Shown one piece after another: positions 1-64,000 of a stretch of 64,000 bases of DNA; the stretch's first letter is position 1, and the number at the start of each line of letters is the position of its first letter. This stretch comes from Sanguinoderma infundibulare (Eukaryota; Basidiomycota; Agaricomycetes; Polyporales; Polyporaceae), in assembly GCA_032821775.1 (NCBI GenBank), contig JAVLRN010000001.1:186001-250000 (forward strand), in the 5' to 3' direction. The notes beneath the pieces were generated by a model that was not told where the DNA came from, did no database searches, and was given only the letters and a program-made list of their open reading frames with translations. A program made the position numbers and the translations under genes.

Positions 1-220
1 CAGAAGATCAATCTTTCGAACCACACCCGACACACTACCCTGTGGTCTACCTGGAATACCCGAACACTGACGCACAAGAGAGGTACGCCCGACCTAAGTT
101 ACTTGCCCACAAGTTTTAACGCATCCCTCAGATTCATCCTTTTGGCGCCAAAGGACAAAGACCATTATAATCCTAATCCCATCATGTGTCTTCAGAGCAC
201 CCTCCATACTATTATTCAAT

Positions 221-1548
221 GTGCGTTGTTTCCTGTCATCCCCCAGTATATGCGCTAAGCGCTCAAATTTAGATTATCTCACCCCCCTCCAAGCCTCTCT
301 CTTTGGGACCCTGCCCAACTCATCGCTATCGTCGTCTGGCTCGTTCTCGTCGATTTCGGCCTTATCCATATCATCCGCTTCCTCCCTTTCCTCCATCCGT
401 GCCTTGTCTTGCTATGCGAGGAAGGAGTCGCCCGACTCCCCACCGCGCGTGGACTACCTTCGTCTCTTGCGACGTGCCATCAAGACTGAAGACGGCCCAT
501 TGTTTGTCAAGGTCATGAGCGCCATCAACGCGCTCCTGTCCCTCCTCAAATACCCTCCCCTTCACCCGGATCCATTCAAACCGCCCCAGCCCAACCGGCT
601 GCGTTCCACGGTCAGGTCGTGGACACGTATTCCCAAAGACGTCGTGCACCGCATCGTGGAGGAGACATACCAACGTGCAGTTGGGCCGCACATCGACAAG
701 CTCAGGCACTACAAGGCTTTCTCGTCCGAGGTTTACGGCGAGCTCAGACCAACCTTCGTCTCAGACCTGATCCAGACGACGGGCCTCACCGAGGAGTCGC
801 TCTTCCTCGACCTCGGTTCTGGCGTGGGCAACGTCGTCCTCCAGGCGAGCTTGGAGACGGGCTGCAGGAGCTACGGGATCGAGATCATGCCAGAGCCAGC
901 GAAGATCGCGCGGAGCCAGCTCGAGCAGTTCCGGGCAAGGTGCCGAATGTGAGGCGTGCGGATGGGCGAGGTCGAGCTCGAGGAGGGCGACATGCTCAGG
1001 TGCGAGAGGGTGAACGAGCTCGTGAGGACGGCCGACGTCGTCCTCGTCAACAACAAGGTGTTCCTCGAGCCGCGTAAGTGCCCGTGTTCCCAGCGTCCGT
1101 GCGGTCGATCTGTGTGGCTAATGGTCGCGGATCTGGATTTTGAACTGATACAGTGAACGAGGCGCTTCGGCAGAAGTTCCTGGACCTGAAGGAGGGCGCG
1201 ATCGTCGTCTCGCTCAAGTGTTTAATAGGCTCCGGCAGGTCCGCGGCCCGTGAGCGCAGCGCGTCGCCCGCGCTCAAGGAACGCAACGTACCTCTCTGTC
1301 TTTGTCTTCGTCTCCTCCCTCCCTTCTTTTCTACGCTTATTTTCGAGGTGCTGATGGCGTTGTTTTGCCAGCTCGACGCCATCGGCGAGCTCTTCACCGT
1401 CGCCGCGCATTCGTTCCGGCCCGGCAGCGTGTCTTGGGGCGGCGGGGGCGGGGAGTACTTCCTGCAGCGTATGAACCGCGAGGACTATCGCCGGCGGAAG
1501 GAGCGGTTCGAGAACTCGCGGGTGAGGGTGACCCGTTCGCGCAGGTGA
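221..1548 (+). pseudogene. DOT1-type histone H3K79 methyltransferase, 5'-truncated copy with internal stop
   Basis: DOT1 enzymes methylate lysine 79 of histone H3 in nucleosomes. The catalytic core is clear: HRIVEETYQRAVG, VYGELRPTF, the SAM-binding loop FLDLGSGVGNVV, NNKVFLEP and a C-terminal SVSWGGGGGEYFL motif. I read three exons: up to 1073, 1154-1287 and 1372-1548, with GT-AG introns at 1074-1153 and 1288-1371. The frame is broken by TGA at 950-952, where the sister copy at 10.7-11.8 kb has TGG (Trp) in the conserved CRMWGVRMGEVE stretch. The open frame reaches back to about 221 without an ATG start, and the N-terminal half of a normal fungal DOT1 is missing. I infer a dead duplicate. 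An uncorrected base error at 952 is the alternative. Confidence 0.8.
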
Positions 1549-2399
1549 CGGGGATGCAGTGCGTGCGACACCTTCAGGAGTCCTTTGAGTCCTACTCTTT
1601 GCTTCCGGTTGGACACTCGACGGACTAGGTTCTGGATTGTAGAATTCTGGACGCCCCATACGAGTTTTCAGACTGCTCATTCTCGCTTCTAGAGGCTGTG
1701 GACGTGAACGTCGCGTACATGTACGCGCTCGGGCTCGTGCTTAGATCTCTATCTTTGATAACGCCGTTGACGCTTTTTTCTCATCATCTTCATTTTCGCT
1801 GTGGATCGCCATCATGCTGTGAACGACGATACTGACTCCGCATTGTGCCTCCCCTCCTCCCCACTTGACTTGTGCTTTAGCGTTGCTCTCCACCCGCTAC
1901 GTCTCCATCTGTCGCAGCATACTGTATCTCCATACACATCCGCTCTTCCACACTTGCTATCGCGCTCGCTTCGCAGCTCGGCTCTCGAGAATCTCGATGA
2001 CGTTCAAGCCGTCTTTATATACAGTACCTAGATCTACCTAATGTAGCGCAGGAAGAGAGATGTGGTTCTGCATTTTGTACACATCGCTGTAACTGCGACG
2101 CCCGAAGATGACTCGGAGTAGTCGGTATGTGCGTAGTTTCCTACGTAACTTCGAAGTCGCAACATGAGATTAACCGGCTCTGTTCGAAATTACCTCGTCG
2201 TCCGGTGTGCCACCCAGTCCGCAGTCCCTTGGTTTGCCAAGAAGTTAGAAGACACGAGTCCGAGCAGGTTTCCCGGTTGGACATGTCGACAAGCCGTTAA
2301 TGTTAGCCCGCACACGGGGGAGATCCGTCCGGGGGGGAGGAGCCCAGCCTAGCGCCTGTGAAGTATTGCGGAAGTAGCTCATCTTTGAGCTCGACAGGC

Positions 2400-3130
2400 T
2401 TGAGGCAAACGCAAGTGAGCAGTCTCGTCCGATTTCGGTCAGTGAGCAAAAACGAACCTCGGAACGAAGTTGGATATGACCATCATGATGAGGGTGTCTG
2501 AGAGCTGGGACTCCGCGCGGCCGGCGCAATTCGCATCTTCGAAGGAACGCCTCCACGGCGACGCTGCAACATAGCAGGACCATGCGGAAGGAGCGGAAGA
2601 GGTGGTCGAAGAGGTGGTCCGCCCATCGCGGAATTTCGGATGGCCGGTGTGCGGCAGCAGGGGCGAGGTAGATGGAGAGCTCACGAGGAGGAAACTTTCC
2701 TCGACTGCGACATGAAGGAGTTCGCCCAGGGCCTCCTCCGTACAGTCTAGGGGGGCACAGATCCCGCTCAGGTGCCCTGGTGACAGAGCCCGGGCTTGTC
2801 GACTAGCCTATCCGTCCACCGTGACCCTCGGAGGTGGAAGTCGCTGAAGCAGCTCATCGTTGTCCTTTCGTCTCGTTGACCGACTTGGCCAGTTTAGCAG
2901 TATGGTGCGAGAGCATAGATTTGCCGATTAACATGGGTCCAACCCGCATGGAGGGAGCTGATACGCGGTTATTTGGAGGGGGTCGTCGGCTCGGAGGTGG
3001 AAGTCGCTGCCAACCCGGAGGTCGAGGGCGACGGTGTCGGTAAAATAGAGGCTGGGATTTGGGGATTGTCGGCATCATTGAGCACACGAGCGGGCTGCTA
3101 CGTTTCCTGCGCACACGCCAGTGAGAACGG
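2400..3130 (-). pseudogene. Decayed minus-strand gene fragment, family copy 1
   Basis: Read on the minus strand, about 2760-2500 encodes a stretch beginning ICAPLDCTEEALGELLHVA, which aligns with ICAPLEITQDAQGEILPVA from 13.4 kb. Many stops and frame changes follow. Non-coding parts also match 13440-13560 (the string gaccctcggaggtggaag occurs in both), and 2990-3050 matches 31140-31215. I do not recognise the protein family. The parent copy is not in the window. Confidence 0.5.
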
Positions 3131-3600
3131 GGCACTGTAGCATGAGCTACGGAAAGGCTTACTGTTCGGTCAGATTGCCTTGCTGCAGAGCCGATCTATA
3201 GTGCCGCAAGGGGCCATTCACCTCGCTCGTGACGTCTTTCCGCTCCATCCACTCCGCCTGCGCAACTTTTCTCGTTGCGGGCGGTGGTTCTCGCCCACAA
3301 ACGCCGAACGCTTCGCTTCCGCGTCGGCAACTATGAGGTCTGCGGCTCATCTCGATAGTAATCTTTGTGTGAACGGAGCGGTCGATGGCACTAATACTTA
3401 GATTCCAGGTCAGTGAGCAGAAATAGACGAAAACGCAAAGACATATCGTACTAACCATCGCGTTAGCGGAGCGAGAATAGGGATCGAGGAAGGGTGTCAG
3501 CGGAAACGTGCGGAGTGAGACGGCGCGGACATGAAACGAGCCTGCGGTGTGGTCACTTGAAGGGAAAAGCTTAGGACAACGGCGAAGAGCATTTTCGCAA
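3130..3600. other. No gene seen
   Basis: Between the decayed fragment and the tail of the helicase gene I find no convincing coding frame, RNA gene or repeat on either strand. Confidence 0.4.
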
Positions 3601-3619
3601 ATATATCGATAACCCTAGC

Positions 3620-4330
3620 TCACCTGTTGGTTGAAGAGATATGCGGCCAAAAGTATCCCGACATCCTTCTGGCGAGGCCCCCTTGAGCGATATCCAGCTC
3701 CGGCCGCTCCAGCACCCTCTCCCCTACTACACCACCAATCTCCCAAGCCGGGGCCCCCAGAGGCCCCCAGAAGTAGCAACGCAAACAATCTGGAGGTATT
3801 CCGAACGAGCTATCAGCCGTAAGGCACCGTCCTCGCGGCATATCCGGTCGAGGAAGTGAGCACCCTCCCAGTCCTTCGCCATGAGCTCAACCCCGGAACG
3901 CGAACACAAGGTCTTCAAGTGTGTCCTGCGTGAGACAGTAGCAGGTCAGTGCAATGCGCCTATAGCGGAGTCAAGAACAAGAAGGGCGTACCTTAAAGCC
4001 AGCCCATTCGTCCACACTGGGCTCGTCTCGAAGTTGATCCGCGTGCGCCTGCCATGGAGTCTCCAGCGCCCTCTCCCCTCGGACACCACCAAGCTCCCAG
4101 AATGCGGGGCCCATAGAAGGATCAACGCAAACAATCTCGAGGTGTTCCGAACGCGCTATCAGCCGTTTGGCGACTTCCTCGTGGCCTATCTGATCGAGAC
4201 AAGCTTTGGTTCCGGAGGACTGCCTTCTGGCAAAAGGAATGTGAACGCGTAATCCAAAGCGAGTAGTGCCATGTCGGCACGGTGATTCATGCCGAATTGG
4301 AGAAGCTCTTCTGACTTCTGGGAAACAATC
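3620..4330 (-). pseudogene. Possible 3' end of the helicase gene, with a degenerate internal repeat
   Basis: On the minus strand, about 4330-4200 reads KSEELLQFGMNHRADMALLA and on to FTFLLPEG after a plausible acceptor, so it looks like a further exon of the helicase gene to its right. Around 4190 the frame changes to one reading HEEVAKRLIARSEHLEIVCV. A related stretch, ALRLIARSEYLQIVCVA, recurs at about 3830-3770, so a segment of roughly 300 bp has been tandemly repeated and has decayed. Whether the gene ends here intact cannot be decided by eye. Confidence 0.45.
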
Positions 4331-4399
4331 AGGGAAAACATCCGTAGCTGTTAATTACGAAAGTCAGAGACGAGCGACTCTCCCTCGGATGGTGGGATT

Positions 4400-7300
4400 T
4401 CACGTTACCTCGTCCTCCTCTTGGCGGGAATTTTCATACTGAATAGTCGCAAGTTCTCTGAGACGCCTTGAAACGAGGTTCGTTAGCTTCCGGGAGATGC
4501 ACGAGCTGTCTAGTGGTTGCCCAAGAGCACAATGATACCACAACTCGTCGAGCAGTATGCGAGTGCCCCGAGCTAGCGAAGGTGACTGTTGATCAGCAAA
4601 GAACAACCTGATTGCGTCGGGAACATCCTTTAACTGCAGGCGGGTCTGTGCGGCCTCGACGAAACGACACAACGACTCCAGATAATCTGCGAGATGGAAG
4701 TGGAGCGAGTCATGGCGCTTCATAAATGCAATGAACACTTCTTGGTCCCCGATCATCTCTTGCGCTCGCCTACATTCGGAAATTTGAGCCGTTGTCACAC
4801 ATGAGGTTGCATATAAGCATACACATACTGTCGCTCCCCTAAATCGAGGAAGTGCTTGCACACATCCTTGACCACAGATTCGTCGACCCCATCCCGGTGA
4901 TGAAGGATAACTTGCCGCGCTTCCTCCATCATCGACGCCTTGCAGTATTGTCGGACGGACTTCGTGTACTCGGAAACCATGTAGTACAGCTGTGCGCTGT
5001 CGCAGTACGCCTCAGCACGGCTGTAGCATGCGGCGGACGCGATGAGGAATTGCTTGTGGTCAGTTGTACCCTCGCTCATTTCGGCGCAAGATCTGAACGA
5101 CAGGGCAGCCTTGAGAAACTGCTCCGTGGTGTCTGCGACTTCCCGGTCGAAGTAGGCCTGCGCGATCTTGTGCTCTCGCTCGAGTCCGGCGCGCTCGAAA
5201 CAATACTTGGCCTGCTCGTAGTTCCGCTTGTCCATGAGGACCCTGCCCTGTCTGGCCCAAGCCTCCGGGCTTGGTTCCGGTACCCTGATGCGTATCCTCA
5301 CATTGTCTTCTCGAACGTCGACTTGAGCCCTACGTCGCCAGAGATCCTAAAAGCAAACCCATGAGACCTTTTATGCTAAAGTCCGATATGAGGTGAACAA
5401 GATGAATACCAGGATAGGATCCGCCTTCAAGTTGTCCGACTCCTCGATGATAAATAGTCGGCCGCGAGCCCGGGTTATCGCAACATACAAGAGCTTGAGC
5501 TAGTCGGAAATGCTTATAAGAGATGCTCATGACGGGAAAGTGTTGAAATGCACTTGCCTCCCGACAGACGTTCTGGTATGGATCCATGTACTCTTGTGAT
5601 TGCGCCGAAAGTGCCTGGCATACGGTGTGCCATTCTCTCTGATTGGGCTCCGTGCTCTCGAAAAAGTGCCATAAGAAAACCTAGCATGGAGTTGCGTTTA
5701 GATGTGTCCTTTGGCGTAGCGGATCGGGAAATCGTACATCGTTGAACTCAAGGCCCTTGCTTTGATGAATAGTCCTGCAGCCATAAAACTATCAGTCTCA
5801 ATATCGCACTCGGTTTAGTACCGCTCACATAACTAGGCCTCCCGGCGCTCCACTGGCGAACAGCGCCTCTCGAGAAGCCTTGTCGCGAACAATTATGCCT
5901 TTCACCCGCACGAATGCATAAGTTCATGCAACAGAGGGCGGATTGGATGATCACTTACATTGATCGGACCCCAATTGATCAAGCCTGTCGCATCCCAAAC
6001 AGATCAGCAGGTGAACATTCGGTACCTAGAAAGTGCCCCTACGGTGCATGAGCATCATCCTGGTTGACGAACAACTCGAGGAAGTTCGATCCCCTGGCAA
6101 ACATCGGTTTTGGACCTTCCCTGTAGCCGCGGTCTGGACTGAGCTTGTCAATGGACTCGGGCCATAGGGTCAGCAGCTCCACTACTGTCTGAGCACAATT
6201 GGTGATTCCGGCATGAGACCGGTAGTTGACAGACAGTTGGAACATGCGCGGGCATGTGTGAACGTGATCGGCATTGTCCCTCTGGGGGTGGTATTGCTGA
6301 GCATCATGATATCGACATTGGCCAGATAGAGGGGTCGCACACACCTCAACATCATACATCGTCGACGAAAGTTCGCTGAACTTGAATGAGCTACCAAGAG
6401 CGATCGTTTGTGCGGTGTCGCCCGCCCAAAACAGACCATTCGGGTTATCGCAGAGCTGTCGCAACACTTGCCAATGTCACAACATGAGCAAACGGTGGCA
6501 ATCACGCAGAGAATAGAAGGGCTTACGAAGCATGTCGATGATCAAATTGTCTTGCGCCTCGTCGTTGAACCTGTAGTAGCAGGGTCATTAGTGGTCAAGT
6601 TGGGTGTTCGAATGCCTAAGCACTTAACAGAAATTGGATGGATCTCCCTGGCAGTCCATTGACCTTGAGCAGCGCAAGCAGCTTGTGTGTCCTTTGAAAC
6701 ACGGATAAACTATGTGAATACTCTTGTAAGACAGGCATCCACATACCGGTCGGCATCGTCATACTCATGACATCGCGCTTTGCGCAACAAGTACTTCTCC
6801 GTCAGGTCGTAGATGTGGTCTCTTATGGAAGCGAACGTTGGTTGAGCTTTCGCACTCATGGAGAGGTAGGTTTCTCGTGCCAAGCGACCCCGCGCAGTGT
6901 GCACAGTTCCCTCGGAGCCCTTGATGACCCCTTGTGGAGATTTCGTCAACAGTCGCATAACTGGCCGCGGTCAATCATTGCATACCCATGATCTCTCCAA
7001 AGACAGAACCAGAGTCTACGAATGATGAATGAACAATGAGCAATAATTTTTTCCGGTGAGTGGAGAATGCTCACCCAAACCCTTGGTCAGGTTCCGCGGC
7101 AAGTGCTTCCAATACACGTTGATGAACCTTGTCGCGGAGACGAATGACGTTCCAGAATCCTCTAGATCCCTATAACAACTGTGCACTGAGGACTGAAACT
7201 GAGATCACGATATAGGTAGACTTACTCATCATCATCCTCTCCGGAAGCGTATGCTGTCAACAACCCCATGGACGCGAAGTCCGCTTCGAGCATCTCGCGC

Positions 7301-9786
7301 AGCTGGCGGAGAAACTTCAGTTCACACTGACTACACGCGGTCATTAACAAGTCAGTGACATGCCTTGTCAAATGAAATGAACACCGGAAAGTGATCGTCC
7401 TCGAGCTCACTCCACCGTTTAGGCAGAGGACGACAACGCTGTTCCGTTGGCTCGAACCCTTCCTTCCAGATTTTGACGAGCTCCTCGAGTGACATGTCCA
7501 CCAGCTGGAACGACTCCAGGATGTCATCGACCTTGCGCTGCACTTCCCCCACTAGGTATTGCGAACGAGTCACGAACAGCTGGTGGGGCTTCGGAAGCTC
7601 TGGTGATGATGCCTGCCATCCTCGCTCTATCGTGACGATCTTATACATCATGGTCAAAGTCTTCCTGCACCCCGGACCTCGTGAGAAATATAGTTGTGGG
7701 TCGACGGGGGTGTGAAGTCTTACCCGGTTCCGGAGCGACCTACCACATAGCAGGAATGGGGATGCTCGATGATTTCCGTCTCCGTCGATCTAGAGCTGGC
7801 ATTAATGTAAACGTAAATATACGATGGTAGGCTTGGGCTGGGACTCACGAAGGTTGAAACATGAACGCGATGTCATGCTCGGCGAGAAAACCTATACGCT
7901 GTTACGTTAACTGGATATGTTACCTGAGGGAGGTACACACTATGAAGCAGCGCCTGCCAACGCCAAGCGGACGAATGAGTTGAACACATGCAGCTCTTAC
8001 AGATAGGGGATGCTTCACCTTGGAAAACAAGACGAAGCGATGCATGGATAGTATTTTCACGTACTACATGATCCTTCAGTCCGTGTTCCATCGAGAACGA
8101 AATAGGAACGTACATCTTCATCCTCCAGTTTCAGCGACAACATCAGTACTTCTTCCGAGGCTGCCCATTCATCCACGGAGTGAGCGAAGATGATTGGGTC
8201 GAAGACGTCTTTGGCACCCTCTTGTGGTTGACGTGCTCGACATCTGTACCACGTCAATTCATTATCATGAATTGCGCCGAATTGAGGCAGGCATACTGAT
8301 CACGGTATGCATGCCCTTGGCATCCAAGGTCCCTGCCGAGGATATCCCAAAACGTCCTCTGGCTGTCCAGTTTGGCATCATCATATACGCCGAATATGCG
8401 CAGCACTATATACGATTCCTTATTAGCAAAGTTCACACTGCACATATTTTTGCGCTCGCCTTGGCATTCGACCTAGCAGATATCGGTGAGGACAAGCGAA
8501 TACGTGACCGTGATTTGAATGCTTACACCAGACATAGCATCCCTGATACAATCTACCTGGTACTGCGGGTGGTATGAACAGTTGGATTGACCACGCATTT
8601 CGATATGACTCACCAGCAGCTGTTGGTTGCGGGCTGTGGCCGCCTTGAATATTGGGACCCCGATATGCCGGTCCGAGATAAGGACTTGGTTCCCAGGCGA
8701 AAATTGGCCGCGCGAAAGTTGCCTAGATGGCACAGATGTGAGACTGGGGAGAAAACATGGGGAGACGTCTGAGACCCCACTTGATTTTCTTAATGACGTC
8801 GTGGAGGAGGTCTTTCGAGGCCCTTCGCAAAGATCTCATGTCCTTGATAGCACTCTCAGTGACGTATACGTCCCACTTTCCGAACCCCTTCATGTTCTCC
8901 AAGTACAACGTGGCTCTTGGCGGGTTGCCAGCGGTCCCTTTGAACACCGTGGACGCTTGCTCAGTCGAGTGGATGCCCTCGGGCGCAAATTTAGGGGATT
9001 CCACTCGAGAGAATTCCCCGCAAAGTTCATGCAGTTCTCGCTCCGGGATATGGACTCGAGCGCGCACGTGAGAGAGGACGCTGTCCTTGGCCGGGCCACG
9101 GAGGACGTCCAGAAAGTACTAAGAGATGTCAGGAACGTATCTATCAGCGTCTGGCACCAGTCGGGCACACCTTCAATATGCGCCCTTGATCATTGAGGAT
9201 TGCATGCTCTATCGTTGAGAGCTTGTGCGGCGTCGATGGTACTGGCTGGCCGAGGTCCACGAACGGCTTGACGCGGACGTCGGCTGGAGCCCATGTCTAA
9301 GGTATCGCATGATGGATGAGTTATACGGTTCCTACTCTGTTCCAGATATGAACTCACCTTTTGGACAGAAAGGTTCGAAACTTCAGACAGCGCCGGCCGT
9401 GCAAGGACAACCGCACTCCAGCATTCTTTCAATGTGTCAAATAGCTCTCCGTCGGACGATTCGACGGCATCCATCAACACGGCGGACAGCCTCGAGAGGA
9501 GCGGGGATTGCACGCTGTCCAAGAACTGATCTGCACTCCTAGGGAATCTGGCCGTCATTTGGTGGGCGAAGGATGAGAATGAGTGCTCGCTCAAGGCTGC
9601 ACAAGGAGCATCAGTTATGGCAGCGAAGTAAAGAAGTGTTTACTCACTCCCCAGCGCGCACTCTATTCTCCCGTAGCCACACAACTCATGAGTAAGGAGA
9701 TGCTCGACCGCTGCGAAAGAATGCTGCAGCGCCTTGTCGAGCTCGTGGGCGTCCGAGTCGGCGAGTACTAGTGGTGATTTTTCCAT
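4400..9786 (-). CDS. UvrD/TRANK1-type superfamily 1 helicase with TPR-like tail (copy D)
   Basis: A large ATP-dependent SF1 helicase-like protein of the family expanded in agaricomycetes and related to animal TRANK1; its cellular role is unknown. The start is the ATG at 9786 (MEKSPLVLADSD). Visible motifs, going downstream on the minus strand: the EIIEHPHSCYVVGRSGTGK Walker A region (about 7790-7655), with a 59-nt intron (7665-7723) inside the last Gly codon of the P-loop; DEAQDNLIID Walker B (about 6563-6535); FWAGDTAQTI (about 6420); VNYRSHAG (about 6230); SKGLEFND (about 5755); and LYVAITRARGRLFIIEE (about 5490-5440). After the motor come helical repeats (5301-4795, then 4780-4400) such as NYEQAKYCFERAG. 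Many short introns are implied. I found no clear break in the motor. It is homologous to the three copies at 35-64 kb but strongly diverged. The N-terminal exons (9600-8700) are the least certain. Confidence 0.8.
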
Positions 9787-9789
9787 GTT

Positions 9790-10330
9790 CTAGGGGTACA
9801 ATGAACAGTCAAGGGTGTTCAAAACGCATAGGTACGGACCTGGGTACGCATGCTAGTGGCCGTGGCATAGAAGCCACTGTGCTGCGGTAGTCCTCACGCT
9901 GAAATTCCGACAAGCCGGCTCACGCAGCTTACCTTGGCGTCGACTCTGAGAATCGAATCCACCAGATTGGGTCATGAAACCTGAGGATTGTGGATGCCAC
10001 AATCGCTGTCAGCAGGCAACTTGAGACCATGACCGGAATGCATACCTCAACTTCCATAAAATTGTCGATCTCCTCTGGGTCACGATACGTCGATGAGCTT
10101 CACCGGCACGACAATGGAATATTTCACGCACCATATGGCCGCTCGTCTCCCCATACCATTGCTTTATACTGAAGCCTGATGTATCCGCCGCGACTCGGGC
10201 TCTGCATAGTGAGCCGTGAAGCCCAGTTGTCGGCCTTTCCTGGACAGGCGTCTATGCCACCACTGTGCGCACGTGGCGCTGACGATCGAAGATCTGAGAG
10301 CTCGTCCACCCAAAGTCCCAGTTGATGGTC
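9790..10330. other. Divergent intergenic region, no gene seen
   Basis: This is the stretch between the 5' end of the minus-strand helicase gene and the second DOT1 block. It presumably holds the helicase promoter. No coding frame or repeat was recognised. Confidence 0.4.
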
Positions 10331-10699
10331 TTCCTCTTGAGATCACTCTTCATACCATTATTCAATGTAGGGTACTTCATTTCATATCCCACTATATGCG
10401 CTAAGCGTTTGAATATAGATTATCTCACAAGTACTCCTGCAAGCCTCTCTCTTTGGGATCCTTCCCAAGAAAAACGTACATAACTGACGACCACTACGAC
10501 GACGATGCGCCCGCATTCCCAGACTGTTGCCTCTCAGCCTCTTCATACCCGGCCTCTGATGCTCCATTGCCTTCCTCGTCCGAAGTTTTCATCCCATCAT
10601 CTGTCGTATCATCCTCATTGCTATCGTCGTCTTGCTCGTCGTCGTCGTTTTCAGCCTCGTCCATATCCTCGCCGTCTGCACCTTGCATTGCTATACGGG

Positions 10700-11816
10700 G
10701 AAGGAATGACCCGATTTGCCACTGGGAGTGGACTGCCTTCGTCTCTTGCAACGTGCCATCAAGAAAAAAGACGGGCCGATGTTCGTCAAGGTCATGAGCG
10801 GTATCAACGCGCTCCTGTCCTACTTCAAATATCCTCCCCTTCACCTGGACCCATTCGAACCCCTCCCGTCAAAACAGCTGCGTCCCATGGTCAGGTCGTG
10901 GACACGTATAACCAAAGACGTCGTGTACCGCATCGTGGAGGAGACATACCAACGTGCAGTTGGGCCGCACATCGACAAACTGAGGCGCTACGAGGTGTTC
11001 TCGTCCGAAGTCTATGGCGAGCTCATGCCAACCTTCATCTCGGACCTGATCCAGACGACGGGCATCACCGAGGAGTCGCTCTTCCTCGACCTCGGTTCGG
11101 GCGTGGGCAACGTCGTTCTTCAGGCGAGCTTGGAGACGGGCTGCAGGAGCTACGGGATCGAGATCATGCCCGAGCCAGCAAAGATCGCGCGGAGCCAGCT
11201 CGAGCAGTTCGGGGCAAGGTGCAGGATGTGGGGTGTGCGGATGGGGGAGGTCGAGCTCGAGGAGGGCGACATGCTGAGGTGCGAGAGGGTGAACGAGCTC
11301 GTGAGGACAGCCGACGTCGTCCTCGTCAACAACAAGGTGTTCCTCGAGCCGTGTAAGTGCCCGTCTTCCCAGCGCCCGTGCAGTCGATCTGCCATGTAGC
11401 TAATGACAAACGGATCTGGAAACAGTGAACGAGGCGCTTCGGCAGAAGTTCCTGGACCTGAAGGAGGGCGCAATCGTCATCTCGCTCAAGTGTCTGATGG
11501 GCTCCGGCAGGTCCGCGGCCCGTGAGCGCAGCACGTCGCCCGCACTCAAGGAACGCAATGTGCGTCTCTATCTTCGTCTCCTCCCCCTCCCCTCCCCTCT
11601 CCTCAACGCTTACTTTCGAGATTCTGATGGCGTTGCCAGCTCGACGACATCGGCGAGATCTTCACGGTCACCGCGCATCCGTACCGGCCCGGCAGCGTGT
11701 CTTGGGGCGGCGGGGGCGGGGAGTACTTCCTGCAGCGTATGAACCGCGAGGACTATCGCCGGCGGAAGGAGCGGTTCGAGAACTTGCGGGTGAGGGTGAC
11801 CCGTTCGCGCAGGTGA
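10700..11816 (+). pseudogene. DOT1-type histone H3K79 methyltransferase, 5'-truncated second copy
   Basis: The catalytic domain is intact here: FLDLGSGVGNVV (SAM loop), CRMWGVRMGEVELEEGD with the Trp that copy 1 has lost, VVLVNNKVFLEP, and SVSWGGGGGEYFLQRM near the C-terminus. Exons run to 11352, then 11426-11559 and 11640-11816, with introns 11353-11425 and 11560-11639 at the same places as in copy 1. Aligned with copy 1, an in-frame TGA at 10707-10709 sits just upstream of the domain (copy 1 has TCG), and no ATG lies between that stop and the core. Unless an unseen upstream exon is spliced in after 10709, the gene is a 5'-truncated relic. The downstream catalytic exons remain open, so a shorter product cannot be excluded. 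Confidence 0.75.
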
Positions 11817-12512
11817 CGGGGATGCAGTGCGCGCGACACCTGAGGCCTTGAGGAGTCCTGCACTTTGCTCCCGCTGGACACTCGATGAACTAGGTTCTAG
11901 ATGATCGAATTCCGGACCCCGCATACAAGTTTTCAGACTGCTCATTCTCGCTTCTAGAGGCTCTGGACGTGAACGTCGCGTACATGGACGCGCTCGGGCT
12001 CGTGCTTAGATCTCTCTCTTCGAGAACGCCGTGACGCTTTTTCTCATATAGCCCTCGCAATTTTGTCGACAAAGATACTAACTCCGCATCGTGCATCCCC
12101 CATTCTCGGCGCAACTTGTTCTTTAGCACCACTCTTCATCCGCTACTTTTCCATCTGTCGCAACATCTCTCCAAACATCTGCTCGTTCACACTTGCTATC
12201 GCGCTCCTCGCTTCGCAGCTCGACTTTCTCGAATCGTTCAAGGCGTCTTTGTATACATAGGTTTACCTAATTCGTGCGGGAGGAGAGAGAGATGTGATTT
12301 GAATCTTGTACACCCCACCGACGATGAGTAGTACATATGTACGTAACGCAGCTACCTTTATACTCTAGAAGTCGCATAGTTAATTTGTTCAATCGGCTCT
12401 GTTCGCAACTCGTTGTCCTTCAAGTTGTACATCTCAAAACCGTCCCTTATCCTTCTGCAATCCCACGATGACATGAGTACGTGCAGATTTCGCTGTTCAA
12501 CATGTTTGATAA

Positions 12513-13125
12513 CACGCGAGGAAAACCAATATTTCTTGTGCTCAAAAATAGGGTGAAAAATGTTAATGGGAATGTCGCGTTTTGCCGAACATTATTCCCC
12601 ATATAGAACTTGAAGTTTAAGATTTCTCCGAATGTTCGCCCAAACTTGACGTTCCGGGCCGCATTCGGAGGCCAACAAAATGTGACGGAGAATGTCACGT
12701 TCTATTGGCTGCAGAACATTGCGGAGAACGTCGAGTTTTAATAAACATTCAAACTCAGAAAGCATTTAAAGTTCTCCGCTGAAGTGGTCAATAAACTTGA
12801 AGTTCTCCTGAAACTCGGTAAACGTTGCTAAAAACTTCAAGTTTATTGACCATTTCAGCGGAGAACTTTAAATGCTTTCTGAGTTTGAATGTTTATTAAA
12901 ACTCGATGTTCTCCGCAATGTTCTGCAGCCAATAGAACGTGACATTCTCCGTCACATTTTGTTGGCCTCCGAATGCGGCCCGGAACGTCAAGTTTGGGCG
13001 AACATTCGGAGAAATCTTAAACTTCAAGTTCTATATGGGGAATAACGTTCGGCAAAACGTGACATTCTCATTAACATTTTTCCCTCTATTTTTGGCCACA
13101 AGAAATATTCGTTTTCCTCGCGTGT
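12513..13125. mobile_element. 613-bp near-perfect palindrome (foldback element)
   Basis: Two arms of about 292 nt are inverted copies of one another: left arm 12513-12804, right arm 12833-13125, separated by a 28-nt loop. The ends are acacgcgagg on the left and cctcgcgtgt on the right. Differences between the arms are few. The arms are AT-richer than the surroundings and rich in short themes such as ggagaacg and gaacttt. Each arm carries the same short open frame (MTFSVTFCWPPN), which I take to be a by-product of the repeat. No transposase is encoded. The matching position in block 1 (about 2280-2300) lacks the element. A clear target-site duplication was not identified. A transcript through it would fold into a long hairpin. 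Confidence 0.85.
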
Positions 13126-13600
13126 AAGTGACTGACGTTAATAACCCGAGCCAGCTTGTCCGGCCGGTCCGGCCGGAGCGGCTGCTCCGTGTGTTGGAAC
13201 CGAAGGAACGCTTCCGCGGCGTCGCCGCTCCCCAGCCATGACGTGCGGAGGTTGGTGAAGAAGTGCAAGAGGTTGCGCGCGCCCATTGGATCTCCCAGTT
13301 GGACGCCTACTGTGCGGCGGAAGAGGCGATGTGGATGGGAAGCCCATCGAACTGCTACAGGGAGGATTTCGCCCTGGGCGTCCTGCGTAATCTCCAGGGG
13401 GGCGCAGATCCCGCTCAGGTACACGGACTTGTGGACCAGCCTGTCCGTCCACCGTGACCCTCGGAGGTGGAAGGTGGAAGTCGCTGAAGCAGGTCATCGT
13501 TGTCCTTCGCGCCCGTTGACCGCCTTGGCCAGTTTGGCAGTATGGTGCGAGGGCATAGGAGCTGATACGCGGTTCTTGGAGGGTGCGTGTGTCTAGGCTG
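13126..13600 (-). pseudogene. Decayed minus-strand gene fragment, family copy 2
   Basis: The best-preserved member of a small family of fragments. On the minus strand, from about 13460, it reads DRLVHKSVYLSGICAPLEIT, then GEILPVAVRWASH and LLHFFTNLRTSW, about 110 residues, ending near the palindrome. Residue use looks genuinely coding, but I do not recognise the family. The 3' end runs into the palindrome insertion. Relatives lie at 2400-3130 and, very short, at 31080-31220. Confidence 0.5.
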
Positions 13601-14720
13601 AAGGTGGAATGAAGTGGCTGATGGGGACACCATGAACCGCCGGAGTCTCGGAGACCTGTGCAGAATGGTCGGTTGGAAGTCATCTCTGAAAAACGGTCTG
13701 TGGCCCTGTCCGTGGCTCTTGGCCTCGAAGGCTCTCTCGCTGAAAGGGGAGAAGTCGACGGAGATAAGACCGAGGAACCGGTCATGACTTCCAACACTCC
13801 CCGTCCCCGCCCAAAAACGGTGTGGTATGGTCGGATGTGGGCCTCTCGAAGGTGCAGTGCTTGCCTTGGGTGCGTGGAAGGATTGGTTGGGGATATCGGG
13901 ACGGCCGGGGCTTGTGAGTGCATCAACACGATTATGCCCATGCACGCGATGTCCGCTTGCTAGAAGACCGCGCGTCGAGCGGCTCCCTGTTCACGGTCAC
14001 ACGTTTAGCGCATGGCTTGCCAGGGCCTTCTGTGGACTCGGTGATGACGAGCAGCGGTAGTAAGTGGCGGTGGTTCTGGAGCGGTAGTGGAACCGGATGC
14101 TTACTTGATCGAAGAAATGTCTGCAGATTACCCACTTCACGAGGAATAACCCGAGCGGAAAGCGGTTGAGGATGTATACGCAAACCTACTTCAAGCAAAT
14201 TGGCACTTGGTGAGTCGTGACTATAATCAGCACTAGCTCATTGCCCTTGGCAGTCTACGGATTGAACTTTATCCACGTTTTCTGTGTTACACCTTCACGC
14301 ATCTTCCGTGCAACACGGGACGGCACATGCAACTGGCAAACTGTGGCGATGGCGCTGCAACGCATCGTGGATACTATATGTAAGTCAAATTCGGCTGATT
14401 GCTGAATCTACGTATGCAAATATTGCTAGGATCGATGGTGACATGTGCAACTTGATGCCAGGCAGAGACATCCGGACATCGCGCATGACAGCTCGCGGGA
14501 ATCTGCGGGAATCTGTGCGTTCGGCTTAGAGTTCATCGCACGGATTTTGAGCGTGGAGCTTCAGCATGGAGTTTGTGCATAAGAAGTGGGGGCGATCTAC
14601 GTACCATGAATGGGATGACGGATGTCGAAGAGAAATTGATGAAGCAAACAATTTCTGATGGAGGATCTGTTGGGCGTGCGTCGGGAGTGACATGGCAAAG
14701 GGGCGTATACGACGCACTGC
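13600..14720. other. No recognisable gene
   Basis: A long open frame on the minus strand at 13941-13600 is rich in Ser, Pro and Arg and matches nothing I know. The rest, to 14720, contains only short frames. I see no repeat or RNA gene. Confidence 0.35.
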
Positions 14721-14759
14721 GTCGGACTCAGACGCAGACTCTGTCGTACAGCGTACCGC

Positions 14760-14960
14760 GGGGCGGTCGTGCATCCGGACGACCTGACATTTGTCCACTA
14801 GCTCGACATCGGTCGCGGCGGAGGAGGGGAGGTCGAACATGGACTGGAACACTTCGGAATGTCGGGCGAGCACGCTTCGGTGTAGCTTGAATGCGACGGT
14901 GACGTCCGAGTCGATGTCGTGAACCAGGGCTCTCCTCGCTGGTCGGATGGTATCGAGGAA
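14760..14960 (-). pseudogene. BTB/POZ domain fragment
   Basis: On the minus strand the translation reads DSDVTVAFKLHRSVLARHSE, then VFQSMFDLPSS and CQVVRMHD. This is the start of a BTB/POZ fold as found in many agaricomycete BTB-only proteins (consensus D-V-F-x-V-H-x-S-x-L-A-x-H-S-x-V-F). BTB domains mediate protein-protein contacts, often in ubiquitin ligase adaptors. Beyond HDRP the conserved continuation is lost and the frame turns into low-complexity sequence, so only about the first third of a domain remains. Confidence 0.6.
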
Positions 14961-14969
14961 GGCGAGGAA

Positions 14970-15670
14970 GGCTGCTGCCTGATCATGTGATTTTGTTGAT
15001 TCAAAAAAAGCTGTCGGCCGGCGTCTGTGGCAGGGACCTACGGTTCATGGGTGATGTACATCCGCGTCCTCGCAGCTTCCCTTTTGACTTCTGCGACTTC
15101 TTACAACTCCCGTCTACAGGTCTGGTGAGCTAACTTCTTCGTGACTGCTGAAAACTATCTAACATGCCTAATTGCTTTCCTTCCTCCAGTCCGACGCGTC
15201 AATTCCGTCCTACAATGCGGATACACGCGACGCCGCAGTCTACTGGTCCGTAACTTGGCGCGTTGTTCACGTCCCTGCGACGATCTTTTCAACGCCTGCC
15301 GCCACTATAGGCTGTTTTGGTACGTGAAACACGTCTTTCGTCCTGCGACCGTGCTCACCGGCACATTTGTTTGCTATGTACTGTAGACGCGTCTTTCACG
15401 CAGCGTAGAGCCATAGTTAGAGGAGTACCGATTTGTGGAAACCTATTGCCACGCCATAAGTACGTGCTCTATCCGCATTCTCTATCATGCCCCATCCTAG
15501 TACTTTGCTTCTGCATGCACTGTCGTCCACGTCTCTGCTCGCTTTACATGCTCATACTGCTTTGACGTCCGTTGGCGGTGTGAACATGAGTCCATCAGTA
15601 AACTTGCTGCGTGTGTCCCTCCTGTGACTTCCCGCATGAAATCCATCTGGTGCTACTGCTGCTTTGACGT
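14970..15670. other. Intergenic stretch with a 22-bp direct repeat
   Basis: No gene is recognised. The sequence ctgctttgacgtccgttggc (extending by gg) occurs at 15557-15578 and again at 15659-15680, about 100 bp apart. Confidence 0.5.
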
Positions 15671-15679
15671 CCGTTGGCG

Positions 15680-16147
15680 GCAGTATGCATTTTTGAAGGA
15701 GGACATGTCGTGTCACCTGCTGACAAGCACGCACCCATCAGCAAATTAGTCTCCCCTTCGATCGTCTACCCTTCTCTACCGCTGCTAGCGAAAGAGACTC
15801 ATGATGCGTCCATTTCTGTATGGGCGTCGTCCTTGGACCCTCATCCGGTTGCTTGCCTGCAGTCGGACGCAGCTCTGCCGGGAAACTTGAGCTCTTTGGC
15901 TGCTAAGGAGATGACGAACAGCAAACCAGTAATCCGGCGGGCATTCTGCTCTCTCGTCGGAAGTGCTCTGTGGCAACTGGGGAGCATCGAGTCTCCCTCT
16001 GCGCTTGATTTTGCGAAGGCGTTCGTACAGTCTCTCGAGACCAACCTGAAGACCGTCGCAGCGAACCCCACAGGCGCGTCGGTGATAGAAGGTTGGCTGA
16101 GGCGCCATGGTACATGTGCACAAGGCCTCGACGCGGGCGGACCGTAG
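15680..16147 (+). pseudogene. HEAT-repeat fragment resembling GCN1
   Basis: The plus-strand frame reads PSLPLLAKETHDASISVWAS, then LPGNLSSLAAKEMTNSKPVI, RRAFCSLVGSALW and FVQSLETNLKTVAANPTG. This helical pattern resembles part of the HEAT-repeat region of fungal GCN1, the ribosome-bound activator of the Gcn2 kinase. It is about 150 residues, whereas GCN1 has over 2,500, and no other GCN1 exon is visible nearby, so it is a dislocated fragment. The family assignment rests on general resemblance only; another HEAT protein is possible. Confidence 0.4.
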
Positions 16148-16218
16148 TCTCTACAAAAGCGTGAGGTTCATTTCCTGACCTCGTTGCTCGGCGCCCACTT
16201 ACTATTTAGTACGATTGC

Positions 16219-16739
16219 AGATCTCCACCCCTCTGACCTTCTCCGTCTCATGGAGAATAGCTTGAACACCCTCCGTCTTGTCGAGAAGCTGTCGGACGGC
16301 GTTCCTGTCCCATTCCTAAAGCCGGTGATAAGCGTTACCCTGCATATCGCGGAGACCGCAGAGGTACGCATATACGCATGCCCGTGCACCGTTGATATCG
16401 CTAATCCATATTGGTACAGAATGTTAAACAAATGCAGGAACAATGCCGACAGCTCGCAGAGCGCGCCGCACGGCTCCCGCTTTCTCTGTACGATCATCTG
16501 CGGACTTCGAGTTCAACTTCAAACTCAACTGCGGAACATCTGGCGACGCTGCTTTGGTGGGTCACTATCTTCAGTAAGCGTGGACCCTATATGCTGATAG
16601 CACGCTCGGGTATAGCACGTTGGAACCTGAAGAGATCGAGGTGTTCATGCGGCGACAGGGAAAGCAAAGCTTCCTATCCACTTTCGCGCACCAAAGACTC
16701 CCTCCGATTGCTCGTCGTCCGTTAGCATATGACGAGTGA
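16219..16739 (+). CDS. Stand-alone adaptor-like domain of fungal STAND/MLKL-N type
   Basis: Three exons fit a small helical protein: 16219-16363, 16420-16556 and 16601-16739, with introns 16364-16419 and 16557-16600 (an alternative acceptor is at 16615). The translation contains LRLVEKLSDGVPVPFLKPVI, then NVKQMQEQCRQLAERAARL, EEIEVFMRRQGKQSFLSTF and a final AYDE followed by TGA. This pattern (a V-P-x-P-hydrophobic turn, a helix with C-x-x-L-A-x-R, and a closing E-I-E-x-F helix) is typical of the N-terminal four-helix adaptor domain before NACHT or kinase modules in many agaricomycete STAND-like proteins. Here nothing follows it. The 5' exon and start codon are not identified. It may be a truncated receptor or a free adaptor. 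Confidence 0.55.
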
Positions 16740-16783
16740 GAAAGAAAGAGATCTCCGCAACTGCTCCAGCGCGGACGCCAACG

Positions 16784-17585
16784 TCATGCGTCCTCCTTGT
16801 TCACCCACTCCTCGTCCGTCGCGTTGTTTGCCTCCGCCGCGTCCACCGCCTCGAGCAGCTCCGCGTCGGCATCCGCCTTGGAGCCAGCGTCCGCGTCTGC
16901 ATCTGCCTCGTCCGCATCCGCTCCTGCCTCCGGGTCGGCATCAGCGTCCGCGTCCGTGTCGACCTCCTTGCCGTCCGCGTCGACGTCCATGAGGTCCGAC
17001 GACTTGGACTTGCCGTCCGAGCCGCGCGGCGACCCACGCGGGGCCGCCGCCGAGGACCATGCGTTTCGGAGGGCAGGCGAGTGGCTCGCAGACTGGCTGC
17101 TGCTCCTGTGCCCGTTCACGCTGCGGGACGACGCCGCTGGTCTGTGTGCGCTGTCGCGTGGGCGCTGTGCGTGTTCGCGGTCGCGGTCGTCGTCCTCGTT
17201 CGCACTCGAACCTGGAAGAGTGGCGATCCCGGGAGGGGCGGGACCGCGCTGGGATGAGCGAGAGGTCACGTACGAGTGGTGGTAGGGGGAGGCACCTTGG
17301 CCGCGCTCGCGCTCGCGGTTGTGGTTGCTCCGTTCGCATTCCTGGTCCCAGTCGTGACGCACGTATCCGCTCTGCGAGCCCGACAGCAGGTTGCGTGCCG
17401 CTCTTGTTGCTCGAGGGCGATGTAAAGCGGGAGAGCATGTTGAGAAAGACCGACTTGCGCTTGGGGGGCGTCGCGAGCGTCGACACGTCAATGGGCGGTG
17501 TGGCAGTTTCATACCGGGGAAGCTGTCGCGGAGCTTGGCCTGCGGCTCGACAACGTCTTGTGCCGTCCGGGTGGGCGTGATATTA
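16784..17585 (-). CDS. Unrecognised protein with acidic Asp-Ala-rich C-terminus
   Basis: On the minus strand an upstream segment reads TPPIDVSTLATPPKRKSVFL and RFTSPSSNKSG, then, after an apparent frame change near 17360 that is probably an intron, a hydrophilic tail. The tail is rich in Arg, Ser and Pro and ends in a strongly acidic run (VDTDADADADPEAGADADEA and similar), closing with TDEEWVNKEDA and a stop at 16784. No domain is recognised. Low complexity suggests a disordered, possibly nuclear or chromatin-associated protein. The plus-strand frames opposite the GCGTC-rich run are shadows of it. The 5' end is unresolved. Confidence 0.4.
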
Positions 17586-17589
17586 TGAG

Positions 17590-18450
17590 TGGGAGCTGCT
17601 GGATGTCGAGGTAAAGGTCACAGCTCACGTAGTTTGCACAACTGGATCTGCTTTCACATTGAAGACTGGTCAACTGGACACCTTTCGAAGCTTTCGTTTA
17701 CCGAGAGCGAGTTTTCCAGCGCGTACAAAGACTTTCTCGCGGACCTGAAGAAGTGGAGCGCAGGGAAGGAAGATGGAGTCTGGCTCAACATCCGTAAGAA
17801 ATGGTATCAATGTGCATTGTACGTACTTCACACTTACTTTCTCTATTCCCATTCCGATCGCACCTGTTGCAGTGTTGCTGGGGGTGGCGTTGTACTCGAG
17901 GCGACCGCCGTTCGTGTGTCGACGTCCACACTGGACAGTGCGCGCGCAGAGCTGGAGGGTCGGACGGGCAACACTGATAGCGAAGACGAGGGTGGCGGTG
18001 GCATTTACAAAACCGTCTCAAGTTGTCAGCGCTGATGTTCGGGTTCACAGAAAGGTCTCATTTGATGATCGGATTGTGTCTCATATTCAAGTTCGGACCA
18101 TGTGGCATTAGGTCAATTTCCCTCCGAAGTACTCCCTATACCAGTATACCAATGGCGTATTTAGCTATATACCCGAGTATTCAATGAAACATCAATTCTG
18201 ATGCCAACCGACAAGCATCGCAATCAGATCTAGGGCACGCAGTATCAAACTTGAGCGGGCTATGGCGCAGCAAGCAGCGTCTATAGGATGTCTATCGGAG
18301 GTCTATCGAGTACTCCACGGTTACACACGCCCACTATCGAGGACTACAGAAAGAGGTACCTTACTCTCACACGATCCCTCCTCTCGAGCCTCGAGAGTCC
18401 TAGGGAGCTTGATGTTTTTTTTTCCTGATGTAAGCGATAAGGACCAATGG
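17590..18450. other. Mostly non-coding; short coding-like stretch
   Basis: A plus-strand frame at about 17690-17815 reads FTESEFSSAYKDFLADLKKW and continues to KKWYQCAL, which looks protein-like but matches no family I know and ends at a plausible intron donor (gtacgt at 17820). The remainder, to 18450, has no feature I can support. Confidence 0.3.
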
Positions 18451-18453
18451 TTT

Positions 18454-21400
18454 CTATCCGCCGACCTGCACATCCGCACTCTCCATCCCCGGCAGCCTCG
18501 TCAGAGCCTCGGCGAACCTAGTCAGCAAGACCGCCTGCATCGCCTCCTGCTTGCTCTCCAGCTTCGTCAGCTGGCTTTGCAGCTGCTCCATCCGCTCCTC
18601 GAGCTTCGCCAGACGAACGTCCGTCGTCTTCTGCTCCGACGACACCGAGTCTTGCGCATCTGACACGAACCGCTTCTTGCACCTCACGAGCGGGTGGGTG
18701 TAGACGTGGGGCTGGTTCGCATTTTGATAGTCGGCAGGATCTGACTCTGACCTCTTGATGCCCCGCGCGAGACACATGTGACATGTGAAGTCATCTACGG
18801 AACAGCGCCACTGTTGGGTCAGCAACGGGACAACAACGCATCGATGCAACTAGCGGCGGGCGATGCACTAACCGGGCTTGAACCCACAGTACCACTCGCG
18901 CTGAGGGAACGGCTGTTTGCAACACCAGCAAGCGATCAGCACTCTCCCGTCGCAAGAGTCGCAAATGTAGTCTGCGAACGGCAAACACGTCGTCAAGCGG
19001 CAGAACACGTACAAAAGAGTGTTCAGAGACTGACCTTCGCAATGTAGACAATACCAAGAACGCCCCATGTACACCGGTTCCCGGCAGATCTTGCACTTCG
19101 TCGAGACCGCCTGGGCATTCTCGTCCGGCTCCTTGTGGTCCGAGTCGTCACCGGCCTCAACGCATGCCTCGGACAGTTCCTCGGGTCGAGCGCATTCTTC
19201 CTCCTCCGTCGGGGGATCCGGAAGGACCCCGAGGGTGCGGACTTGCTCCAACGCCACCTCTGCCCTCCGCGACAGGTCAGGCCAGAGGAGACGGTTGATG
19301 GCCGTCCTGACCTTCAGCAAGTCGTGCGCAGTGTGGTGCACGGTGTCCTCGAAGACAGTGAACGACCCTTTGTCAGCCAATTCTCCGAGGCAGTCCGGAT
19401 CGTCGCAGAAGGTGACCTGCTGCCAAAAGTTGTCCGGGTTCGGGACGCACGTGAGGCATATGCAGCGCGCTCCCTCGATATAGTGCTCGCCTGTGGCGGT
19501 GTTGCCGCTGTTGCATTCCGTGTACCTGCGCAGGGGACATATGGGCGCAGGATCAGAACGGGGCTACTACCGCCACATCACGGAGGTCAAGGACACGCAA
19601 ATAGTGCTTACCAGTGATAGGGGAGCGTGAGGTACAGGCTGTCGCAGATGGCTTCGTAAAACCGCGTTTCCTGGAGCGTGCACAGCCTTCTCACTCGATT
19701 CAGCGCGGCGTTGTACACCGGGGCAGGCGTGTCCCCAACCTCCCGCTTCCGGCGAAAGTTCTCCTCGATGTAGCGTTTTCGAACGTCTCGCCGGGCGGCG
19801 AAGTATGACCAGGACCACAGCCGCCGCCGCACGTCCTGCAAGGTCGCCGCGATCGCGTAGGTCCATAGCGAGCGGTACTTGCTCTCGGACAGAAGCACGG
19901 ACGGGCGAGGGCGCAAGGTCACGTACGGCGCCTGGATCTTCTTGAGGACGAACGAAAAGTCGGGATCACCCCCATCTCCATACATCCGCGTGCCGGCAAT
20001 GGTGAATTCGTCGACCAGGGTCCCATTGTAAATGATCTCGTCGTCGTCAGAGTAGCGTATGGTCCACTTGACCTGGATCCCGCCGGCGTCCTCCGCGGTG
20101 CACGTGCCGGACAGAGTAAACGTCCCTCCCTCGTACTCGGTACCGCTCGCGGCGAAGTGTTCGCCGTCTTTCGTCGAGTAGTGGAAGCGAAAGGAGATGA
20201 TTGGCCGCGCAGGATATAATGACTCCGTGTACACGAAGCCATTCCACTCGCCAATTCTGTGCGGAAGTTGAGTGGGAGGGTGCCAAGTGGCATGGGGAGG
20301 AGACTTACATGGCATTGACAGGACTTGACGCATTGCGATCGTCCTCGGTTTCGTCATCCGCTTCATCGAACATTGCCGTAGTGATGTCTAACGGCTTCTT
20401 CTCTTCCTCGATTCCGTCCAACACAACCGGTTCTTGGTCCGAGTCGTCTGGAACCGGGAGATCGAACGTCCCATTGCCTACATTTTTCGTGGACCAAAGG
20501 TCCGAGTAAGGAGGGATGTGCTCGAACTGTGTTATGTAAATATTATGGTGTGCAAAGGAAGAGCGGAAAGGGGGCTTACGAAACCGAATGCGAACTCCTT
20601 AAAGCGCGCGGCTCTGTCAAGTTTCTGCTCCGCGAAGAGATCTGTATGTTCAATAAGCGTGTGTCAAGTGCTAGTGGTGCAAGGAATAATACTTACCGTT
20701 TAACTCAAAGTACCTGCGATCGAGAGCCCTGAAGATGTGCCACATCGTCATCTGCATGTTCATCAGCTCCTGCCGCACGACCACGATCCGCGTCGCGGCC
20801 TTGACCATGCGCAGGTCGTGCTCGAGAAGGAGACACAGAAGCGGAAGGAACCACTACAGATGGCACATGAGTACCTTGGACAAATTACCCCTGAAAAATG
20901 TCGTCCCACCTTCTCTAGCCTGCCGGATCCCACGACGAGCGAGACAGTATCGGCTGAGTCAAAGGTATACTTGATCTTCTCCAGGTTTCCCCGAATGCGA
21001 TCCTCTTCGCATTTGATGTAGTCCTGGAACCGGCCAAAGAGGGTCTCGTCCTCCACCCCCTGGAACCCTGCTGTAGCTTGGAAAGCAAAGTGCCAGTGGT
21101 ACATGAAATACCAGTCAAAGTCGGCGCGGTTTGGCGGTAGGAGGGTGGGCAACGCTATCCGCATTTGGCCCATCGCAGCCTTGATGCGTTTGATGTACGA
21201 TGCCGACGAGATCTGCCAGCCTGCATGGACAGTGTGGTGAGCGCAGATCCAGGTGTGACGAAACGGCCTCCGCCCTACCTACTGCCCAATATGCCAGCCA
21301 GCACGGAATACTAAAGGAGATAAAAATGGTCAAGCGGATGAATGTATGAGGAAAGCACTCGGACGCACCTCCACCCAAGGGATGCCGGGCGCATGTCCAT

Positions 21401-23737
21401 CAGCTTGTTGACCTCCGTGATGGTCACGTAGCCCGATGCGTCATCGTCGAATGCCTCCATAAGCGGACGCAACCAGTTTATCCCAAGATATTCCAACGCC
21501 CACTCATCGTTGGCGATCGGGTCCGGTCGTTCCCCATGGGTCGCGTTGTCGAACACGTCCCGATAGTGGTCCTGGAGGGTGAGGACAAACAAACGGGCTT
21601 TCACGTTTCCGCGCCAGCCCTGCACCATGTCGTCAAGAGCAGCCTGGTGATTTCAGCGACGAAACGCACCATTTCCTGCCATATCTTCCGAAGTTCCTGC
21701 ACTTCCCGTAAGTGAACTGTCCTCTGACGCAAGCTGTACCACTCACCAAGTCCTTGATCTTCATATGCGGGCCCTCCTTGATCGCGTCCGTAACAGCCCC
21801 GATGACCCTATCATTCTCCGCCCGGATGTACTTTACCAGCGCGATCTGTAGCAGATCCACCTGAAGCTCGAACTTGCCCGTAAACGCCTCAAAGTTCTTC
21901 TCCAGCGCGTACTCGACGTCCTCCTTCAGCTCGACTTTCAACTCATCCAGCGCGAGCGACAGCTTGCTCCGCGTTGTCTTCTCTCGCATGATGTCGCGCG
22001 GCGCGTCTTCGGCCCCGGGACGCTGCGGGCGAACAGAGTCGTCGAGGACGATGAGCGCCTTGAGGGCTTCGTCGTCCTGGCGGACTTTGGTGTAACCGCC
22101 TTTGACGTCGATCTCGAGCGCGATCTTGCGCTCCTCGGCGGTGACGAACTTGTTGAAGAGCCCGAGCACAGCGTCGAGCCTATGCAAAGCCCATTCAGCG
22201 ACAACACGGCCAGAAGGAGGTCGTCCGCATACTTGGCTTGGATCTCGTAGTTCTGCCTCTTCACGTCCGAGACCGAGTTTGCGGTGTGCATGGCGAGCGC
22301 GAATTGGAAGTCGGCCTTGCGATCGGAGAAGATCGTCACAAATGCGGTGAGCTTCTCGGCCCAGACAGGACCTTTGAAGACTTTGACCAGCAGTTTCTTC
22401 TTCACAAACGTGTCGCAGAGGTTCGCGCAGTCCTTGATGTCTTCTGCGGTCTTCTCCGCCAGCTCCTCAAGGCGATCTTTTAGAGGACGTCCATCAAGTC
22501 CGATGTGCATCCGGTTCTCAATCCCCTTCAATCTAGATTGCGCCTATCAGCGGGTTGGATCATACAAGGGTGAATTAGCGCAACTGGTACGTACTGGACC
22601 ATGACCATCATCATGTCCTTCATCTCGACGTAAAGAGTCGTCACCCGCCGATCGTTCTCCTGACGGGTGCTCTCCAGCATATAGACCGCCTTGAATGCGA
22701 GCACGGCGACTGCAAAGCGAAGAGTAAGGTTCAGGCTACTATCCGCGATGGTGGACGCGACCTACCAGTCACCACAGGGTGAATCCGCGCAACCTCGTCA
22801 AGCGCTTTCATAAGCCACGGCAGGTCGTCCGCAAACATCAGTAAAGCCGGATTTTGCTTAACGGCTTAACGGCTTAACGGAAAATGGCCGTCCTCCCCCC
22901 CGGATTTTGGTGGATATCCTGGGCAAACTTCTACCTCCAACGTGTCGAGGAGACATCTCTTTGTCCCTCGCCATGTGCCAGTCAGAGTGCGGGGGAGCGG
23001 TGCTGGTGGAAGGGAGGTCGTTAGTGGCGGCACTTACGGGCGCTTCGAGACCTGCTTACGGCTTATCGGCTTATCGTGCTTAACGGCTGCTTAACGTGCT
23101 TAACGGTGCTTAATGGCCCCGTTAAGCACCGTTAAGCAATTTCCGAAAGTACTGATGAAACGCTGGATGCCACGCTCGATCTTCTGCGCGATGTCGCTCT
23201 GGGTGGCTGCGTTGACGATCGCGGTGACTTTGCTCGCAACAGTCATCGCCTGGTCCGCCTGGTTCGTGATGTGGGTGATACTGGCGCCTGCCACGTCCGA
23301 GTCACGACAGTGAGCAAGAGCGCGGTCGAGGTTTAGAACGGAGTCGGCGGCGCCGCGCGCGATGGCCGGCCCAAATGCTCACCCATCGCGTCCAGCGCCT
23401 TGTCGATCTTCTGCACGGTCGGCCCTGCGTCCAACTGCGCTTGCATCGGCGCTAGTGCGGCGAGTGCGCCGTCCATCGAGTGCGTGAGGATCTCGGGCTC
23501 CGGTGGTGTAGCAGGCATATGTTCTGGGATCGGCATGGCCATCGATGCCGTCGACGTGGTTTCGGGGGCAGGCATCCGAACGGGTTCGGTGTCAGAGGGC
23601 TGAGGTTCGGGAGTACCAGCTTGACTGGGAGTGCTGCGACTGGAATTAGTACTAGGACCTTCTTCGCCCTGGTCCCCAACTAAGTCTTTCTTGGACCGCG
23701 ACCTGTGGAAGCGTTTAGCAAGACCCTTGAGGGACAT
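18454..23737 (-). CDS. Large multi-exon protein with EF-hand and ZZ/RING-like zinc fingers
   Basis: One minus-strand gene from the ATG at 23737 (MSLKGLAKRFHRSRSKKDL) to a stop at 18454, with many short introns. In order: a Ser/Pro-rich N-terminus; helical segments including DDLPWLMKALDEVARIHPVV and LYVEMKDMMMVMVQLKGIE (about 22830-22490), similar to N-terminal domains of agaricomycete death- or STAND-type proteins; further helices (22190-21650); a canonical EF-hand loop DDDASGYVTITE (about 21445-21410); helices to 20590; a beta-rich segment (20260-19920) with GGTFTLSGTC; cysteine clusters CKICREPVYM, WYCLHCEG, YICDSCDG, CWCC and FTCHMC (19110-18770); and a C-terminal coiled coil (KLEERMEQLQSQLTKLESKQ). 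It suggests a calcium-responsive scaffold. Exon borders were not all resolved, and it could be two genes split near 20300. A 316-bp insertion interrupts one exon at 22839-23154. Confidence 0.65.
22839..23154. mobile_element. 316-bp MITE-like insertion inside an exon
   Basis: The left end (cagtaaagccggattttgct) and the reverse complement of the right end (cagtactttcggaaattgct) are imperfect terminal inverted repeats. Both are followed by tandem gcttaacgg motifs that recur throughout both halves. The flanks are AT on both sides, consistent with a 2-bp target duplication. On the host gene's minus strand, removing the element and one AT joins the flanking codons in frame (IQRF then MFADDLPWL). 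With the element present the frame runs into a stop. No transposase is encoded. Confidence 0.75.
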
Positions 23738-24185
23738 GGTGGCACAATAGAGCGTACGTACGTTCCGCGACGTCGGGGTCGTAGTATTTGTATGCGTAGC
23801 CCGGCCATGCGCGCTGTGAGCCTGAATGTCATTTGCAAACGAGAAAGTTCATCCCGGCAGGACGGAGCGCAGGCACAACTGCACATCGGGATTACCTACA
23901 ATTTGAAATAAAAGCCAGGCACAACTCGGGCCACATTGCTTCAGGCCCGCTCAAGTACATCGACACCTTCAACATCGCCACGGCGCATTAGTTCTACTGT
24001 ACGTGGCACTCCCTCCCGTTTAGACCGTATGTATGTAGATCTTCTGACTGAGGCCGTGTTTCATCGTCGTGCAGCAAGAATAAGCGATACAGTAAAGCTA
24101 CGGAACCATACAGTGTCTGCGAGCCATAGAACAATCATTTCAATCCTAGTTGACGAGTTGGACAATCTATCCCAATCCTCACATG

Positions 24186-24902
24186 CTACTGTACTACGTC
24201 CATCATCCAACGCTGTGTGGAACCTGCAACACCGTGACGGCCACTCCCCACAAGGTCTCGCTCGATCAGACTGTATCCTAACAGTGAATTCTCAATTGTA
24301 CGATTATCACGAAGCTTCAACCTCGACAGGCGAAGCAGAAGGGTACTCCTCGCCGACTCCTCAAGCTCGCTCGTTGCCTGGATTTGCTGCCTAGCCACTC
24401 CTTCCCAAAGCCCCTGCATGCGCCGGTAATCCTCCTCCAATAAATTATCCAGCTGCTCCCTGAGGCGTGCATTCTCTAAGCGCAACTCCGGCTCGACCGC
24501 CGCCCTCCGTCGAATGTCGTCGTCCATCCGCCCATCGCGCTCCGTCAAGGCGCGCACTTGGCTCTTCAAGCGCTCGAGTTCCTGCTCGAGCAGGCGGACG
24601 CGCGTTTGGTACGTTGCCTTGATCATCGCGACGCCGTCGCGCGCCTGGGTTTCCGCCAGTGTGGCGCGTTCGGTGAGCTTGTTGTTCTCCTTCGAGACTT
24701 CGGACGCGTGGGCGGATGCTTTGGAGTAGAGGTCGCGGAAGAGGTCGCGGTCTTTCTCGGCTTCGGTCTTGCGTCGCTGGAGCTCTTCGTTCGCGGCGCG
24801 AAGATGGGCGAGAGATTGCTCCCATTGCTCGGGGGTTGTGGGGGTTCGAGCAGCTGCCTGGGCAGTGGCTGGCAGTGCCTCGGATGGCCGTTCGGTTGAC
24901 AT
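24186..24902 (-). CDS. Coiled-coil protein, about 238 residues
   Basis: A single open frame from the ATG at 24902 (MSTERPSEALPATAQ) to a stop at 24186. Residues about 25-190 form a nearly continuous heptad pattern: WEQSLAHLRAANEELQRRK, ENNKLTERATLAETQ, RLLEQELERLKSQVRALTER, LRLENARLREQLDNLLEED. After about residue 195 the heptads fade, and the last 40 residues may be intron read-through. No catalytic domain, membrane segment or signal peptide is seen. Similar short coiled-coil proteins are common in agaricomycetes and have no assigned function. Confidence 0.6.
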   Translation of the reverse strand: MSTERPSEALPATAQAAARTPTTPEQWEQSLAHLRAANEELQRRKTEAEKDRDLFRDLYSKASAHASEVSKENNKLTERATLAETQARDGVAMIKATYQTRVRLLEQELERLKSQVRALTERDGRMDDDIRRRAAVEPELRLENARLREQLDNLLEEDYRRMQGLWEGVARQQIQATSELEESARSTLLLRLSRLKLRDNRTIENSLLGYSLIERDLVGSGRHGVAGSTQRWMMDVVQ

Positions 24903-24999
24903 GAAAGCTGCGGAAACGCTTGTGGGCATAATGTACCAGCAGAGCATGTGGAGATTGGATGATATCTTGTTACCTGTTCGCGACCCGTTGCTAATCTTT

Positions 25000-25810
25000 C
25001 AACGGGCGGGTCGAGCGTACTAGGGCTGGGGCTTAGGGCCCGGGATCGGCCCGGGTCACGGTCGCTAAGCTCACAACCGGTCGACGGTACGAGCACAGTG
25101 GTCCCTGTCATATTTCAAGAGCACGAGGATTATTCCATCAGATTATCGGAAATTTCATACACATTTTTTCCCTGAACTTACGGACTGGATGAGTAACTTA
25201 TCCCTTTGGTGAAACTGCGTCGGAGGAGAACCTGTGAAGCGCCCAGATATCATGCGTTGGCGTGGCGTTCAATACACCCGAATGGGCGTCTATGGTTTTT
25301 CCCTTAGGCTCTCTCGTCCTGGGTCCATTTGAAGGAACGGAGTCCATCACCACGCATCATCGTCACTGGGTCATCCGCCACCCGATCGACGAGTCATGTA
25401 TCCATCGGAGACAACAGTAAACAGCAGTAAACGCGACGCCATCATGATGTGCCCCTGCTTGTCGAACCCTCCAAGTTCATCCCGCCGTGACGGAGGGGTC
25501 TCGGAAGATTTTCAATTTTACAGCAGTATTTGCGATTTATCCCCGACGTCGTTTCGCAGGTCATGCTCTCTGTAAGTGAGTAGTTGCTGTATGTCCATTG
25601 GCTCCTCCTGATGTTCTTCCAAGTTTCTCATTCTCCTTCAAATGTGGAAAACTACAAAATGCGCATGCACGACTCGTGCAGCGAGGGTGTTTGTATGATC
25701 AACAGCGAGGCAGTACACGCTGCTCCTGATGTCTCGGGAGCACCGTCTGAGATACTCGTATTAACACTATGGCGAGGAAGAGGCCCACCACTGGCACCGG
25801 TCCTAGTGTG
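25000..25810. other. Intergenic region upstream of the lectin gene
   Basis: No gene with recognisable content. The first exon of the lectin gene may lie at 25580-25780, but I could not fix it. No repeat was noticed. Confidence 0.35.
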
Positions 25811-25821
25811 TGCGTATCTAG

Positions 25822-26296
25822 CCACTCCCACGCACTTCTTTAAATTCGCCCCCGAGGGCGGCTTCCCCAGCGCGAGCCTCCAGCCCTCCCACCCCGGCGA
25901 CGGCTCCTCCGCCGACATCACCGCGCTCCACGTCACCGCGGGCACGGGCAAGCCTGCCCAAATCGTCTATGGCGACTGGTGCGTCAGCGCGAACGGCGTC
26001 GTGCCCGGCACGTCGAGCCAGGTCCCGTACATCGCCGACTGCACTGACTCCGCCGACGCGGGCGCAGCTCTGGACGGTCAACGCGAGCGCAGCGACGATC
26101 TCCAACGCGGACGGAAGCTGCCTCACACTTGGCAAGGCGGCGAACGGCGCTCCTGTACGTCTCACTTTCGTTGCGATTGGAGGACGTCTGATGTAGTGAG
26201 TGCTGACTTGGCTTCGTCGCGCAGGTCACGCTTGCTGCTTGCACAGATGCCCTCCAGCACCTCCAGCTTTGGAACCCCGTCGTCGTATCGGCCTAA
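25822..26296 (+). pseudogene. Ricin-type beta-trefoil lectin-like protein with frameshift
   Basis: After an acceptor at 25821 the frame reads THFFKFAPEGGFPSASLQPS, then QIVYGDWCVSANGVVPG and VPYIADCTDSADAG. The expected continuation, AQLWTVNASAATISNADGSC and LTLGKAANGAP, is in another frame. After a 70-nt intron (26155-26224) it ends VTLAACTDALQHLQLWNP and a stop at 26294-26296. Two QxW signatures (QLWTV, QLWNP) and the G-x-C-L-T-L pattern mark the ricin B-type carbohydrate-binding fold, a sugar-binding module widespread in fungal proteins. The frame is lost at about 26058-26066 in the repetitive gcgggcgcagct, where two bases appear to be missing. No enzymatic chain is present. The N-terminal exon and any signal peptide are unresolved. 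Confidence 0.65.
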
Positions 26297-26633
26297 AGGA
26301 TTCGCTCGGTGGACGTAAGAGTCTTCATGAGCAATTCCGTCTGTTGGATTGATTACGAATAGCTTACTCCCGCTTAAGTTCACGACGCCCATGTCCTGAT
26401 AGCAACGCACCAGTTGCCGGAGAGTGTGCGACGACAGAAACATGACTACATGTACGTCGAAAAGATATATTCATTATGCGATGATACCGTATTCGAAAAC
26501 GAGGAGAACAGCAGGTAGTGGGATGCGCGAAGACAGAAATATAGACAAGGGTATGAAACCGCTACGTCGTGCCGTCCGACACGAACTCGAACGACATGAG
26601 CAGGAAAAGCGACCAGTGGAAGTTGTGTCGCAC

Positions 26634-29611
26634 TCAGAACTTGCTGCGCTTCGCATTGGTATCGGACGCGGCACCGTCGGTCTCACCCTCGCGGGCGCGC
26701 TTCGGGCGAATGGGCGAAGGAGAGGGCGTGCGCGGGGGAGGGGGAGAGGGCGTGCGCGTGGCGGCCGCATGCTCCGCCTCTGCCACCTCTGCGGCATCCA
26801 ATTGCGCGAGGCCGGCCTCTGGGACCGCACCCTCGGGCGCGTCCAAGTACTCCAGCTCGTCCTCCGGACTCGGCTGCGGCGCATCAGCAGCGAGAGTCTC
26901 AGAATGACGCGCGTCGTCATCGTCGTCATCGTCGGCGATGGCGATCTCGAAGGCTGCATACGGGTCCGGCTCTTCATCAACCTCTACGTTGGAGTCTTCA
27001 TCATCATCTGGACAGAGAATATCCTCCACTTCCACCGACTCCGCCTTGTCTGCTGCTGCCGCCGCGGCCGCCAGCTTCTCATCCTCCCTCTCGGGCTCCG
27101 ACTCCAGCTCCGGTGTGGCAGGCTCCTGGGGAACGTAACCGTTTGCGGGACGTTGATCCGGAACTTTGTCACTTGGGAACCGCTCGTGCTTGAGAGTCTG
27201 CCTGAAGAGCTTGAGCACTTGCGAATGGTCCTTCAGGTTCTCTGCCCGTCGCTCCAACTCCTCCCGGGATACCCTAGGGGTGGGCTCACTGGGGACGGCA
27301 GGTGGGTTGAAAAAGTCGTCGACAACGTCCTCGACGTCCTCAGAATCGGAGTCAGGCTCGTCGGCGAGCTCTACCTCCCAACCACTGGCAGACTGCTGCG
27401 GGTCCTCAGCGAAGTCATCAGCGGGGTCCTGAGCGGGGTCGTCAAGAGCGTAGAGAGCCTGGAACCACCCGAGCAGCGTGTTGATCAATTTGTTGAAGGG
27501 ATGAGGCCTACGGCCCACGCGAGTGTCGTTGGGATCGGCGTTAGGCCAGATGAACCGCAGAGTGCCTTGGGCGTGGTATTCGCGGAGAGATATCTCTCCG
27601 TATTGCATGGCTACACGCTTGGAGGATGGGGCCACCTCCCCTCGCAAGGAAAGGGACGATGCGTCGAAGTAGTTGTAAAGGAATTTGGCGACGAGATCCT
27701 TGGGAATATTGTGGGGAAGGAAACGAACTGAGTAGTAGACGATAACGTGTAGGATGGACTCAAGCTCGTCCGCAGCAACGACGGTTCTCCCCGGGTCGTC
27801 CTGAACATGAACCGACGAGAACTGCCAGGTCCCCTGAAACGACAATGTCAGAGATTCTTGAAGAGGCACGCGTAGACGACAATGATACACTTACCGTCCT
27901 TCCTGGTTGCCGCGGGTTAGGCTCGACAGTACAGTCTTTCGAGAGTTCCCAGTCGTTGAGAAGACCATGCCATTTTCCATTGTCGTCCATGTACAGCAGG
28001 ATGTTGCCGCCGCTGATGTCTCGATGAATGATACCGATAGCCATGGCTTTCTCATGTCCTTGAGATGGAATGCCATGAGGTTTCGAAGGGAAGCATTGCA
28101 AGAGTGGGGACGTACCTTTGAGACAATCGTACAACGCCAACAACAGCTCTCCGCTATTCTTGAAGTGAGACAACGGCTTCCCGACCTCTTTGACCACGAG
28201 GCGGTAGTGCTGGTGGGTCTTCAGCGGACAATCCCTGCCGGGATGCGCCTCCTTCCATACCTCGCGGGTTTGTGTACACTGCTCCAGGATATCGCCGTGG
28301 CACACCAATGTCGGCACGTGCGGAACACGGTTGGCGTTCAACTTCTGCAAAATGAGACCCTCCTTCTGAATGTCCAGAGCTTCTTCACGGGGATCGATCA
28401 CTACTACGCGCCAAGCGTCCTTGAGATAGACGAACTTCTCGTCGAGCTTGAGCTTCTGCTTGCCATGCTCCTCGTACTCGATAAGCTCTACCGCAACGTA
28501 GCACTTGGTGCCCCGGCCACGGACACCGGGAGCCTGGAACGATGGCTTGCCGACGAGGAACTGGCGTCGCTGACCGGTTACCTCGTCCGGAACGCAAAGA
28601 TTCCACCATGGCCACCGTGCGTCGAGCGAATCCGTCCAGAGCTTGACAACGTGTTCGTGCCCCTTGGGACGGTTCCGTTCCTTCTCGTTCCGGGTCCTGC
28701 GCATCAAGGTGGCAAGCTTGTCCAATGTCGACGACGGGTTTATGCGCTGGGCACTGGTGTCGTAACCACGGTGCTCGGGGTCGAGCTGCGTATAGCGCCA
28801 GAGGAACTCGATGAGGGGGCTGTCTGTGGAGGTGTAGCTGAACCGCTTCGTGACGCAGAGCCCAGAGCGATCGAGGCGGAGGAGGCGAGCGTAAGGGCCG
28901 ACAAAGATGATCATGAAGACGAAGGCGCGAAGCTGATAGCAGACGACAAGCTCAAGATAGGACAGGACCTGACCGTATGCGTCCCTGCGTTTCTTGCTCT
29001 GTGCCATACCATACGGATCACTGTCGTCAAAAGGGTCTACGTCGAGAGGCTTGCACTCCCAGGGTAGGTCTATCCAAGACCAGCGGACGCGTCTGAAGTC
29101 CTTCGCATCCTGAGGTGTCTTCGGGTTCAACGCCTCTTTCTCGGGCGCGTGGTGGCTTGGATACATGCCACAGTCGACAGCTCGTTTGGAGTCAGTGGTG
29201 TTGTCCGCCTTGTAGGGTGTCGCGACGAACTTGAACTTTGAACTGGAGCTGGGGAACGCTTTTTGAAGAAGCTTGGGCTAATTATTATCGTTAGAAGGTA
29301 TCGAAAGGTGAGACCATGATACAACTTACGAAGTCAGCATACATCTTGCGCTCCGTCAGGTTCTTCGGAGTCTCGATGCCTACGAAGGGATTGTCGGGCT
29401 TGCCGGTGAGCGAATCTCCGGTTGGTAATGGGACGAAACGTCCGAGGAACTCCGACGGTTCAAGAATCGAACACATGTTCTGCATGTCGCGTCGTAGTAG
29501 GCGGTGATCGTCTTGACGAGTAGGCTGGGCGGTAGCCAACGCTGATTTCGCGGCGAGACTAGCTTTGAGAGGAGAGTCAGATCCCACAGCACGAGAGCAG
29601 TATCTGCTCAT
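26634..29611 (-). CDS. FunK1-family protein kinase with long acidic tail
   Basis: Four exons fit without gaps in frame: 29611-29330, 29277-28116, 28058-27895 and 27833-26634 (introns of 52, 57 and 61 nt), giving about 935 residues. The start ATG (MSRYCSRAVGSD) is the first in frame. FunK1 kinases are a fungus-specific protein-kinase-like family, greatly expanded in agaricomycetes. The diagnostic catalytic loop IIHRDISGGNILLYMDDNG is split from upstream DCLKG by intron 2, and is followed by GLLNDWELSK in place of a DFG motif. The tail, from about residue 690, is disordered and acidic, with an alternating Asp/Glu and Ala composition, a run of seven Asp, a Ser-Pro/Pro-rich stretch (TPSPPPPRTPSPSPIRPKRA) and KRSKF at the end, suggesting nuclear targeting. 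No lesion was found. Long plus-strand frames opposite it are shadows. Confidence 0.85.
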
Positions 29612-29699
29612 GATGACGAAGGGGTGTGACAAGACGAGTGGGGATGTGGTGGTTGGGAAATGGGAGTGGGAGTTGGGAAGGACGACACATACCTGGGAT

Positions 29700-31080
29700 G
29701 CTTTTATAGGCTACGGCGGGTGTTTAGAGCCAGCGTTTCCAAGAGAGCTTTTGGAAAGAGTGCACAATGCGATGCAAAGAACTTCAAACTCAGCACTGGG
29801 AGGACAATGGAAGACTGAGGGGCCGTCGTGGCTTGGTCGTGGCGGTTGAGAATCAAGTTTGATTAGCCTAGCGCCCGCAGTGCGGCATCTTGTGATCGCG
29901 GCACACGTCACATTTCTGTGTCACACTTTGTAACACCATTGCTCGTTCGCTTGCCACTGCATCAGCTTGTAGCATCTCACTCTCCTGGCATTATTGTGCC
30001 CTCAAATTAATGCGATTTCATTGCATTTCTGCCGAATTTGGGATGTGTGCAATGGGGAGCTCACCCAAACCTGGTAGGAGTTTCAGTGGTGATGACAACG
30101 GGTGGCAGTGCTCAAAGGACACTCAGCGCCACGAAGTTTGGCTTCGGCAAATCCGTTCGATCACTGACAGCGATGGCCCGTGGGGCCTGGTCGGACTCCG
30201 TCTTTCCAGACAAAGATACATTGCTCGTTTCCGCTTTCAAAATTTCCGCAGTCCCAATCAATCCATGGCCCAAACGTCGTGGCGTTAAAGAAGTCGTATG
30301 GCCCGGGGCCGATGACTGGGCCCGAGGCACTGCCAACCTGGCCCGGCATCAAATGCAAATTTGGCTCGGACCCGGCTGACTATGATCACGGCGAATTGGT
30401 GGATGGATACGAGGAAGCTCTTCGGCGAGCTCTCTCGAGTGCTAAGTTCGAGTTCGAGGACCAACAATACGAGTTCGTCCTCATGATCCTCTTTCTCTGC
30501 CACCATTCAGTCCGCGACCTTCGCCTGGAGCTGCTGTTCGGATGGCCTGTGCAAATCCACGGTGTTGCCATCGAGACAGTCCCGGCCGAGGGCTCTGGTG
30601 TAAATACATTTGCGGTCCGGCCGCTGCAGTCCGGCCGCTGCGATGCGTCTAGTATGGGGAACTAAGAAAGCTTGAAGACAAGAGTTTGGGGACTCGTGCA
30701 AGTACTTATCCCCCGACCAAGACCGAGCTTTAAAACGGGGATAGGCCGAGTCCATCATTAAACATAAGCACAAAGCGAGGGAAGGTCCGGCAGTTACTCA
30801 CGATTTAGTTCGAGTTGAACCTCGTTCAACGCGAGCGTAAACCGTATGCCGCTCATGTATTAATCCGACAGCTATGACCTGGAAGTGGAGCCGCAGAACG
30901 GTGATGCAAGATGTACGGAGGCCTCGGACTTGCCCACAGTTGCTGCATACCTATCTAGCGGAGCACGAATTAAAGTAACAATGTCCTTTTAAAAAGAAAG
31001 CGGAGCTTTATTTGAATATGGACTTTTGCACTCCGCTTAAGCCTGTGCTGGAGAGCAAGCGCCGAATGTATTTGCCCCGA
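29700..31080. other. Gene-poor stretch with coding-like remnants
   Basis: A minus-strand stretch at 30358-30161 reads GPYDFFNATTFGPWIDWDCG and CIFVWKDG. A plus-strand stretch at 30380-30540 reads DHGELVDGYEEALRRALSSA and EDQQYEFVLMILFL. Both look like protein remnants but belong to no family I recognise. The rest holds no feature I can support. Confidence 0.3.
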
Positions 31081-31220
31081 ACCTCCAACGGGATCCCGCT
31101 CAGGTGCTAGTGACGCCCAGGCTTGTCGACTCGCCCGTCGGTCCATCATCCGAGGTAGAAGTCGCTGTCAGCCAGGAGGTCGAGGGCGACGGTGTCGGTG
31201 AAAACAGAGGCTACCCATCG
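31080..31220. repeat. Short third member of the decayed fragment family
   Basis: The segment around gatcccgctcaggtgc and gaggtcgagggcgacggtgt matches 2755-2780 and 3010-3040, and less well 13400-13480. It is non-coding here. The following 31220-31750 shows no gene. Confidence 0.5.
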
Positions 31221-31754
31221 CGAAACCGCCTGACCATCTGTTTGCTAGCGAGTCGATCTTCTTCTCAATCTTCTCGCTCCGAGTTTCGTACGAGCCTCAT
31301 GCCCAGACACGTTCACGTGGAGGCTTTTAGAGGACCCTAGGGCCCACGGTTTCTTCTACTTGTTGATGAGAATGCAAGGAGAAACCGGGATTACGATGGC
31401 TGCCAGTGAGACAATTGCCAACAACGCACCTCTCCGACGCACGCGGTCGATCGCTCGTTACTAGTCACTGCTCAGATCTTGATTCGGACCTCTTCGTTGG
31501 AACACCGTGACGCGCCTAGCCTGGAAAGGCAAATCGGACAGGGTTCAACGTACTTCGCCCCATGCGTCACTCAGAAACAGGAGACCGGCAAAATGATGGT
31601 TTCCACGTACCGCTGAACTAGCAGAAACCGCTCGCGACTAGTGGCGCAGAACGGCCGGCAGAGACCAGAGACGTTCGCGTTGTTTTTAACAGACTTTGCC
31701 TTGCAATATCCGAGTCGGCGCAGCGTTAAAACTCACTAAAGTAGTCGTACGGTA

Positions 31755-33825
31755 TCATGCTACCGCCGCCACCTCGCGATCGCAAGCGCGACTGTCCTTC
31801 CCATTATCCGCCCCTAGCGACTCGCTAGACTCGACCGGCGCGGTCGACGATGTTGGTTCGGCGCGCGGGCCTACACGGGTTTCTGGCGGAAGACCTTCTC
31901 CGTCGTCGGGCGTGGACGCTTGCGTCACTGTCGTCCGCTTCGTCACCATAATCTACGAGACGTCGCGGTCACTAACCATCCCGGCCACCCCTATAATGAA
32001 GACGAAAGCAAAAGAACGTACCTCGAGCGTCGCACACCGCCCTTCGGGCGAGGCAGGGGACGTCGCAATCGCTCCAGTCCCAGTCCCAGACCACCGCGGA
32101 AAAGTGGGACGCCAAGGAGCCCGCCCCAAGGACGGGAGTGAGCGCGCTTCTCGGCGGATTGCCTGAACGTCCACCACCCGTCCGTCCCCGTCCATGCACA
32201 CAGAGGGGTCGTTCCCCGTGGCCGTTGCTGCTGCTGCTGCGGCGGCGGCGGCGGAAGTCGCGCCTGGTGGTTGCCAGCACGAGTACAGCGGATGGTGGCG
32301 AGCCGGCGGTGACAATGTTGGGCTCGCTCCGCGCCGGACAGGGTAGGAGACGTCTGAGGACGAGGATACTGTGGACACATACGACAGACTGCTGCGTGCG
32401 GGGCTCATGGAACGGAAGGATGAGTTGGATGCGCCCTGGATGTTATCCGAGGCGGCGGTGCAGACCATGCCGGCGGCCGTGATGGTGTCGATCACGACCG
32501 TCTTGGGCTCGCAATATGGACCTGAGTGTCGTGTGGGGTCCCAGTTGCTGGAAGTAACCCAATACATGGTAGCCCCGTTGATCATCACCTAGGGGATGAG
32601 ACAGGAGAAGCGTCAGAAGATCTGCAAGGTGGCCGGCGGGACACTCACATCGAAGGCGCAGCTGGCGAGGCATACCCACCCCAGCTGGTGGCCATCCATC
32701 CCAGTGAGGATACCGATATTGATGGTTGAGCCGCCCAGCGCGACAGTGGAAGCCCTATGAGCACATTCGAGAAGCGTCAGAAACGGATCCATGGCCCTCG
32801 GAAGCGACAATGCTCACATGATACTCCTTACGGCCACCGCCTTCAATTCGTGAGTCAGCTGGTTAACAAATAACGGCCACACAAACAGCGACGTGAGAAA
32901 CACGTTGACGGCTCTACATGGCGAACTTCGTATGAACCATCGCCCGGGATTAGAGCACTCTGAGGAGCACGTACGTATCGTAAACGAGCAGAACGATCGA
33001 ACTGACGCGTTCCTCGCCTATAACGCACACGCCATCGCTGCGAAAATACGAGACGCGCTCTAAACCGTGTCCGGAACCGCATGATGAGCATATACCTCGA
33101 CGATAGTCTCAGCGACATATACGTACCGATGGCCAACATGGTCCATATTCCGGCGTAGGACGTGATGGTAACCAGGGACAGGATATACGGTTTGCAATGT
33201 AACCGTCTGTCTCCGGTATTGACGGACCAGACCACGTACACCTTCTCGGCTAACACTCGAGGTCAGCACGGAGCACGGCACGACTGCACCGAAGAATGAG
33301 ACGCACCGAGAAAGAAATAGATGGTGAGCTTGGTTAACGCATAGAAGCACACGCAGGTCAGGACGCCCAACAGGCATACGGCCTCGTTGATCTCCAACCC
33401 TAAGCTGTCTACCAGAACGGAGACTGGGCGTCGAGGTGTTAATCGGGCAATGAGGTAAGTACTCTTGAGACGTACGCGCGAAGAAGAACAACCATCTGTA
33501 CGACGTCATGCCAGCATAAGAACATGCAACTTGAACGCGATGAGAGAACGGGAACAGGCAACTCACACGGCCGTGTGGTTGACAAGGACCAGGATACGAG
33601 GCCAGGTAAAACATTGCAGTATCCATCCCATCTTCCTCGAAAGCATAGCAGAGGCCAAGGTAATGCCTTTTTCGACTTCGTGAGTGTCCTCCGCACATCC
33701 GGGACGGAGAGGAACTCACCAATCAAATGAAGCACCATGTTGAGGGCCTCCGTCCCGTAGCTGGGAAAAAGCCCCGCGGACCGAATCTCACGAGCTTCGA
33801 AGGTATGCATAGACACAGATGCCAT
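31755..33825 (-). CDS. Orphan seven-helix membrane protein, multi-exon
   Basis: Minus-strand gene with a start at 33825 (MASVSMHTFEAREIRSAGLF) and hydrophobic exons: ALNMVLHLIG; GITLASAMLSRKMGWILQ to ILVLVNHTAV (33680-33568); LGLEINEAVCLLGVLTCVCF to TIYFFL (33400-33310); EKVYVVWSVNTGDRRLHCKP then YILSLVTITSYAGIWTMLAI (33250-33125); STINIGILTGMDGHQLGWVC (about 32720-32660); and MYWVTS. The L/S-E-K-V-x-V-V-W-S loop, the M-D-G-x-x-L-G-W-V-C-L-A-S-C segment and the closing Y-W-V-T-S belong to a family of GPCR-like proteins seen only in agaricomycetes as far as I know; function unknown. A Ser/Ala-rich cytoplasmic tail follows, with an Ala run at about 32230-32260. Exon borders near 33100-32800 are uncertain, as is the last exon (31949-31755). 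Confidence 0.6.
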
Positions 33826-33829
33826 CGCA

Positions 33830-35146
33830 GAGAGGAGCGAGGGGCCCCCTTGGGGAAGCCGAGTATCGAGGGTTCCCGAAGTGCTCTGGTTGGGGGAGGC
33901 GACAACGCGAGGGAGGGAGAAAAGGCGATCAACACATATATCCAAACGCCTCCCCTCCACGCCGCTGACACAACTGACACAATCTTGCTGGGTCCCAATT
34001 AGCCCCACTTTTTAGCCAACGCAGTGGCGCACTTTTGAGCCTCGACGTGAATAGGGGCCAGAGCACCGCAGCACACGTGCAGCCTCAGGCAACGTGACGA
34101 GGTTAAGGGGAAAATGGAAAACGGAACTTGATCGAGAGGGTCGGCCGCCGAGCGTCAGATCGTGAGGGGGAAACCTGAATATGACAGCCTAGTGGGCCGC
34201 GACGCGTATATACTGTACATCTGCGGACGCGACTGGGACGGAAAGAGACACAATTACGCCAGAGTGTCAGACATAAGCTAGTCGGTTATCCCATAATGGT
34301 GCACTCACGTTCAGGAATCAGCGACGATGACTGTGTGTCCAAGTCCGTACCAGGGGGCATCGGCTCTGCCTTCGCCAGCACGTCACGCGGCAACGCCAAT
34401 CCACTCACGAATCGCCTAAGAAGACGGCAGCCGACGCTGACCACGTCCTTCCCTTCCACGATGGCGTACTCGGAGGGACAGCCGTCACTCTCCGCGCTGC
34501 GTCCGGCATCCCTGCGTCGGCCGCTATCGGTGGTGGCAACAACCCGAGGATACTAGAATTCAGAGACGCAACCATGGCAGGTGCATGCGTTTACGCGATC
34601 GGGAGGGACGCCAGGGTTGCTGCGAATGGAAGACGTCTGGGCCCGGGCTGCCGGCTGCGCTGGAGATGACGGACGACCTGCCAGTGTGGTACTTGGGGCA
34701 CAGAACGCGGTTGTCGGCAGGGCAGAATTCGAACAATGAAACGGAATTCATGTAGGAGGATTCGCTGGGTTGAAATGGTCTTCAAGGGCTCTAGGGCATG
34801 TAGCGAGGAATAAGGCGCACCATCTACTTTCTACGATGTCCACACAATCTCGGCTTCCAGTGAGGATAGCGATGCGGTCATACATGGTCTCCTTGAATCC
34901 TTCAAGGATAGTGTGGGGTCCAGCTGGAAAAATGAAACGACTTCAGTTGATCAAGCCAGACCGCATATATGAACTTGAGACGAACCAAACAGTCCGTATA
35001 AGCCTCCACTATCCCTCCCTTATCCTCATCTCGTCCAGACATACACACCGTCTAGCATCTGCCGATGCGCTACGTTTCGCCTGGACTCCTGCAATGTCTT
35101 GTACTTCGATCGTCTGCTCTCCTGGAAGTCGACAGTCATGATGCAG
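33830..35146. other. Unassigned region left of the tandem array
   Basis: Short frames on both strands, none with a recognisable domain. The left edge of the array repeat is at 35147. Confidence 0.35.
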
Positions 35147-35676
35147 GAGAGAAAGGCTCGAGAGAAAGCGGCAGGAGCAGATTGGGAGCAGATCTTGCAT
35201 CCGTGCGCCACGTGGGCGACGTGTTAGAATCGGCGCCTGTCCGGGAAAGGTGATTCGGACAAGGTTCACGGCAGACCACATCGTGCCCCAGTATCAACGG
35301 CGCCCTGGGCTACCGCAGCACACATCCTGGCTCCCTTTCGGGTCAGATTACATGCAAAATTTCCCAAGGACACAGTCCGCATACGTACGTCGTCACTTTG
35401 TGCGAACGCAAGTATATGACGAACGACAGTTTTCACAGGACCAGGATACCGTAGTTTGATAGTGGAAGCACGGATGAATAAAATGGAATTTTGGCGGTAC
35501 AATTTCTGGACTGCTCAAGTCAAACCTTGCTCCCCAGAACTCGGTTCATCCCGCCTGAGATGTCCTCGTTTCCACGAACTTTAATATGGGAAGCACCTGA
35601 ACAGCGTGTTCGTTTTTCAACTACATCTCCTCATCCTCACCTTTCCTCCACCGCTCACACAAGCATCCCTCTCTGC

Positions 35677-38600
35677 ATGGCTCCTAACATCCGCCTCAAG
35701 ACCAAGTCCTCCGAGACCCACGCTCACTGCGTTGGTGACGAATGCGTCGCCCTCCTCGATCCGGCACTCTTGGCCGACGACATCGCCATCGAAAATGCCG
35801 TCTGCACCCTCGAGCTCCATCTCTCCAACGCGGGGACAGACAAAGACGAGATCATCACTACCCTCGAGTCAGTCCCCAACCTCCTCGAGTTTGTCCTGTC
35901 TTGTACGTATAACGGCATGCTGCCTCAGACTTCGTCTACTCACGTTTCTGCTAGCCGTCAACGACCATTGTCTCGTTGTCTTCCACGACACAATTATGCA
36001 AAATTTCCCCACAAAGCCAGATGAGTTCGAATCATGCCTCGCTGCCCGCCTCCTCGACCGCTTTTCGCTTTCCCTCATTTTCATACCCTATCCAACTATG
36101 GGTAACACACCCTCATGGATCGTACACCATCGACGGTCTGTGGAGCGCGCCATTTCCCTCCTAAAGATTATTTGTGAACTTGCTTTCCACGACGACGTGA
36201 TCGAGGACGGCGAAGCCTCCGCTCCGTCGTCCCCGACTACTCGGCGCTCCCAGCGAAGCAGATGGCAGCAGTCGCGGCGGGAAAGTCGCGCTTCTGCGCG
36301 CTCCCTCCGCTCTCCTGTCATCGACACCAAGCCTTTTGCAGAATACGGAGTCGATGTTCCAAGGTCCGCCACCGAGTTGGCAGCGATATCTTCCAAGATC
36401 CTCGAAGACCAGAAGGCCATCCTCCAGGTGAGTACCCGTCGCGTTCATTGTGCGTGACTCGTTATCAACGTCTTTCGCAGGATTACGTCTACGCTTTCCG
36501 TCGTGAACCGCATGCCGCGGCCTTCAAGGCTGCTTATCTTGGTGTCCCCCAGCGGGTCGAAGACGATCGTCCCCAAGAGGCTGCTCCTGTAGTGCCATCC
36601 CCTGCGGAAGCTCCGAGCGAGGCCGACGCTGCTCCCGTGTACCCGCTCGTCCAGCCAATGAAAGCGGCCGTCTACTTCGACAGCGTTGACGGGTTCGGCG
36701 AGTGGCGCATTATCATCGGCGCCCGAGGTATCCGCGATCTTCGCCAGGCGCGAAAGCGGGACCCCAAAGGGTTCCAGATAATCGTAAAGAAGATGAAGTG
36801 AGCCACAAATCATGCTGAACTGTAACAGTGATCACTCACCCACCGCTGCAGGGAGCTCTCCAACGGTCACTTCACCGACGACAACCACAAGCAGCTCCTG
36901 GGCCAGGATGTTCCAGTTCCGATCTATGAGGCGAAAATGACGGGTGATACGCGACTCGTGGTGCGTGACATACTCGGGTATGCAATCCATAATTTCACTG
37001 ACACTTCGATAGTACCGCATACACTGCGCTCCGGACTTCGAGGCCAATGTACGTTTGTTATTCGATTCCCCACGGTTCTCACGCTCATCAAATTCACAGG
37101 CGGCCGGGGAGCGACAAGGTTAGGGAGGATTTTGAATCATGGTGTCCTGCAAGACTGACCGCAGCCTGGTGCCGCGACAGTCATCCTGGTCTACGGCATT
37201 TTTACGCACACCCAGATTGACCGCAAGTACGCGGTATGGGACCACATGGGCCAGTACCTTGCTAGGATGGGGCCGGAGTACCGCAAACGGTGCGTACCAG
37301 CGTGTTGCGCATGAGCCACTCTTCCTGACTGTGCCCTACCCCCATAGCTGTGTTGTCCGAAAGAAGGTTACGACTCGGCGCGGGGACCACGTTGTGCTTC
37401 CAGAGATGTTCGATGTCGCTTCGGCGTCGGAGGAGGCTCAAGCCGCTTCTCCGGACATCGTGGGTTTGAGCAAGGAGGACATGGAGCAGGTGCGTCGACT
37501 GGATTCATTTATCGGATGGTCGCTCATCGCATGCATCGTTAGCTCAATTCCCTAATTCTGTACGTATCTCCCGTGCGCGTGACGCGGACCGTGATTGACG
37601 CACCCGGGCCTTAGGGTGAATTCGAAGTTCGTCACGTTCTCTCAAGTAAGCGTGCTGCGTGCCTGCGGTATCACGGAGGGATGCATAACTGAATCGGCAT
37701 GCACAGGCTCTATTGAATAGCATTTTGGTCGACCAAGACTTCACCCACGTATTCGATGTGTCGTATGTGTCAAGGGGTTCCATGTGGTATCGTTGTGCTA
37801 ATGTATTTGTAGTCTTCGCGAGAAGGAAATCATCGAGCACACATCATCGTGCTTTGTTCTCGGTATGGCATTCTATCTCACTCCATGCTAACAGTGCTGG
37901 TGAACCTGATCCATTTCCGAACTCTAGGCCGAAGCGGGACTGGGTAGGTCTCTGCTCGCCTCCACACTTCGTAGTTCCCTCAGGCTGATCGTGCACAGGA
38001 AAACCACGGCCATGGTCTTCAAGATCCTCGGAATCCAGCGGACCTGGCAAACGTCATTCAAAGACACAATGCCGCAGCCCCGCCAGCTTTTTGTCACGAA
38101 GTCCCGCTTCCTCGCCGAGAAAGTCGAAGAGTACTTCTCGAAGCTGCTCCAATCTCTCGCCACCGCTAAGCTCTCCCCCGCCGAGCTGAAGGAAATGGCC
38201 TCGCGAGAACAGGGGCAGACCCGCAGACCGCTCATGCTCGATGCCGACGAAGAGCTGTTTTGGAGAAGTGACCTCCCGCAACGGTATGGAGCCCTCGAGG
38301 AGCACCATTTCCCCATGTTCTCGACGTTCGATCATGTAAGTCCTATTACATGGGTGGTGGGTACCGGTTGAAACGACGTGACCTGACGTTTCCGTATCCT
38401 CAGCTGTGTCGCTTGCTCGACCGCGAGTTCAAGCACATCCTCGAGCGATTGGAGAAGGAGCACGTGGTCTCTGCCATCATAAGAGACGTTCTCCAAAAGA
38501 AGCGCAGCGACCGCTCAGGAGGATACACGTCATATTCCGACCGCCGCCGTGACCAGTTGGTCGACTTTGCCAAGTTCGCGAACACGTACTGGCGGCACTT

Positions 38601-38876
38601 CCCCCAGGACCTCGTTAAGGATTTGAGTGAGTTCTTGCCAGGGAATACCTCGACGGTTGACACATCTGATGTGACGTTTTGTAGACGCGGATCTCGTCTT
38701 CAGCGAATTCATAGGTGCGTGCGGCTATTACTTGCTGGGTCCCTGATCGATGACGATACCTGCCAATAATAGGGCTCATCAAAGGGTCCGAAGACGCATT
38801 GAAATTCGAAGAGGGCCACCTGCACGAGGAAGCGTACCTGCAGTGGCACTCGTCACCGAACTCGACGCCGGCGTAG
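35677..38876 (+). pseudogene. UvrD/TRANK1-type helicase, 3'-truncated copy A1
   Basis: Spliced as in the complete copy, 21,785 bp to the right: 35677-35902, 35955-36427, 36481-36797, 36852-36960, 37013-37048, 37100-37118, 37181-37289, 37348-37489, 37543-37559, 37615-37645, 37707-37762, 37813-37862, 37928-37943, 37999-38335, 38404-38626, 38685-38714, 38773-38876. The frame is open throughout, about 764 residues. It carries EYGVDVPRSATELAA, the VYGIFTHTQIDRK region and a complete Walker A (GRSGTGKTT). Homology stops at 38819 inside the codons for EEGH. The frame then continues 18 codons into unrelated DNA (LHEEAYLQWHSSPNSTPA) and stops at 38874-38876. Walker B and motifs III-VI are absent, so no helicase activity is expected. 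The 5' region upstream is shared with the intact copy, so transcription is plausible. Confidence 0.85.
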
Positions 38877-38896
38877 AGCAGGGCGCGGGCGCGCAT
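38820..38896 (-). pseudogene. WSC-like domain fragment at the A1/B1 junction
   Basis: The minus strand reads ALLYAGVEFGDECHC, which fits the core of a WSC carbohydrate-binding domain (YAGVE-x-G-x-E-C-x-C). A possible donor (gtacgc) follows. Only about 25 residues remain, because the segment begins exactly where helicase homology ends. Its antisense supplies the extra tail of the truncated helicase. Confidence 0.5.
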
Positions 38897-38995
38897 GTAC
38901 GTATCCAGCAGATCAATACATTTGTTTCGCGGCTGATATCTGTGCTGAAATCTCCCGGATCGATCATTTGCCTCTGTACTCTTAGAGGGGACTGT

Positions 38996-39036
38996 ATTGG
39001 AGACGCCTGCATTGGAGACGCCTGCATTGGAGATGG
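38996..39036. repeat. 15-bp minisatellite, two full copies
   Basis: The unit attggagacgcctgc occurs at 38996-39010 and 39011-39025, followed by a partial copy. The second array unit has three copies, which accounts for the 15-bp difference between the two unit lengths. Confidence 0.95.
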
Positions 39037-39698
39037 AGGGCTGGACGGGGGCATAGTTGAGACAGACTTTCGGAGGGCGGTACTCGAGTTGGGGCGGTGG
39101 ATTGGACGTGGAGAACCTGTCTGGGGGAGGAGATAGTCGCCTCTCAGAGGGAGCGAGGTTTGAGTTGGGGATGCCGAGGGAGAGGTAGTCTTGTGCTCAG
39201 AGGGAGGAGGGCGGTCAGAGTCGGATTCTCGGGGGACCAGACATTTTAATTGAGCGGAGGATATTCTAAAGACATACGCATGAGATATACAAACGTACAG
39301 CGTGCGATCTACGACCGAAAAGAAACAAATGAGCCCGCCACGGCCGCAGAAATACGGCCGAGTCCACGGGCGCCTATCTACTCGTACAAGCGAGAGGCGA
39401 CACAGCTCTCCTTCCACTGCACGCCACCACCTCCGCGACTCCGTCTCTCGCCGCTGCTGCTTATTCTTGTCAAATTGCGACTCTGTGGGCTTTGGAGAGG
39501 TCAGAACTTGTGCTGGACTTGACTTGGGACTCACTGGGCTGGCCTGCTTCTGCTCCGACATGCGCCTGAAATCGCCTCAAAGGGATAACTCTTGTTCACC
39601 GAGCTCCTGGAGCCCTTTCGGCAGTACAGGCCCTGGAGCGTTGATGCGACGTTGAGGAGTGCCGAGAGTCCAGAGGTTGTTCGGCGACCCAATACTGA

Positions 39699-39920
39699 GT
39701 GCGAGAGACTGCGGTGCCGGTACAATTGAGGTGCATGCGCCTGTGCGAGGGTCGGGTCCCCAAGGAGACGTTCGGCGTGAAGGCGTTCAGCATGGAGGAA
39801 GAAAAGGGCAGCGTCGACTACTACGCCGTCGTGCACAGACTGAAGGAGAAGATCTCGGCAGGTGTAGCCCAGAAGACTCGATGGTCTGTCGTGGATCATG
39901 ATGCACTCGGGAGCCTTGCA
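39699..39920 (+). other. Unrecognised coding-like segment in B1
   Basis: The plus strand reads MRLCEGRVPKETFGVKAFSM, then YYAVVHRLKEKISAGVAQKT and WSVVDHDALGSLAG, before a donor-like gtgcgt. The composition looks like real protein, but no start, end or family could be fixed. A duplicate lies at 50599-50820. Confidence 0.3.
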
Positions 39921-39974
39921 GGTGCGTCTTTATGCCTACAAGGATACGTCAGGTTCAGGTTTGCGAAAGCACAA

Positions 39975-40364
39975 TGTCAACAACTCACTGCTTCGGAATA
40001 AAGGCCAGCGCGTCCTCGAGCGGGAGGTCCTTGAGCGTGAGCTTGAATGGCGCTTCCTCGAGAGACTCCAGGAAGGCGGGGTCTGGAGGCGGCCTCGGCC
40101 TCGGCCTTGGGGGATGTAGATCTGGCTGCTGTTGTTGGGCTTGGCTTGGTAGGTGCGGATGACGGTGAGGAGCTCGGCGTAGTCACACTTGGGGGTGAAG
40201 ACGGAGTTGAGGAAGCGGAGGGACATGGCGTAGAGGTCAAAGTTGCCATGGAAGGAGGGCGGGGAAGGCGCGTCGGTCGTCTTGTTGGGCTTCTGCACAT
40301 ATGCGTTCAGTGAGGGAAGAAGACGGGGTAAGACTGTTGGACTCACGGGCTGTGACTCAGACAT
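39975..40364 (-). pseudogene. Unrecognised protein gene with apparent frameshift in a hexamer repeat
   Basis: The ATG at 40364 gives MSESQP. An intron (gtgagt to tgtgcag) joins it to KPNKTTDAPSPPSFHGNFDL, YAMSLRFLNSVFTPKCDYAE and AKPNNSSQIYIP. The frame then changes within the run ggcctcggcctcggccttgg (about 40086-40110) to one reading DPAFLESLEEAPFKLTLKD, LPLEDALAFIPKQ. Both parts look genuinely coding, so a length change in the hexamer run probably broke the gene. The family is unknown. An identical second copy is at 50875-51264, including the lesion. Confidence 0.45.
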
Positions 40365-41133
40365 GCGGCGCTCTGGTGATGGCAGGAGTTCGGGTTGGGG
40401 CTGGCGACAGCGGCGAGGGCAAGAAGGAGACAGGCCGGGGGAGAAGCTGGTCCCGGGTCGCAAAGCGACGCACTTCTCCCAGACGACTCCCGCAAGACCC
40501 GTCAAGTCTCCCGGCCGGGACATTAAAAATTGTCCCGGCTGGGAGATATGTGTCTCGCCTCGAGCGGTCAGTAATTCATGTCAACGGCTGACACAAAACA
40601 TTCCGAGGGCGACCACCAGAAGCAACACCGCGTCCCAGAGCAACCCATATCTCCCGGATGACTTCAGAATGCGTGCATCAAGTCTTCCAGCCCCATGACG
40701 GTTATTCCCTGCATGGAGCATGGGAATAGCCTTTCAGGACTGAGAGACTTGACGTGTCTGTCTGAGGACGTCCGGGAGCAATATGTTTCGCTTTGCAACG
40801 CGCTCGGGAGCTCCAGAACATGCAACATCAGTATTTTCCACTCAAATGCGATGCTCACATGCGCACACAGCTCGGGGAAGTTCTGCACCACCGCCCCGAT
40901 CCTCCAGCGCAACCGCGTCTTCCCCGACATCAAACGTCAGAAGCGAAGACAATCGTGGTCACGGAGCAGGCCATCAAGGAGCTCCCGCATGCGATCTCTA
41001 TGAACCGGCCTATCCCTGAAGACTTTGACAGCAGCTGCAAGCAGCTCAACGGCCCACCATGAATGCCGGGGCTGACGACACTTGGCCATGGCCATGAGAA
41101 TCTACAGCAGAAGGGCGAGATTGTGGCACTCAC

Positions 41134-41834
41134 TATCGCATAGCAGTTCACAAGCTCTTTCATTGCCGTCTCGAACGACTCCAAGTCTTCGGCATAACAC
41201 CATAAATGGCACAGCTCCTCGAATGCATCAAATATCGTCTTCAACCTAATCTTCCGTGTGAGGATCTGCATTGACAGAGGAGGTAAAGTGATACGTACTC
41301 TGTTTGTGGCGTCACATTGCAGAGCATCAAACTCAGGCAGAGCTCCGGAAAACTGGCCTAGGATAAATACGGGACGCAGTAAAGGCTTGAATTGATTCAC
41401 AGACACTCACAGGGTTGCAAAGCGCAGGGCCTGCCACGAGTAGAGCTCTGGCGCGAAGATGTGGGTGGGGGGAAGACGGAGGAGCTGCACGCGCCACGCT
41501 CAACCTCAGGGATACCTTGGCCTAATCTGTCATGAGAACTCACGTAGAAGCAGTGGATGAGGTCTGCAGCTGTGACCCAGAGGTCATAACGTCCTGCGGG
41601 CCTGTACAGGAACTTGCTGGTCGTGCACGTGTCAAAGGTGATAATGTTGAAGTTGGCGTTCAGGCGAGGATCGTCCAGTTGGGGATGGAGCCAGGTGTGG
41701 TCGAGAAAGAGCGGATGGAGCATGACCAGGGTTGGCTTCTCGGGATCGAAGCCGCTGACGTTCTGCGAAGCGGCGTTGGTGGTGTACCATATGGATGCAT
41801 AGTCGTCAGAAGAGATGAGGTCGACGTAGGGCAT
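41134..41834 (-). pseudogene. Alpha/beta-hydrolase, C-terminally truncated (copy in B1)
   Basis: The start ATG is at 41834 (MPYVDLISSDDYASIWYTTN). Exons: 41834-41544, 41484-41411, 41352-41299, 41245-41134. The translation includes PTLVMLHPLFLDHTWLHPQ (the strand carrying the oxyanion-hole region), NFNIITFDT, PPTHIFAPELYSWQALRF and FPELCLSLMLCNVTPQTE, then LKTIFDAFEELCHLWCYAED. These are typical of an agaricomycete alpha/beta-hydrolase group. The usual nucleophile-elbow G-x-S-x-G is not seen (A-P-E-L-Y-S-W-Q-A occupies that place), and after ETAMKELVNCYAIV the rest of the domain, with the expected catalytic Asp and His, is missing. The reading continues into unrelated sequence with a stop near 40937. 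Substrate unknown. Confidence 0.65.
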
Positions 41835-41839
41835 GGCTG

Positions 41840-42590
41840 GGACTGCGGGACTCAGGACAGAGGGACGGCAGGGCGGGCGATGCAGGAGACGACTCTACAC
41901 AACATGTGCATGAGCAGAGCAGAGCAGAGCGATGGCCGAGTGCGCGTACGCGGGGTGTGTGCCTAAGCAAACGCAAAGGATCAATACACGCTCGGATGAT
42001 GACAGTATGTCACGCAATGATGAATTATGAGATGGTCCGAGCACTTCCTCCCACGTATCATCTGGGTCTCGAACCCCACCGCAGTTGATTTACACACGCC
42101 GTGGATCACTCAATGTCACAAATCTAAAATATGATCCCATCCGAGCAAGCGACAACCACGGACGGTGGCCCAGCCACAGTCTCCCATTCAACATATGATC
42201 CAGAGCGTCGGGCCCGCCCACACCATACACAACAGTAAACACCACTCACCCGCTGTTCCGCCCGTGTCCAATTTCGCTTACTGCTCTGTGTTCCGGGCGC
42301 AGCATCCGAGTCCGTCGCGTCGGCAACTTCACCCTGATCTCCCGAGTGTGATCTTGATGTCATATTGCGCCAGAACGCTGTTCGCGGGGGCCGAGAGAGT
42401 CGACGAGGTTCTACGGAGCGTCGTACGACACTGTACTAAGCCCCCGAATGTTCCTAGTCAGCCGTCCTGTCGCCGTGCAATTGTCAGCGCATCGCGAATG
42501 TTCCCTTTCGGTGACGACTTCTTCCCAGCAACGGCCTTCACTGAGGTAACAACCAATGATTGGCATCGCCATCATACTCGCAAGCGATTC
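41840..42590. other. No gene seen in this part of B1
   Basis: Only short frames on both strands. The same sequence recurs at 52740-53490. Confidence 0.35.
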
Positions 42591-42619
42591 TATCTAGAAA
42601 TGGTCTTTGTAAGATGGAT

Positions 42620-42802
42620 GATCGAGATCGTAGAAATGACAGTTGCTTCCAGCCACTCCAAGAGCTCGAAGTACAGCACGGAGCGGTCGAACATGTCCAT
42701 GAGGGAGTCGTTGCGCAGGAGCTGGCTGCTAACAAAGTTGAACTGTTGACGGAGGTGCGCGAGCGTGACCGGATGGGGGAGGAAGTCGCTGTCAAAGTGC
42801 AC
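42620..42802 (-). pseudogene. Unrecognised protein fragment in B1
   Basis: The minus strand reads HFDSDFLPHPVTLAHLRQQF, NFVSSQLLRNDSLMDMFDRS and VLYFELLEWLE, clearly protein-like and helical, before the frame degenerates. It resembles a conserved exon of a large agaricomycete protein that I cannot name with confidence. A duplicate lies at 53520-53702. Confidence 0.4.
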
Positions 42803-43099
42803 GGTGCTTTCTCGCTGGCGCCCTTGAAACTGCGATCAAACCGCGCATTTCCCCACTGCACCCACCAGCAGCCGAAGCCCTCGCGATCATCGCGGCCAGT
42901 GTCGAGGAGCGTACGACGCTCGGTTTCATTGCGTGAGGGAGCCCTGCAGGGAGAGACAGAGCGGATGTCAGTGGTTTGCCCGCCCGACGAAAAACATTCA
43001 CGCCCACTCGTACCGCTTCGTTTCGACAAATAATCGCGCACGCGCGCAACTCGGCTGACTCGTCTGAAGTCTCCTCGGGCACCGAACAGCTGTACGAAA

Positions 43100-44090
43100 C
43101 CAAATTCCAGGAATCAAGAAATTAGGTCCGGTCCGGCAGAGAGGCGACCGCGCATTCCGAGCGTATTTCAAAATCGCGTCAACGAGCAGGCGAACGGTCT
43201 GGGATGATGCTGCGGTGCCTAGAAATCATCGCATAATGATTCGAGGGCGGGCGGAGAACCGTGAGAGGCGGAAGGGTTGTCATTGATCGTCTTTGCATGC
43301 CCACCCGAGCCAAGCTCCCGGATGTTCCTTCGCCGCTATTCTGTCACCGCGGTGACGTTCGTGCGTCGTTGGAGGGTCTCTTCTTCTGCCTGGATGGTCG
43401 GGTTGGATGAGGGTTTCAATGGGTAAGACGAGGAGACGCACCCTGAGAATCTCGGATCCACGCCAGGACTCCCTAATGCATCATTCAGAGTTGCAACATC
43501 CGTCGTGTCCACCTACTATTTGTTGCACGATCGCTGTAGGGTTTGAAAAGTCATGTTAAACAGCCAAGATGACCGCCGAGGGCGGAGGAGGGGCGGGAGA
43601 GCAGATGCGCCGCCCGGGCCCGCCCACCGACGAAAACCGCCAAGACAGAATTTTCAAAATGTCGTCCAGAGACAGTACAAACGCTTCAAACGCGTTGTAA
43701 AAGATCCCCCGAGCCCGTAGAAACAGTCCGCTCGGCCATCCGACAAGAGCTGAGGGCGGGAGAGGGCGTACATTCTCGACCGCCATGGAATCGCGTCAAA
43801 AACACGATTTTACGAACCTCTTTGAACCGCCGTGTAAACTGCATCGAGGGTCTAGAAACATGTTCAAGTCGATAATAGACTTGATTTCTAAACGAATAGA
43901 GACATACAACGTAAGTTACGACAAAACTTGGGGGTCCCGACCTTCAATATTCCACCTCTCCCGCTCTGAAACGGTCGTATCCACGCCGAATCGCACATTC
44001 TAGCTTCGCGAACATTGCTCGATGCCGCGACAATCGACGCCAGGCCCGTCCGAGGCAGAATCCAAAAAGTTGAAAATCGTCGTACTAGGG
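43100..44090. other. No recognisable gene in this part of B1
   Basis: Short frames only. A plus-strand ATG at 44022 opens a 58-codon frame (MPRQSTPGPSEAESKK) that runs into the 310-bp repeat, with no support as a gene. Duplicated at 54000-54990. Confidence 0.3.
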
Positions 44091-44099
44091 TCCGCCTCC

Positions 44100-44670
44100 T
44101 TGGGCAGCAAACTCGAAACAGCTTCGACGGCCGCACCGACGAGTGCAGATGGTGCGGACGTGTTCTGGAATCCTCGAAAGCCAGTTCAGCACATGTGAAT
44201 AGTCGGCGTTCGGGAGATATGACACATTTTCTGGGGGCGGCGGCCGAGCATCCACCGCGACCAAGGCCAGAACTCATCCCCGCCACGACGACGGTTGGAT
44301 GGCGTTCGTAGAGGACGTAAGCCATTCTGTGATCACCGTTTGATGGCGAGGCGATGGTCCTATCGGGGCGCAATTGCGAAATTTGGTGGGCAGGGCGGGC
44401 CGCGCGCCCTTGGGCAGCATGTTCGAAACAGCTTGTACGGCCGCCATGACGAATGCTGATGGTGGGGAGGAGTCCCAGGATTCCAGAATGCCTGTTCGAC
44501 ACGCGTGGATGGGCGGCGTTCGGGTGATACGATGCGTTTTCTTGGGGCGGCGGCCGAGCATCCGCCGCGACCGAGGCCAGAACTCATCCCCGCCATGCCG
44601 ATGGTTGGATGGCGTTTGTAGAGGACGTAGGCCGTTCTGTGATCGCCGTTTGATGGCGGTGCGATGGTCC
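44100..44670. repeat. Internal tandem repeat, 310-bp period, two diverged copies
   Basis: 44100-44360 and 44410-44670 align end to end (both begin ttgggcagca and end gcgatggtcc) with visible divergence, so the duplication predates the 10.9-kb array. Open frames cross the repeat on the minus strand (for example HRMAYVLYERHPT and HRTAYVLYKRHPT), but I cannot tell which frame, if any, is used. Confidence 0.85.
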
Positions 44671-44999
44671 GATTGAGGACGAGAGTCGTGGCTTCGGTTT
44701 CGTCAACTTCGAGAACCACGACGAGGTTCGGCGAGGGCGGGCAGCGACAGAGCTGGCCTACCGGCGGCCACATCCGTGTGTGTTCTGATCTGCAATATTG
44801 ATGGCGGTCAGGGGCGAGAGTAAGCGTGTGTTTGGGATAGGCGGGAGCTGGGAGATGGAGCGCTCGCTTGCGGGAGGCGAGACGGGATGGCAGGGACGCG
44901 AGCGTAATGACGGCCGGGCCTCGGAAACAGACCTGACAGATGGCATGACAGCGAGGGCGAGTCCGCGGTCTGCGCACGGACTCTGATACAGGGTATTAA

Positions 45000-46031
45000 A
45001 AGCTGTAAAGAAAGGGGAAGGATGGCATGAGTGTTGTGCATTGCCCCCCCCCCGCCGTCCGCGTCCTCTGCATCCTCACCTCGTCTTCGTTCACCGCGTA
45101 CGTCCTGACCTCGCATGCGTTCTCCCCGTTGCTGACTGCGTCTTTGTCCCCCACATGCTCATCTTGTGGTGGCCTGGTGGTCCTGGGTGGCGTCGGTCGT
45201 GCCGACTGTCGTCGTCGACGTCCGAACGGGCGGGGGGACAGCGGAGACTGACTTGAAAATGATGGTGTCGAAGGTGAGCGTTTTGATGAGCGTTTGGACG
45301 TAGGCGCGGTGCTGACAGTGCGTATGTGTAGACGATGGGTCGGATTGGGAGACGGAGTGAGTTGACGTACATCAGGACATCGGGGGAGCACGTACCTAGA
45401 TAACTGGTCTCATGCCTGTTCTCGGCATCTGGCACGAAAAGTACACCTTGCGTTAGGGTGCGCACTAAGTGGGCGGGTGACAACAAGCACGCCGCGCCCC
45501 TCTCGCCGGCATACGCGGACCCGAACGGCCTGCCCGCGCAGTGGCGCAAGATGTGCGCGGAGGGCGCGCCCACGGGCGATCCTGACAAAGGTCTGTTATT
45601 TTTGTTTTTGATCATCATTGCGGGGTTCGCTCACCATCTGCGACTCGGCAGTGGGCCGCGAACGTGCTCAACGCGCCCTTGCGCGTGCCGCTCGGCGCGG
45701 GCTCATGGTGCGTTCCGGGGTGTAGGAAGGCGCTTGGCTGATTGAGCGTTCCGGCTGGGGCGACGGTGCATGGGAGTACAGAACGGCAGATATGATGCTG
45801 GAGGACGATAGGCTGGGGGTGATAGGAGGACAGACGACATCTGGTTCATGGGTGACAGCGATCGCAGGTGAGGGCATCTCATGAAGTGAGTCAACGATTG
45901 GGGAAGGGGCATCGTGGCCGGATAGCACAGCAGGCGAGGTGGCGTCGCGAACGCGCCATACGTCATCGGCGGGAAGTGGAAGGAGATCGGCAAGGAGTTC
46001 GAGGAGTGGAAGGATCTCGGGCTGTGTGCAC
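45000..46031. other. Right part of B1 with coding-like remnants
   Basis: A plus-strand stretch at 45460-45590 reads KWAGDNKHAAPLSPAYADPN and QWRKMCAEGAPTGDPDKG, and one at 45960-46030 reads KWKEIGKEFEEWKDLGLCA. Both look like exon remnants of unknown genes. A run of ten C lies at about 45044-45053. Confidence 0.3.
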
Positions 46032-46561
46032 GAGAGAAAGGCTCGAGAGAAAGCGGAGGGAGCAGATTGGGAGCAGATCTTGCATCTGCGTGCCACGTGG
46101 GCGACGTGTTAGAATCGGCGCCTGTCCGGGAAAGGTGATTCGGACAAGGTTCACAGCAGACCACGTCGTGCCCCAGTATCAACAGCGCCCTGGGCTACCG
46201 CAGCACACATCCTGGCGCCCTTTCGGGTCAGATTACATGCAAAATTTCCCAAGGACACAGTCCGCATACGTACGTCGTCACTTTGTGCGAACGCAAGTAT
46301 ATGACGAACGACAGTTTTCACAGGACCAGGATACCGTAGTTTGATAGTGGAAGCACGGATGAATAAAATGGAATTTTGGCGGTACAATTTCTGGACTGCT
46401 GAAGTCAAACCTTGCTCCCCAGAACTCGGTTCATCCCGCCTGAGATGTCCTCGTTTCCACGAACTTTAATATGGGAAGCACCTGAACAGCGTGTTCGTTT
46501 TTCAACTACATCTCCTCATCCTCACCTTTCCTCCACCGCTCACACAAGCATCCCTCTCTGC

Positions 46562-49500
46562 ATGGCTCCTAACATCCGCCTCAAGACCAAGTCCTCCGAG
46601 AGCCACGCTCACTGCGTTGGTGACGAATGCGTTGCCCTCCTCGATCCGGCACTCTTAGCCGACGACATCGCCGTCGAAAATGCCGTCTGCACCCTCGAGC
46701 TCCATCTCTCCAACGCGGGCACAGACAAAGACGAGATCCTCGCTACCCTCGAGTCAGTCCCCAACCTCCTCGAGTTTGTCCTGTCTTGTACGTATAACGG
46801 CATGCTGCCTCAGACTTCGTCTACTCACATTTCTGCTAGCCGTCGACGACCATTGTCTCGTTGTCTTCCACGACACAATTATGCAAAATTTCCCCACAAA
46901 GCCAGATGAGTTCGAATCATGCCTCGCTGCGCGCCTCCTCGACCGGTTCTCCCTTTCCCTCATTTTCATACCCTATCCAACTATGGGTAACACACCCTCA
47001 TGGATCGTAGACCATCGACGGTCTGTGGAGCGCGCCGTTTCCCTACTAAAGATTATCGGTGAACTTGCTTTCAACGACAACGCGATCGAGGACGGCGAAG
47101 CCTCCGCTCCGTCGTCCCCGACTGCCCGACGCTCTCAGCGAAGTAGATGGCAGCAGTCCCGGCGGGAAAGTCGCGCTTCTGCGCGCTCCCTCCGCTCTCC
47201 TGTCATCGACACAAAGCCTTTTGCAGAATACGGAGTCGACGTTCCAAGGTCCGCCGCCGAGTCGGCAGCGGTATCTGCCAAGATCCTCGAAGACCAAAAA
47301 TGCATTCTTCAGGTGAGTACCCGTCGCGTTCATTGTGCGTGACTCGTTATCGACCTCTTTCGCAGGATTACGTTTATGCTTTCCGTCGCGAACCGCATGC
47401 CGCGGCCTTCAAGGCTGCTTATCTTGGTGTCCCCCAGCGGGTCGAAGACGATCGTCCCCAAGAGGCCGCTCCTGTAGTGCCATCCCTGGCGGAAGCTCCG
47501 AGCGAGGCCGACGCTGCTCCCGCGTACCCGCTCGTCCAGCCAATGAAAGCGGCCGTCTACTTCGACAGCGTTGACGGGTTTGGCGAGTGGCGCATTATCA
47601 TCGGCACCCGAGGTATCCGCGATCTTCGCCAGGCGCGAAAGCGGGACCCCAAAGGGTTCCAGATAATCGTAAAGAAGATGAAGTGAGCTACAAACCATGC
47701 TGAACAGTATCAGTAATCACTCACCCACCGCTACAGGGAGCTCTCCAACGGTCACTTCACCGACGATAACCACAAGCAGCTCCTGGGCCAGGATGTTCCA
47801 GTTCCGATCTATGAGGCGAAAATGACGGGCGATACGCGACTCGTGGTGCGTGACATACTCGTGTATGCAATCCATAATTTCGCTGATGCTTCGATAGTAC
47901 CGCATCCACTGCGCTCCGGACTTCGAGGCCAATGTACGTTTGTTATTCGATTCCCCACGGTTCTCATGCTCATCAAATTCACAGGTCGCCGGGGAGCGAC
48001 AAGGTTAGGGAGGATTTTGAATCATGGTGTCCTACAAGACTGACCGCAGCCTGGCGCCGCGACAGTCATCCTGGTCTATGGTATTTTTACGCACACCCAG
48101 ATTGACCGCAAGTACGCGGTATGGGACCACATGGGCCGGCATCTTGCTAGGATGGGGCCGGAGTACCGCAAACGGTGCGTACCAGCGTGTTGCGCATGAG
48201 CCACTCTTCCTGACTGTGCCCTACCCCCATAGCTGTGTTGTCCGAAAGAAGGTTACGACTCGGCGCGGGGACCACGTTGTGCTTCCAGAGATGTTCGACG
48301 TCGCTTCGCCGTCGGAGGAGGCTCAAGCCGCTTCTCCGGACATCGTGGGTTTGAGCAAGGAGGACGTGGAGCAGGTGCGTCGACTGGATTCATTTATCGG
48401 ATGGTCGCTCATCGCATGCATCGTTAGCTCAATTCCCTAATTCTGTACGTATCTCCCGTGCGCGTGACGCGGACGGTGATTGACGCACCCGGGCCTTAGG
48501 GTGAATTCGAAGTTCGTCACGTTCTCTCAAGTAAGCGTGCTGCGTGCCTGCGGTATCACGGAGGGATGCATAACTGAATCGGCATGCACAGGCTCTATTG
48601 AATAGCATTTTGGTCGACCAAGACTTCACCCACGTATTCGATGTGTCGTATGTGTCAAGGGGTTCCATGTGGTATCGTTGTGCTAATGTATTTGTAGTCT
48701 TCGCGAGAAGGAAATCATCGAGCACACATCATCGTGCTTTGTTCTCGGTATGGCATTCTATCTCACTCCATGCTAACAGTGCTGGTGAACCTGATCCATT
48801 TCCGAACTCTAGGCCGAAGCGGGACTGGGTAGGTCTCTGCTCGCCTCCACACTTCGTAGTTCCCTCAGGCTGATCGTGCACAGGAAAACCACGGCCATGG
48901 TCTTCAAGATCCTCGGAATCCAGCGGACCTGGCAAACGTCATTCAAAGACACAATGCCGCAGCCCCGCCAGCTTTTTGTCACGAAGTCCCGCTTCCTCGC
49001 CGAGAAAGTCGAAGAGTACTTCTCGAAGCTGCTCCAATCTCTCGCCACCGCTAAGCTCTCCCCCGCCGAGCTGAAGGAAATGGCCTCGCGAGAACAGGGG
49101 CAGACCCGCAGACCGCTCATGCTCGATGCCGACGAAGAGCTGTTTTGGAGAAGTGACCTCCCGCAACGGTATGGAGCCCTCGAGGAGCACCATTTCCCCA
49201 TGTTCTCGACGTTCGATCATGTAAGTCCTATTACATGGGTGGTGGGTACCGGTTGAAACAACGTGACCTGACGTTTCCATATCCTCAGCTGTGTCGCTTG
49301 CTCGACCGCGAGTTCAAGCACATCCTCGAGCGATTGGAGAAGGAGCACGTGGTCTCTGCCATCATAAGAGACGTTCTCCAAAAGAAGCGCAGCGACCGCT
49401 CAGGAGGATACACGTCGTATTCCGACCGCCGCCGTGACCAGTTGGTCGACTTTGCCAAGTTCGCGAACACGTACTGGCGGCACTTCCCCCAGGACCTCGT

Positions 49501-49761
49501 TAAGGATTTGAGTGAGTTCTTGCCAGGGAATACCTCGACGGTTGACACATCTGATGTGACGTTTTGTAGACGCGGATCTCGTCTTCAGCGAATTCATAGG
49601 TGCGTGCGGCTATTACTTGCTGGGTCCCTGATCGATGACGATACCTGCCAATAATAGGGCTCATCAAAGGGTCCGAAGACGCATTGAAATTCGAAGAGGG
49701 CCACCTGCACGAGGAAGCGTACCTGCAGTGGCACTCGTCGCCGAACTCGACGCCGGCGTAG
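46562..49761 (+). pseudogene. UvrD/TRANK1-type helicase, 3'-truncated chimeric copy A2
   Basis: Same 17-exon structure as the A1 copy, shifted by 10,885 bp, and again open over about 764 residues, ending with the tail LHEEAYLQWHSSPNSTPA at 49759-49761. It contains Walker A but no Walker B or later motifs. Sequence identity switches along its length. Upstream of about 48,480 it shares the variants of the complete copy A3 (for example gaggacgtggag, where A1 has gaggacatggag). From 49382 on it shares variants of A1 (ctccaaaagaag, where A3 has ctccaaacgaag). A few private changes, such as tcgccgtcg at 48308, show it has since mutated on its own. Confidence 0.85.
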
Positions 49762-49781
49762 AGCAGGGCGCGGGCGCGCAT
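49705..49781 (-). pseudogene. WSC-like domain fragment at the A2/B2 junction
   Basis: Second copy of the 25-residue fragment (YAGVEFGDECHC), with one base change relative to the copy at 38820-38896. Confidence 0.5.
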
Positions 49782-49880
49782 GTACGTATCCAGCGGATCA
49801 ATACATTTGTTTCGCGGCTGATATCTGTGCTGAAATCTCCCGGATCGATCATTTGCCTCTGTACTCTTAGAGGGGACTGT

Positions 49881-49936
49881 ATTGGAGACGCCTGCATTGG
49901 AGACGCCTGCATTGGAGACGCCTGCATTGGAGATGG
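49881..49936. repeat. 15-bp minisatellite, three full copies
   Basis: attggagacgcctgc at 49881-49895, 49896-49910 and 49911-49925, plus a partial fourth; unit 1 has two full copies. Confidence 0.95.
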
Positions 49937-50598
49937 AGGGCTGGACGGGGGCATAGTTGAGACAGACTTTCGGAGGGCGGTACTCGAGTTGGGGCGGTGG
50001 ATTGGACGTGGAGAACCTGTCTGGGGGAGGAGATAGTCGCCTCTCAGAGGGAGCGAGGTTTGAGTTGGGGATGCCGAGGGAGAGGTAGTCTTGTGCTCAG
50101 AGGGAGGAGGGCGGTCAGAGTCGGATTCTCGGGGGACCAGACATTTTAATTGAGCGGAGGATATTCTAAAGACATACGCATGAGATATACAAACGTACAG
50201 CGTGCGATCTACGACCGAAAAGAAACAAATGAGCCCGCCACGGCCGCAGAAATACGGCCGAGTCCACGGGCGCCTATCTACTCGTACAAGCGAGAGGCGA
50301 CACAGCTCTCCTTCCACTGCACGCCACCACCTCCGCGACTCCGTCTCTCGCCGCTGCTGCTTATTCTTGTCAAATTGCGACTCTGTGGGCTTTGGAGAGG
50401 TCAGAACTTGTGCTGGACTTGACTTGGGACTCACTGGGCTGGCCTGCTTCTGCTCCGACATGCGCCTGAAATCGCCTCAAAGGGATAACTCTTGTTCACC
50501 GAGCTCCTGGAGCCCTTTCGGCAGTACAGGCCCTGGAGCGTTGATGCGACGTTGAGGAGTGCCGAGAGTCCAGAGGTTGTTCGGCGACCCAATACTGA

Positions 50599-50820
50599 GT
50601 GCGAGAGACTGCGGTGCCGGTACAATTGAGGTGCATGCGCCTGTGCGAGGGTCGGGTCCCCAAGGAGACGTTCGGCGTGAAGGCGTTCAGCATGGAGGAA
50701 GAAAAGGGCAGCGTCGACTACTACGCCGTCGTGCACAGACTGAAGGAGAAGATCTCGGCAGGTGTAGCCCAGAAGACTCGATGGTCTGTCGTGGATCATG
50801 ATGCACTCGGGAGCCTTGCA
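50599..50820 (+). other. Unrecognised coding-like segment, second copy
   Basis: Identical by eye to 39699-39920 (MRLCEGRVPKETFG), with the same limits on interpretation. Confidence 0.3.
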
Positions 50821-50874
50821 GGTGCGTCTTTATGCCTACAAGGATACGTCAGGTTCAGGTTTGCGAAAGCACAA

Positions 50875-51264
50875 TGTCAACAACTCACTGCTTCGGAATA
50901 AAGGCCAGCGCGTCCTCGAGCGGGAGGTCCTTGAGCGTGAGCTTGAATGGCGCTTCCTCGAGAGACTCCAGGAAGGCGGGGTCTGGAGGCGGCCTCGGCC
51001 TCGGCCTTGGGGGATGTAGATCTGGCTGCTGTTGTTGGGCTTGGCTTGGTAGGTGCGGATGACGGTGAGGAGCTCGGCGTAGTCACACTTGGGGGTGAAG
51101 ACGGAGTTGAGGAAGCGGAGGGACATGGCGTAGAGGTCAAAGTTGCCATGGAAGGAGGGCGGGGAAGGCGCGTCGGTCGTCTTGTTGGGCTTCTGCACAT
51201 ATGCGTTCAGTGAGGGAAGAAGACGGGGTAAGACTGTTGGACTCACGGGCTGTGACTCAGACAT
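50875..51264 (-). pseudogene. Unrecognised frameshifted gene, second copy
   Basis: Same sequence and same hexamer-run lesion as 39975-40364, so the frameshift happened before the unit was duplicated. Confidence 0.45.
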
Positions 51265-52033
51265 GCGGCGCTCTGGTGATGGCAGGAGTTCGGGTTGGGG
51301 CTGGCGACAGCGGCGAGGGCAAGAAGGAGACAGGCCGGGGGAGAAGCTGGTCCCGGGTCGCAAAGCGACGCACTTCTCCCAGACGACTCCCGCAAGACCC
51401 GTCAAGTCTCCCGGCCGGGACATTAAAAATTGTCCCGGCTGGGAGATATGTGTCTCGCCTCGAGCGGTCAGTAATTCATGTCAACGGCTGACACAAAACA
51501 TTCTGAGGGCGACCACCAGAAGCAACACCGCGTCCCAGAGCAACCCATATCTCCCGGATGACTTCAGAATGCGTGCATCAAGTCTTCCAGCCCCATGACG
51601 GTTATTCCCTGCATGGAGCATGGGAATAGCCTTTCAGGACTGAGAGACTTGACGTGTCTGTCTGAGGACGTCCGGGAGCAATATGTTTCGCTTTGCAACG
51701 CGCTCGGGAGCTCCAGAACATGCAACATCAGTATTTTCCACTCAAATGCGATGCTCACATGCGCACACAGCTCGGGGAAGTTCTGCACCACCGCCCCGAT
51801 CCTCCAGCGCAACCGCGTCTTCCCCGACATCAAACGTCAGAAGCGAAGACAATCGTGGTCACGGAGCAGGCCATCAAGGAGCTCCCGCATGCGATCTCTA
51901 TGAACCGGCCTATCCCTGAAGACTTTGACAGCAGCTGCAAGCAGCTCAACGGCCCACCATGAATGCCGGGGCTGACGACACTTGGCCATGGCCATGAGAA
52001 TCTACAGCAGAAGGGCGAGATTGTGGCACTCAC

Positions 52034-52734
52034 TATCGCATAGCAGTTCACAAGCTCTTTCATTGCCGTCTCGAACGACTCCAAGTCTTCGGCATAACAC
52101 CATAAATGGCACAGCTCCTCGAATGCATCAAATATCGTCTTCAACCTAATCTTCCGTGTGAGGATCTGCATTGACAGAGGAGGTAAAGTGATACGTACTC
52201 TGTTTGTGGCGTCACATTGCAGAGCATCAAACTCAGGCAGAGCTCCGGAAAACTGGCCTAGGATAAATACGGGACGCAGTAAAGGCTTGAATTGATTCAC
52301 AGACACTCACAGGGTTGCAAAGCGCAGGGCCTGCCACGAGTAGAGCTCTGGCGCGAAGATGTGGGTGGGGGGAAGACGGAGGAGCTGCACGCGCCACGCT
52401 CAACCTCAGGGATACCTTGGCCTAATCTGTCATGAGAACTCACGTAGAAGCAGTGGATGAGGTCTGCAGCTGTGACCCAGAGGTCATAACGTCCTGCGGG
52501 CCTGTACAGGAACTTGCTGGTCGTGCACGTGTCAAAGGTGATAATGTTGAAGTTGGCGTTCAGGCGAGGATCGTCCAGTTGGGGATGGAGCCAGGTGTGG
52601 TCGAGAAAGAGCGGATGGAGCATGACCAGGGTTGGCTTCTCGGGATCGAAGCCGCTGACGTTCTGCGAAGCGGCGTTGGTGGTGTACCATATGGATGCAT
52701 AGTCGTCAGAAGAGATGAGGTCGACGTAGGGCAT
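52034..52734 (-). pseudogene. Alpha/beta-hydrolase, C-terminally truncated (copy in B2)
   Basis: Second copy of the hydrolase fragment at 41134-41834, same exon pattern (52734-52444, 52384-52311, 52252-52199, 52145-52034) and same truncation, without differences that I noticed. Confidence 0.65.
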
Positions 52735-53519
52735 GGCTGGGACTGCGGGACTCAGGACAGAGGGACGGCAGGGCGGGCGATGCAGGAGACGACTCTACAC
52801 AACATGTGCATGAGCAGAGCAGAGCAGAGCGATGGCCGAGTGCGCGTACGCGGGGTGTGTGCCTAAGCAAACGCAAAGGATCAATACACGCTCGGATGAT
52901 GACAGTATGTCACGCAATGATGAATTATGAGATGGTCCGAGCACTTCCTCCCACGTATCATCTGGGTCTCGAACCCCACCGCAGTTGATTTACACACGCC
53001 GTGGATCACTCAATGTCACAAATCTAAAATATGATCCCATCCGAGCAAGCGACAACCACGGACGGTGGCCCAGCCACAGTCTCCCATTCAACATATGATC
53101 CAGAGCGTCGGGCCCGCCCACACCATACACAACAGTAAACACCACTCACCCGCTGTTCCGCCCGTGTCCAATTTCGCTTACTGCTCTGTGTTCCGGGCGC
53201 AGCATCCGAGTCCGTCGCGTCGGCAACTTCACCCTGATCTCCCGAGTGTGATCTTGATGTCATATTGCGCCAGAACGCTGTTCGCGGGGGCCGAGAGAGT
53301 CGACGAGGTTCTACGGAGCGTCGTACGACACTGTACTAAGCCCCCGAATGTTCCTAGTCAGCCGTCCTGTCGCCGTGCAATTGTCAGCGCATCGCGAATG
53401 TTCCCTTTCGGTGACGACTTCTTCCCAGCAACGGCCTTCACTGAGGTAACAACCAATGATTGGCATCGCCATCATACTCGCAAGCGATTCTATCTAGAAA
53501 TGGTCTTTGTAAGATGGAT

Positions 53520-53702
53520 GATCGAGATCGTAGAAATGACAGTTGCTTCCAGCCACTCCAAGAGCTCGAAGTACAGCACGGAGCGGTCGAACATGTCCAT
53601 GAGGGAGTCGTTGCGCAGGAGCTGGCTGCTAACAAAGTTGAACTGTTGACGGAGGTGCGCGAGCGTGACCGGATGGGGGAGGAAGTCGCTGTCAAAGTGC
53701 AC
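53520..53702 (-). pseudogene. Unrecognised protein fragment, second copy
   Basis: Second copy of 42620-42802 (HFDSDFLPHPVTLAHLRQQF), apparently identical. Confidence 0.4.
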
Positions 53703-54999
53703 GGTGCTTTCTCGCTGGCGCCCTTGAAACTGCGATCAAACCGCGCATTTCCCCACTGCACCCACCAGCAGCCGAAGCCCTCGCGATCATCGCGGCCAGT
53801 GTCGAGGAGCGTACGACGCTCGGTTTCATTGCGTGAGGGAGCCCTGCAGGGAGAGACAGAGCGGATGTCAGTGGTTTGCCCGCCCGACGAAAAACATTCA
53901 CGCCCACTCGTACCGCTTCGTTTCGACAAATAATCGCGCACGCGCGCAACTCGGCTGACTCGTCTGAAGTCTCCTCGGGCACCGAACAGCTGTACGAAAC
54001 CAAATTCCAGGAATCAAGAAATTAGGTCCGGTCCGGCAGAGAGGCGACCGCGCATTCCGAGCGTATTTCAAAATCGCGTCAACGAGCAGGCGAACGGTCT
54101 GGGATGATGCTGCGGTGCCTAGAAATCATCGCATAATGATTCGAGGGCGGGCGGAGAACCGTGAGAGGCGGAAGGGTTGTCATTGATCGTCTTTGCATGC
54201 CCACCCGAGCCAAGCTCCCGGATGTTCCTTCGCCGCTATTCTGTCACCGCGGTGACGTTCGTGCGTCGTTGGAGGGTCTCTTCTTCTGCCTGGATGGTCG
54301 GGTTGGATGAGGGTTTCAATGGGTAAGACGAGGAGACGCACCCTGAGAATCTCGGATCCACGCCAGGACTCCCTAATGCATCATTCAGAGTTGCAACATC
54401 CGTCGTGTCCACCTACTATTTGTTGCACGATCGCTGTAGGGTTTGAAAAGTCATGTTAAACAGCCAAGATGACCGCCGAGGGCGGAGGAGGGGCGGGAGA
54501 GCAGATGCGCCGCCCGGGCCCGCCCACCGACGAAAACCGCCAAGACAGAATTTTCAAAATGTCGTCCAGAGACAGTACAAACGCTTCAAACGCGTTGTAA
54601 AAGATCCCCCGAGCCCGTAGAAACAGTCCGCTCGGCCATCCGACAAGAGCTGAGGGCGGGAGAGGGCGTACATTCTCGACCGCCATGGAATCGCGTCAAA
54701 AACACGATTTTACGAACCTCTTTGAACCGCCGTGTAAACTGCATCGAGGGTCTAGAAACATGTTCAAGTCGATAATAGACTTGATTTCTAAACGAATAGA
54801 GACATACAACGTAAGTTACGACAAAACTTGGGGGTCCCGACCTTCAATATTCCACCTCTCCCGCTCCGAAACGGTCGTATCCACGCCGAATCGCACATTC
54901 TAGCTTCGCGAACATTGCTCGATGCCGCGACAATCGACGCCAGGCCCGTCCGAGGCAGAATCCAAAAAGTTGAAAATCGTCGTACTAGGGTCCGCCTCC

Positions 55000-55570
55000 T
55001 TGGGCAGCAAACTCGAAACAGCTTCGACGGCCGCACCGACGAGTGCAGATGGTGCGGACGTGTTCTGGAATCCTCGAAAGCCAGTTCAGCACATGTGAAT
55101 AGTCGGCGTTCGGGAGATATGACACATTTTCTGGGGGCGGCGGCCGAGCATCCACCGCGACCAAGGCCAGAACTCATCCCCGCCACGACGACGGTTGGAT
55201 GGCGTTCGTAGAGGACGTAAGCCATTCTGTGATCACCGTTTGATGGCGAGGCGATGGTCCTATCGGGGCGCAATTGCGAAATTTGGTGGGCAGGGCGGGC
55301 CGCGCGCCCTTGGGCAGCATGTTCGAAACAGCTTGTACGGCCGCCATGACGAATGCTGATGGTGGGGAGGAGTCCCAGGATTCCAGAATGCCTGTTCGAC
55401 ACGCGTGGATGGGCGGCGTTCGGGTGATACGATGCGTTTTCTTGGGGCGGCGGCCGAGCATCCGCCGCGACCGAGGCCAGAACTCATCCCCGCCATGCCG
55501 ATGGTTGGATGGCGTTTGTAGAGGACGTAGGCCGTTCTGTGATCGCCGTTTGATGGCGGTGCGATGGTCC
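55000..55570. repeat. Internal 310-bp tandem repeat, second array copy
   Basis: Counterpart of 44100-44670, halves at 55000-55260 and 55310-55570. The divergence between the halves is the same as in unit 1. Confidence 0.85.
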
Positions 55571-56931
55571 GATTGAGGACGAGAGTCGTGGCTTCGGTTT
55601 CGTCAACTTCGAGAACCACGACGAGGTTCGGCGAGGGCGGGCAGCGACAGAGCTGGCCTACCGGCGGCCACATCCGTGTGTGTTCTGATCTGCAATATTG
55701 ATGGCGGTCAGGGGCGAGAGTAAGCGTGTGTTTGGGATAGGCGGGAGCTGGGAGATGGAGCGCTCGCTTGCGGGAGGCGAGACGGGATGGCAGGGACGCG
55801 AGCGTAATGACGGCCGGGCCTCGGAAACAGACCTGACAGATGGCATGACAGCGAGGGCGAGTCCGCGGTCTGCGCACGGACTCTGATACAGGGTATTAAA
55901 AGCTGTAAAGAAAGGGGAAGGATGGCATGAGTGTTGTGCATTGCCCCCCCCCCGCCGTCCGCGTCCTCTGCATCCTCACCTCGTCTTCGTTCACCGCGTA
56001 CGTCCTGACCTCGCATGCGTTCTCCCCGTTGCTGACTGCGTCTTTGTCCCCCACATGCTCATCTTGTGGTGGCCTGGTGGTCCTGGGTGGCGTCGGTCGT
56101 GCCGACTGTCGTCGTCGACGTCCGAACGGGCGGGGGGACAGCGGAGACTGACTTGAAAATGATGGTGTCGAAGGTGAGCGTTTTGATGAGCGTTTGGACG
56201 TAGGCGCGGTGCTGACAGTGCGTATGTGTAGACGATGGGTCGGATTGGGAGACGGAGTGAGTTGACGTACATCAGGACATCGGGGGAGCACGTACCTAGA
56301 TAACTGGTCTCATGCCTGTTCTCGGCATCTGGCACGAAAAGTACACCTTGCGTTAGGGTGCGCACCAAGTGGGCGGGTGACAACAAGCACGCCGCGCCCC
56401 TCTCGCCGGCATACGCGGACCCGAACGGCCTGCCCGCGCAGTGGCGCAAGATGTGCGCGGAGGGCGCGCCCACGGGCGATCCTGACAAAGGTCTGTTATT
56501 TTTGTTTTTGATCATCATTGCGGGGTTCGCTCACCATCTGCGACTCGGCAGTGGGCCGCGAACGTGCTCAACGCGCCCTTGCGCGTGCCGCTCGGCGCGG
56601 GCTCATGGTGCGTTCCGGGGTGTAGGAAGGCGCTTGGCTGATTGAGCGTTCCGGCTGGGGCGACGGTGCATGGGAGTACAGAACGGCAGATATGATGCTG
56701 GAGGACGATAGGCTGGGGGTGATAGGAGGACAGACGACATCTGGTTCATGGGTGACAGCGATCGCAGGTGAGGGCATCTCATGAAGTGAGTCAACGATTG
56801 GGGAAGGGGCATCGTGGCCGGATAGCACAGCAGGCGAGGTGGCGTCGCGAACGCGCCATACGTCATCGGCGGGAAGTGGAAGGAGATCGGCAAGGAGTTC
56901 GAGGAGTGGAAGGATCTCGGGCTGTGTGCAC

Positions 56932-59900
56932 GAGAGAAAGGCTCGAGAGAAAGCGGAGGGAGCAGATTGGGAGCAGATCTTGCATCTGCGTGCCACGTGG
57001 GCGACGTGTTAGAATCGGCGCCTGTCCGGGAAAGGTGATTCGGACAAGGTTCACAGCAGACCACGTCGTGCCCCAGTATCAACAGCGCCCTGGGCTACCG
57101 CAGCACACATCCTGGCGCCCTTTCGGGTCAGATTACATGCAAAATTTCCCAAGGACACAGTCCGCATACGTACGTCGTCACTTTGTGCGAACGCAAGTAT
57201 ATGACGAACGACAGTTTTCACAGGACCAGGATACCGTAGTTTGATAGTGGAAGCACGGATGAATAAAATGGAATTTTGGCGGTACAATTTCTGGACTGCT
57301 GAAGTCAAACCTTGCTCCCCAGAACTCGGTTCATCCCGCCTGAGATGTCCTCGTTTCCACGAACTTTAATATGGGAAGCACCTGAACAGCGTGTTCGTTT
57401 TTCAACTACATCTCCTCATCCTCACCTTTCCTCCACCGCTCACACAAGCATCCCTCTCTGCATGGCTCCTAACATCCGCCTCAAGACCAAGTCCTCCGAG
57501 AGCCACGCTCACTGCGTTGGTGACGAATGCGTTGCCCTCCTCGATCCGGCACTCTTAGCCGACGACATCGCCGTCGAAAATGCCGTCTGCACCCTCGAGC
57601 TCCATCTCTCCAACGCGGGCACAGACAAAGACGAGATCCTCGCTACCCTCGAGTCAGTCCCCAACCTCCTCGAGTTTGTCCTGTCTTGTACGTATAACGG
57701 CATGCTGCCTCAGACTTCGTCTACTCACATTTCTGCTAGCCGTCGACGACCATTGTCTCGTTGTCTTCCACGACACAATTATGCAAAATTTCCCCACAAA
57801 GCCAGATGAGTTCGAATCATGCCTCGCTGCGCGCCTCCTCGACCGGTTCTCCCTTTCCCTCATTTTCATACCCTATCCAACTATGGGTAACACACCCTCA
57901 TGGATCGTAGACCATCGACGGTCTGTGGAGCGCGCCGTTTCCCTACTAAAGATTATCGGTGAACTTGCTTTCAACGACAACGCGATCGAGGACGGCGAAG
58001 CCTCCGCTCCGTCGTCCCCGACTGCCCGACGCTCTCAGCGAAGTAGATGGCAGCAGTCCCGGCGGGAAAGTCGCGCTTCTGCGCGCTCCCTCCGCTCTCC
58101 TGTCATCGACACAAAGCCTTTTGCAGAATACGGAGTCGACGTTCCAAGGTCCGCCGCCGAGTCGGCAGCGGTATCTGCCAAGATCCTCGAAGACCAAAAA
58201 TGCATTCTTCAGGTGAGTACCCGTCGCGTTCATTGTGCGTGACTCGTTATCGACCTCTTTCGCAGGATTACGTTTATGCTTTCCGTCGCGAACCGCATGC
58301 CGCGGCCTTCAAGGCTGCTTATCTTGGTGTCCCCCAGCGGGTCGAAGACGATCGTCCCCAAGAGGCCGCTCCTGTAGTGCCATCCCTGGCGGAAGCTCCG
58401 AGCGAGGCCGACGCTGCTCCCGCGTACCCGCTCGTCCAGCCAATGAAAGCGGCCGTCTACTTCGACAGCGTTGACGGGTTTGGCGAGTGGCGCATTATCA
58501 TCGGCACCCGAGGTATCCGCGATCTTCGCCAGGCGCGAAAGCGGGACCCCAAAGGGTTCCAGATAATCGTAAAGAAGATGAAGTGAGCTACAAACCATGC
58601 TGAACAGTATCAGTAATCACTCACCCACCGCTACAGGGAGCTCTCCAACGGTCACTTCACCGACGATAACCACAAGCAGCTCCTGGGCCAGGATGTTCCA
58701 GTTCCGATCTATGAGGCGAAAATGACGGGCGATACGCGACTCGTGGTGCGTGACATACTCGTGTATGCAATCCATAATTTCGCTGATGCTTCGATAGTAC
58801 CGCATCCACTGCGCTCCGGACTTCGAGGCCAATGTACGTTTGTTATTCGATTCCCCACGGTTCTCATGCTCATCAAATTCACAGGTCGCCGGGGAGCGAC
58901 AAGGTTAGGGAGGATTTTGAATCATGGTGTCCTACAAGACTGACCGCAGCCTGGCGCCGCGACAGTCATCCTGGTCTATGGTATTTTTACGCACACCCAG
59001 ATTGACCGCAAGTACGCGGTATGGGACCACATGGGCCGGCATCTTGCTAGGATGGGGCCGGAGTACCGCAAACGGTGCGTACCAGCGTGTTGCGCATGAG
59101 CCACTCTTCCTGACTGTGCCCTACCCCCATAGCTGTGTTGTCCGAAAGAAGGTTACGACTCGGCGCGGGGACCACGTTGTGCTTCCAGAGATGTTCGATG
59201 TCGCTTCGGCGTCGGAGGAGGCTCAAGCCGCTTCTCCGGACATCGTGGGTTTGAGCAAGGAGGACGTGGAGCAGGTGCGTCGACTGGATTCATTTATCGG
59301 ATGGTCGCTCATCGCATGCATCGTTAGCTCAATTCCCTAATTCTGTACGTATCTCCCGTGCGCGTGACGCGGACGGTGATTGACGCACCCGGGCCTTAGG
59401 GTGAATTCGAAGTTCGTCACGTTCTCTCAAGTAAGCGTGCTGCGTGCCTGCGGTATCACGGAGGGATGCATAACTGAATCGGCATGCACAGGCTCTATTG
59501 AATAGCATTTTGGTCGACCAAGACTTCACCCACGTATTCGATGTGTCGTATGTGTCAAGGGGTTCCATGTGGTATCGTTGTGCTAATGTATTTGTAGTCT
59601 TCGCGAGAAGGAAATCATCGAGCACACATCATCGTGCTTTGTTCTCGGTATGGCATTCTATCTCACTCCATGCTAACAGTGCTGGTGAACCTGATCCATT
59701 TCCGAACTCTAGGCCGAAGCGGGACTGGGTAGGTCTCTGCTCGCCTCCACACTTCGTAGTTCCCTCAGGCTGATCGTGCACAGGAAAACCACGGCCATGG
59801 TCTTCAAGATCCTCGGAATCCAGCGGACCTGGCAAACGTCATTCAAAGACACAATGCCGCAGCCCCGCCAGCTTTTTGTCACGAAGTCCCGCTTCCTCGC

Positions 59901-60604
59901 CGAGAAAGTCGAAGAGTACTTCTCGAAGCTGCTCCAATCTCTCGCCACCGCTAAGCTCTCCCCCGCCGAGCTGAAGGAAATGGCCTCGCGAGAACAGGGG
60001 CAGACCCGCAGACCGCTCATGCTCGATGCCGACGAAGAGCTGTTTTGGAGAAGTGACCTCCCGCAACGGTATGGAGCCCTCGAGGAGCACCATTTCCCCA
60101 TGTTCTCGACGTTCGATCATGTAAGTCCTATTACATGGGTGGTGGGTACCGGTTGAAACGACGTGACCTGACGTTTCCGTATCCTCAGCTGTGTCGCTTG
60201 CTCGACCGCGAGTTCAAGCACATCCTCGAGCGATTGGAGAAGGAGCACGTGGTCTCTGCCATCATAAGAGACGTTCTCCAAACGAAGCGCAGCGACCGCT
60301 CAGGAGGATACACGTCGTATTCCGACCGCCGCCGTGACCAGTTGATCGACTTTGCCAAGTTCGCGAACACGTACTGGCGGCACTTCCCCCAGGACCTCGT
60401 TAAGGATTTGAGTGAGTTCTTGCCAGGGAATACCTCGGCGGTTGACACATCTGATGTGACGTTTTGTAGACGCGGATCTCGTCTTCAGCGAATTCATAGG
60501 TGGGTGCTGCTATTACTTGCTGGGTCCCTGATCGATGACGATACCTGCCAATAATAGGGCTCATCAAAGGGTCCGAAGATGCGTTGAAATTCGAAGAGGG
60601 CCAC
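56932..60604. repeat. Array unit 3, part A only
   Basis: Third direct copy of the A part. Homology to units 1 and 2 ends at 60604, after gagggccac; from there the sequence continues as normal helicase coding exons. This marks unit 3 as the one retaining the original gene structure. Confidence 0.95.
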
Positions 60605-63600
60605 GTGCCCAAAGCAACGTACATCAAGGGTTCGCGCGCGTCCAGCACTACGTCGAGCCAGCGGGAGGCCATCTGGGCACTGTTCGAGGTGTACTGCAAG
60701 AGGAAGCGTTTGAATGGACACTTCGACGCTGCGGACAGGTGACAGATGATTTGACCCATCGCGCGGATGGCGACTAACTTAGTCGCATGCTCTCGCTAGG
60801 TCGCGCGCTCTAATCAAGAGTCTGGAGTCGATGGGGGTCCCGGGCAAAGCAATCGACTTCCTGTCAGTCCTTTTCCGTTCACTGCATAATATAAGCGCAC
60901 GTTGTAACTTGTGATTTCCAGCTACGTCGACGAAGCGCAGGACAACCTGCTCATCGACACCCGCGGTATGATCAATTACACATGATATTTTCAGTGTCTG
61001 GGGGTCTCAACCGAGGTTATGCAGTGTTGCGAATGCTTTGTCCCAATCCGCACGGGATGTTCTGGGCCGGGGACACAGCTCAAACCATATCGTCGGGAAG
61101 CGCATTCAGGTTTAACGAGCTGAAAGCGTTGCTGCACAACATTGATGAGGTTAGTTCCCTAGTGGGATTACTTGTGGTTTTCGTGGCAATTGCATCTGAC
61201 AGCCTATGTCTTCGCAAACCCAGAAGAATCCCATTTCTAAACGAGCGCGGCCGCAGATGTTTCACCTTGCCAGAAATTACCGGTCTCACGCGGGGATCGT
61301 CAATTGTGCACATTCCGTCGTGCAGCTCATCACGACGTATTGGCCGGAGAGCATCGATCCTCTCCCTGAAGAAAAGGGGGAGACGAGTGGGCCAAGGCCC
61401 CTCTTCCTCGGCGATACGGATTCTGCAGACTTCGACAGGGCCCTATTCGGAGACTTGTAAGTAGCATTAGAGTGCAACAATACATGGACGTTGCTCACGC
61501 TTACGCTGCATAAAAAGGGACACCGGAGATTCCATACAATTTGGTGCGAGACAGTGTAAGCGGTAAAATCGGTGCTGTTCGCCCGCGTTCCATCTCACTG
61601 AATACGCAGGTATCTTGGTTCGTGACGATGCCGCGCGGGAAAGGCTTCGCAAGGAGGTCGGTGACATCGGGCTGATCTTGTGAGTATGGTTCACGTCTAA
61701 ACTTCCTCCGCGGTCCTGACGGCCATCGGCATTATCCAGGACGATCTATGAGAGTAAAGGTCTCGAATTCGATGATGTAAGCTTGCCGTTCATTGAACTA
61801 CGTGTGGTGGTCACTAAGCGTTTGCCAGGTCTTGCTGTATGACTTCTTCGAAGACTCTCCCATGGAATACTCGCACTGGCGCGTCGTTCTCAACAGCGTT
61901 GCCGGACAGAAGGCGCCCGAGTTCGATGAGGCTCGACATGGTGGCATCTGTCGCGAGGTATGTGCAAATCGATGTGGAGGGGTTCAAGCGTCACCGGATG
62001 ATGCTAACATGCCCCGCAGCTGAAGTCTCTCTACGTCTCTCTTACACGCGCGAAGAATAACTTGTGGATCGTCGACTGCTCCAGGAAGGCCGATCCAGTC
62101 CGAGTAAGTGCGCTCACATTCGAGATCGTGACTGTCGTTGATCGCTTTGCAGCTATTCTGGACAGAGCGCGGTCTCATCGAGAACCACGTCCCGGGCACG
62201 CCTTTGCCGAAGTTGGCTGAGAAGTCGAGTGACGACGAATGGGCCGAGGCGGGCCGTGACTTGTTCCTCAAGAAGCGATACACGGAGGCAGCGCGAGGGT
62301 TCAAGCGTGCTGGTCTCGGTCATGAAGAACAGGTCGCGACGGCCTTTTCCCTTCGTGAACAAGCGGAAGCATCCTCCGTGGACAGCCAGTTGAAGAACGT
62401 CAGCTCTCGGAACGCGGCATATGTCAAGGCAGCACGTGCGTTCCTGGCGTCCGTCCCCGGTGCAGATCCATTGGAGCAGAAGTCGTATTACCGCAATGCG
62501 GCGGAATCTTATGCAAATGGTGGTGACGACTTGAACGCTGCTGAAGCTTTCGCGAACGCGGAGTTGTACGAGCTCTCCGCCCAACACTACCGCAAGGCCG
62601 GCATGTTCGATGAGGCTCTCGGCATCATTGCTCAATTCCAGCCCCATATTTCTGCGGATGTCGTGGAAAGTATCACAGATGTCTCGAGGTTACACTATCT
62701 CCGGGAGAACAACGTCGAGTAAGTACTAAGGATCGGCGGGTTCTGGTCGCGTGCAAGTGCGCTCACTACTGAGAATACTCTACTACCTGTAGGAAAGCTC
62801 GAGAGCTGTTCGAGGACGAAGACGAAGCCCTCGAATACATGGAAGAATATGGCTTCGACGCACCACGAGCATCTATTCTTGAGGAATCCTTCAGGTACTC
62901 AGAGGCGGCGGAGTCCAGGCTCGCGGCAGGAGAGGTCTTGGAGGCTATCAGACTGTTCACCCTCGACGAAGGAAATGAGGAGTCAACGGCGAGAGCTGTC
63001 GACTGCTTTCTGGAGTATATGTGGTCCCGCATATCCTTTGGCTCCATCACACAGTCTCGTGCTGATATCGTCAAGGGAGACACTCCTGTGGTCGAGTTGT
63101 TCAGGACCGCCGAGTATCTTGTTGCCCATTGCAATACCGAATCTAGGCGCAACGAGGTACAGTCTTATTATTCACGGTGTTTGGATCGGCGCGCTCATAA
63201 ATTGTTAGATCAACATGTTCCGGGCAGTACTGAAAAACGACGTCAATGCCCTCATGCACCTCAGCGATACTTTTTTCAACCAGGGAAACATCGCGGCGAT
63301 GATACTCTGTCTTCACGTGATTTTCTGTCCCCTACTCCAGTTGCATTCGAAGTCTCTCCCGGACATCACTGCCTACCTTGGGCGGTTCTTGCGATACGTT
63401 CAATCGCTTGAGCACTTCCTCAGAATGCCGGACCCTTGCAGGGACACAGTCTTCGGGAAGGTCCTCGGTTACTCGTCTTCTGGCCAGGACTCCGGGCTCT
63501 TCTACGTATCTGAACGGAGCTACCTCTACCACGCATGCCAAATCGAATCCTCCAATTCTGCGATCGACACTGGATGTTTGCTCTCTCAACAGCAGCTCCA

Positions 63601-64000
63601 GCCAATCATCAAGGCGGAGATTGGGAAGCACCTGAAATCGACCGTCGCCGAAGAGAATCGTCTGTTTTCCGCACTCCGGATTGTACAGCCGTGCCTCCCA
63701 TTCGCGGTGTATCAAAGATGCCCCTCTGGTGACCGGTGTCCCCGTTATCATATCGAGCGCTCCGGTGACGGACTAACAGCGTATAACTCTTTCGTCCGCA
63801 TTCACATCCTACACATCATGATACTCCATACATCAACCGCGTTCAGGTATTCATTACGCTACCAACGGTGAGTACTATTCACGATGTCATATCTCAGTCA
63901 ATCCTGACAGCTTTTCTCTAGGGAATGGCTTGAACGTTTGCATGATGCGGTGTATCCCCCTCATTATCTCCTCGGATCCTCGCACCTCCTGTCACCTGAA
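57462..64000 (+). CDS. UvrD/TRANK1-type superfamily 1 helicase, complete motor (copy A3, runs off the window)
   Basis: A large SF1 helicase with at least 30 exons and 1,628 codons inside the window; the frame is unbroken and the gene continues past 64000. Exons 1-17 match the truncated copies. Later ones include 60800-60862, 60922-60965, 61025-61149, 61203-61456, 61518-61555, 61610-61679, 61740-61776, 61829-61957, 62020-62103, 62153-62718, 62793-63156, 63209-63867 and 63922 onward. Motifs by residue: GRSGTGKTT (about 530, Walker A), DEAQDNLLID (about 815, Walker B), FWAGDTAQTI (about 845), RNYRSHAG (about 893), SKGLEFDD (about 990), LYVSLTRAK (about 1045). Then TPR-like helices follow (for example RYTEAARGFKRAGL, ELYELSAQHYRKAGMFDEAL) and a C-x8-C-x5-C-x3-H finger (CPSGDRCPRYH) near 1545. 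ATP-dependent unwinding is inferred from family; the biological role is unknown. Exons of 16, 17 and 19 nt are required. Confidence 0.9.

Follow-up and report, generated by a model that had tools for sequence, protein, structure and literature searches.

Tandem copies of a helicase gene fragment alternate with a module shared by other arrays in Sanguinoderma infundibulare

Introduction

How a tandem array originates at a gene that has no repeats flanking it is a long-standing question. In the parts of the published accounts used here, the CUP1 arrays of yeast are described as having arisen by unequal non-homologous recombination at a gene that was present once and had no repeats at its flanks (PMC4232551). 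In the EPSPS array of Kochia, a mobile element goes with each repeat of a tandemly arrayed host gene, and unequal crossing over and microhomology have been invoked; this element bears genes of its own and is found on either border of the array (PMC6808082). The Z. bailii segment of wine yeast is reported from several genomic places, with a circle proposed and tandem integration considered; its entry is described as non-homologous, its copies as circularly permuted, and its origin was tested and works (PMC3053389). The core duplicons of primates combine a shared core with other duplicated sequence at different loci, in an interspersed arrangement (PMC9132208).

Here we describe an array in a 64-kb stretch of contig C1 (C1:186001-250000, hereafter the window), together with the sequences related to it in a searched genome of 48.9 Mb in 87 contigs. 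Coordinates without a contig name are those of the window.

Results

The window contains an array of the form A(BA)2

Comparison of the assembled window with itself revealed the array A1-B1-A2-B2-A3, i.e. A(BA)2, in which all the A parts are direct copies and in which A, not B, stands at both borders. Its parts are:

35142..38837, plus strand: A1, leftmost copy of the 5' portion of a gene for a UvrD-like helicase, cut short by B1
38838..46026, unstranded: B1, a 7189-bp composite in which a coding signature is mostly absent
46027..49722, plus strand: A2, the middle copy, truncated; A3-like to alignment column 2449 and A1-like from column 3357
49723..56926, unstranded: B2, 7204 bp
56927..60622, plus strand: A3, the rightmost copy, which runs into the remainder of the gene
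60623..63868, plus strand: Y, the putative 3' part of the helicase gene, with open frames; the gene's true end may differ

The stretch 35142-49722 recurs at 46027-60622 (99.1% identity over 14596 bp, with one gap), and 35142-38837 recurs at 56927-60622 (97.3%, gap-free). A first-pass annotation of this DNA had already recognised the array, placing its start 5 bases and its end 18 bases away from the borders found here, and had called the two B parts nearly identical, which is borne out by a count of 4 substitutions between B1 and B2, plus a difference of one 15-bp repeat unit.

A composite put together roughly from A3 and Y exon pieces matched 106 proteins at E <= 0.001, in a search that scored the 7993 candidates with most shared words. 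The best helicase matches were 41% identical and were named from Dichomitus squalens, and many of the matching proteins carry UvrD Pfam domains; Y also gave a UvrD_C_2 match (E 0.0097), which lies below Pfam's cut-off. With the best of the 106 matches at 41%, a close relative usable as an empty-site allele was not found among the 7993 candidates scored. An open frame at 60539-60739 spans the A3/Y boundary, and A3 alone among the A copies runs on uninterrupted; A1 and A2 both reach an in-frame stop 18 codons past the last residue that they have in common with A3. A holds the 5' portion of a gene for a UvrD-like helicase, and this gene is uninterrupted at A3-Y alone. A could also be imagined as the LTR of a retrotransposon (LTR-internal-LTR). 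This is ruled out, since A is part of a host helicase and continues into Y. A diverged helicase relative is present on the minus strand at 4520-9004 (read from 9004 to 4520), with A-type and then Y-type exons in the same order. At the DNA level, A was represented, among the matches listed, by the three array copies and by two weak pieces on contig C4.

Elsewhere, the window contains a stretch that matches its own reverse complement (12512-13125; 617 bp aligned, 93.7%), a direct duplication (319-2082 and 10614-12313; 83.7% identical), short tandem repeats with GCTTAACG-type units (22856-23117) and a fungal protein-kinase domain (27763-29163). Together with the protein matches of the helicase composite, this domain suggests that the DNA comes from a mushroom-forming fungus.

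The A copies form a mosaic with a homogenised zone

Each of the three A copies measures 3696 bp, and their gap-free alignment has 104 variable columns. A1 alone differs at 87 of these (A1-only sites); 13 are A3-only and 4 A2-only. Columns 1-2449 hold 86 A1-only and 2 A2-only sites and no A3-only site; columns 2450-3356 hold 2 A2-only sites and no other variants, so that A1 equals A3 throughout these 907 bp; and columns 3357-3696 hold 13 A3-only sites and 1 A1-only site. The A1-only sites span column 5 to column 2449 and the A3-only sites column 3357 to column 3691, apart from a stray A1-only site at column 3391, which lies beyond the switch and makes it less than perfectly clean. Such an ordering of A1-only and A3-only sites would hardly arise by chance (Fisher P 2e-15). 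This three-way alignment, which had been proposed as a check, upholds the earlier description of A2 as equal to A3 and unlike A1 over the first ~2.4 kb (to column 2449), and as equal to A1 and unlike A3 near the end (from column 3357, bar column 3391). The seven example sites given for it were correct within 4 bases (true positions 37481, 37590, 38498, 38560, 38653, 38718 and 38795). The exchange had been placed at about 37.6-38.5 kb, in agreement with columns 2450-3356 (37591-38497), but the zone in which the copies have been homogenised is wider:

37258..38497, unstranded: exchange zone, in A1 coordinates (columns 2117-3356), marked by near-identity of A1 and A3 and by A2-only sites

This zone of 1240 bp holds 2 of the 100 A1/A3 differences, with 33.5 expected (binomial P 2e-15). 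The likeness extends to DNA not assigned to exons, where A1 and A3 differ at 1 of 621 positions, compared with 53 of 864 such positions in columns 536-2116. All four A2-only sites also lie in the zone (P 0.013 if evenly spread, for a zone picked post hoc). The 0.9-kb interval of uncertainty (columns 2450-3356) reflects more than a scarcity of markers: it is a tract that has been homogenised, because A1 and A3 show no difference at all in it. Note that columns 1-535 are less divergent (11/535) than the next 1581 (73/1581), which fits none of the models discussed below. In exons h1-h3 there are 9 amino-acid-changing differences, compared with the ~17 to be expected if A1, once truncated, had been free to drift during half of the divergence; the test is weak (Poisson P 0.025), and both its exon model and its rate are rough.

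B is a composite with variable ends

The pieces of B that are referred to below are:

38947..38972, plus strand: 26-mer at the left end of B1
49832..49857, plus strand: 26-mer at the left end of B2
44690..45090, plus strand: B-core piece used for counting, 401 bp
44098..44673, plus strand: two 266-bp direct copies in the B core, 310 bp apart and 82% alike
38837..38876, unstranded: patch of 40 bp where A meets B, matching C3:4297208-4297247 (minus strand) at 95% identity
41083..41962, unstranded: 880-bp patch, 94% identical to C3:1226716-1227595
45700..45953, unstranded: 254-bp patch, 95% identical to C17:512685-512938
44675..44725, plus strand: fragment reading GFGFVNFEN, with a 40-bp match at C5:1532631

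We take the 880-bp patch to resemble an alpha/beta-hydrolase fragment, and a Pfam search with it gave no hit; the GFGFVNFEN fragment presumably resembles an RNA-recognition-motif exon. The conserved motif of B might conceivably belong to a Pol III promoter. B was provisionally set aside as a coding element: none of the B1 open frames tried gave a Pfam hit above the cut-off, and a general excess of synonymous changes was absent in the comparison with five other B copies, the windows closest to such an excess (38850, 43050 and 44700) containing stops as well. It was also set aside as a known RNA: at the gathering threshold the window matched no Rfam family, and B1 matched none at E 1. Across six aligned B copies, seven stretches of 18-33 bases are invariant. 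The 33 bases at 44951-44983, invariant in six B copies, contain by eye a possible hairpin (GAGTCCG / CGGACTC).

B1 contains 17 inverted pairs of at least 14 bp, none of which joins its two ends. The termini of B are not constant either, as the left end varies among the loci compared and the right tails consist of different blocks shared in different arrays. The varying termini and the lack of end-pairing inverted repeats (>=14 bp) speak against a transposon with fixed ends. The B tails of the C13 minus-strand and C3 arrays have a 453-bp block in common (90%); at the search used, it was not found between these tails and the B tail of the window.

B recurs in tandem runs beside different genes

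The numbers of B copies given here are lower bounds, from searches that scored the best candidates. B as query gave at least 121 matches, the long ones at regular spacing. The 401-bp core piece gave at least 34, namely 33 long matches and the 40-bp match on C5. Thirty-two of the 33 long matches lie in tandem runs and one lies between two A copies; by locus they are distributed as 2 on C1, 5 on the plus and 3 on the minus strand of C13, 2 on C58, 8 on C22, 1 and 2 at separate places on C3, 4 on C5, and 2 each on C48, C51 and C75. The single core, at C3:3.894 Mb, sits between two A copies of the C22 type (A-B-A, C3:3.884-3.899 Mb).

The 26-mer occurs genome-wide in at least 39 copies at <=2 mismatches, and its inner 19-mer in at least 51; the reversed controls gave 0 in both cases. 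Thirteen runs, of 2 to 9 copies each at a spacing of 9.6-16.1 kb, account for 45 of the 51 19-mers, and the other six stand alone (C1:216, C3:3887864, C17:10630, and one each on C58, C75 and C84). The B core was found in 8 of the 13 runs; in 5 (C1 at 138-162 kb, C8, two on C17, and C31) it was not matched among the matches listed.

Several runs have features of their own. At C1:138255-162051, ~24 kb to the left of the window, three 19-mers lie exactly 11889 bp apart without a B-core match. At C8:554924-654755 there are nine 19-mers spaced by 12.2-12.7 kb, and only a short left-end piece is common with B (136-bp query). In the C22 run (C22:19247-99578) the first five copies are spaced by 13.22 and 13.04 kb in turn, and a long left-end match is followed by a short one, which looks like the repetition of paired units. 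The solitary 19-mer at base 216 of C1 is near the contig end, and by eye a telomere repeat was not seen in the first 1500 bases (C1:1-1500).

The A segments of the other arrays point to different genes. Above Pfam's cut-off, the C3 segment matched an amino acid permease (E 3e-45) and the C22 segment an RNase PH domain (E 6e-8); just below it were an O-methyltransferase (C13 plus strand) and an F-box (C5). The frames tried in the C13 minus-strand array and the second C22 frame gave no Pfam hit. The helicase and hydrolase pieces of the window were not found (E 0.001) in the stretches fetched from C13, C3, C22 and C5, and two B pieces were found in those same stretches. The B-module copies found here adjoin different genes, all in arrays, and the module may help to make arrays.

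Arrays end in A, and their copies differ in pattern

At all six right ends inspected (C1, C13 plus, C13 minus, C5, C22 and C3) no B follows the last A, which gives way to other DNA within about 0-110 bp of the point where the inner A copies pass into B; on C3, A stops at 4166803, matching a point 47 bp before the left homology of B. The left ends of the C1 and C13 plus-strand arrays were read base by base. In both, A begins where the inner B ends, with few matching bases at the break. The arrays have the form X-A-(B-A)n-Y. B does not look native, because the array starts and finishes with A and because A3 continues the gene. That B was native beside A and was duplicated with it is ruled out by the A that borders the C1 array on both sides.

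Among the six A copies of the C13 plus-strand array (column counts include gap columns), A0 alone differs at 26 columns, none beyond 457, and A5 alone at 156, none before 621; at two columns, 519 and 563, A0 and A5 agree against all the inner copies, and both columns lie at the switch of this array. The inner copies are not uniform: A3=A4 stand apart at 28 columns and A3=A4=A5 at 24. The four copies of the C13 minus-strand array have no clean outer-only pattern. There, 63 columns split A0=A1 from A2=A3, A1 alone differs at 28, A0=A3 differ from the rest at 5, and A0 alone differs at 230, many of them within ~300 non-homologous columns on the left. In the C5 array the last pair of A copies, which was the pair compared, differs by 0-6%, with no switch that could be placed.

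Discussion

Origin of the array

The main pattern in A is explained by one homologous exchange within A, much as the single unequal crossover of the first-pass annotation had it, but the direction of the exchange is not unique. A2 had been taken for the recombinant, which fits the three copies; hybrid outer copies give the identical pattern, and the three A copies alone cannot decide which of them are hybrid. We tentatively favour, at a little under even odds, the entry of a composite A-B unit into the native helicase gene by a crossover in A, with the outer copies as the hybrids. The array would sit at the native place of the UvrD-like helicase gene, and the unit would consist of a 3.7-kb helicase fragment, with an allele of its own, plus B. 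A single homologous crossover within A, accompanied by patchy conversion nearby, would join the unit to the gene and give X-A1-B-A3-Y. The second unit could have come along in a two-unit molecule or been added by a later unequal crossover, and by either route the visible switch would mark the entry. The left part of A1 and the right part of A3 would then be native, the remaining parts of these two copies would derive from the unit, and A2 would carry the unit's own allele; repair in the exchange zone would leave both outer copies native, producing A2-only sites, or both unit-like, producing no difference. The unit presumably existed before its entry, it may have been circular, its A allele may have come from another haplotype or strain, B would have had a part in the amplification, and the events probably followed one another in the order given.

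We lean towards this entry because the mosaic comes with a homogenised zone that holds 4/4 A2-only sites, because the outer-versus-inner columns of the C13 plus-strand array lie at its switch, because A borders the array on both sides and A3 continues the gene, because 6/6 right ends stop near the left join of B, because B contains patches that share 94-95% identity with host loci elsewhere and, weakly, because exons h1-h3 carry fewer amino-acid-changing differences than expected. Against it, the three copies fit an A2 recombinant equally well, the C13 minus-strand array has no clean outer-only pattern and the C13 plus-strand array varies among its inner copies, the comparison on C5 placed no switch, the low divergence of columns 1-535 is unexplained, and the stray column 3391 requires patchy repair here too.

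The best rival is the route of the first-pass annotation, which yields the same main pattern: an older, diverged A1-B-A3 would have undergone an unequal crossover of A3 with A1 between chromatids, leaving A2 as the recombinant. The order of variants in A2 and the near-identity of B1 and B2 agree with this, and the A-B-A place on C3, with another A, lends substance to the proposed original state. However, where A1-B-A3 came from is unaccounted for, and neither the near-identity of A1 and A3 in the exchange zone nor the confinement of the A2-only sites to it is predicted, so that further conversion is needed; we regard this route as possible, if somewhat unlikely. Repeated unequal exchange and conversion could instead have homogenised the inside of the array and spared the outward-facing half of each end copy, which would stay divergent, an idea that McAllister and Werren reportedly put forward in 1999. 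The six-copy C13 plus-strand array, in which divergence is confined to the outer halves of the array, and the patchwork in the C13 minus-strand array look like such concerted evolution, but two units offer little inside to homogenise and one switch suffices in C1, and we consider it improbable for this locus.

Template-switching replication, in which a broken A/Y end copies B and the patches and returns into A to give X-A-B-A-Y, with the divergence and the second unit arising later, would account for the presence of patches that match other loci, including the 40-bp patch placed exactly at the A/B junction, and for the few matching bases at the X/A break. It would nevertheless leave the ~4% A1/A3 difference to later divergence, against which the weak exon test speaks, and it would require the same donor B repeatedly at different genes; we think it very unlikely. 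We give equally little credence to an assembly artefact: two A1-B-A3 haplotypes misjoined in a near-identical stretch of A would give the same picture, and A1 equals A3 over 907 bp, but B1 and B2 differ at 5 places and so are not one stretch used twice, they differ far less than A1 and A3 do, and C1 is a contig of 4.9 Mb in a genome where similarly spaced runs of 2 to 9 copies occur on many contigs.

Extending the entry of an A-B unit to the other loci, B could be a non-coding selfish module whose conserved left end makes or captures breaks, and which would gather fragments of other loci, circularise with a piece of the local gene into a unit that B helps to maintain, and return to the site of that gene by homologous recombination, giving A(BA)n at many genes. 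We offer this as a speculation that is rather doubtful at present. Should the module prove to be the driver, ordinary host genes of a fungus would be amplified through the action of a non-coding agent. One genome offers 13 19-mer runs, 8 of them with a B core, and a native break readable at six right ends; the first step is testable between isolates, because the entry model specifies, for each outer copy, the half that should agree with an empty-site allele.

Comparison with known systems

As expected for unequal homologous exchange, the A copies are direct and their shared variants switch at one zone. As occurs with Kochia EPSPS, every host-gene repeat comes with an extra shared element (PMC6808082). 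Unlike the element in that account, B is mostly non-coding and has its core in arrays at several loci, and A stands at both ends (PMC6808082); an element at the borders, of the Kochia type, was seen neither in the C1 array, which is bordered by A, nor at any of the six right ends, which are without B. The arrays resemble the Z. bailii segment in being built on a segment that occurs at several loci of a fungal genome, the circle being in our case a supposition about the unit, and differ from what is described there in that the array occupies the native locus of its A (PMC3053389). They resemble the CUP1 arrays in that a tandem array has formed out of one gene copy that had no repeats at its flanks, and differ in the B module between the copies, no such foreign module being described in the part of the CUP1 account used here (PMC4232551). 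In the literature, taken mostly at abstract level, we recognised no account of tandem arrays that involve different fungal genes and have a module in common. With core duplicons, as far as that account goes, our arrays have in common a core accompanied by varying sequence; unlike them, the core here lies in tandem runs (PMC9132208). Amplification by unequal exchange is known from such systems, and the shared module is the unusual part of this one.
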